From a virus: a stretch of DNA of 37,837 bases. Position numbers and translations under genes: made by a program. Positions 1 through 37,837 of the stretch are shown one piece after another. The notes under the pieces are model-generated. The model was not told the DNA's origin. It saw only the letters and a program-made list of their open reading frames with translations, and ran no database searches. Location: positions 1 through 37,837 of the IMG/VR virus record IMGVR_UViG_3300045999_010741; one strand, written 5' to 3'. Each line of letters opens with the position of its first letter. Position 1 is the stretch's first letter.

Positions 1-3000
1 AGTGGTAGTTCTGGTAATAGTGGTAATTTCAATTTAACTCAAAATTCAAATTCTTTTGTTCTTCAAAATTTCTCTGGAGGACTTGATGCGACGTATACAA
101 CTAATATTTATACCAATGATGTAACTGGTACAATAATTAAAAATGTTACAATTACAGGTACGGGATATTATGAAAAAAATATTGGAATTGGAAGCTACTC
201 CTCATCAAGTAGTATAAGACTTACAACAACTGGTTTATGGAACGCTAGTGGATATTATACTTATACTAGTGGTATGCAATTTATATCTGCAAATAAAGGA
301 AAAAGATCTATATTTAATTATGATGTATCAAATAGAATTACAACAATTCTTGGTTGGGGAGATAATACTTATAGTCAGTCTTTAAATGGAATTAATTTAA
401 ATCCTTTTGATATAAGATATCTTGGCGCAGGAAGTCTTTTTAGTGTTGCTCAACTAAATGATGGAACGATAACAGGTTGGGGAGATAATACTTTTAATCA
501 ATTACTTGGAGGAACAGGTTTAACAAATATTAAACAAATTAGTGTTGGTCATTATCACGTATTAGCGTTATTAGATGATAATAAAGTTACTGGTTGGGGA
601 AATAATTTAAATTTTCAAACCACCGGAATAAATGGATCTGCTCTTACTTTAACAGGAGTTAAACAAGTTTCAGCAGGATTATTTCATAGTTTAGCCATCT
701 TAAACGATGATACCATAACTGGCTGGGGATTAAATACTTCTTATCAAACTACTGGAATCAATGGTTCAGCATTAACTTTAACAGGAGTTAAACAGGTTTC
801 CGCAGGAGGTACTCATAGTTTAGCGTTATTTTATAATGGAAGAGTTACAGGATGGGGAAATGATGCAAATTCAAAAGCTTCTAGGGGAAATGATCTAACA
901 GATACTCAAAAAGTCTTAGCTGGAAGTACACATAGCGTTGCACTACTAAATAATAATGTTGTTACTGGATGGGGAAATACCGCATCGAATAGAAGAGTTG
1001 GAGAAGGATTAAGTGGAGTCATAGAGATTGCATTAGGAGCGAATGGAAATCATACTTTAGCTTTGTTTGAAAACTATACATTAACAGGTTGGGGTGTTTC
1101 TACATCTCAACAAACAACAGGGATTAATAACGCCGCACTTAACCTAACAAACATTTATAGTATTGCTGCTGGACAAAATCATAGTTTGGCTCTTTATAAA
1201 TTTAATAGTCTAAATAATTTAAATTTCTATACATCTTTAGGAACTGGTGACGTATTAAAATTATATGAAGATAATAGAATAACCGGAGAGATTGGCCAAA
1301 TATTCACTGGCTCTGGAACAATGACGGGATATGTTCAAGATTATGGTACAGGATCATTTATACAAACTTCTGGTAATCTTAGATATGTAGGCTTAAAGAC
1401 TGGATTAAATGAATTCATCATTACAGGAAGTCATATAGATTACAATAATAATATCAATATTACTGGCAGATTGAGCACTGTATTTACTATATTATATACT
1501 GGAGCTTCTATTATACAAGACATCAATTCAATTGGATATGTTGGCAGAGTCGAAAGAACAGGTTTTGTAAATATAAATCAAAATGTACTAGTCAATGATT
1601 CGTTTGAATCCAGTAAATATTTTATCGCCACAGGCTCCACATTAATTAATTCTGGAATTTTATTCTCTGAATCAGATAAAGGTAAAATACAAATCAATGG
1701 TAATCTAATTACTGGCTCTGGTTTTGCTACGTTACCAGCAAATGTATATCCTGTAAGCGATCAATTTAGTGGGCTTTATAATTTTATATCTACTGGAACT
1801 GGTTTAATGACATTCACTGGTGAATACAAGCATGGCGGTATAGCTAGAGTAACTGGTGAGAATAATTTTATTACTACTGGATATATAAATGCTACTGGTC
1901 AAACGACTTTCACGCAACAAGATTTTGGAGTTAAATATTTAAATCTTATTTATACTGGCGAGCCAAATACTGGAACGTTAATACCAATAAACACTCTTAA
2001 TGTTAACGCCTGGTCTATAGAAAGTGGATTCAATCATATAGGTGGTGGTTTAGCTACAATTTTAGGATCAGGAGACATGACGGGATATCTTACTGGATCA
2101 TTCTCTATTACTGGCTCAACTGGAATATCTGGTAATCTAGAATATCTTGCTAGATATACTGGATTATTCTCTGGTCTAGTTACAGGATTCAAACAGGATG
2201 TAAGTGTTGGAGTATCCAATGCTCAAACTTTAGTATATAATACAAGTCCTTATAACATAAATACTGGTCAAACATTTACGGAAAATATAACAGTAAATCA
2301 AACCTTAACTCGAACTGGTATATTTAATTTTACTGGATTAGCAAACACAACTGGTCTATATAGAAGCAAAACAAATTTCTTAATTACTGGTTTATCAACT
2401 GGATACTTCCCAATTACAGGAACTGGTATTGTAAATCTTAGCGGATATGTTACATTAGATAAATCTTTAACAAACTTTATCAGTTATCCTTATCCATCTG
2501 GTAATAGCATTGCTTACTTGGATTTAACAGGATTAAATAATTTTAGCGGATATTTTATATCTGGAGTAAAAATTACTGGTTTATATACTAAAAATTATAT
2601 TGGGTTATTTAGCGGATCATCATCTGGTCATTATACTGGAGTTTGGTCTGGTAGTGGAACATTTACTGGTTATCAAGAAATAATATTTAGCGGACTAGAT
2701 TCTGGTAGAAAACTTGTAAACTTTTCTCAAGTACTAATAAATAGTGGTTTAGAAAGTGGATTAGTTCCAAACTATACTTTAGGTTTATATTCTGGTCTTA
2801 AGACGATTGAGAACATAAATTATAATCAAGCTCTAACAATAACTGGCTCTGGTTATATGGAAAAAATTATTAGTGGATTTGGATTAGCGGGAGTAACTAG
2901 TGGGTCAGGTTTAGCTTTACTAACAGGTTATCTATCTGGAATTCTAGATAAAAACTATACAGGAACAGTAAATTATGAGACTGGCATATTATTAACTGGA

Positions 3001-3372
3001 TTTGCATTAGGAACTAATTTTGCACTAACAGGTTTATTTACTGGAACAATTACTTTAACTGGTATAATTAATACTAATTTAAATCTATTTACTTCTGGTA
3101 ATGCAAGCGGAGAATTTTTAGATACCAAAACATTTACTGGATCATTTGACGTATTTACTGGATATAATATAACTGGAGATTTTGTCAAAATTAATCCAAC
3201 ATCTAGTGGTTATTATATAAATAGATTTACTCCAACAGGAGAGAATATATTAATTAAAATTAATTTTAATCAAAATATTGATCAAATATCTGGTAATCTA
3301 AGAGCTCAAATATATACTGGTTCTTTAACTGGTCGTGTAATTAATAATATAATATACGGAACAAGGTTATAA
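1..3372 (+). CDS. Partial large fibre/adhesin-like protein with RCC1 propeller and Thr-Gly repeats
   Basis: The reading frame is open from base 1 to the TAA at 3370, so 1,123 residues of a longer protein are visible and its start lies outside the window. The ATG at 274 is internal: the frame continues upstream and no Shine-Dalgarno sequence precedes it. Residues 22-310 counted from that Met hold seven repeats of the form (I/V)TGWGxN, each followed by an AGxxHSLAL-like segment. This is the RCC1/BLIP-II beta-propeller signature. The remaining ~720 residues contain about 50 TG dipeptides and many SG dipeptides, spaced about every 10-15 residues between short hydrophobic stretches, as expected for a beta-helix or beta-roll shaft. 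No enzyme motif is seen. Position beside two other beta-rich genes and the large size suggest a virion tail fibre or adhesin. That role is inferred; the propeller fold is the firm part. Confidence 0.75.
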   Translation, partial: SGSSGNSGNFNLTQNSNSFVLQNFSGGLDATYTTNIYTNDVTGTIIKNVTITGTGYYEKNIGIGSYSSSSSIRLTTTGLWNASGYYTYTSGMQFISANKGKRSIFNYDVSNRITTILGWGDNTYSQSLNGINLNPFDIRYLGAGSLFSVAQLNDGTITGWGDNTFNQLLGGTGLTNIKQISVGHYHVLALLDDNKVTGWGNNLNFQTTGINGSALTLTGVKQVSAGLFHSLAILNDDTITGWGLNTSYQTTGINGSALTLTGVKQVSAGGTHSLALFYNGRVTGWGNDANSKASRGNDLTDTQKVLAGSTHSVALLNNNVVTGWGNTASNRRVGEGLSGVIEIALGANGNHTLALFENYTLTGWGVSTSQQTTGINNAALNLTNIYSIAAGQNHSLALYKFNSLNNLNFYTSLGTGDVLKLYEDNRITGEIGQIFTGSGTMTGYVQDYGTGSFIQTSGNLRYVGLKTGLNEFIITGSHIDYNNNINITGRLSTVFTILYTGASIIQDINSIGYVGRVERTGFVNINQNVLVNDSFESSKYFIATGSTLINSGILFSESDKGKIQINGNLITGSGFATLPANVYPVSDQFSGLYNFISTGTGLMTFTGEYKHGGIARVTGENNFITTGYINATGQTTFTQQDFGVKYLNLIYTGEPNTGTLIPINTLNVNAWSIESGFNHIGGGLATILGSGDMTGYLTGSFSITGSTGISGNLEYLARYTGLFSGLVTGFKQDVSVGVSNAQTLVYNTSPYNINTGQTFTENITVNQTLTRTGIFNFTGLANTTGLYRSKTNFLITGLSTGYFPITGTGIVNLSGYVTLDKSLTNFISYPYPSGNSIAYLDLTGLNNFSGYFISGVKITGLYTKNYIGLFSGSSSGHYTGVWSGSGTFTGYQEIIFSGLDSGRKLVNFSQVLINSGLESGLVPNYTLGLYSGLKTIENINYNQALTITGSGYMEKIISGFGLAGVTSGSGLALLTGYLSGILDKNYTGTVNYETGILLTGFALGTNFALTGLFTGTITLTGIINTNLNLFTSGNASGEFLDTKTFTGSFDVFTGYNITGDFVKINPTSSGYYINRFTPTGENILIKINFNQNIDQISGNLRAQIYTGSLTGRVINNIIYGTRL
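337..1203 (+). repeat. Seven RCC1-type propeller blades
   Basis: Seven WG-containing repeats occur in frame: GWGDNTYSQ, GWGDNTFNQ, GWGNNLNFQ, GWGLNTSYQ, GWGNDANSK, GWGNTASNR and GWGVSTSQQ. Each is followed about 25-30 residues later by a variant of AGxxHSLAL. Seven is the blade count of a closed RCC1 propeller, so the domain appears complete. Two adjacent blades (616-678 and 745-807) are almost identical in protein but differ at synonymous sites. Confidence 0.85.
1204..3372 (+). repeat. Thr-Gly / Ser-Gly rich protein repeat region
   Basis: This part of the gene encodes a low-complexity pattern in which TG recurs about 50 times by eye, often as ITGS, FTGY, LTGL or TGSG, with SG in similar positions. 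At DNA level it appears as recurring actggt, actgga and acagga hexamers. The spacing is irregular, so this is a motif array and not a strict tandem repeat. The antisense reading frames inside it are side effects of the repeated codons. Confidence 0.7.
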
Positions 3373-3373
3373 T

Positions 3374-4990
3374 ATGGGACAAAGAGGAATATTTAGATTA
3401 ATCGCCGCAGACGTTGAGGGTACATTACCTTGTACAATTACTTCAAAAGAATTTGTACCCGCAGATGCAAGGGCAGATATTGTATTTACAAGACCTTATG
3501 GTTGGGAAAGCTATTTAAGTTTAGGATATGATTATGCATTACAAACTGGTTGTATGCTTCAAAATTTCTCATTGACTGTTTCAAGAGAACCAACTGATCA
3601 ATATGATGAATATACTCCAACTACGAATCAAGGTAAAATGGAATTACAATACTCGATGGATCAAGATGCTTCAAGTTATTATTCTATATTTAGAATGTAT
3701 AATGAGAGACCTGGATATTTTGAGGATCGAACTCAAAAAGACCTTGAGTTAGGAGTATGGGGTGGAGATGGAACAGCTTATAACCCTAGTAATAATCAAT
3801 ATCTTGCTTACTGGAATGCTTGGGGAGATGAAGCTCCAGGAGAAACTCAAGCTGGTCCACCAACACCAAAAAATAAATTTTATGTTGGATGGTATCAACA
3901 AAATGGACAATACTTTGATCAAATGTATTATCACAATAAAGGAAGTAAACCTGGAATCTTTGCAATAGATTGTAAGAATAATTATAGTGATGTGCTAATA
4001 AAAAGTAATCTTTCAGATGGTAGTGTCTATGCGTATTATCAAGATTCAAATGCTCCTAATTTTGGCTTACTTGGTGCAGATGTTGTTAATGGAGGCAGTA
4101 ATGGAACCTATTCTCACGCAGAGAGCGCAAGTAGTTCGTCAGATGATCAAGCAGGAGATTCAACTGGACCAAATGATGGAATTCCAGGATTTAGTTTTGA
4201 TGTTGTTAAACCTCAAGATGCAGAAACTCAAGCAGATACAGCATTTTTAATTGGTCTTCATAAGCAAGTACCAGAAATGGCTCCGTATATGAATGCAGAT
4301 TTATATACTCCGAATAATTATGGGCATCTAAGATTAGGATATTCGGCAGGAGATAGTAATTTCTTTAGGATGGGAGATAATCAAGCTCAATGTTATTTTA
4401 CAGTTGAGATGGGTGGATTTTTACAAGGCAAACAATTTATTTGGGCTTATGATTATTATTATCATAACATGGCTTGGAATTTAGATAATTATGCTAAATT
4501 TCATATGTGGACGCAAGAAGGAAATATGATATGGTTAAGTGTGCCAGCTATTACTGCGGGAGTTGGTGAAGCTGCTATATGGGCAAGTGATACAGATAAT
4601 CTAAATCTTCTATGGGGAAGCAGAAAAGATGGAAAACTTCAATTATATAGTGCAGATGGAGATTACATTGCTCATTACGTAAAAGATGAAGCTAGTTTTT
4701 GGTATGCGCCAGCAGGAGGTACAGGTCCAGGCGCTGGTAGCGCAAATTGTAAATTTAGTTCTAAAGAGAATAGATTTCAAGTTTGGGAAAGTGCCCAAGG
4801 CATTTATATCGATCTTGATATAGAAGACCTTAGTCCTGTAGCTCCAGCGAATGCTAAATTTAGAAAAGTTTGCGCTGGTGGTAAATCAGCCAAAGGCGTA
4901 GACGGTAAAGATGTATATGTTCTTGCAACATCGGAATTTGATGCGGGAGCAATATGTGCAATTAGTTATGGAGATCCTTTCATAACATAA
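3374..4990 (+). CDS. Putative virion structural (fibre-associated) protein
   Basis: A 538-residue protein that I do not recognise. It starts one base after the preceding stop, with AAGG about seven bases upstream of the ATG, so it is probably co-transcribed with the fibre gene. It is rich in Gly, Tyr, Trp and Asn, has no signal peptide or membrane helix, and contains alternating strands typical of phage fibre or baseplate proteins (for example FIWAYDYYYHNMAW near residue 355). A Ser/Asp/Gly-rich linker lies near residues 245-270. The last ~45 residues (KFRKVCAGG, then VYVLATSEFD) resemble the end of the next gene (KFISLKEIDVCVKG, then IILASDPY), which suggests a shared terminal module. Function is inferred only from composition and neighbours. 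Confidence 0.55.
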   Translation: MGQRGIFRLIAADVEGTLPCTITSKEFVPADARADIVFTRPYGWESYLSLGYDYALQTGCMLQNFSLTVSREPTDQYDEYTPTTNQGKMELQYSMDQDASSYYSIFRMYNERPGYFEDRTQKDLELGVWGGDGTAYNPSNNQYLAYWNAWGDEAPGETQAGPPTPKNKFYVGWYQQNGQYFDQMYYHNKGSKPGIFAIDCKNNYSDVLIKSNLSDGSVYAYYQDSNAPNFGLLGADVVNGGSNGTYSHAESASSSSDDQAGDSTGPNDGIPGFSFDVVKPQDAETQADTAFLIGLHKQVPEMAPYMNADLYTPNNYGHLRLGYSAGDSNFFRMGDNQAQCYFTVEMGGFLQGKQFIWAYDYYYHNMAWNLDNYAKFHMWTQEGNMIWLSVPAITAGVGEAAIWASDTDNLNLLWGSRKDGKLQLYSADGDYIAHYVKDEASFWYAPAGGTGPGAGSANCKFSSKENRFQVWESAQGIYIDLDIEDLSPVAPANAKFRKVCAGGKSAKGVDGKDVYVLATSEFDAGAICAISYGDPFIT

Positions 4991-5009
4991 AAAATGGAGT
5001 ATATATCAA

Positions 5010-5023
5010 TATAAATATATAAT
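5010..5023 (+). promoter_or_regulatory. Possible promoter -10 region before the 736-residue gene
   Basis: The 38-base gap holds an exact TATAAT at 5018-5023, five bases before the ATG at 5029. The -35 position 17 bases upstream is TGGAGT (4995-5000), a poor match. The overlapping TATAAATA at 5010-5017 also matches the T4 late-promoter core. No Shine-Dalgarno sequence lies at a useful distance. Confidence 0.4.
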
Positions 5024-5028
5024 ATCTT

Positions 5029-7239
5029 ATGGCCGAATTTAGTTATCCAATAAATCCACCTCAACCAGATCCTCCTACGAGTAATCCAAATCCGCCATCC
5101 CCATCAGATTCAAATCCTCCATCAAATGAACAAGAGGGTGATATTTGCGAATTACTACAACAAGCAAATGAGAATACTATTATTGAATGCGATAATGTTC
5201 ATTTTGGAACACCAAAATGCAACGTAGATTGGGTCTATTTTAATAATTCTGCTTGCGGTGAAAGCCCAAAACAATATTGGAACGGAATTGGATATGTTGG
5301 GACTTTTTTTAGACCATCAGATGAAAAAGCATTTTTCAGAATTGAAGGAGATAGAGAAGCGGATGCGGGACAAGCTAATCTTTATTCTTATGCTGGAGGT
5401 ATTACAGCCTTTGAAGTATATATGTATGAAGATGGACTTAATGTTAAAGGGTTACAAGCTGGTCAACTTGGAGCAGGAGAAACTTGCCACATTAAAATTT
5501 TTAAAAGTTCTCAAGAAACAGAAATTGATTTCCAAGGCGCAACAAATCTTAGCGAAGAAGGAGCTCAGATATTTAAATCTCAATTATATAAACAAACAAT
5601 AGAAACATTTGTTAAAAAATATGATTATAATCAAGAGTTCGTAGGTTTAGAGAGCAATGTAAGTAAATCGCTTGTATGGGGAGGATTAAATCAAAATGAC
5701 TTTTTTAGGTTAATGCATGATAATACAAGTCCTCAGCGTGGATTTTTAGAAATATTAAGAGGTGGCTATACAACATATTCGCAATTACAAGTAAAAGATG
5801 ATAAAGTTAATCTATATTGTCAGTTAGGTAGTTCTGATTATTATTTTGGGATTGAGGCTACACAACAAAAAATTGAAGAAATTTTATATTTTGCAGATAC
5901 AATTGTCAAACTCAAAGCAGATAATAGTGAAGCGTCTACCTATAATACTTATCGTACAAATGAATACGCAGCTCTTGTAAGTAAAAATGGTGAAGATTAC
6001 GTATACCTTAAAGGTAACGGAAATGGATATTCATTCTTAGAGAGTAAAAATGGTGAAGCAAGATTATGGGGATCAGCAGATGGTGGACAAGATTATTTTG
6101 ATTTAAGAACTCAAGGAGGAACATATTTACAAATAAATAATGGCGAAGATCGTTTATATGTTGCCCCAAAAGATATACCAAATAATTCTGATCCAGAAAA
6201 ACATTATGCCAGCTTTAGCTATCTCTGGTATATAAATGATGAAGGTTCCCCAATTAAAGAAGCAATTATAGCTAGTGACGCTATAGACATTCGACATCTT
6301 GGAACTTGTTGGGCTAAATATCCATGCAAGCCTGTACTTAATGGCCCTCCATGTTTAGCAGATTTAACATTTGGTGGATCTTCAAATGATTATTGCCGAC
6401 TCTCTGCTTTTGATGTTTATGTAGGGACTGGACCAGAATTTGAATTATATCAATATCAATATGGTTTAGATTTAAAAATAGCTAATAATAATCAAGTACG
6501 CGCTGCATTTTTCACTGATGGAGCTGGATCATTTAACTTAGACGTAAATGGAACATCTCAAGCATATGTAAATGCAAAAAATGCTCAAGGTAACTTACAA
6601 GCTTATGCTCATTTTATTGCAAGTTACAATGGATTCGTATTAAATAATCAATTTGATACATGTTATATGACAGCTGATGGTAGTTTTAGATATCTAATAT
6701 TAGAAACAGCCTTTGGAACAAATTGGAGAACTGCGGCTGGTAATCAAACAGCAGATACAACAGTATATACAGCAGATGGTTCAAAACAAGTATATTTTGG
6801 AGTTAATAGTTCTCAAGCCTCAATGCAATTTTATGCTAATAATGGATCAAATCAAATGTTTGGATTTGCAAATCAAACTGTAGTACAATGGCAAGGTAAT
6901 TTATTTGATTCTTATGCGTTAATGAAATCTGATACGTCAGAGAGTAAATTCCAAACTAGCAAAGGAAGCAATTATGCATATCAATTTACTTCTGCAATTG
7001 CTGCTGAATCAAGTTTAGTAGGAGCAAACAGGGCCGTATATAATGCAAGTGCGGGAAGCTCAAATTGGAGCGTTACAGCTGAAAATGGGGATGTAATTGC
7101 TTACTGGCAGGGCGGAGGAGGACAAGTCAGCATAGACACAAATGATGCAAAAAGTAAATTCATATCTCTTAAAGAAATAGATGTATGCGTTAAGGGAAGT
7201 GCTAAGAAAATGATTATATTAGCAAGTGATCCTTACTAA
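5029..7239 (+). CDS. Putative virion structural (fibre-associated) protein with proline-rich N-terminus
   Basis: A 736-residue protein. Residues about 6-35 form a Pro/Asn/Ser-rich linker (YPINPPQPDPP onward), followed by a body of short repeated beta units rich in Gly, Tyr, Asn and Gln, such as VYTADGSKQVYFGVN and MQFYANNGSNQMFGF near residues 585-620. About ten scattered Cys residues lie mainly in residues 39-75 and 425-450. There is no signal peptide or membrane segment. The C-terminal motif EIDVCVKGSAKKMIILASDPY-like resembles the end of the upstream gene and is of a type I associate with phage tail structural proteins. The stop at 7237 faces the convergent minus-strand block, only 28 bases away. 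A fibre, baseplate or receptor-binding role is inference. Confidence 0.55.
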   Translation: MAEFSYPINPPQPDPPTSNPNPPSPSDSNPPSNEQEGDICELLQQANENTIIECDNVHFGTPKCNVDWVYFNNSACGESPKQYWNGIGYVGTFFRPSDEKAFFRIEGDREADAGQANLYSYAGGITAFEVYMYEDGLNVKGLQAGQLGAGETCHIKIFKSSQETEIDFQGATNLSEEGAQIFKSQLYKQTIETFVKKYDYNQEFVGLESNVSKSLVWGGLNQNDFFRLMHDNTSPQRGFLEILRGGYTTYSQLQVKDDKVNLYCQLGSSDYYFGIEATQQKIEEILYFADTIVKLKADNSEASTYNTYRTNEYAALVSKNGEDYVYLKGNGNGYSFLESKNGEARLWGSADGGQDYFDLRTQGGTYLQINNGEDRLYVAPKDIPNNSDPEKHYASFSYLWYINDEGSPIKEAIIASDAIDIRHLGTCWAKYPCKPVLNGPPCLADLTFGGSSNDYCRLSAFDVYVGTGPEFELYQYQYGLDLKIANNNQVRAAFFTDGAGSFNLDVNGTSQAYVNAKNAQGNLQAYAHFIASYNGFVLNNQFDTCYMTADGSFRYLILETAFGTNWRTAAGNQTADTTVYTADGSKQVYFGVNSSQASMQFYANNGSNQMFGFANQTVVQWQGNLFDSYALMKSDTSESKFQTSKGSNYAYQFTSAIAAESSLVGANRAVYNASAGSSNWSVTAENGDVIAYWQGGGGQVSIDTNDAKSKFISLKEIDVCVKGSAKKMIILASDPY

Positions 7240-7267
7240 TCCATATAAAATTCACCATCAACTAATC

Positions 7268-7456
7268 TTAACTTTTTTTTTCAGTTTCTTGTGGTTTTGT
7301 AAAATTCCTACTATCAAAAATAGAAAGTATTCTATTGAATTCTGGTGTTTCTGCGCCTTTTAAATCAACGCGAGCAAGATATTTAAATAGCAAATTAATA
7401 TCTTGAGGTGTTAGATTAACTGTTACTGTTTGTGGAATTTGATTTTCTTGGTTCAT
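7268..7456 (-). CDS. Small conserved-looking protein of unknown function
   Basis: A 62-residue protein. Its ATG overlaps the stop of the upstream gene (ATGA at 7453-7456), so it is translationally coupled and last in its transcription unit. AAAGGA lies about 11 bases before the start. The core reads VNLTPQDINLLFKYLARVDL then KGAETPEF, a short amphipathic helical segment of a kind common in small phage proteins. I cannot assign a family. The C-terminus is charged and polar (TKPQETEKKS). A stand-alone helical adaptor is possible, but nothing in the sequence proves it. Confidence 0.55.
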   Translation of the reverse strand: MNQENQIPQTVTVNLTPQDINLLFKYLARVDLKGAETPEFNRILSIFDSRNFTKPQETEKKS

Positions 7457-8268
7457 GTCTTTTTTATCCTTTCAATTAGTTCAAATACTTTACTTTTACC
7501 TATATCTTGTATTATAGATATGTTTTCCGCATTTTCAAATTTTTCTTTAATTAATTTCTTTTTTAATTGATCAAAAGATATCCCTTTATCTTTCATGACT
7601 TTCTCAAGTACTGCGTGCGGAGATGTTGGATTATCAGAAGCAGCACTTGTATCATCTAATAATTTTGCATCTCCAAGCTCTTCTTGAGAAACAATATTGA
7701 TCTTTAAGAAATTACGAACACAACGTACAAAAGCTCTGTTTTCTGCAATCGCAGCTAAGAAGAAACGCGCAAATGATTTTGTATTACTGCTTGTTGCATC
7801 AGCTAAAGCTTCAAATACGATTTCACGCCCACCAGTTTCATAATTAGGAATCCAAGTAATTCTGCAACTTGTTGCGAAATAATTCTCAGAAGCGGCTACC
7901 ACTTTATATTCAACACTAGTATAACCCCTAATCTGGGCTAGTTCTTTAATTCCTCCCAAGAGGATAAGCAAGTCTTTATCTTCTAATTTAGAAACATCAG
8001 TCTCTTGAGTCTTTTGGCGATTTGGTACTAGATATTCTGTTTTAACCATCTTACGCCAATTAATTGTTCCATCTTCATTATATACATAATTAATATTTGC
8101 ATTATCCAATAATCCATATTGGTTTCTTGAGATAATATTTGGTGGAGTCTGAGTAGTAGAATCTTTAATTCCATTTACATTTAACTCAATATTTGCAGAA
8201 ACAAAATCTGCGAGTTGTGAACTTCCAACGGAAATAGTATTCTCTGTATCTTTAATTTTTGGGCTCAT
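7453..8268 (-). CDS. Possible single-strand annealing / recombination-associated protein
   Basis: A 271-residue protein. The middle part (residues about 75-200) has NWRKMVKTEYLVPN, a predicted beta sheet including CRITWIPNY, and the segment FARFFLAAIAENRAFVRCVR followed by NFLKINIVSQEELGD. That last pattern (a helix with AEnRA-x-RCvR, then a short strand and S-x-EE) resembles Erf/Rad52-type annealing proteins, where AETRAxxRAlR is common. The C-terminal ~55 residues are a separate helical domain (AVLEKVMKDKGISFDQLKKK). It sits at the end of the replication-recombination block, which fits, but the family call is inference and it could be another DNA-associated protein. The start is set by a promoter-like element ending six bases upstream; there is no clear Shine-Dalgarno sequence. 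Confidence 0.4.
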   Translation of the reverse strand: MSPKIKDTENTISVGSSQLADFVSANIELNVNGIKDSTTQTPPNIISRNQYGLLDNANINYVYNEDGTINWRKMVKTEYLVPNRQKTQETDVSKLEDKDLLILLGGIKELAQIRGYTSVEYKVVAASENYFATSCRITWIPNYETGGREIVFEALADATSSNTKSFARFFLAAIAENRAFVRCVRNFLKINIVSQEELGDAKLLDDTSAASDNPTSPHAVLEKVMKDKGISFDQLKKKLIKEKFENAENISIIQDIGKSKVFELIERIKKT

Positions 8269-8274
8269 TCTATG

Positions 8275-8303
8275 ATGATAGCACCTATTTTATCTTTGAT
8301 CAA
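8275..8303 (-). promoter_or_regulatory. Promoter candidate for the 271-residue gene
   Basis: On the minus strand, TTGATC (8303-8298), a 17-base spacer and TATCAT (8280-8275) are followed by six bases and the ATG at 8268. The -35 box lies in the last codons of the upstream gene. The predicted transcript would begin at or next to the start codon. Confidence 0.5.
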
Positions 8304-9441
8304 GTGAAAAAATATAAAAACTATTAGATTCTTTCCAAAACTCTGGATCATCTACAACTTTTCGGCCATTTTTATTTAACCAATCAAATTTAGAATTAAA
8401 TTGGCCCTGAGAGGATACAATTATTTTAGACGAGATATAGAACATATTTGATACATCTTGTATATTTGTTTGTTTTTTATTATTATAGGTTTTTTGAAAT
8501 ATTAGATTATAATCCATATAATTGATTTTATATTTATTTAAATCATTATCATTTAGATAAGATATAAGAACATAGTTTATACCTAATTTCTTTAATTCCT
8601 TAACAAAATTTGAGTCATTATTATCGTCAATAATATACATCAATTGTGGTATATTACTCTGATAATGCTTCAATAATTCTGTATTTATAGGTTTATCTGT
8701 TACTATAATACATTTCTTCTTTTGTAAGAATATCTCAAGTCCTTGCTCATTAAAAGAGTAATCCATTCTAATAATTGGATTTGCAATAGGGATCGAGTCT
8801 GGATTAATTAATTGATCAAGGATAACTTCAAATGTCTTATTAAAATATTCTTCTCCTACATAAATAGTTTTTGGCATTTTTTCATAGTTTATATTCAATA
8901 GATCTAGAATTCCTTTAGCTATCTCTTCTGGTTTAATCTTATTTATATTCTTTGGATTTTCTCCTGCTGAATAAGATGGTTTTTTCGTTCCCTCTTTAGG
9001 ATTAATTAATACTAGGTCTTCGTCTTTAGACCAATATGGTTTTACATTTTCTATATTATTATTACTATAAATTGCTACAATTTTCTTATTATAACCAGAA
9101 GCTATGTGTGCCGCAAAACTATCAGCTCCAACATGCATGATTCCATTTTTGATTATAAAAGCTGCTTGAGATATATTAGTTTGACCAGCTAGATATAAAG
9201 TACTATTAAATGGCTTATCATCTTTTACGCCAAGTTGTACAATTTTAATATTTTGTTTATTTAGATAAGGGATAATGATGTCTATAACTTCTTGCCAGAA
9301 ATCATAGTTTTTAGAAGGATATTTACTAAATGGTTGAAAAGATATATATCTATCTACAGTTAATGGAAAGAAACTATCATAGATATAAGGTCTACCAATT
9401 TTAACTCCGCATGAAGTAGCATATCTCTCAAGAAGATGCAT
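8290..9441 (-). CDS. GT9-like glycosyltransferase, C-terminal part
   Basis: A 383-residue protein. I place the start at the ATG at 9441, because GGAG (9452-9449) is seven bases from it but only one base from the alternative TTG at 9447. The sequence opens with HLLERYATSCGVKIGRP, which matches the inter-domain linker of heptosyltransferase-type (GT9) enzymes. It continues with the GT9 C-terminal Rossmann fold: ISFQPFSKYPSKNYDFW, IKIVQLG, and MHVGADSFAAHIASG for nucleotide-sugar binding (residues about 30-140). The missing GT9 N-terminal domain is at the end of the upstream gene, which overlaps by 14 bases. The two chains may together form one GT9 enzyme. The last ~190 residues (from about residue 190) are an unassigned domain with alternating strands and helices. 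Confidence 0.65.
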   Translation of the reverse strand: MHLLERYATSCGVKIGRPYIYDSFFPLTVDRYISFQPFSKYPSKNYDFWQEVIDIIIPYLNKQNIKIVQLGVKDDKPFNSTLYLAGQTNISQAAFIIKNGIMHVGADSFAAHIASGYNKKIVAIYSNNNIENVKPYWSKDEDLVLINPKEGTKKPSYSAGENPKNINKIKPEEIAKGILDLLNINYEKMPKTIYVGEEYFNKTFEVILDQLINPDSIPIANPIIRMDYSFNEQGLEIFLQKKKCIIVTDKPINTELLKHYQSNIPQLMYIIDDNNDSNFVKELKKLGINYVLISYLNDNDLNKYKINYMDYNLIFQKTYNNKKQTNIQDVSNMFYISSKIIVSSQGQFNSKFDWLNKNGRKVVDDPEFWKESNSFYIFSLDQR

Positions 9442-11362
9442 AATCAAACTCCTTTATATTAAATTGAATTTTAGTCTTTCCATTATGGATATAATCTAAA
9501 AATCTTTGAGTACCAGCAAAAGGTAAAAACGCAATTTCAAAATAACCTTCATGATTTCCAGCTCCTTCTAGCCACAAGATTTGATCCATTTGTGGAACAT
9601 ATTGTAATACTTTATGAATGAATGGATTACCTTGCAATATATCAAAATACTCTGGTTTTACCGCAACATATAGGTTATAATCAGGATATTGTCTTTTGAT
9701 ATTCTCAAAAAGTGCCGTAGACATGTAAATATCGCCTATAGATTCTGGCATTACATATAATATTCTTCTACCTTTATCATCTTTATCCAATAAATCTTCG
9801 AATTCTATTTTCTTATTCTTTTCATTCTCTTGTAAAGCTACATGTCTGAAGTAATTTTCAATATCCTGTCTTTTTGCGCCTTTTTTAAATTCATTCATCC
9901 AATATTTATGACCATCATCATTCTCATCAACATGTTTCATCTTTAAAACTTTATGATATAGTTCCGTAAGCCATTTAGCGTTATCTTCTAAGTTTTCAAT
10001 CTGAACATATGGATCTTTCTCTTCTTCTTTTAAAGAAAAATCATAATCTGTAAATGGTGCAGCGTCTATAAAAGCTTCTATCTTTTTTCCTATGCTTTCC
10101 ACCGAGAAATTTGTTATGGTCCACTCTCTAGCATTTTTTCCAATCTCTCTTCTTTTTGTGGGCGACATATTGTAAACTTTATTTAATTGTTTTGCTATTG
10201 AGTTTGGTTTTGTTGAGGCTTTAATAAATTCTGTACCATGCTCGCGATACTCTGACCAATCTAATTCTAAAGATCCAGCGCCTTCTTCACACATTTCTTC
10301 TCCGCAAGAATAATTTGTAACCAATGTAATTAGTTCTGTCAATTTAGCTTCTTGTATTGGAATCTCTTGACCTCCACTTGTAAACGGATGACAATATACA
10401 TCCATAAGATTATAGACTTCATTTAATTGATCTTCTGTAACTCCTAAAGCCACATTGGTAGTTGTTTGACTTTTTTCAGAATTACAGAATCTACAATTAA
10501 CATCTTGGCCATGAAATGGTTTAATTTCATAGTTGCCACATCTCTTGCAAATATATGTAGTTAATATCTCTCTTAAATCAATGTCATATTCTTTAGCTAA
10601 TTTTGGAATATTCCATCCCTCACTCCAATGAGTATGTAAAAGTAAAAATGTGTTTTTAATCTGTGGATTGGATCTTTTCCAGAGAGCATATCCTTCAAGT
10701 AGGTTTGGAACACTTTTTCTTAATTGATTTCTAAATACAAAACCAACTATAAATGCGTCTTGAGGTATACCAAATCTGGCTCTTAATTCTTTTCTTTTTA
10801 GTTCTTCTAGTCTATAGAAGTTCTTGGTCTCAATTGGTCCATGCATTGTTTCTACATGTTGGTGTCCTAAATTATTAAGAGCTTTTGTTGCAAAATTACT
10901 CCAAATCCAATAGTTTTTTATTTTTGGCGCTTTCTCAACTGCTGTAGGTAAAATTGGCAACGAGTCAAGAGTTGTCCATAAGACAGAAGTTATTTTATTA
11001 AACCATTTCTTATCAATAGCAAAATCAATACCCCAAATATCTTGAACAGCTATATAGACATCTGGTTTTTCCTCTTGTATAACCCTATCTAGGTAGTGCG
11101 CACCATAACTTGCTAGTCTAGCTACATTTGGATCGCGATTTAATTGTTCAATTTCTTGAGGATTATCTGGTAATGCTCCTAATGATTTCCAAGGTGTTTT
11201 CTTTAATTCTGGATTAGAATATTGTAAACCACAAGCATAATTTACTATATCATATTTTCCAGTATGATATAAATAAGACAACAAGGCTCTTGTAGCTCTG
11301 CCAAAACCAGTTTTAGCAAGAGAAAAATCTGATTGATATACTATTTTCTTTTTACGAGACAC
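9428..11362 (-). CDS. GT4-type glycosyltransferase fused to a GT9 N-terminal domain
   Basis: A 644-residue protein with a GTG start at 11362; no ATG lies near the conserved N-terminus KKKIVYQSDFSLAKTGFGRA. Residues 1-430 are a GT-B, GT4-like glycosyltransferase: GFVFRNQLRKSVPNLLEGY opens the second Rossmann domain and SGGQEIPIQEAKL stands at the donor-binding E-x(n)-E site. An insertion at residues 272-293 has C272xxC275 and C290xxC293, a zinc-ribbon pattern unusual for GT4. From residue 531 the sequence turns into a GT9 N-terminal domain (RRILYVMPESIGDIYMSTAL, then NPFIHKVLQY) and stops at residue 644 just where the GT9 second domain should follow. That domain is in the next gene. This is the only glycosyltransferase gene pair inside the replication block. 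Confidence 0.7.
   Translation of the reverse strand: MSRKKKIVYQSDFSLAKTGFGRATRALLSYLYHTGKYDIVNYACGLQYSNPELKKTPWKSLGALPDNPQEIEQLNRDPNVARLASYGAHYLDRVIQEEKPDVYIAVQDIWGIDFAIDKKWFNKITSVLWTTLDSLPILPTAVEKAPKIKNYWIWSNFATKALNNLGHQHVETMHGPIETKNFYRLEELKRKELRARFGIPQDAFIVGFVFRNQLRKSVPNLLEGYALWKRSNPQIKNTFLLLHTHWSEGWNIPKLAKEYDIDLREILTTYICKRCGNYEIKPFHGQDVNCRFCNSEKSQTTTNVALGVTEDQLNEVYNLMDVYCHPFTSGGQEIPIQEAKLTELITLVTNYSCGEEMCEEGAGSLELDWSEYREHGTEFIKASTKPNSIAKQLNKVYNMSPTKRREIGKNAREWTITNFSVESIGKKIEAFIDAAPFTDYDFSLKEEEKDPYVQIENLEDNAKWLTELYHKVLKMKHVDENDDGHKYWMNEFKKGAKRQDIENYFRHVALQENEKNKKIEFEDLLDKDDKGRRILYVMPESIGDIYMSTALFENIKRQYPDYNLYVAVKPEYFDILQGNPFIHKVLQYVPQMDQILWLEGAGNHEGYFEIAFLPFAGTQRFLDYIHNGKTKIQFNIKEFDYASS
9449..9452 (-). 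promoter_or_regulatory. Shine-Dalgarno GGAG that sets the start of the GT9 C-terminal gene
   Basis: GGAG on the minus strand lies seven bases before the ATG at 9441, inside the end of the upstream gene. It favours reinitiation at this ATG over the TTG two codons earlier, and supports two separate polypeptides over a frameshift fusion. Confidence 0.7.
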
Positions 11363-11365
11363 AGT

Positions 11366-11908
11366 TTACCAGAGTTCGCTATCTTCTTCGTCACTATTCT
11401 TAGTTGGGGCTTGGCTTTGTTTAGCATTCTTAATTCTCTTAATATTCTCTACCTCTTGAGTCTTGAATATTGAATGTAAAGAATGCGTTAAGAATTCTCT
11501 CAGGAGACGAGCCTCGCTAAAATAAAAGCCAATAAGATACGATTGTTTATTCTCAATATTATCTTTATTCTCTTTTTGTACGCTATAAGAAAAACCTACT
11601 TGCTTATCATCTTTAATATAAGGGGCAAGCTTAATTTTAGTTATTTGCTTATCTGAAGAATGATAGGCTGAAAATTCAATATTTTTATCTAGAGTTTCTA
11701 GAAGACCCGCTACTTCTGTCTGAGAGAATTTAATTCTTGCGCTCTTTTGAGGATTATCCTTATTATCAGAGAATGAACCAGTTTTTGTTGATTCGTTCCA
11801 AGAACTTTGTTTAATTAATGAACTCCATACGGAGCCTTCTTTTGAATTTACGCTAAAACTACAAGCTGTACCTGTGTTTTTACTATTTGGTTTATAAAAT
11901 GATATCAT
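11366..11908 (-). CDS. Candidate single-stranded DNA-binding protein
   Basis: A 180-residue protein. Residues about 10-135 look like a compact beta sheet followed by a helix: SFSVNSKEGSVWSSLIKQ, ARIKFSQTEVAGLLETL, ITKIKLAPY, VGFSYSVQKE, YLIGFYFSEARLLREFL. This order resembles PC4/Whirly-type ssDNA-binding folds reported in some phages. The C-terminus is a flexible polar linker ending in the acidic, aromatic-capped tail NSDEEDSELW, a hallmark of phage and bacterial SSBs (compare T7 gp2.5). It directly precedes the GT4-GT9 gene and follows the DNA polymerase gene. No other SSB is visible in this otherwise complete replication set. Function is inferred from tail, fold pattern and context; I cannot confirm homology by eye. 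Confidence 0.5.
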   Translation of the reverse strand: MISFYKPNSKNTGTACSFSVNSKEGSVWSSLIKQSSWNESTKTGSFSDNKDNPQKSARIKFSQTEVAGLLETLDKNIEFSAYHSSDKQITKIKLAPYIKDDKQVGFSYSVQKENKDNIENKQSYLIGFYFSEARLLREFLTHSLHSIFKTQEVENIKRIKNAKQSQAPTKNSDEEDSELW

Positions 11909-11914
11909 ATAAGT

Positions 11915-11943
11915 ATATTATTCTTTATTATTATCTTTGTCAA
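11915..11943 (-). promoter_or_regulatory. Promoter candidate for the SSB-like gene
   Basis: On the minus strand, a perfect TTGACA (11943-11938), a 17-base spacer and TAATAT (11920-11915) are followed by six bases and the ATG at 11908. It overlaps the last codons of the polymerase gene. There is no Shine-Dalgarno sequence between the -10 box and the ATG. Confidence 0.6.
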
Positions 11944-14527
11944 CTATTTTCTTTAAATCATTTAATTTCATATAGATTTGTTGATCTTGGATTGCTACAA
12001 GATCTCCAAATATGCAATCATCTTTTTTAAGACCTTTAACTATTACTATATTACCCTCTTCAAAATTCTTATTATTTAATAATTTGTTATTCTCAATATT
12101 ATCATTGAATATTAGGACGTTAATATATCCAGTCTCATCTGATATTTTTAATCTTACATATCTTGTCTTTTTCTCATTCTTTGAGACCCCAGAAAATACT
12201 TCATCAATTTGACCAACGAATGCAACTTTCGTATTTATCTGGATGTCCATTACATCAAGAATATAATTTAAATTCTCTCTTTTTTCCGAGAATATCTCTT
12301 TTAAAGATTTATCATAAGTATAACCTAATAGTTTCTTTTCGTAATACCAATTAGCAAAACTTTCGCTTTTACTATTCTGATTGTAAATTTTTAAGTATGG
12401 ATCATATTTATTTTTAATAGTTTTTAATCTATTATCCTTAATAACAAGGTGATTCTTTTCATCAGTGAATTTATTAAGATGTTTTATAATTTTAATTAGA
12501 TCATAATCAAACTTCTCCGCGAATGAAATCGAATATCTTTTCTCCTTAGATGTTAATATATTCCAGAGTTGAGCTTCTAATACGATTTTTGATCTTGATT
12601 GATTAAATCCACTTAATGCCCCAGCTTGGATAAGAGCAGAAAGAACGCCGATATTTAGATCCGCTTCTTCTGCGGCTTGAAATATTTCGAACTTATTTGA
12701 ATATTTATTCCTAAAGCTATTTAGTTTTTCTATTGACTTATCGGATATTCCTTTAATTGAAAGTAGTCCAAATCTAATATCTTTTTCTTCGATAGAGAAA
12801 TCCATATCAGATTTAATAATATGAGGAGGCAATAATTTGATATTAAATTCATGCATCTCTTTTTGTATCTTAGATATTTCTCCGATTGGATCAGGTTCAT
12901 TTCTACTCATCTTTAGTAGTGATAGGAAAAATTGTTGTGGATAGTTAAATTTAAGATAGATAGTAACTGCGGCTAAAGCTGCATATGCTAGTGAATGAGA
13001 TTTATTGAAAGAGTAATTTGCGGAATCTTCCATGATCTTCCATAAGATTTCACCTACCTCTTTTGGTAATTTATTCTGTTTTACTTTAGCTTCAATCTTT
13101 TTCTGCCAAGCTTTAATTTCATCGATCTTCTTTTTACCAACGATTCTTCTTAAGATTTCTGCTTCGTCTAATGTAAATCCTATTTTATGGGCCATCTGCA
13201 TTAGTTGCTCTTGATAAAGAGCTACGCCACCAGTTTGTTTTAAAATATCATCAAAGAAAGGATGTATGCTTTCGTATTCATTTGTATTGGTATATCTTGC
13301 ATATTTATCAACAAATTGAAGCGCGCCAGGTCTAGCTAGCGCTAACACTCCACTAAGTTCTTCTAGGTTTTTTGGTTTTACTTTCTGACAGACTTTAAAA
13401 TTTGTATCAGCTTCAATCTGAAATAGACCATGTGGAGATTTTAGATCTTGCAAATTTCTATAGATAGATTCATCATTTAGATTAATATCTTGTATTTTTA
13501 CACCAATATTTTTACATACATCGTCTACAACGGATACGCTTCTTAGCCCTAAAATATCAAGTTTAATATTAAATAGACTAACCCAATTCATATCAAAACT
13601 TGAAACAGGTTCTTTATCTGAAGAAAATTCTGTTGGACATACTTTCTCTAAATCATTATACGAAAGTAATACTCCAGATGGATGTACGCCCTTGTTCTTG
13701 ATTAAGTCTCTAAGTTTTAGAGCTATTTCATAAACCTCTTTGTTTTCATCACACCATTCCTTAAATTTATCAATCTCTTCATATGCAGTTGTAATATCTT
13801 TGACTTGACCGAATATCTTGGGTATTAGAGAGGATATAATAGTCATCTCTTCCTCTGTTTTTTCACCTACAATTTTTCCACATTCTTTAATAAGAAGTTT
13901 ACCACTAAGAGTATTAAGTGTTAATATTTTACTTGTTTTACCTTTAAATTTTGTTTCTAGATATTCTAATACCTTATGGCGATTATAATAACAAATATCC
14001 AAGTCAACGTCACACATTAAACTACCATCTAGATACGTTATTCCATCAACAACCTGCTTTTTAGCGCGAATCTTAGATATAAATCTTTCAAAATAAAGGT
14101 TATATTTAACTGGATCAATTCTTGTTACGCCAATAAGGTAAAGAATTAAAGATCCAGCAGCAGAACCTCTTCCTAGACCTACAGGTATATTACTTGTTTT
14201 ACAAAAATTAATAACATCCCAGACAAGAAGTATATAATCTATAAAGCCAAGTTCTTTCAGCGTTTCTAGTTCGTACTTCGCTCGATCTACGTATTTTTTA
14301 TATTCTGGTAGACTTTTGTCTATGCTTAATTCTTTAAAACCATTTAAAGCTAAAGCTCTTAAGAAATCATAATTCGTAACATCTTCGCTTAAGTTAAGAT
14401 GTCTTTTAGTTGATGATTCGATCTTAAACTCTGGAAGTCTTACCCCATGTAGACCAAGATCTACATCTTCGAACTTGGAGCAAAAATCTTTATCTGTTAA
14501 TAACTTATTCAAATTTTCCTTCATCAT
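11918..14527 (-). CDS. dnaE: DNA polymerase III alpha subunit, catalytic part without PHP domain
   Basis: An 869-residue C-family replicative polymerase. The palm motif GLGRGSAAGSL is at residues 117-127. The catalytic aspartates of E. coli DnaE (D401, D403, D555) correspond to D175 and D177 in CDVDLD and D324 in KLDILGL. The fingers motif NYSFNKSHSLAYA and a C-terminal OB-like segment (FVGQIDEVFSGVS onward, about 770-815) are present. The protein begins where bacterial DnaE leaves its PHP domain: residues 1-40 align with the segment ending in FLPQF. The PHP part is encoded separately at 15360-16106, and the two sum to 1,117 residues, close to full-length DnaE. Two Met codons (14527, 14524) could start it; the gene overlaps its upstream neighbour by 23 bases. 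Confidence 0.95.
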   Translation of the reverse strand: MMKENLNKLLTDKDFCSKFEDVDLGLHGVRLPEFKIESSTKRHLNLSEDVTNYDFLRALALNGFKELSIDKSLPEYKKYVDRAKYELETLKELGFIDYILLVWDVINFCKTSNIPVGLGRGSAAGSLILYLIGVTRIDPVKYNLYFERFISKIRAKKQVVDGITYLDGSLMCDVDLDICYYNRHKVLEYLETKFKGKTSKILTLNTLSGKLLIKECGKIVGEKTEEEMTIISSLIPKIFGQVKDITTAYEEIDKFKEWCDENKEVYEIALKLRDLIKNKGVHPSGVLLSYNDLEKVCPTEFSSDKEPVSSFDMNWVSLFNIKLDILGLRSVSVVDDVCKNIGVKIQDINLNDESIYRNLQDLKSPHGLFQIEADTNFKVCQKVKPKNLEELSGVLALARPGALQFVDKYARYTNTNEYESIHPFFDDILKQTGGVALYQEQLMQMAHKIGFTLDEAEILRRIVGKKKIDEIKAWQKKIEAKVKQNKLPKEVGEILWKIMEDSANYSFNKSHSLAYAALAAVTIYLKFNYPQQFFLSLLKMSRNEPDPIGEISKIQKEMHEFNIKLLPPHIIKSDMDFSIEEKDIRFGLLSIKGISDKSIEKLNSFRNKYSNKFEIFQAAEEADLNIGVLSALIQAGALSGFNQSRSKIVLEAQLWNILTSKEKRYSISFAEKFDYDLIKIIKHLNKFTDEKNHLVIKDNRLKTIKNKYDPYLKIYNQNSKSESFANWYYEKKLLGYTYDKSLKEIFSEKRENLNYILDVMDIQINTKVAFVGQIDEVFSGVSKNEKKTRYVRLKISDETGYINVLIFNDNIENNKLLNNKNFEEGNIVIVKGLKKDDCIFGDLVAIQDQQIYMKLNDLKKIVDKDNNKE

Positions 14528-14720
14528 CTAGTCTGTCCACTTCCTTTGAAAATTCATTTAATCCTTTGGTTAATACTTTCATTGAGTTTTTATCTTTTAG
14601 AGAAAAGAATACATCTGCTTTTCCATTCTTTTTACCTTTCTGGACCGTAATTAAAAGATACTCAATATTAGAGTCATCTAACTTTTGAATCATATCATAT
14701 ATATCATCTAGTGAAGCCAT
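14505..14720 (-). CDS. Small acidic protein between exonuclease and polymerase genes
   Basis: A 71-residue protein, preceded by GAGG six bases before the ATG, a good ribosome-binding site. It runs MASLDDIYDMIQKLDDSN, then a strand pair (IEYLLITVQKGK, KADVFFSLKD), then a helix (VLTKGLNEFSKEVDRLDDEG). It lies between the exonuclease and the polymerase catalytic gene and overlaps the latter. By position it may be an accessory subunit linking the two, comparable in role to theta of the E. coli core, but I see no sequence similarity to theta. Family unknown. Confidence 0.6.
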   Translation of the reverse strand: MASLDDIYDMIQKLDDSNIEYLLITVQKGKKNGKADVFFSLKDKNSMKVLTKGLNEFSKEVDRLDDEGKFE

Positions 14721-14721
14721 A

Positions 14722-15360
14722 TTATACCTCTATTTGCCATTTCAATTTATTCCATACTTTTAAATTTAAGTCAAGATCATTAATTGCATCGTGAAGTTTA
14801 TCATAATCATGTTCAATGCCATTCTCTTTACCTAAAGCAGTTAACGAACTTTTTACGTTCTTTCTTTTTGTATGATATATCTTATATTGATATTCAATTA
14901 GATTATCTTTTGGATTGTATGGTAGATTATATTTAATACCTCTAGCTATTGCATTTGTATCTATAAATTTATTGATTAGATGATGCCAATTACAACCCAT
15001 TGATTTATAGTATTCTTTTATAAGATAAATATCAAATCCAAGAGTATTATGACCAATAATATAATCTGCATGATCTAACCAATCTTTAATTGTAGGAAAT
15101 ATCTCTTTTGGATCATGTCCTTCTTTTTGAACTTTCTTGTGATCATATCTTGTGATCCTAGCTGCATCTTGGCTTATCCTAAGATCTGTTTGCCATTTAA
15201 GATAAAAATTTTTCTCATCAATTTTTTTATCACCTTGCACTTTGATCATTGCAATTTGCCAAGGCAGATTATGGCAAAAATTTAAACAGAGGTTAAAAGT
15301 TTCACAGTCTACGAAGACTAATGTTTTATCTTTGTTATATCTTAAAAGATGTTCGTCCAT
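14722..15360 (-). CDS. DEDDh 3'-5' exonuclease (DnaQ-like proofreading subunit)
   Basis: A 212-residue protein. All DEDDh catalytic residues are visible: D18 and E20 in FVDCET, D110 in IGHNTLGFD, and H190 with D195 in HDAINDL. The family is the proofreading epsilon subunit fold (DnaQ), removing mismatched nucleotides from 3' ends. Its start shares one base with the stop region of the PHP-domain gene at 15360, and the polymerase catalytic gene follows after one small gene. It is therefore very likely the proofreading activity of this polymerase. Length is slightly less than E. coli DnaQ (243), and I see no clear clamp-binding motif at its C-terminus. Confidence 0.9.
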   Translation of the reverse strand: MDEHLLRYNKDKTLVFVDCETFNLCLNFCHNLPWQIAMIKVQGDKKIDEKNFYLKWQTDLRISQDAARITRYDHKKVQKEGHDPKEIFPTIKDWLDHADYIIGHNTLGFDIYLIKEYYKSMGCNWHHLINKFIDTNAIARGIKYNLPYNPKDNLIEYQYKIYHTKRKNVKSSLTALGKENGIEHDYDKLHDAINDLDLNLKVWNKLKWQIEV

Positions 15361-16106
15361 TATTTTTTACCTAAATAGCTTTCAAAACAGAATTCATTGC
15401 TAGACATGTGTTCTAACTCTGGTTTATTTAGAATACTTCTATTATTAATGCATCTAAATGTTAAATACGTTTTAAAATCTTTTCTCTTATTATAAAAGAT
15501 ACTTTTAACCTTTAGCAAGTCTAGGTTATTTTCTTTTGCATAAGTTTCAATCTTATTCTTAATAATAAGATCAAATGGTAAATCGTTATCTTCTATAAAT
15601 ACTATTGGTTTTGTAAAATTAAATTGAGGAATACAGATTGAATTTCTTAAAGTATTATTAAATATAAACGAATCGTAGAATGGTATTCCTAGTATTAGAT
15701 CATCTGTCCAATTTTTATTTAAAATATCATAATCTAATCTTGGTTCATAATAAAATCCTGTTTTTGCAGCAATACTAAATAATTTAGTTAACAACTCATG
15801 CCCTTTTTTATTTCTAAAAAAGATAACAATTTTCGAAGTCTTTTGTCTAGATTCATCACTTTTATCATTAATCGATTCAGTTACGGAAACTCTTAACCCA
15901 TAATTTAATTTAATATTATTTAATTTTGTATTTGTATAAGCCTCTAAGAAGGATGACATATTATCTTCAACTAAGAATATCTCTTTTAGATTATTATTTT
16001 TAGCTATCTGAATAATTGAATCTGGATAATCGTCTGCTTGATCTTTATTCTCAATAGTTAATATTGAACGACCGAGAGAATAATGAGACTTAAATAATGG
16101 TATCAT
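15360..16106 (-). CDS. Separate PHP domain of DNA polymerase III alpha (degenerate)
   Basis: A 248-residue protein that matches the N-terminal PHP domain of DnaE along its whole length. It has FKSHYSLG where DnaE has the HxHxxYSL motif, IFLVEDNMSSF at the TDHGNLxG position, LNYGLRV at the IKPIxG position, KGHELLTKLFSIAAKTGFYYEPR at the GYxNLxxL segment, and KVKSIFYNKRKDFKTYLTFRCI near the end. It stops where the palm part of DnaE would begin, and that part is the 869-residue gene two genes downstream. Both His of the first PHP metal motif and the His of the second are replaced (L/K and D). Metal-dependent activity is therefore unlikely and a structural role is more plausible. Confidence 0.8.
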   Translation of the reverse strand: MIPLFKSHYSLGRSILTIENKDQADDYPDSIIQIAKNNNLKEIFLVEDNMSSFLEAYTNTKLNNIKLNYGLRVSVTESINDKSDESRQKTSKIVIFFRNKKGHELLTKLFSIAAKTGFYYEPRLDYDILNKNWTDDLILGIPFYDSFIFNNTLRNSICIPQFNFTKPIVFIEDNDLPFDLIIKNKIETYAKENNLDLLKVKSIFYNKRKDFKTYLTFRCINNRSILNKPELEHMSSNEFCFESYLGKK

Positions 16107-16113
16107 TCTATTT

Positions 16114-16142
16114 AGTATAACTTAGATTCTACGCTAAATCAA
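16114..16142 (-). promoter_or_regulatory. Promoter candidate for the PHP-exonuclease-polymerase unit
   Basis: On the minus strand, TTGATT (16142-16137), a 17-base spacer and TATACT (16119-16114) are followed by seven bases and the ATG at 16106. The -35 box overlaps the stop codon of the upstream nuclease gene. Confidence 0.5.
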
Positions 16143-17107
16143 TCTAAAAATTCATCTTCTTTCTTATCCAAGAACTCATCTTTATTATTAATATTATTAA
16201 ATTTAGGGCATCCAAGATATTTTCTTTTTTCTATTTTAAATCCTTTCATATCTTTAAATTTACCATCCAAGCTAGATTCTACGGCTTCACCTTTTTCATT
16301 CAATTTTACATAATATTCATAAGAGTCTCTATATGGACATCTCCAATTACCAATCCCACACATCCATTTATTTTTATCACTATCTATAGCAAAATTTGCT
16401 TTAGCAGAGTCTTCATTAAATTTATTAATATAATCATTAATATGTTCTAGATAATGCTCAAAGCCCTTAATCTGATCTTCTGTAAATTCAAGTTCTTGTA
16501 TTGGCTGTTTAGGAAATCTAAGAAATAAGAATCTTACAATAGGTTTAAGTTTTGGCCATAATTTTTTACTAGCTAAACTATACATCATAGCTTGAATATT
16601 AGCTTCAAGGTCATCTCCCCTAAATTTAGCCTTGGAGCTTTTATAGTCAATTATAACCATTTTATTTTTTGATTTAATAGGCTTATCAATAAAGCCCTTA
16701 ATATGGTATTTAGGGCTATCATTTTTAATTTCAAAAGCATATTCTGGAGATACGATCTCGCCATCTTTTTCGCCAAAGAAATCATGTTTTAAACCAACCA
16801 TAATCATCTGATCAAGAATCTCAAAATTTGATTCATCTAATCCGACTTTGGCTTTTAATTTTTTAACTAATCTTGTTATTTCTTTGCTACCTTTAATAGA
16901 ATTCTTTTTTATGATTTTAGTATAATGTGATTTATGCTTTGGATTCAAAAGAAGCTCAAAAACTGTGTGACATATCGTGCCTCTTAGCGCGCCATCATTT
17001 TGAGTCTGCGGAATCTTAGCGTGATAATTATTCCAATATACCCAAGAACAAGTCTCAAGCGTTTTGATTCTAGATGCGGATAATACTTTTAGAGATTGTT
17101 TTTCCAT
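16139..17107 (-). CDS. Cas4/RecB-like PD-(D/E)XK nuclease with Cys cluster
   Basis: A 322-residue protein. The motifs run in RecB/Cas4 order: LSASRIKTLETC (residues 9-20), RGTICHTVFELLL with H47, GFIDKPI with D141, IIDYKSS with D154 and K156, and QAMMYSLA with Q172. Cysteines at 20, 250, 257 and 300 (ETC, WMCGIGNWRC, LGC) match the four-Cys iron-sulfur arrangement of Cas4 and AddB nucleases. It probably acts on DNA ends in phage replication or recombination. It lies between primase and polymerase PHP genes and overlaps the primase by 19 bases. The C-terminus has a short duplicated DEFLD motif. No helicase domain is attached. Confidence 0.85.
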   Translation of the reverse strand: MEKQSLKVLSASRIKTLETCSWVYWNNYHAKIPQTQNDGALRGTICHTVFELLLNPKHKSHYTKIIKKNSIKGSKEITRLVKKLKAKVGLDESNFEILDQMIMVGLKHDFFGEKDGEIVSPEYAFEIKNDSPKYHIKGFIDKPIKSKNKMVIIDYKSSKAKFRGDDLEANIQAMMYSLASKKLWPKLKPIVRFLFLRFPKQPIQELEFTEDQIKGFEHYLEHINDYINKFNEDSAKANFAIDSDKNKWMCGIGNWRCPYRDSYEYYVKLNEKGEAVESSLDGKFKDMKGFKIEKRKYLGCPKFNNINNKDEFLDKKEDEFLD

Positions 17108-17994
17108 TGTAAAATTTCTTCTTTTGTCATTTCACCAAAATCTTTTCTTATTGGTAAAGCTATTTTAATTTGATTATCATCAAAGTATCTTTTTAATCTA
17201 GAATATATTTTTTCTGCACCAATATTACCTGCATTATTATTATTCGAATCATTATTTAAGCTTACATATATCTTTTTCGCGTCAATTTTAAGACAATAAT
17301 TTAATATAGTTAAACTAAGATTTGTGCCAAATGTAACCAATACATTCTTGATGCCAGCTTGCCATAGACTTAACATATCTCCAATACTCTCGACAAGTAT
17401 TACTTCCTTGAGATCTTCTATCATATTTTTATTTAAAAACAATGGATAGAGAAAATCATTCTTTTCTCCAAGATGTTTCCATTTAATTTTTGAAACATTA
17501 GTTACATCCCTGCCAGAAAAACCTATAATGTTATTATTAACATCAAATATTGGGAAAACATATCTATTCTTCATTTTGCCAGCTTTTCCAACTCCACCTT
17601 TAAATTCTATTAAGGTCTCGTCTTTAACGCCTCTCTTATTCCAGTATAGATTGTCTTTATCTAAATTAGATAATAAATTTAAATCAAATTTTTTTGTTGA
17701 TTTAATTAATGGTTTGGGCATCTCTTGAGGTTGATGAAAAGCAAAATTTTTATTTTTAAGCCATTCCTTACCTTTATTTGGATCTTCTAGCTTTAGTGTC
17801 ATGCTAATTAATGAGCTAAAATCCCCACTGATATTCTCTTTAAAATCAAACCAATGACCAGAGTCTTTATATATCTTTAAAACTGTATCATTATCACTGT
17901 CTCTATAAAGAGGTTTTGCTCTATACTCTTTACCATAATCTTTTAATTTATATCCGAGATCTGTTAAGATCTGATATACATTTACTTCGTCCAT
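17089..17994 (-). CDS. DnaG-like DNA primase (TOPRIM), Cys-less zinc-finger region
   Basis: A 301-residue protein. Residues 20-65 follow the layout of the DnaG zinc-binding domain (EYRAKPLYRDSDNDT, then GHWFDFKENISGDFSSLI) but contain none of its Cys ligands. Residues 115-170 form the RNA-polymerase-like part (YWNKRGVKDETLIEF, NRYVFPIFD). The TOPRIM core has VILVESIGD with E202, then YVSLNNDS where the usual DxD reads N247-N248-D249, and LPIRKDFGEM with D285. It should make RNA primers for the DnaB-type helicase. GAGG seven bases before the ATG gives the start, which overlaps the end of thyX. At half the size of bacterial DnaG it lacks a helicase-binding C-terminal domain. Confidence 0.85.
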   Translation of the reverse strand: MDEVNVYQILTDLGYKLKDYGKEYRAKPLYRDSDNDTVLKIYKDSGHWFDFKENISGDFSSLISMTLKLEDPNKGKEWLKNKNFAFHQPQEMPKPLIKSTKKFDLNLLSNLDKDNLYWNKRGVKDETLIEFKGGVGKAGKMKNRYVFPIFDVNNNIIGFSGRDVTNVSKIKWKHLGEKNDFLYPLFLNKNMIEDLKEVILVESIGDMLSLWQAGIKNVLVTFGTNLSLTILNYCLKIDAKKIYVSLNNDSNNNNAGNIGAEKIYSRLKRYFDDNQIKIALPIRKDFGEMTKEEILQWKNNL

Positions 17995-18638
17995 TCTAGT
18001 GCCTCGCTTATTGTAGGAAATTCTTTAACAAATATTTTTTTACATCTTTCAGCGATCTCTCTATGTTCTTTTTGAGTATTTTGTTCGGTTCTTAAGTCAA
18101 TGTAATGAATCCAGCTTCTTAATGAGCCTTTCATGTACATTGTGGTTTGTGTTGTTAAGGGTAATATCATTCTGGCGACTTCCTTTGCGACACCATTCTC
18201 TATCATAGTTTCATAACAATGTTGAGATAAAGACAATGACTCTACTAACAATTCATTAACTTTATCATATGCATCTGTACCTATTGGCATTAATTTTTCA
18301 CCAACTTGTCTATTTTTATCTCCCTGCAAACGAAGTTCAATATCTTCAAACTCATTTGCGATACTATATCTTTGGCTAAATTCTTGAAAACTAAATGATC
18401 TATGCCTAAGAATCTGAGCGGCAATACCACGGCTAGTTTTGATTTCAACACACATATCAACTAGTTCAAATGGACTCCAATGCTTGTGCTTTATTAAAAA
18501 CTTTAAAAGTTTTGGAGCAGTTTCTGTATTCATCTGATTAGATGGATTACTAACTCTTGCACAAAATGCGACAAGATCTTCGGCATTTTTAATTCCTTTA
18601 ATTTCTGGTTTTGTTATTGATATTAATTCTACGTTCAT
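17982..18638 (-). CDS. thyX: Flavin-dependent thymidylate synthase ThyX
   Basis: A 218-residue protein. The ThyX signature RHRx7S is at residues 78-88 (RHRSFSFQEFS), followed by QRY. WIHYIDLRTEQNTQKEHREIA near residue 177 supplies the dUMP-binding Arg region. It converts dUMP to dTMP using FAD and methylenetetrahydrofolate, supplying thymidylate for an AT-rich genome. GGAG seven bases before the ATG is a strong ribosome-binding site. The start overlaps the helicase gene end by four bases and its own end overlaps the primase gene by 13. The length is typical of the family. Confidence 0.97.
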   Translation of the reverse strand: MNVELISITKPEIKGIKNAEDLVAFCARVSNPSNQMNTETAPKLLKFLIKHKHWSPFELVDMCVEIKTSRGIAAQILRHRSFSFQEFSQRYSIANEFEDIELRLQGDKNRQVGEKLMPIGTDAYDKVNELLVESLSLSQHCYETMIENGVAKEVARMILPLTTQTTMYMKGSLRSWIHYIDLRTEQNTQKEHREIAERCKKIFVKEFPTISEALEWTK

Positions 18639-20119
18639 AATAATTCTCCATCATTTGCATTTTGATCGGTGAGTTCATATTGTTCTCTTTGTCTTTCTGC
18701 CACATCTCTTAAAGATCCGCGTTCTTCAATATTAAAGTTAGATACTTGATAATTTAGATAATTTTGCGCCCAAATCTCTTTACCAGCAGAATCCAGTCTC
18801 CTGACTAGATCTTGATGTCCAGCTGCGTCTTTGCCTTGAAATCTAGTTTTTGTTGGAATTAATTTATGTGTTCCAAACGCTTGACCATCAAGCGTAACTT
18901 CATCAAGAGTTTTCCTTCTAAAGATTGCTACGAATGATGCAAACCATTGAAGTCTATCTGATAGAGAGATTACAGAACTATCATCAACAACATTATTAGA
19001 GTTACGATTAAAATTCTCTCCTGTTCGATTTAACTGCATCGCGGTAATGATTGGGCAATGTATTTCTTCGGATATCCTTTTTAATTTATCAATCTTATCG
19101 CCAATCGCTTGATGCTCTGCCCAGTTTTGACCAACTTTTTCTCCAGTTAATTTTATGTAATCGTAAGCGATCATCGCCTGATTTCCTCTACCAACTTTAG
19201 AAAGATACCATCTACGAATAATTGAACAGACTTGATCAATGTTTTTATTTCCTACGTGATAATGAAAATATTCATAAGTCTTAACTTTCGCCCAAGCAGC
19301 TCTAACTTTTCTAGTCATCTCTTCATTTTTACGCCAATTACCTGTTTCTAAATACCAGACTGGTACATCCGTTAAAGACGCAACCATTCTCAATTGGATA
19401 TCTACAGTCTGCATTTCTGTATCAAGAATTAAAGTTTTTGTTTTATTCTTCGGATTAATTGATGTTTTAAAACAAATGTCATTTAACCATGTTGATTTTC
19501 CTTGACCTGGACGACTTGCAATTGCATAAATATTTCCATTCTTTAAACCTCCATACATCCTATTAAATTCTGAATATGGAGTAATTAATCCCGTATCTTC
19601 TTTTGGCGAGTTTCCTATCTCTTCAACCAAGTCTTCAACTTCAGCAAATATATTAGTAGGCATGTCATTCTCTGAATATGCAGATATTTTCTTATTATAG
19701 ATTTGATCTATTTTACCAATAATATCATCTATTGAATCTTCTGAATTTTTATTTATATATTCTTTCAGCTTATCAGCAGTTTGAGATATTTCTCTGCGTA
19801 TTCTTAATTTAATTAGTTCTTTACAGGCATTTAATGTTGCTTCTTCTGTAATCTGCGAGAAACTTAGATTATCAATATAATCAAAGATATTAATCTCATC
19901 TTTAAATGATATACCTAGATTTTTAATCTTTTCTGCTAATAAAACCTTATCTACATTTTCGCCCTTATGTTTTATATTTTTGAATACAGAATATATCGAT
20001 GAGTGAACATCATTATAAAAATCATTTTCGGTTAAAAAGACATCAATATCCGCAAACAAATCTTGATGCTTTAAAAGCCCGCTTAACACATGCCTTTCTA
20101 CTTGTAGAGAATAAATCAT
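18635..20119 (-). CDS. dnaB: DnaB-family replicative DNA helicase
   Basis: A 494-residue protein. Residues 1-110 are the DnaB N-terminal domain (VERHVLSGLLKHQDLFADI). The RecA-like core follows: Walker A ASRPGQGKST at 201-210, LILDTEM at 230-237, Walker B MIAYDYIKL at 316-324, and the MQLNR motif at 361-365. It should unwind the fork as a hexamer together with the nearby primase. The first gene of its transcription unit, it is followed by thyX with a 4-base overlap. No Shine-Dalgarno sequence precedes the ATG; a promoter-like element ends 10 bases upstream. Confidence 0.95.
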   Translation of the reverse strand: MIYSLQVERHVLSGLLKHQDLFADIDVFLTENDFYNDVHSSIYSVFKNIKHKGENVDKVLLAEKIKNLGISFKDEINIFDYIDNLSFSQITEEATLNACKELIKLRIRREISQTADKLKEYINKNSEDSIDDIIGKIDQIYNKKISAYSENDMPTNIFAEVEDLVEEIGNSPKEDTGLITPYSEFNRMYGGLKNGNIYAIASRPGQGKSTWLNDICFKTSINPKNKTKTLILDTEMQTVDIQLRMVASLTDVPVWYLETGNWRKNEEMTRKVRAAWAKVKTYEYFHYHVGNKNIDQVCSIIRRWYLSKVGRGNQAMIAYDYIKLTGEKVGQNWAEHQAIGDKIDKLKRISEEIHCPIITAMQLNRTGENFNRNSNNVVDDSSVISLSDRLQWFASFVAIFRRKTLDEVTLDGQAFGTHKLIPTKTRFQGKDAAGHQDLVRRLDSAGKEIWAQNYLNYQVSNFNIEERGSLRDVAERQREQYELTDQNANDGELL

Positions 20120-20129
20120 TCAGTATTAG

Positions 20130-20158
20130 ATGATACCAAAGTAAAAATTAAAAGTCAA
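20130..20158 (-). promoter_or_regulatory. Promoter candidate for the helicase unit
   Basis: On the minus strand, TTGACT (20158-20153), a 17-base spacer and TATCAT (20135-20130) are followed by ten bases and the ATG at 20119. This is the longest gap in the replication block (20120-20167). Confidence 0.6.
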
Positions 20159-20167
20159 GTATTTTAA

Positions 20168-20440
20168 TTACTTTTCTTCTGTATCGTCTTCGTCTTCTAT
20201 ATTTTTTCTTGCAATTAAATCCGTTGTCGCTTCTAAATTTAGTTGATCTATGCTTTGACTCCACATATTTGCATAATACAATAAAGCCATAGCATTTATT
20301 TGATTATCAAATTTTGTAAATACTTGAGGTTCTCCATTTGCCGAAAAATTAAATAAAATATATCCGCCGAAACTACATTCATCGATCTGTTTTAGAAGTG
20401 ATTCTGGTACTTTAAATTTTTTCTTATTAGTCACTACCAT
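20168..20440 (-). CDS. Small acidic-tailed protein of unknown function
   Basis: A 90-residue protein that I do not recognise. It begins MVVTNKKKFKVPESLLKQID, has a strand pair (GGYILFNFSANGEPQVFTKF), a helix (NAMALLYYANMWSQSIDQLN) and an acidic end (NIEDEDDTEEK). It lies nine bases downstream of the small nuclease gene, with no visible Shine-Dalgarno sequence, and is the last gene of the recA unit. The acidic tail hints at protein-protein interaction. No function is assigned. Confidence 0.55.
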   Translation of the reverse strand: MVVTNKKKFKVPESLLKQIDECSFGGYILFNFSANGEPQVFTKFDNQINAMALLYYANMWSQSIDQLNLEATTDLIARKNIEDEDDTEEK

Positions 20441-20449
20441 TTTTTACAC

Positions 20450-20869
20450 TTAAATAATAAGAATTCCACATTTTTCTTCTATATATTGTGGTGAGATATG
20501 CTTTAAATCATCTTCATACAATTCTAAGAATTTAAATTCATTCATCTCTAGCCATTTTTCTTTTTTTACATCTCTTTTTATACTTTGAAGATATTTTAAT
20601 CTAGAATTATCATGAAAAAATTTATTAAATGATTCATGTTGACCACCCTGTATCTCCACGGCAATCTTTTTTGTTGCATTTAATATATCAACTTTAAGCA
20701 TCGTGCCATAGACAGGAAATTCTTCATAAACAATATGATTTTTCCAGTAAGGATAAAAGAATTGCTTAAATTTAAACTGTAATTTACTACGACTTTTACC
20801 TTCCCAATCTATTAGATTTCTTCTTACGTTTTTATTAACGAATTTGCCGTTAATATTCAATAACCTCAT
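20450..20869 (-). CDS. Small PD-(D/E)XK-like nuclease (Vsr/DUF559-like)
   Basis: A 139-residue protein. The pattern VYEEFPV, MLKVDIL (D61), KIAVEIQGGQHE (E72 and Q74, H78) and then RDVKKEKWLEMNEFKFLELYEDD fits the Vsr-like/DUF559 branch of PD-(D/E)XK nucleases, in which Lys of the ExK motif can be Gln. The start overlaps the recA stop (ATGA at 20866-20869), so it is translated with RecA. It may resolve or nick recombination intermediates. A homing-type nuclease is an alternative, but the close coupling to recA makes that less likely. Confidence 0.7.
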   Translation of the reverse strand: MRLLNINGKFVNKNVRRNLIDWEGKSRSKLQFKFKQFFYPYWKNHIVYEEFPVYGTMLKVDILNATKKIAVEIQGGQHESFNKFFHDNSRLKYLQSIKRDVKKEKWLEMNEFKFLELYEDDLKHISPQYIEEKCGILII

Positions 20870-22008
20870 GACGCAAGAGTTTTAATAAATTTATTATAAA
20901 AATATTCTGTAATCTCTTTATTTTCTTCAAGGTATAGTCTGAGGTTGTCTATGCCTTGATGTTGCTTTTTAAGCTCAATATTAGATTTTTTAAGTTCATC
21001 TATAATTTCATCAGAGAATGTAACCCATGCACCTTTTGCAGTTGCAAACTCCCATGAAAGAATTTGATCTATTACTTCATATTCTTTCCAAACGGAAGAT
21101 CCTTCTTTCCTACCATATTTGATTGGATACTGTACTTTAGAATTCGTGGATTCATTTGTAGATTTTTTGATTGCAATTTTTACATTATGTCCAATAATTT
21201 TATTTTTGACTGGATCATATTTTTCATTTGGCTTTTCAAGAATAAGATCCTTATTGTAACGTGGTTCAAATTCAAGAATCCAATTTGCAAAATGTAGTAA
21301 TGCATTACCGCCAGTAGCTGTAGTTTGTCTTACTTCCTTATTAGCAGCATAAGGATCGAGTTTAATATCTGAGCGGACTTGACTAATAAAGATAGCCATA
21401 TGACCACGTTTTGATAATGCGAGCGAGATCTTCTTCATCAACATTGAAGATATAACTGCTCCACCAGCGACTTTAGTTGCTTCACTTAGGGTTTTATCTT
21501 TGTCACCTTTAGTTACAAGACCATCAACTGAATCTAAAATAAATATATATCTTTTATCTTCATCGTTTGATTGAATTAAGTCTTTCATCAATTCAGATAC
21601 TGTCTCGAATATATTGCATTCAAAAACAAAGCATGTACCATCAACCCATTCTTTAGGGTCAGTTACAAATTTAATACCTGATCTATCTTTAATCTCCTTA
21701 CTAAGGCGACCTTCCGCTTTAAAAAGCAAAGCCCTTGAGGAATCTACTGTCTTAAGAAAGTTCTTGGCTACCTCTAGTGCTTCTGAGGTCTTACCTCCTT
21801 CATTCATCCCAATAAATCTGTGTAAGCCTGGACATAGACCACCGCTAGTAGCGATATCTAGATTAAGACTACCAGTAGATACTTTATAATAAATTTCATC
21901 TTCAAAATTATAATGATCTTCTTTATTATCTTTTAAAAATGATAATAATCTATCTGATGCAGATGGACCAGATGTTTGAGTAATTTCTTCTTTAGATTTT
22001 TTTGGCAT
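20866..22008 (-). CDS. RecA/UvsX-type recombinase
   Basis: A 380-residue protein. The P-loop reads GMNEGGKT at residues 67-74, where bacterial RecA has GPESSGKT. Also visible are KAEGRLSKE near 97-105 (catalytic Glu region), Walker B FILDS at 156-160, and the DNA-binding L2 segment with ISQVRSDI and ATGGNALLHFANW near 208-243. It should form filaments on ssDNA and catalyse strand exchange. The C-terminal 130 residues diverge from bacterial RecA, and no acidic RecA tail is present. The altered P-loop and short form suggest a phage lineage. The small nuclease follows with a 4-base overlap. Confidence 0.92.
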   Translation of the reverse strand: MPKKSKEEITQTSGPSASDRLLSFLKDNKEDHYNFEDEIYYKVSTGSLNLDIATSGGLCPGLHRFIGMNEGGKTSEALEVAKNFLKTVDSSRALLFKAEGRLSKEIKDRSGIKFVTDPKEWVDGTCFVFECNIFETVSELMKDLIQSNDEDKRYIFILDSVDGLVTKGDKDKTLSEATKVAGGAVISSMLMKKISLALSKRGHMAIFISQVRSDIKLDPYAANKEVRQTTATGGNALLHFANWILEFEPRYNKDLILEKPNEKYDPVKNKIIGHNVKIAIKKSTNESTNSKVQYPIKYGRKEGSSVWKEYEVIDQILSWEFATAKGAWVTFSDEIIDELKKSNIELKKQHQGIDNLRLYLEENKEITEYFYNKFIKTLAS

Positions 22009-22014
22009 AAATAT

Positions 22015-22043
22015 ATCTTATCACTTATTTGTGTTATTTGCAA
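22015..22043 (-). promoter_or_regulatory. Weak promoter candidate for the recA unit
   Basis: On the minus strand, TTGCAA (22043-22038), a 17-base spacer and TAAGAT (22020-22015) are followed by six bases and the ATG at 22008. Each box matches consensus at four of six positions; the geometry is the same as at the stronger sites. Confidence 0.35.
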
Positions 22044-22890
22044 GAGTATTTTGTAATAAAAGTTCTTTATCTTCGACAATATTTTGCTCTTTATCTGCTT
22101 CTTCGAATAATTGAATCGTTCTATAATTATCAGTCGGAGATTGAATACTCTTTAATTCATAATTCAAAGAAGGCGAAAACCAACTGGCATTTGGTGGGGC
22201 AAAGCAATTTACATCTGTTTTAGACAAGTTTTTCATCCATTTCTCTTTTGATTGTAGTCTATAGTGGTTTAATCTGAACAACGAAGTATTCAGAAAGTGA
22301 GGGTCGCGATAAAATATATTTTTACTACTATTCTTTTTCGCGTTGCATAAATGTATGCCAAACTCTTCAATTTCAGATGTTAAACATATATATTTTAATT
22401 GGCAATAATTTTTAATAAAATCTATGCTCTTCTCATCAATACTCTGTCTCTTAGTAAACGAGTCTACTATTTTCTCTGGTTGTTTTATATGACCATTACT
22501 ACCAAATAATATAGAAGGAATATAATAGATAGAGATATTATCTTTTTCCATTAATGATATTGGTAAAGATAGACCTTTGCCTATTGGACTCCATATATAT
22601 TCATCTATGTCACACACGATGAACCATTTAATATCATTTTTAATCAAATTAAAGAAATTATTATATATTATATACTGTCTATTTATAAAGTTTAGATTTA
22701 CTTTTACGTCGAATAATGTAATAAGATTTAATTTAACATATGGATTTAGAACTTCTAAATAATTATCGCTACTACCATCATTTATAAGATAGAAGTGTTC
22801 TATTCCTCTTTCTAGATAATGATTGATCCATTCAGTTAAATATGGAGCTTCGTCTTTAAATATTGCTCCTAGCGCAAGATTATATTTCAT
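22021..22890 (-). CDS. GT-A glycosyltransferase (GT92 / Glyco_tranf_2_4-like)
   Basis: A 289-residue protein opening with LALGAIFKDEAPYLTEWINHYLERGI and FYLINDGSSD, the hallmark of GT92-like and Glyco_tranf_2_4 enzymes. The metal-binding DxD is in CDIDEY near residue 94. HYRLQSKEKWMKN near residue 232 matches the family's C-terminal segment. It should transfer a sugar from a nucleotide donor. No membrane segment is visible. It is the last gene of the sugar block before recA, and its start overlaps the preceding gene by four bases. Confidence 0.8.
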   Translation of the reverse strand: MKYNLALGAIFKDEAPYLTEWINHYLERGIEHFYLINDGSSDNYLEVLNPYVKLNLITLFDVKVNLNFINRQYIIYNNFFNLIKNDIKWFIVCDIDEYIWSPIGKGLSLPISLMEKDNISIYYIPSILFGSNGHIKQPEKIVDSFTKRQSIDEKSIDFIKNYCQLKYICLTSEIEEFGIHLCNAKKNSSKNIFYRDPHFLNTSLFRLNHYRLQSKEKWMKNLSKTDVNCFAPPNASWFSPSLNYELKSIQSPTDNYRTIQLFEEADKEQNIVEDKELLLQNTLANNTNK

Positions 22891-23231
22891 TTTTGTTTTA
22901 TAAAATCTAAGATGGTTTTAGGTTTTACAATTATAGTTTTATCTTCTTGAACTTTTTGCGATTCAAGTTGTATAGTCCTTTTTTCTAGATTAAGATTAAA
23001 CATCTCATATTCTTTTATTAAGAAAGCTTTTCCTTCTGGTTTAATAAACCACGCAAGAGACGGCGGAGGACTTCCTAAATCTTGAAGATTTTCCCAAAAA
23101 TCAAACGAATTAAATTTCTTTATTAATTTCTGAGCAATTTTTATTTCTCTTGGCCAGTTAATATTACCCTTAACAAATTTTTTTACAATCATTTGGCATA
23201 ATTTATGGTTTACTGATTTATTTTTCGTCAT
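22887..23231 (-). CDS. Small unknown protein in sugar operon
   Basis: A 114-residue protein that I do not recognise. It begins with a basic helical part (HKLCQMIVKKFVKGNINWPREIKIAQKL in outline), then GSPPPSLAWFIKPEGKAFL near residues 53-71, and ends in a Lys-rich segment. It overlaps both neighbours (14 bases upstream, 4 downstream). AAGG stands only two bases before the ATG, so coupling is the more likely way it is translated. No function is assigned. Confidence 0.55.
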   Translation of the reverse strand: MTKNKSVNHKLCQMIVKKFVKGNINWPREIKIAQKLIKKFNSFDFWENLQDLGSPPPSLAWFIKPEGKAFLIKEYEMFNLNLEKRTIQLESQKVQEDKTIIVKPKTILDFIKQK

Positions 23232-23625
23232 GACCTTCTAATGCGCCTCTTTTCCTTAATTCCTGTTCTCCTGTTCCTTTAGTTAGAATATCATATTCTG
23301 GTTTTAGTATTTTTGCAATATTTATTAATTCTTCTTTATTCATACCTTGTGGAAGGTTTAAATAACCACCTTCATATACTCCTCCTACATGGCTTAATCC
23401 ATCTCCTTTATTTGAAGGAAAAAAAACTAAACGATATTTATTATAGTAATTTATTGATTGTAGATATTTTTCAGTAGGAGTTTTTTCGCTATTTGGCCAA
23501 GGAGTAGAGCAGATTGGACATTTTTTAGCGTTTTTGCCCGTACAATTTTTAGCATAACCATGCTTATATTTAAATAAATTTTTGAACCAGAATATAAATT
23601 CAAATTTAAATCTTTGAAATGTCAT
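23218..23625 (-). CDS. Small Cys-containing unknown protein in sugar operon
   Basis: A 135-residue protein. A TTG at 23631 could start it, but the ATG at 23625 is preferred because AATGG then lies at a usable distance. It begins with a basic aromatic stretch (FKFEFIFWFKNLFKYKHGY), followed by CTGKNAKKCPIC (three Cys, possibly a partial zinc site) and YLNLPQGMNKEELINIAKIL. It overlaps gmd by 20 bases. I cannot assign a function, and the aromatic N-terminus is too charged for a clear membrane helix. Confidence 0.5.
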   Translation of the reverse strand: MTFQRFKFEFIFWFKNLFKYKHGYAKNCTGKNAKKCPICSTPWPNSEKTPTEKYLQSINYYNKYRLVFFPSNKGDGLSHVGGVYEGGYLNLPQGMNKEELINIAKILKPEYDILTKGTGEQELRKRGALEGHDEK

Positions 23626-24661
23626 TTTCAACCATTCTTTTAATCAAATTATCAAAAGAATTTTCTGGTTTCCATCCTAGTTCATTTCTTGCTTCTGTCG
23701 AATCTCCAAGCAATAGATCAACTTCTGCTGGTCTGTAAAATCTTGGATTTATTTTAACAAGAATTTTCGATTGTACATATCCATCTAGTACTAGATAATC
23801 TGGCAGTACTAAGGCTTCTTCTTCTTTTTCTCCTACCCAATGGAATTCATTAATCCCTGCGAATTTAAAAGATTTCTCTACAAATTCTCGAACCGAATGA
23901 GTTTCATTTGAAGATAGAATATATTCTTTTGGTTTTTCTTGATTTAACATCAACCATATACCCCTAATAAAATCTTCGGCATGACTCCAATCTCTTTTTG
24001 AATCAAGATTTCCTAGTTCTAAAGGTTCAAAAGGTAATTTATTTTGAATACTCTTATGAATTCTTGCCACATTTTGCGTGATTTTTCTTGTGACAAATTC
24101 TTCGCCTCTCCTCTCGCTTTCATGATTATATAATATTGAATGAATTGCAAAAAGATTATAAGATTCTCTATATACTTTTGTTATATGCCTTGCCGCAGCT
24201 TTGGCTGCTCCATATGGACTTCTTGGGCGTATTGGATGTTTTAAATCTTGAGGGCTATAGAGTACATCTCCCATCTCTTCACTAGATCCAGCGGAATAAA
24301 ATCTACAATTAGGAGCATATTTTCTAATTGCCTCCAAGCATCTTAGAACTCCTAAAGCTGTTGCGTCAAAAGTTTGTAAAGGTATTTGCCAACTGCTTCC
24401 TACAAAAGACTGAGCTGCAAAATTAATAAAATAATCTGGTTGAATTTGACTTACCAATTCATCTAAGGAGTTGCTATCTGAGAGATCGCCTATAACCATC
24501 TTAAATCTTGGATTGTCAAGATTATGCTTAATATTTTCTAGATTAGGATTAGAAGACCTTCTTCTGATTCCATATATCATATTATTAGTATTTTTCAACA
24601 AATAGTCTACCATATAAGACCCGTCTTGACCTGTTACTCCTGTAATTATTATTTTTTTCAT
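23606..24661 (-). CDS. gmd: GDP-mannose 4,6-dehydratase
   Basis: A 351-residue extended SDR enzyme. The NADP-binding motif TGVTGQDG is at residues 7-14. GIRRRSS (31-37) is typical for Gmd. SSEEMG at 126-131 and Y150xxxK154 form the catalytic set. NHESERRGEEFVTRKIT, GNLDSKRDWSHAEDF and RPAEVDLLLGD are signature Gmd segments for GDP-mannose binding. It converts GDP-mannose to GDP-4-keto-6-deoxymannose. The ColD-like gene two genes upstream would use that product. The start overlaps the 112-residue gene by four bases. Confidence 0.97.
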   Translation of the reverse strand: MKKIIITGVTGQDGSYMVDYLLKNTNNMIYGIRRRSSNPNLENIKHNLDNPRFKMVIGDLSDSNSLDELVSQIQPDYFINFAAQSFVGSSWQIPLQTFDATALGVLRCLEAIRKYAPNCRFYSAGSSEEMGDVLYSPQDLKHPIRPRSPYGAAKAAARHITKVYRESYNLFAIHSILYNHESERRGEEFVTRKITQNVARIHKSIQNKLPFEPLELGNLDSKRDWSHAEDFIRGIWLMLNQEKPKEYILSSNETHSVREFVEKSFKFAGINEFHWVGEKEEEALVLPDYLVLDGYVQSKILVKINPRFYRPAEVDLLLGDSTEARNELGWKPENSFDNLIKRMVENDISKI

Positions 24662-24996
24662 GTTTTATATTCCATTAAGTTATTATTAAAAAATTTTGTT
24701 TGTAATTCTAACTTTCTTTTATGTCTCAACATATTTGCATCATCTACTTCTTTTGCTGAGATAGAGCCATATCTAGCTTTTTCTACTGCATCAAAGGTTA
24801 ATTTATTCGTTTGAACCATAGAATGATATTCTATAGAATTAATGATCTGAAACATTTTATCTTTCCCTATCTGATTTTCAATAAAAGCGAAACAATTCTC
24901 CCAATTACTATTACAGAGACCATTTAGATCTTTCTTTATTTCTAATATGCTTAGATAATCAAAAGCATATGCTTCATCAACTTTTAGATTAATCAT
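24658..24996 (-). CDS. Small unknown protein between ColD-like enzyme and Gmd
   Basis: A 112-residue, apparently all-helical protein (VDEAYAFDYLSILEIKKDL; YHSMVQTNKLTFDAVEKARY; EVDDANMLRHKRKLELQ). It overlaps the aminotransferase-fold gene by four bases and gmd by four, sitting between two enzymes of one pathway. It may therefore assist that pathway. I see no catalytic motif and no family I can name. Confidence 0.55.
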   Translation of the reverse strand: MINLKVDEAYAFDYLSILEIKKDLNGLCNSNWENCFAFIENQIGKDKMFQIINSIEYHSMVQTNKLTFDAVEKARYGSISAKEVDDANMLRHKRKLELQTKFFNNNLMEYKT

Positions 24997-26156
24997 TTGA
25001 ATTTTTTAAGTATATCTATTTGCTTATTTGATAAGCTTGGATAAATTCCAATATAGAAACCATTAGTATGTAAAAATTGGCTATTTTTAAAATCTTGATA
25101 ATTTCCATATTTTCTATAGCATGTTTGTAATAGTAGATTTCCAGATATAATTGGTCTTGTTTCTATGTTATTAGTTTTGCAAAAATTTAATATTTTTTCT
25201 ACAAAAGTTTTATCTTCAGATATAAATGGAAAACAGAATGGTACAGAAGTTCTATCTTCTAATTCTTTTGGTAAAAGAAGATTATGATTTTTAAAGATCG
25301 CTTTGATTTGATTAAATATTTCTATTCTTCTTGAGGAATATGAATGTATTCTTGAAAAGTCCAATAAACCTATAAATGCATTTATATCTGTATTTCTAAA
25401 ATTGTTCCCTAGCGAATAGAAATCAAATAAATTATCAACATTAGGATTGTTATACTTCTTAGAGTCAAGATCATATACATCTAAACTTCTAGTCATTCCG
25501 TGATTCCTATTCATTAGAAAATATTCGTATTCCTGCAAATTATTTGTAAAAATAAAACCTCCCTCTACGCTTTGCAGCTGATGTCCGAAATATGTGCTAG
25601 TTGTGCTAGTAAAATATGAAGATATATTCTTATTCTTATAAAGACCTAATGTATTTTCACAATTATCTAATAATATTTTTACTTTATATTTATCTTGCAA
25701 ATATATCAACTTTTCTATATCTGGTATCTGTCCTATTAAGGATACACAAACTATCGCTGAGACTTCTTCGGAGTTATTTACAAGATATTTTTCTACTAGA
25801 TCTAAATCTAAACAAAAATCATTTAATGATATATCTATAAATATTGGCTCAAATCCTTCTCTTACGAATGGAGATATAGAAGTTGTCCATGTTGTTGATG
25901 GAAAAATGACTTTATTCTTTTTATTTGTATAAAAATTATCTTTTAAGTTCATTGCCAAAAGAGTATTTGCTGTAGAGCCGCTAGATACAAATATTGAATG
26001 TTTAACACCTACATATTCTGCAAATACTTTTTCGATCTTTTTTACATATTTATTTTGTGTCCAAAAATTATTTTTATTTAAAATAAAACTAGCTAATTTT
26101 ATTCTATCTAAATAAGTAAAGCTAGAATTATTTAATGGCCATTTAAAACTAGTCAT
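24993..26156 (-). CDS. ColD-like PLP-dependent 3-dehydratase (DegT/AHBA fold)
   Basis: A 387-residue protein of the sugar aminotransferase (DegT/DnrJ/EryC1/StrS) fold. SSGSTANTLL (58-67) binds PLP phosphate, and LLDNCENTLG (162-171) holds the pyridine-binding Asp. At the position of the usual PLP-linking Lys stands H192 (TYFGHQLQSVEGG). This Lys-to-His change marks ColD and RfbH, which are dehydratases and not aminotransferases. RNHGMTRSLD and RPIISGNLL also match ColD. With gmd nearby, the likely substrate is GDP-4-keto-6-deoxymannose and the product GDP-4-keto-3,6-dideoxymannose, using glutamate as amino donor. A CDP-hexulose (RfbH-type) substrate is possible but has no supporting gene here. 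Confidence 0.82.
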   Translation of the reverse strand: MTSFKWPLNNSSFTYLDRIKLASFILNKNNFWTQNKYVKKIEKVFAEYVGVKHSIFVSSGSTANTLLAMNLKDNFYTNKKNKVIFPSTTWTTSISPFVREGFEPIFIDISLNDFCLDLDLVEKYLVNNSEEVSAIVCVSLIGQIPDIEKLIYLQDKYKVKILLDNCENTLGLYKNKNISSYFTSTTSTYFGHQLQSVEGGFIFTNNLQEYEYFLMNRNHGMTRSLDVYDLDSKKYNNPNVDNLFDFYSLGNNFRNTDINAFIGLLDFSRIHSYSSRRIEIFNQIKAIFKNHNLLLPKELEDRTSVPFCFPFISEDKTFVEKILNFCKTNNIETRPIISGNLLLQTCYRKYGNYQDFKNSQFLHTNGFYIGIYPSLSNKQIDILKKFK

Positions 26157-26165
26157 GTATATCTA

Positions 26166-26194
26166 ATACTATAATATATATTAATATATGTCAA
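26166..26194 (-). promoter_or_regulatory. Promoter candidate for the ColD-like/gmd unit
   Basis: On the minus strand, a perfect TTGACA (26194-26189), a 17-base spacer and TAGTAT (26171-26166) are followed by nine bases and the ATG at 26156. It fills the 40-base gap after the epimerase gene. No Shine-Dalgarno sequence is present. Confidence 0.55.
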
Positions 26195-26196
26195 TA

Positions 26197-27189
26197 CTAT
26201 TTCCAAAATGAATACATATTTTTATTTATTTCATAATTCATATATTTTATTTCTTTTTTACTGGTATTTAGATAGTAATAGAACATCTCTCTTATTAAAG
26301 ATTCTAGATTTGTATCATCTATAAAATTTAAATCTTTTTTAGCTTTCTCGTGATCACAAAAAGCGTGAACTACTTCTTTCCTCTTCTCTAGAAAAACAAG
26401 TTTTGATTTATCAAATTTAAATTCTTTACCAATTTGCAGTACCAAATTTGCTGCGTCTTTAATTGTAATAGGTTTATCAGAACCTATATTATAAAATTCG
26501 TTATCAAAGTTATACAATAATTTGTCAATAGGACCACACAAGAATTTACAGTCAGAAAATGCGCGGGTCTGTAATCCATCACCATATATAGTTATATCTT
26601 CCCCTTCAGCACATTGCCTAATCCAAATCGCAACAGCATTTCTATATTTATCCCAATAATTTTGATATTTAGATATAACATTATGAGGTAATATTGTTGA
26701 ATATCTCAGACCAAAATGTTCATAGGCTTCTCTTAGATCCATCTCTACTGCCAATTTAGCTATACCATATGGATCTTTAGGATTTCTTTTGTCTGTTTCT
26801 TTAAAAGGAGGATTTCCTTCGCCATAAGTTGCAAAACTAGAAAAATTTATTATTTTCTCGATGTTATGATTTATACAAGCATTTATTATATTAATTGATC
26901 CAATGAGATTATTCTGATAGTTATAGTTTCTTATAAATGGACTTAATATTTCTGCTGCATAAGCCGCACAATGTATAACAAAATTTGGAGACTCTATCTC
27001 AAAGATCTTATTTATTTCATCTTGATTACATATATCATTTACATAAAGTTTAATATCTTCTGGAACATTTTCTATAAAACCACCAGATAAATTATCAATA
27101 CCTACTACAGAATAACCCTTATTAAGGAAATGTCTTGCTAGGATACTCCCTATCATTCCTGCGGCACCTGTAATTATTATTTTTTTCAT
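26197..27189 (-). CDS. NAD(P)-dependent sugar epimerase/reductase (extended SDR, GalE-like)
   Basis: A 330-residue protein. It has the cofactor motif TGAAGMIG (7-14), GIDNLSGG (30-37), HCAAYAAE (73-80), catalytic Ser/Thr in NFSSFATYGEG (115-125) and Y141xxxK145 in PYGIAK. The layout is that of GalE-type nucleotide-sugar 4-epimerases. It may act on a UDP- or dTDP-sugar donor, or serve as the reductase/epimerase that completes a colitose-type pathway begun by Gmd and the ColD-like enzyme. Sequence alone does not decide this. It ends in TAG, starts in an ATGA overlap with the methyltransferase gene, and is followed by a promoter gap. Confidence 0.85.
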   Translation of the reverse strand: MKKIIITGAAGMIGSILARHFLNKGYSVVGIDNLSGGFIENVPEDIKLYVNDICNQDEINKIFEIESPNFVIHCAAYAAEILSPFIRNYNYQNNLIGSINIINACINHNIEKIINFSSFATYGEGNPPFKETDKRNPKDPYGIAKLAVEMDLREAYEHFGLRYSTILPHNVISKYQNYWDKYRNAVAIWIRQCAEGEDITIYGDGLQTRAFSDCKFLCGPIDKLLYNFDNEFYNIGSDKPITIKDAANLVLQIGKEFKFDKSKLVFLEKRKEVVHAFCDHEKAKKDLNFIDDTNLESLIREMFYYYLNTSKKEIKYMNYEINKNMYSFWK

Positions 27190-27725
27190 TTATTTATGAC
27201 AGCTAAAACATCATCGGATCTTCCCTTTACATTTCTTAAATCATGAATCTTAAGGTTTGGGTTTAGATTAAATATTAAAGATTTGTTCTGATCTACGTTT
27301 ACTATATCTTCTATAAAGTATACTCCACCATCTTTTAGCCTAGGAAAAAGTATATTAAATGAAGCTATTTGATGTTCTAACAAATGAGATCCATCATCTA
27401 TTATAAAATCAAACTTCTCATCTTTTAGAATGTTATCTAAGGCAAGTTTATTTGTTGCATCTACCTCGTAAACTTGAAAACCATCTGGACGAAAGATAAG
27501 ACTGGATAAGTTAATATCTAAACCTATAATTGTAGAATTAATGAAGAAATCTTTCCATAGCATTAATGAATATCCTTTCGAGACTCCTATCTCTAGTAGA
27601 CTTATATTATTTCTTTTAGAACTTAATATGTTCTCATAAATCTCTAAGTAGGAATGCGCGGTTCCTTTATCTCCGTCTCCTTCTGGAGTTCTATAATTTT
27701 CATATATTTGTTTAAGTGTTTTCAT
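27186..27725 (-). CDS. SAM-dependent O-methyltransferase (MycE/TylF-like)
   Basis: A 179-residue class I methyltransferase. LLEIGVSKGYSLMLWKDFF near residues 43-61 is the SAM-binding motif, IGLDINLS the second motif, and FDFIIDDGSHLLEHQ with GGVYFIEDI the DDGSH and post-motif signature seen in MycE-type and TylF-type sugar O-methyltransferases. The likely substrate is a hydroxyl of a sugar residue, which suits the surrounding glycosyltransferases. It starts and ends in ATGA overlaps. It is shorter than MycE, corresponding to the catalytic domain only. Confidence 0.8.
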   Translation of the reverse strand: MKTLKQIYENYRTPEGDGDKGTAHSYLEIYENILSSKRNNISLLEIGVSKGYSLMLWKDFFINSTIIGLDINLSSLIFRPDGFQVYEVDATNKLALDNILKDEKFDFIIDDGSHLLEHQIASFNILFPRLKDGGVYFIEDIVNVDQNKSLIFNLNPNLKIHDLRNVKGRSDDVLAVINK

Positions 27726-28348
27726 TTTGTTAAATCTAGAAACTCTTTTATTTTACAATGCGCACCAAAACAATCGTTCCAACTTCTTTGAAGTTCTGGT
27801 ATATCTCCACCCCAGCTAAATTTAGCAGCAATTTCAACTGGTGCATATTTTAAACCGCTTTTCTCTATCAATTCTTTATTCGTAGAGCAAACGACTATAT
27901 CTTCTTGATTACTATTTATATTGATATCTGGCCATGAACATCTTTCTATAAATCTTTTAGACCTTAGAGAGAATCCTCCATTTCCTACTCTTGTATTATG
28001 CAGTGTTCCATGAATCCAAGGAGCGCCAATATAATCATAATCTAAGAATGCATTATTCCAAGCGTTAATATTAGTTATATATCCATCTGTCTGAACTATT
28101 AATGCATAATCAGAATTTATATATGAAGATAAATTTTTTATTAAGAATCTATTATATTCTGGATATGTAAACTTTTTAACTTGAATAAATTCATAATCAT
28201 ATTTTATGTTTGGTTTTTCGAAAGAAAAAAGTTTTACTGAGTGAAAATTACATAAACTAGTGCAATAGTTTAAAACTTTTGCTGATTGATTTGGATCAAT
28301 CCCATCAATTAAAACGCAAGACACTCTCTGTAGATCTAATTTATTCAT
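27722..28348 (-). CDS. DUF5672-like putative glycosyltransferase
   Basis: A 208-residue protein. The segment ALIVQTDGYITNINAW, then YDYIGAPW and VGNGGFSLRSKRF (residues about 82-140), is the DUF5672 signature. That family is GT-A-like and often found in glycan loci. QTDG may supply the metal-binding acidic residue. It overlaps the next gene upstream by eight bases and the methyltransferase by four. The sugar and acceptor are unknown. Confidence 0.75.
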   Translation of the reverse strand: MNKLDLQRVSCVLIDGIDPNQSAKVLNYCTSLCNFHSVKLFSFEKPNIKYDYEFIQVKKFTYPEYNRFLIKNLSSYINSDYALIVQTDGYITNINAWNNAFLDYDYIGAPWIHGTLHNTRVGNGGFSLRSKRFIERCSWPDININSNQEDIVVCSTNKELIEKSGLKYAPVEIAAKFSWGGDIPELQRSWNDCFGAHCKIKEFLDLTK

Positions 28349-29099
28349 TTATAATTTTTGGGATATCTATCTTATTTTTTGCATAGAATTCAAGATTTAA
28401 TTCAAGTTGATTGGTCTCATAATTCCATTTATAACCACAATGACCAAAATGTTTCATTTGATATTCATATTTATCCTTACCATTTGAATGTAACCATGTC
28501 ATATGTTTAACATGGACTATATCTTTTGGTATTTGTTTATTCGATAAATTTTTATAAGATACTGTACCACCATACTTATCTTTATATATTATATCATTAT
28601 CCCAATAAAATTCATTTACCTCTTTATCATTAAATCGAGTCCTAAATATTCTCGGAGGACAGAATCCATCGATCCATTGTTTTCCATCAAATACATAATT
28701 TTTAAAATTAAGACTATACCAACAATAATCTTGATTTAATCTAATATAATTAATAATGTTTTCTATATCTTTATGCGAATAGAATTCATCTGCATCAACT
28801 AACCATATAAGATCGGAATTAATTACCTTTAAATATTGAAGACATAGATCCCTAGCTTTATGTTCCTGTATATAATTTGGACCTGTAAATACATTATCTA
28901 TTTTATTATCATTGTATAATCCTAATAAGAATTCGGTAGTACCATCATTTTCTTTATTTATATCAAAATACTCTAAAAATGGTAAAGAAACTGCGGATAT
29001 ATTCAAATGAAATCTATCTTTTAGATTTATAAAAGGAGCAATAGTATCTTTAGCATACTTTATACTATTATAACCACAATAAATTATTCCGATTGACAT
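28341..29099 (-). CDS. GT2-like glycosyltransferase
   Basis: A 252-residue protein. MSIGIIYCGYNSIKYAKDTI opens a GT-A fold, HKARDLCLQYL precedes the DxD motif LIWLVDADEFYSH (near residues 98-110), and WLHSNGKDKYEYQMKHFGHCGY lies near the end. No membrane segment is present. A promoter-like element ends seven bases before the ATG and no Shine-Dalgarno sequence is visible, so it may begin a new transcript inside the cluster. Confidence 0.75.
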   Translation of the reverse strand: MSIGIIYCGYNSIKYAKDTIAPFINLKDRFHLNISAVSLPFLEYFDINKENDGTTEFLLGLYNDNKIDNVFTGPNYIQEHKARDLCLQYLKVINSDLIWLVDADEFYSHKDIENIINYIRLNQDYCWYSLNFKNYVFDGKQWIDGFCPPRIFRTRFNDKEVNEFYWDNDIIYKDKYGGTVSYKNLSNKQIPKDIVHVKHMTWLHSNGKDKYEYQMKHFGHCGYKWNYETNQLELNLEFYAKNKIDIPKIINE

Positions 29100-29106
29100 A
29101 AAGGTA

Positions 29107-29134
29107 TTTATAAATACTACAGAATATCTCTCAA
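29107..29134 (-). promoter_or_regulatory. Promoter candidate inside the sugar cluster
   Basis: On the minus strand, TTGAGA (29134-29129), a 16-base spacer and TATAAA (29112-29107) are followed by seven bases and the ATG at 29099. The same stretch contains the palindrome TATTTATAAATA (29105-29116). Confidence 0.45.
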
Positions 29135-29899
29135 TTTATCAAAAGAATTAAAATCTAGATAGTAAGATCTTTTTGGTTCATGTATCCACATATCGTCTGT
29201 ATAAAGGAAGTTGGGCATCCATACTCCGCCTTCCCATCCTAAACCAGCTATAAAACATATACATGTTGCGCCACTAGCTATCGCTAAATGATGCATACCA
29301 CTTTCTACTCCTATATATAAACCCGCTGCTTTTATGACCGAAGCGACTTCTCTAAATGTGAGATTAAAATCTAAAATTTCTACATTCTTTAATAATCTGT
29401 GTTCATCACTTAATGCTATGAAAGTATATTTATCTTTATAAGTATCTATGATCCTCTGCCATTGATCTAGTGGAGCCATTCTTAGATTGCAAGGTTGTTG
29501 TAATTTAGGATTAAAACCACCAGAAAATGGACTAATTATAATTGGATTCTTATATTTCAGTAAATAATTCCTTCCGAATACCAAATCGTCTAGGTTGAAA
29601 TTTATCCAAGGAATATAATTATTATGTTTTATATCAAAACATTTAAACCAAGCTTTAATTGTATTTTCAAATATTGGTTTTTCAAATTTTCCATATTTTT
29701 TTATAGTATATTCTTGATCAATTGGACTATCAGTATAAATTACCTCGGTCATACCATAGAATATTGAAGCGACTTTTTTACCTCTACTCGTAGGAACTAT
29801 CTCGAATTTAGTCTTATTCATATATCTATAAAGAGGAGTAAATAACATTAGCTCTCCTAAAACTGGAACTTTTAAGCCAAATTCAAATTCGTATTCCAT
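29117..29899 (-). CDS. GT9-like (heptosyltransferase-fold) glycosyltransferase
   Basis: A 260-residue protein with the GT-B layout of GT9. The N-terminus LKVPVLGELMLFTPLYRY stands where GT9 has xxGDxxxxxPL, followed by PIIISPFSGGF (residues about 118-128) and the donor site YIGVESGMHHLAIASGAT near residue 195. It is shorter than typical GT9 enzymes (about 330). It ends in TAG, 17 bases before the next start, and is the third of three consecutive GT9-like genes. Confidence 0.72.
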   Translation of the reverse strand: MEYEFEFGLKVPVLGELMLFTPLYRYMNKTKFEIVPTSRGKKVASIFYGMTEVIYTDSPIDQEYTIKKYGKFEKPIFENTIKAWFKCFDIKHNNYIPWINFNLDDLVFGRNYLLKYKNPIIISPFSGGFNPKLQQPCNLRMAPLDQWQRIIDTYKDKYTFIALSDEHRLLKNVEILDFNLTFREVASVIKAAGLYIGVESGMHHLAIASGATCICFIAGLGWEGGVWMPNFLYTDDMWIHEPKRSYYLDFNSFDKLRDIL

Positions 29900-29900
29900 A

Positions 29901-30692
29901 TTAAAAATTAAAGTCTAAATGATCTAATGCCTGCTGCCATTTCGTCATGCAGAAATATTTAGCTCTTATATCTTCTCCTTTCCATAAGTAATCATCAACA
30001 TAAGCATAATCCCAAAATGGATAATAATCAAGATTCATGGGAATTACTTCTAGGACTTTACCTCCTACAGCTATCATTAAGAATGGATCTCCAGTATCAG
30101 AAAATAGACCTTTACCAATTACCTTATAACATGCGGCAAGTTGTCTAAGATTTAGATTTGGTATATTTATAACTTTGTCATAAGTAACAATTCCGCCTCT
30201 ACCATTAGTATAAAAATCGCTAGTAATACCAAATTGTAATATTGTATATTTTTTTGATAAAGTATCTATAAAGACTTTATTCATCTCTTCTGTAAATGTT
30301 CTAGCTCTCGCCCCATAATTTGTTGGGTCCCAAGAGCAACTATTATTTGGAGTATAAACTATCGGATTATCATATTTTATTAAAAAGTTTTTTGCCCACT
30401 CAATCTCTTCATCTTTTAGAATAACAAATGGTATTGCATTTACATCATCAATCCCAAGCGCATTTAACATTCTTTGACTTCTATGAATCCTTTCTTTTGT
30501 TTGCGGGCATTCTGGCGCAGGGTTTTTACTAAATGAAACATCGCAAATACCATCTAGCAAAACAGCTTTACCCTTTGCTACTTCGTCATCAATAATTTCT
30601 AATATACCATTCTTAATCTTTTTAAAAATAGGAGTCACTGTCATTAAATCTCCTAGGTTACCAACATGAAATCCTATTTTAAATTTATTCAT
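29901..30692 (-). CDS. GT9-like glycosyltransferase
   Basis: A 263-residue protein. FHVGNLGDLMTVTPIFKKI (residues 8-26) is the GT9 N-terminal motif. DNPIVYTPNNSCSW and YTILQFGI mark the start of the second Rossmann domain. FSDTGDPFLMIAVGGKVLEV replaces the donor-site GxDSGxxHLAxA pattern and lacks its His, a divergence that may change donor choice or activity. Middle member of the GT9 trio; it overlaps its upstream neighbour by four bases. Confidence 0.7.
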   Translation of the reverse strand: MNKFKIGFHVGNLGDLMTVTPIFKKIKNGILEIIDDEVAKGKAVLLDGICDVSFSKNPAPECPQTKERIHRSQRMLNALGIDDVNAIPFVILKDEEIEWAKNFLIKYDNPIVYTPNNSCSWDPTNYGARARTFTEEMNKVFIDTLSKKYTILQFGITSDFYTNGRGGIVTYDKVINIPNLNLRQLAACYKVIGKGLFSDTGDPFLMIAVGGKVLEVIPMNLDYYPFWDYAYVDDYLWKGEDIRAKYFCMTKWQQALDHLDFNF

Positions 30693-31555
30693 TTTAATTG
30701 CTCTATAGAATTAATTATCTGATCTTGAGTAATACAATCTTTACCATCTAAGCCTATTAAATCAATCTTATTGTTAAGATAGTTCTCGGGTGCAAATGCA
30801 GAGTAATTCCTAATATGATTTAGTGCATTTTTTAATACTAAATTAATTTGAGGAAATCCATAGGCTCCTATAACCCAACTTGATCCAGAATCTGTGCCTA
30901 TAGAAAGCTTGCAACCAAGGGTAATCCTTATCATTTCAAAAAAACTAAGATCTGTCATCTTAAAATATTTGCTAATTCCTTCGTCAATATTAGGTTCATT
31001 TTCCGCTCCAAAATGAAGTATAGTATAATTAAATTTCTTATCTATGACTTTTAAAGTTTCTTTCCACCAGTTAACAGATGGATTTCGATCTGTATCAACA
31101 CCATAGCAAGCAAATGGCCAAATAGCTATAGTATCTTCATATTTATTTAATTTAAACCATTTTTCTAGTTTAGGCTTTCTTAAAGCTTCTGGCATTGATT
31201 GAAAATCTTGTAAATTTATACCTGCCATTCTGACCGTTTCCTCAATGCAATTATAATCATTATACCAGTCTGTTTTATCTGGATGTTCTGGAAATGGATT
31301 AATCGCTATATTACATTCTTGCGCCATCTTTACATCATCGTCTGATAATCCTTCATGTTTTCCTAGTATATGTATTCTATCTATTAATGGATGATTAATG
31401 AATAGTGGTGCAGATTGGCTTGTTTTTTGAGATATAGGAAATATTTTATAAGAGTTTTTATATTTAATATCGAGATAATTTAAAACGGGAAGAAACATAA
31501 TTGTATCCCCTATTAAAGAAGCTCTTCCTGCGAATATCCTAAAATTCTTATCCAT
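30689..31555 (-). CDS. GT9-like glycosyltransferase
   Basis: A 288-residue protein. FAGRASLIGDTIMFLPVLNYL (first 30 residues) matches the GT9 N-terminal motif, TIAIWPFACYG the inter-domain region, and LSIGTDSGSSWVIGAYGFPQ the donor site near residue 217. It overlaps both neighbours by four to eight bases. A near-consensus promoter-like element lies inside the upstream gene, seven bases before its ATG, so it may also be transcribed independently. Confidence 0.75.
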   Translation of the reverse strand: MDKNFRIFAGRASLIGDTIMFLPVLNYLDIKYKNSYKIFPISQKTSQSAPLFINHPLIDRIHILGKHEGLSDDDVKMAQECNIAINPFPEHPDKTDWYNDYNCIEETVRMAGINLQDFQSMPEALRKPKLEKWFKLNKYEDTIAIWPFACYGVDTDRNPSVNWWKETLKVIDKKFNYTILHFGAENEPNIDEGISKYFKMTDLSFFEMIRITLGCKLSIGTDSGSSWVIGAYGFPQINLVLKNALNHIRNYSAFAPENYLNNKIDLIGLDGKDCITQDQIINSIEQLK

Positions 31556-32417
31556 TATATGTATTATATACGTTTATTATATTCTCAGCAATCTTTACTT
31601 TATTAAATTGAGCCTTATACTTCTCACCATATTTTATCGCAATCTTCTGATATGTTTGATAATTTTTATTTAGATCATATATCTTATTTGCAATCTTTGA
31701 GGGATTTGGTTCTACTAAGAATTCTGGAGGAGAAAATTCGTGAGCAGTAACATTATCTAAACATGTAATTGGTATAGATCCGCATATTAAAGCTTCAATC
31801 ATTGGTAATCCTATTCCTTCATTTTTTGAAGGTAAAAATAAAAATTTAGATGTATTATAATATATATTTAAATCTTCGTCAGATACTGGACCAATGTATT
31901 TACCAAAGTTAGGATTCTCATTACCACAGATATTTATCAACGATAAACCATTCTCTATTAGACTTAAAGTTTGATATACTAAACCAATTCTTTTATTAAA
32001 GTCATTAGCTCTTCCAACGTATAAAAAAACTTTATCTTTTTTTAATGAACTATCGTAAAAAACATCTTTAACTGGATTGTATATAACAGACACTTCTTTG
32101 TCTACAAGATCTTGAAGATCATCTCTTACTGTTTCACTTATAGTAGTTATTGCGTCTGCTTTATTTAAATAATAAGACCATTCTTCTATTAGAACATCAA
32201 CATTAGATAAATGCCAAGGTATATCTAATATATTTAATATTAAATATCCTCCTTTTGATTCTTTCAACTCTAAAGCGTCTTTATAACCTCCTGTATCATT
32301 TGAATATATAATATCAGGATTTTCATAATTTATATTATGATTTAATAATATAAGCCCTTGTTTTATTCTTGGTATTTGACATGTTAAACATTCCCCACCA
32401 AATAATGCAATATTCAT
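31548..32417 (-). CDS. GT4-family glycosyltransferase
   Basis: A 289-residue GT-B enzyme. VFLYVGRANDFNKRIGLVYQ (residues about 130-148) opens the donor domain, and SKNEGIGLPMIEALICGSIP contains the E-x7-E motif that holds the nucleotide sugar. The N-terminal domain is short (NIALFGGECLTCQI), so the protein is smaller than most GT4 enzymes (350-400). It overlaps neighbours by four and eight bases. Confidence 0.85.
   Translation of the reverse strand: MNIALFGGECLTCQIPRIKQGLILLNHNINYENPDIIYSNDTGGYKDALELKESKGGYLILNILDIPWHLSNVDVLIEEWSYYLNKADAITTISETVRDDLQDLVDKEVSVIYNPVKDVFYDSSLKKDKVFLYVGRANDFNKRIGLVYQTLSLIENGLSLINICGNENPNFGKYIGPVSDEDLNIYYNTSKFLFLPSKNEGIGLPMIEALICGSIPITCLDNVTAHEFSPPEFLVEPNPSKIANKIYDLNKNYQTYQKIAIKYGEKYKAQFNKVKIAENIINVYNTYNG
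31563..31591 (-). promoter_or_regulatory. Internal promoter candidate for the GT9 gene at 30689-31555
   Basis: On the minus strand, TTGCTG (31591-31586), a 17-base spacer and a perfect TATAAT (31568-31563) are followed by seven bases and the ATG at 31555. It lies inside the end of the GT4 gene. Confidence 0.4.
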
Positions 32418-33193
32418 ATAGAAAGATTATGTTTAAATATTTCTATTTTATCAAAAACAGATTTTTCATGTATTATATCTTCTACATCATATCCTGCGCG
32501 GTTAGACCAAACTGGTTGCCAAGTATTATTTTGTCTTTTTCTATCTTCCCAATTTAACCATCCAAGATGAATTATAAATGGTAAATCATACTGTTTAATC
32601 TTTGATATTGATATATTCTGACATAAAAATGTAGATAAGCAAAGTTGATTATTATTATTTAAAAGTTCGCATGTATCAGATCTTTTTATATCTATTTTTC
32701 CATTCGGTAGTTCTGCATTTTTCCAAATGCCTCGATGAAGACCCTGTTTATGCATATACCATTTAGCTCCAATAGACTTATAATGATTTATATCTTTGCA
32801 TAGATCTATAACTGGTAAAAATATTGCTTCATATTGAGAAGTTAAGAATTGATTTGCAATATTAAACCAAGAATCTTTATTTGGGCTTGGATATTCATCT
32901 AAATCCAATCCAATGCATATATCATTCCTACAATTTTGTAGAGCTGCATTTTTAATTTTTCCGTCAAAAGCATAATCTTCGTAATCAAAATCTGTCTCAA
33001 TAATTTTTATTTTATCTTGAAAGTTTGATTGAAGAGCGCTAACGCTTTGGTCTATATCTTTGTTTACAGCAATAACTATTTCACCTTTATCTCCATCCTC
33101 TATAAAGTCTATCCATTTTGGAATGGTAAGTTTCCAATAATTAAAATTATTCTTGTTTAAGTTGAAACAAGAAGCATATATACTATATTTCAT
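32414..33193 (-). CDS. GT2-like glycosyltransferase
   Basis: A 259-residue protein with a GT-A outline: MKYSIYASCFNLNKNNFNYW, DGKIKNAALQNCRNDICIGL and the metal site LDLDEYPSP near residues 95-103. HLGWLNWEDRKRQNNTW is near the end. The N-terminal GT2 Asp signature is weak, so family assignment is by the LDLDE motif and layout. Four-base overlaps join it to both neighbouring GT4 genes. Confidence 0.65.
   Translation of the reverse strand: MKYSIYASCFNLNKNNFNYWKLTIPKWIDFIEDGDKGEIVIAVNKDIDQSVSALQSNFQDKIKIIETDFDYEDYAFDGKIKNAALQNCRNDICIGLDLDEYPSPNKDSWFNIANQFLTSQYEAIFLPVIDLCKDINHYKSIGAKWYMHKQGLHRGIWKNAELPNGKIDIKRSDTCELLNNNNQLCLSTFLCQNISISKIKQYDLPFIIHLGWLNWEDRKRQNNTWQPVWSNRAGYDVEDIIHEKSVFDKIEIFKHNLSI
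32426..32454 (-). promoter_or_regulatory. Internal promoter candidate for the GT4 gene at 31548-32417
   Basis: On the minus strand, TTGATA (32454-32449), a 17-base spacer and CATAAT (32431-32426) are followed by eight bases and the ATG at 32417. It lies inside the end of the preceding gene. Confidence 0.35.
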
Positions 33194-34203
33194 TTTATGG
33201 ATTTATAATAATTTACTAATGTTTCTATCTCTTTATCTACGTGAAATTTTTTAGAATATTCAAATACTTTTTTTCTATCTATCTTTTGTACGACTTGCAC
33301 GGCTGTAACTAATTGATTTTTTTCTTTGATAAATATACCATTATCTTGAACTAATTCTGGAGTGGCTCCAGAATCAAAATGTATAACTGGTACACCCTTA
33401 GATAGAGCTTCAATAGTTGTCCTACCAAATGATTCTTGTAATCTTGAAAATTGACAAAATGCTATAGCTTTAGAAAAGACTGAACTATGATCTTTATATC
33501 TATCTAAAAATCCGCCAAATTTAAAATTTGGAAAATTTGGCTCTACTTCTTTTCTTAGATACTCCTCTATCCTACCATCCCCCATTCCATAAGCTAGAAA
33601 ATTATATTCTGGATAAATAGAAGATAGCTCTATAAATATATCAAGTCCTTTTGCTTGAAAGCCCCAAAAAAGACTTGCACACCAAAGAAAATATTCACCT
33701 TTTTCTTGAAAGGAAAAGTCTTCTTCCAATAAAGAGGTATAACATAAAAATGAATTTTTACCTAGTTCTGGTCTATTATTTATGCATCTTTCCATTTGAG
33801 TCCTAGATATGAATTTAAAATGTACATTATTTTCTCTTTGTCCTGTTTCTCCTAAAACACCATCTCCTCCACCATGCACATTTACAAATACTGGGCATTT
33901 TGCTGTATTTAATTTCCAATGGAAACTTTGGGTGATAATTAGATCTGGATTCAAACCAATAGCGATATCTATTGCCTCATTTTGATAATTTGATCCAATA
34001 TGGTATTTCTCTGGTAAAGATTCTGTCTCTATAATATTAAAAGGATATTCTTTTTTATCTTTTCTTTTAGCGCATATAACATAAAAAGTATAACCATTTT
34101 TATTTAAACCTTCTGCAAGTCTTTCTGTGCATCCTTCAGACCCACCACATGCTGGATGTGGAAATTCATAATCATATCCAGATCCTATTAGAACAATTTT
34201 CAT
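33190..34203 (-). CDS. GT4-family glycosyltransferase
   Basis: A 337-residue GT-B enzyme. HPACGGSEGCTERLAEGL (residues about 16-33) is the acceptor-domain glycine loop, YFLWCASLFWGFQAKGLDIF opens the second domain, and SRLQESFGRTTIEALSKGVP has the E-x7-E donor motif, followed by DSGATPELV. All GT4 core elements are present, so it is likely active. AGGA eight bases before the ATG gives a ribosome-binding site, in addition to the four-base overlap with the upstream gene. Confidence 0.88.
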   Translation of the reverse strand: MKIVLIGSGYDYEFPHPACGGSEGCTERLAEGLNKNGYTFYVICAKRKDKKEYPFNIIETESLPEKYHIGSNYQNEAIDIAIGLNPDLIITQSFHWKLNTAKCPVFVNVHGGGDGVLGETGQRENNVHFKFISRTQMERCINNRPELGKNSFLCYTSLLEEDFSFQEKGEYFLWCASLFWGFQAKGLDIFIELSSIYPEYNFLAYGMGDGRIEEYLRKEVEPNFPNFKFGGFLDRYKDHSSVFSKAIAFCQFSRLQESFGRTTIEALSKGVPVIHFDSGATPELVQDNGIFIKEKNQLVTAVQVVQKIDRKKVFEYSKKFHVDKEIETLVNYYKSIK

Positions 34204-35063
34204 ATATTAATTCCTATGTCTTTTAGATTCCAAATCTTTTCATCTAATTTAATTGTCTGCAAGTCATGTTTTAAAATATGCCATCTGTAGAATGTTTTTA
34301 ATATTTCTTCTCGGTTGAACATTTCGCAAAAATATGAATCTGTTTTCCATTCTTCTTTAGAAAGATATTCCTTAAGAGAATCTAAAGTAAAGTCTAATCC
34401 TAATTGAGAGCAATAAATCCTAAATTTCTGTCTGTTCATTTCTAGATCTTGATATTCTTGAGGCTTGTCCTCTCTTCCTAATAAAAGATGATTTGACCTT
34501 CCGTATACAAAGTAATATTTTGCAAAATGATCTATATAATTACTTAATGGTCTCCCACCTTCCTCGCCATCTAGAAGTCTATATGCGTAATCTCTTTCTT
34601 TTTCAAAGATTTGCAACATATTTAAATATTTAGGTCTTGCATTTCTTAAGCCCCAATGAGGATTTCCAAAGAAGAATAGATCATCATAATATTCAAAGCC
34701 AAAACCTTTTCCATTATTATGAACAAATCTAATTTGATTTTTCTGAAAATAATTTACATAGTTTTTTATTTCTTTAACAAAATTTATATTAAATCTTTCC
34801 ATAGAATCTCTAAGGAAGATCCAGTCACCTATCTTTGCTGGTCCTTGTCTTAATATCTCATTGTTCTGATAATCAAAATCATTTGTCCAATTTCTATATA
34901 TTACCTTACCGCATCCTTTTCTTTCTTCTAGTAGCTCTTTTGTTCCATCGGTAGAGCCGCCATCAACTGCAATAATACCATCAAAATATTGATAACAATC
35001 TTTTGTAAGTTCATCTACATTTTTATACTCATTATGAGTTATTATTCCAAGATATATTTTCAT
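34200..35063 (-). CDS. GT2-like glycosyltransferase with altered DxD motif
   Basis: A 287-residue protein. MKIYLGIITHNEYKNVDELT and IIAVDGGSTDGTKELLEE (residues 30-47) are clear GT2 motifs. At the catalytic metal site, where GT2 enzymes have DADER, it reads RDSMERF (near residue 87), keeping the first Asp and the Glu but losing the second Asp. The enzyme may use a different metal arrangement or be inactive. The rest contains a long charged region (residues 100-250) without recognised motifs. It overlaps both neighbours by four bases. Confidence 0.72.
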   Translation of the reverse strand: MKIYLGIITHNEYKNVDELTKDCYQYFDGIIAVDGGSTDGTKELLEERKGCGKVIYRNWTNDFDYQNNEILRQGPAKIGDWIFLRDSMERFNINFVKEIKNYVNYFQKNQIRFVHNNGKGFGFEYYDDLFFFGNPHWGLRNARPKYLNMLQIFEKERDYAYRLLDGEEGGRPLSNYIDHFAKYYFVYGRSNHLLLGREDKPQEYQDLEMNRQKFRIYCSQLGLDFTLDSLKEYLSKEEWKTDSYFCEMFNREEILKTFYRWHILKHDLQTIKLDEKIWNLKDIGINI

Positions 35064-35860
35064 TTATTTATATTTACGTTCCAATGAACAAAGCTGCAAT
35101 TCTTTAATCTTTCTGGGATTTCACCATTCCATTTTTGATCTCTTAAAACTTGTTCCCACTCTTGATCATTAAACTGAGGATATACATGCTTTTCTTTTAC
35201 TGGACCTTTGGTAAGCCAATGTTGCTTTGTATCTGTCCTGTGTAACCATTCTGATCCGTCTGGATTAATATTACAACTAAAGCATCCCATATCCATGCAT
35301 AGTGGCGGATCAACATTTACTAATTTTTTAGTCTTTTGTAAATATTTTTGCGTAAAACTTTCATTAGTTTCTCTTGCGGAATATGGTCCTGGACCACCGC
35401 AGGGCATCTCTAATGCTAATTCACGATATCTTAAAGTATTAGCAAAGAATGCCCTTTGAGAAAAATTCCCTTGAGTTGCCATGCCAATCGGAGATATAAA
35501 TTCATATCCTTCCTTTTCTATCTTACTAATCCAAAGATCTAGCTCTTCTCTTTCAAAATTCCTCAAAAAGGTTTGGTCTCCTTCGATATAAAAACCATAA
35601 TCTGTATTGCAATAATTAAATAGATCTACCGCTCCATATCCTGCGCCATTATTTTCTTTATTAAGAATAAGTTTATTAAATAAACCTTTATTATACATTT
35701 CATAATGATAATCTTGTTGTCCACCATTTGCATGAACAATTATCTGATAATTTAATTTAACATATTTTCTAATAGAATTTAGCACCATACTTAATTCATT
35801 TGGTCTATTATAGTCTAATAGTAAAAATGAAAAATCATATTTGTTTTCTAAGTTTGTCAT
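35060..35860 (-). CDS. GT-A glycosyltransferase-like protein
   Basis: A 266-residue protein. FLLLDYNRPNELSMVLNSIR and YQIIVHANGGQ near residues 12-48 resemble the GT2 N-terminus, and FYIEGDQTFLRNF (about 109-121) stands at the DxD site as EGDQ. A Gly-rich segment (MPCGGPGPYSARET) and MDMGCFSCNINPDGSEW follow. GGAG about ten bases before the ATG is a good ribosome-binding site, one base after the carbamoyltransferase gene ends. Donor and acceptor are unknown. Confidence 0.65.
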   Translation of the reverse strand: MTNLENKYDFSFLLLDYNRPNELSMVLNSIRKYVKLNYQIIVHANGGQQDYHYEMYNKGLFNKLILNKENNGAGYGAVDLFNYCNTDYGFYIEGDQTFLRNFEREELDLWISKIEKEGYEFISPIGMATQGNFSQRAFFANTLRYRELALEMPCGGPGPYSARETNESFTQKYLQKTKKLVNVDPPLCMDMGCFSCNINPDGSEWLHRTDTKQHWLTKGPVKEKHVYPQFNDQEWEQVLRDQKWNGEIPERLKNCSFVHWNVNINK

Positions 35861-35861
35861 A

Positions 35862-37463
35862 TTAATTTCTCTCCATAATCTTATTGTTTATAACCATGAT
35901 ATCTACTGGTGTATTTTTAAAGAATCTCTCTGCGTCCTCTATAGTCTCTACAATTGGTTCTCCATTACAATTTAAACTAGTATTAAGAACCATAGGAACT
36001 TGTGTTTTTTCATAAAAACTTTTAATCATATTATAATAATTTTTATTTAAATCTAGCGATACTGTCTGCATTCTGGCAGAATTATCTACATGTGTTATAG
36101 CTGGAATATCTTTTGGTCTTTTTACATCGGCAGTAAATAACATAAATGGGCTTTTATTTTCAAAATCAAACCATTCTGAGCATTTCTCTTGAAGGACGGA
36201 TGGTGCAAAAGGTCTATACCATTCTCGTCTTTTTACAATAAAATTAATAATTTCTCTATTATGAAAATTTCTAGGATCTGCTAGGATCGATCTATTTCCT
36301 AAAGCTCTTGGCCCATATTCTGATCTACCTTGATACCATCCTATAATCTTTCCTTTAGAAAGCATAGACGATATATAATCCGCGTCTATATCTATTTCAT
36401 TTTCAGAGTAATTTTTCCCTAAATAGCAAATATCTCTATCTTGGTAATTAAATCTTTCCTCTCCCAAGATATTATGTGCAACATATAAAGCTGCGCCAAC
36501 GCATATACCATCATCTCCACAAGCTGGAAAGAGATGTAGATTTTTATATTTAGATTTATTTAATATTAAAGAGTTAGTATTACAATTAAGCATCGAGCCA
36601 CCAGAAAGACATAGGTTATATACTCCTTCTGTATTTTCTATATTATTAATTGTGTCTAAAATACAATTTTCAAATATATATTGAATTGTTGCAGCGATAT
36701 TCATCGCTCGAAGTGAATCACTCTCTCTATGCTCAAAATCTATTGGGCTTTCAGCAATATCAAGCCACATCATTCTATACAATTCATCGTGAATAAAATC
36801 TTTCTCTGTATATCCTAAATTTGTATATCTTTCTTTGTTATTAAGAACTTTACTAATAATTTTACCATAACAAGCAAGTCCCATTGTAGATCCAGCTTTG
36901 TATAATGGATCTCCAATGCCTAATTTTTGAGTAAACATAGCATATGCATTTCCAATCATAAGATTTGGGCATGCTACTGCGTCTATTTTTTTTCCGTTCC
37001 CAAATGCAATAAGTGAGTTTGCTCCTCTATGCCCTCCACTTGAATCAACACTAAAACAATATGATTTATCAAAATTACTGGTATAGAAAGCTGATGAACA
37101 ATGAGACAATTGATGTGCAATTACAAATGCAGGTATCTTGTAATTATTTATAATAAAATGTCCTTGAGCTACTTCATTGCCAAATAATTTTTGATTTGTA
37201 TCTTGGATCTCAAGATTATTTATATATAATCTTATATCTTGTCCAGCCTTATCAAGAGAATAGTCTGAAACCCCGATTGCGTCTATATCTTTTATTGAAA
37301 TATTTGCTTGCGATAAAACATAATCTATCGCTTCGATAGTCATTCCTGCATGCTTTTTTATTCTAGTAATTCTTTCGAGACTTATCGCTGATATCAATCT
37401 GCCATCTTTTACTAGAGCTACAGAACTATCATGACCAAAGTGTAATCCTAGTATATTTGCCAT
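35862..37463 (-). CDS. NodU/TobZ-type carbamoyltransferase
   Basis: A 533-residue protein. The N-terminal Kae1/ASKHA-type domain shows ILGLHFGHDSSVALVKDG (4-21), HQLSHCSSAFY, FSVDSSGGHRG, SGGSMLNCNTN and GDDGICVGAAL. The YrdC-like-ligand C-terminal part has IGWYQGRSEYGPRALGNRSI and VLNTSLNCNGEPI. These are the conserved motifs of carbamoyltransferases that add a carbamoyl group from carbamoyl phosphate to a sugar hydroxyl using ATP (NodU, TobZ, CmcH). Here it probably decorates a sugar of the glycan made by the cluster. It is the first gene of the long minus-strand sugar unit, with a near-consensus promoter just upstream and no Shine-Dalgarno sequence. Confidence 0.93.
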   Translation of the reverse strand: MANILGLHFGHDSSVALVKDGRLISAISLERITRIKKHAGMTIEAIDYVLSQANISIKDIDAIGVSDYSLDKAGQDIRLYINNLEIQDTNQKLFGNEVAQGHFIINNYKIPAFVIAHQLSHCSSAFYTSNFDKSYCFSVDSSGGHRGANSLIAFGNGKKIDAVACPNLMIGNAYAMFTQKLGIGDPLYKAGSTMGLACYGKIISKVLNNKERYTNLGYTEKDFIHDELYRMMWLDIAESPIDFEHRESDSLRAMNIAATIQYIFENCILDTINNIENTEGVYNLCLSGGSMLNCNTNSLILNKSKYKNLHLFPACGDDGICVGAALYVAHNILGEERFNYQDRDICYLGKNYSENEIDIDADYISSMLSKGKIIGWYQGRSEYGPRALGNRSILADPRNFHNREIINFIVKRREWYRPFAPSVLQEKCSEWFDFENKSPFMLFTADVKRPKDIPAITHVDNSARMQTVSLDLNKNYYNMIKSFYEKTQVPMVLNTSLNCNGEPIVETIEDAERFFKNTPVDIMVINNKIMERN

Positions 37464-37470
37464 ATTTTAT

Positions 37471-37499
37471 ATTATATGGCTTTATTTTAGTAAAGTCAA
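37471..37499 (-). promoter_or_regulatory. Near-consensus promoter before the sugar cluster
   Basis: On the minus strand, TTGACT (37499-37494), a 17-base spacer and a perfect TATAAT (37476-37471) are followed by seven bases and the ATG at 37463. The N-terminal carbamoyltransferase motif starts at residue 4, so the start codon cannot lie further downstream. The transcript would begin at or next to the ATG. Confidence 0.7.
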
Positions 37500-37502
37500 T
37501 TA

Positions 37503-37837
37503 TTAACTTAAATTATGTTCTTTTTTAGTTGATTCTGGAATAGCGGCTAGAAACTCTGGACCTTTACTTTTAGCTTTATTGTATAATTTTTTAATAAAAG
37601 TATCATATGTCATATTACCAGACATACGACCATAATTACTAATAGCATCTCTTACGTCTTGTGGACTAACAATTGGAAAGCTGCGGGTCTCTGGAAAAAG
37701 AAAATCGCTATCTTTTAATTCGCTTCTTTTCTTGCCTTTATATGTCTTTTGATAGGCTTCTGTCTCTGAAATATCAACCTCAAGAATTTCTTGTTTATTG
37801 GAATTATTCTGTATGTTTAAATCTGGGTTTTTGATAT
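37503..37837 (-). CDS. C-terminal end of a phage protein with a DUF6582-like motif (partial)
   Basis: The minus-strand frame is open from the right edge (first full codon at 37835) to the TAA at 37505-37503, giving 110 residues with no start. The core SELKDSDFLFPETRSFPIVS and VRDAISNYGRMSGN (visible residues 38-74) resembles the DUF6582-like pattern LPxSxFAxPxxRxxPIxxxxHxRNA that recurs at the ends of phage head and protease proteins and in some bacterial proteins. The flanking parts are Lys-rich and polar. Function is open. The carbamoyltransferase promoter lies in the 39-base gap after it. Confidence 0.65.
   Translation of the reverse strand, partial: IKNPDLNIQNNSNKQEILEVDISETEAYQKTYKGKKRSELKDSDFLFPETRSFPIVSPQDVRDAISNYGRMSGNMTYDTFIKKLYNKAKSKGPEFLAAIPESTKKEHNLS

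Follow-up and report, generated by a model that had tools for sequence, protein, structure and literature searches.

How are genes read when promoter-like boxes abut their start codons and no Shine-Dalgarno (SD) sequence precedes them? The question is posed by the IMG/VR virus fragment IMGVR_UViG_3300045999_010741, of which we analysed a stretch of 37.8 kb (37,837 nucleotides, 30% GC; the window). Its genes include a glycosylation cassette and a module for replication, the latter encoding a DnaE-type polymerase, an exonuclease, a PHP domain, a PD-(D/E)XK nuclease, a primase, ThyX, DnaB and a RecA-like protein. Past 7 kb almost every gene is on the minus strand, and the genes form overlapping runs with 9-48 nt between one run and the next. 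Relatives of the window are plentiful in IMG/VR, the longest being a contig of 171.9 kb, and from the metagenome identifiers we take the source habitat to be freshwater. Among named phages there is neither a near relative of the window nor a close nucleotide match; terminase relatives in named phages reach only ∼25% identity and belong mostly to Firmicutes phages.

Promoters at gene starts in the window

Sites were scored with approximate E. coli sigma-70 matrices from general knowledge, which are unfitted to this phage, and each upstream region was compared with 400 of its dinucleotide shuffles. The carbamoyltransferase gene (start 37463) is preceded by a sigma-70-type promoter (37471-37499, minus strand; score 11.3, shuffle p < 0.0025) with TTGACT at 37494-37499, a 17 nt spacer, TATAAT at 37471-37476 and the ATG 7 nt on. 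Promoters with 17 nt spacers were also found on the minus strand before the genes for the DnaB helicase (start 20119; 20130-20158; TTGACT, TATCAT, 10 nt to the ATG; score 11.3), where TGG precedes TATCAT as an extended −10, the DegT/DnrJ aminotransferase (start 26156; 26166-26194; TTGACA, TAGTAT, 9 nt; score 10.0, shuffle p < 0.0025), the PHP-domain protein (start 16106; 16114-16142; TTGATT, TATACT, 7 nt; score 8.2, shuffle p 0.0025) and the RecA-like protein (start 22008; 22015-22043; TTGCAA, TAAGAT, 6 nt; score 7.0, shuffle p 0.0075), as well as before the genes starting at 11908 (11915-11943; TTGACA, TAATAT, 6 nt; score 8.3) and 8268 (8275-8303; TTGATC, TATCAT, 6 nt; score 9.2). The site before the gene starting at 29099 (29107-29134, minus strand; TTGAGA, 16 nt, TATAAA, 7 nt) is a weak candidate that is not significant alone (score 4.8, shuffle p 0.09), and the promoter was absent in three distant orthologs.

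All eight −35 hexamers are present exactly as given in a preliminary description of this DNA, as are the spacers and the distances of 6-10 nt between the −10 boxes and the ATG. Seven of the eight sites are unusual against dinucleotide shuffles (p ≤ 0.0075), the exception being 29099. The description had named 22008 as the weak site; its score is the second lowest, but that of 29099 is lower still. Beyond these eight, the plus strand gene 5029-7239, which has no orthologs among the fetched loci, also has a candidate promoter (4995-5023; TGGAGT, 17 nt, TATAAT, 5 nt to the ATG; score 7.6, shuffle p 0.0025).

We took as lead genes of the window those preceded by a gap of 9 nt or more and accepted sites with a score of at least 6 and a −10 box ending 5-11 nt from the start. 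Such sites precede 9/11 lead genes (binomial p 1.4e-9); among the coupled genes they precede 3/27, and among the 1,263 internal ATGs 6.7%. At a score of at least 8, the corresponding figures are 6/11, 1/27 and 1.8% (p 1.6e-8). One of the nine is the plus strand gene at 274, whose start is uncertain and which follows no other gene within the window. The lead gene called at 20440 has no sigma-70 promoter and carries GTGTAAA instead. Counted over the whole window, promoter-like sites showed no excess above chance, and the signal is therefore purely positional; motif counting over the window alone would miss it.

None of the eight lead genes has GGAG, GAGG or AGGA at −17 to −4, and these motifs do precede the genes at 7456, 9441, 14720, 17994, 18638, 34203 and 35860, both as previously described.

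Position and conservation across the phage family

The family set comprised the window and 142 related loci, whose genes were called with a home-made caller; starts were dereplicated at 80% identity and split by upstream gap. The pattern recurs in ∼140 related loci, as well as in five long relatives. The relatives in these counts are not phylogenetically independent. A peak of TATAAT-like words 5-9 nt before the ATG is restricted to genes with gaps of 13-60 nt, where it reaches 12% at 6 nt over a background of ∼1%; overlapping genes in the family set have no such peak. Of the 237 lead genes with gaps of 9-60 nt, 51% reached a two-box score of at least 6 and 24% a score of at least 10, compared with 4% and 0.08% of shuffles. 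The excess at 6-10 nt that the preliminary description had predicted thus lies far above both shuffles and internal ATGs, in the window and in its relatives. The positional peak is confined to 4-11 nt and to genes other than overlapping followers, and unanchored TTGACA accumulates 28-32 nt upstream of the start.

Among 175 strong sites, the spacer was 17 nt in 126 and 16 nt in 37, as in sigma-70 promoters, and the −10 box most often ended 6 nt from the start (75/175; range 5-11). In standard sigma-70 geometry the −10 hexamer occupies −12 to −7, so that a box 6 nt before the ATG would place +1 on its A. The predicted +1 is the start codon or lies a few nt off, as in leaderless genes; sites at 9-10 nt imply leaders of 3-4 nt rather than none.

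Shine-Dalgarno motifs are missing before nearly all of these starts. They were found in 4/170 genes whose best sigma-70 site is near (4-11 nt) and in 11/64 with a far site (p 1.7e-4). Since an SD motif cannot overlap the −10 box, the low figure at near sites is partly trivial, and the informative part of the contrast is the rise at greater promoter distance. Overall, SD motifs precede 20% of followers and 8% of lead genes, as expected if operon-distal genes use SD motifs or coupling.

The same pipeline was run on 40-45 kb of each control phage, where the lead-gene counts are small (15-33) and limit the precision of the percentages. T4, HTVC008M, Slash and phiCDIF1296T, which span 28-36% GC, had 0% strong near promoters and SD motifs in 48-62% of lead genes; P-SSM2 had 7% near promoters and 13% SD, and phiYS40 (45 kb scanned) 11% and 37%. 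The five family members had near promoters in 15-29% and SD motifs in 4-22% of lead genes, with followers exceeding lead genes in SD.

Orthologs of individual window genes follow the same division. Upstream regions scoring at least 6 made up 100% of 15 for the gene at 8268, 80% of 46 for that at 11908, in which TTGACA is retained in diverged members, 65% of 55 for the PHP-domain gene and 81% of 27 for the RecA-like gene; near promoters precede 76% of 49 DnaB genes, mostly at distances of 9-10 nt. SD motifs occur in 0-7% of the ortholog sets of the window lead genes. Followers with at least 15 orthologs have promoters in 0-14%. The primase-like follower (17089-17994, minus strand; Toprim/DNAG_N) has a conserved SD motif in 100% of 27 orthologs and a promoter in 0%. 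ThyX (17982-18638, minus strand; Pfam Thy1), with no promoter at its start, has a conserved SD in 92% of 26 and a promoter in 4%; the follower at 15360 has an SD in 48% of 56. Both promoter boxes are conserved across orthologs while the spacer diverges: upstream of ∼40 DnaB orthologs the alignment reads CTTGACTTTT, a diverged spacer, TTTGGTATCAT and then the ATG. These results confirm that the start-abutting pattern noted earlier is real.

The start codons themselves are also well placed. In three lead genes, the substitutions that follow the start are concentrated in the third position of codons, beginning with codon 2 (codon differences of 0.00-0.01 at position 2 vs 0.25-0.45 at position 3); the test was uninformative for gene 22008. 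In-frame stops lie close upstream of the starts. For DnaB (18635-20119, minus strand; Pfam DnaB / DnaB_C), the stop 3 nt before the ATG excludes an upstream start, and the Pfam match begins at residue 3. The coding constraint from codon 2 together with the upstream stops indicates that the start codons are right.

The earlier proposal of two translation modes, leaderless for lead genes and SD-dependent or coupled for followers, is supported gene by gene in the orthologs, with transcript 5′ ends that we infer from the position of the boxes. The rule has exceptions: of the lead genes with gaps of 9-120 nt, ∼39% lack both promoter classes as well as an SD motif at the thresholds used. A residual −10 peak is present among them, which suggests that they include weaker promoters of the same kind.

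A second start-proximal element and sigma-like proteins

The relatives revealed a second element, AGTGTAAT (GTGTAAT), located mostly 7-8 nt before the start and without a −35 box. In a de novo 6-mer comparison GTGTAA ranked first, occurring before 98 lead genes vs 1 in the control region, with ∼6 expected from followers, and it usually has an A just before it. The element serves a further 15% of lead genes. An SD motif was found in 1/93 genes with the element near and in 12/45 with it far (p 5e-6). In the window itself GTGTAAW is not enriched (4 matches vs 9 expected), so the second class rests on the relatives. The window does contain GTGTAAA (20443-20449, minus strand) 8 nt from the GTG at 20434 that begins the gene 20168-20434; of the upstream regions of 21 orthologs, 95% contain the element and 0% an SD motif. 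Orthologs of this gene, which precedes DnaB, begin at GTG, and comparison with them indicates that its start is probably GTG 20434 rather than ATG 20440.

In three long contigs, GTGTAA is over-represented in the blocks that contain the terminase gene (odds ratio 5.5 when pooled, p 4e-4). We rejected the idea of a strictly late-gene element, as it is also found in replication genes and is only enriched in terminase blocks.

Genes for two sigma-like proteins are present in the relatives. One of the proteins has a length near 200 aa and a match to sigma region 2, joined in several members by a match to region 4. The other, ∼227 aa and encoded just upstream of the terminase, matches region 2 in 7/7 members; it had no PHROG match and no phage tblastn match. 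Sigma factors top the PDB ranking for its predicted structure, none below E 0.02, and the model (pLDDT 65.5, low confidence) was too weak for us to name a family from it. We suggest that this terminase-adjacent protein may read GTGTAAT.

T4 late promoters (TATAAATA) are read with the gp55 sigma. They resemble the second element in being short and −10-like, without a −35 box, near structural genes and accompanied by a phage-encoded sigma region-2 protein. The second element is not a T4-type late promoter: the missing −35 is shared, but the sequence is AGTGTAAT rather than TATAAATA, its distance from the start is 7-8 nt, and SD motifs are absent, whereas they are common (56%) in T4 lead genes.

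Other readers were considered. For a phage multisubunit RNA polymerase, a search that recovered its positive controls found no Rpb2-type subunit in 22 records, which may be fragments. A search of these possibly fragmentary records for a single-subunit (T7-type) polymerase gave no match, but control sequences also went undetected. Tuning of host initiation by the phage was considered and rejected, with no S21, IF3 or IF1/eIF-1A homologs found in 22 records.

Interpretation and comparison with known systems

The proximity of promoters and start codons could be a by-product of short AT-rich gaps, which would force any promoter close to the ATG and, at 30% GC, are often expected to contain TATAAT-like words. 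The lead gaps are indeed short, and over the whole window promoter-like words occur at chance level. However, the same scores are reached by only 1-7% of shuffles, internal ATGs and coupled genes (11% for coupled genes of the window), the four control phages of 28-36% GC stand at 0%, and the hexamers are conserved in orthologs whose spacers have diverged. The per-nucleotide match rate at 4-11 nt is also well above that further upstream for gaps of 21-35, 36-60, 61-120 and >120 nt; the peak is kept in the last three classes and is thus not forced by short gaps. We regard this explanation as highly improbable. The same low credence attaches to the idea that annotated starts lie too far upstream of the true ones, behind ordinary, leadered promoters. 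Longest-ORF calling is biased to upstream starts, and the window start 20440 was wrong by two codons, but the coding constraint from codon 2 in three genes and the DnaB Pfam match from residue 3 speak against a general displacement.

An unlikely, though less remote, alternative accepts the promoters as real and has translation begin from a leader of ∼1-5 nt or by reinitiation on read-through transcripts of ribosomes that have just finished the preceding gene, with leaderless initiation proper being minor. It would fit the short gaps (9-48 nt) and the distances of 8-10 nt that are common for some genes, such as DnaB. Against it, 6 nt is the commonest distance, the same peak is seen at gaps >60 nt, and SD motifs are depleted exactly at near-promoter starts. 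We consider it very probable that the lead genes of most groups are expressed as leaderless or near-leaderless mRNAs from start-abutting promoters of two classes, and followers by SD motifs or coupling. Polymerase would start on the A of the AUG or up to 4 nt upstream, giving each mRNA a first gene that is translated with no leader or almost none, and group-internal genes would be translated via SD motifs or overlap coupling. The sigma-70 class (TTGACA/T, 17 nt, TATAAT) is presumably read by host RNA polymerase. The −35-less AGTGTAAT class probably drives late genes or other genes of the phage, and its reader is plausibly the host polymerase carrying one of the two phage-encoded sigma-like proteins. 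We lean slightly towards a broader version, in which leaderless expression is the lead-gene default genome-wide in a large phage lineage, with host sigma-70 and phage ECF-like sigma classes, and SD motifs serve only operon-internal genes and a minority of leadered transcripts.

The leaderless mode itself is known from Thermus phages, Actinobacteria and Deinococcus. Thermus phage P23-45 has start-adjacent promoters that give leaderless mRNA. Leaderless genes with extended −10 promoters occur in Thermus phage phiYS40 (Sevostyanova et al., 2007, according to the citing text in PMC4842269). phiYS40 shares with the present family phage promoters that adjoin the start codon and leaderless mRNA; it differs in its thermophile host. 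The promoters of the present family are full TTGACA-17-TATAAT ones, accompanied by a GTGTAAT class, and its origin is apparently freshwater. In many bacteria, chiefly Actinobacteria and Deinococcus-Thermus, leaderless genes have a −10 box ∼12 nt before the start, and distal operon genes are SD-led (PMC3160421; PMC12340547). These TA-led genes are similar in the position of the −10 (∼6-12 nt from the start), the little or no 5′ UTR and the division into leaderless proximal and SD-led distal genes. Unlike the present family, they belong to cellular genomes and are defined by the −10 signal; the phages have a second, different element, and almost all of their high-scoring sites include a strong −35, a feature that the two-box score rewards by construction. 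Phage transcripts were remarked to be often leaderless in a 2017 paper (PMC5312081). In the literature searched, in which few subscription journals are represented, we found no report of a phage family with two start-abutting promoter classes genome-wide, and this use of two promoters appears to be new.

If the preferred reading holds, metagenome sequence would directly show where an uncultured phage family has its promoters and transcription units, since each promoter is tied to a start codon. The family would also provide a testable case of a phage whose replication genes depend on leaderless initiation and should therefore respond unlike host SD-led genes to initiation-factor changes, stress or kasugamycin. 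It would point to hosts of a lineage in which leaderless mRNA is translated well; in searches for host clues, DnaB and the carbamoyltransferase had no relatives in the genome collection, and no WhiB was found among 30 relatives. In genomes of this kind, starts may be set wrongly by gene finders that rely on SD motifs, as they were by simple longest-ORF calling at 20440.

Possible internal promoters and start codons

Two promoter-like sites on the minus strand of the window, at 31563-31591 (score 9.1) and 32426-32454 (score 7.7), precede the overlapping genes 31555 and 32417 respectively, at 7-8 nt from the gene starts. Both fall within the ORFs that precede these genes and may be internal promoters. 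For gene 8290-9447, ATG 9441, preceded at a normal distance by an AAAGGAG motif, is a more likely start codon than TTG 9447. GTG starts are unusually frequent in the GTGTAA class (the start-proximal element without a -35 box), accounting family-wide for 20 of 99 starts; among sigma-70-class starts the count is 8 of 175.

Sigma-like proteins of the family

Each phage encodes two distinct sigma-like proteins (L191:1408-2091 and L188:1399-1998, in two related IMG/VR loci, plus orthologs). The one upstream of the terminase carries a conserved cysteine cluster C-terminal of sigma region 2; searches of PHROGs and named phages gave no match to this protein.

Glycosylation cassette, RCC1-repeat protein and tmRNA

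A long minus-strand cassette (22021-37463) encodes glycosyltransferases, sugar-nucleotide enzymes and a carbamoyltransferase, together with several genes lacking a Pfam match. Ortholog comparison showed that few of its genes are common to relatives that retain the replication module. Within the plus-strand block lies a large RCC1-type repeat protein (274-3372, +; Pfam RCC1_2, 1.7e-38), which is unusual in a phage.

ARAGORN calls a tmRNA in four relatives, L154 (10335-10725, -), L180 (9269-9657, +), L164 and L167, and Rfam RF00023 scores 109-114 bits in two of these. The unusual tag peptide, AKTAKYKGHISARVSLVEETASVA, is identical among the relatives and ends in ASVA rather than the common ALAA.
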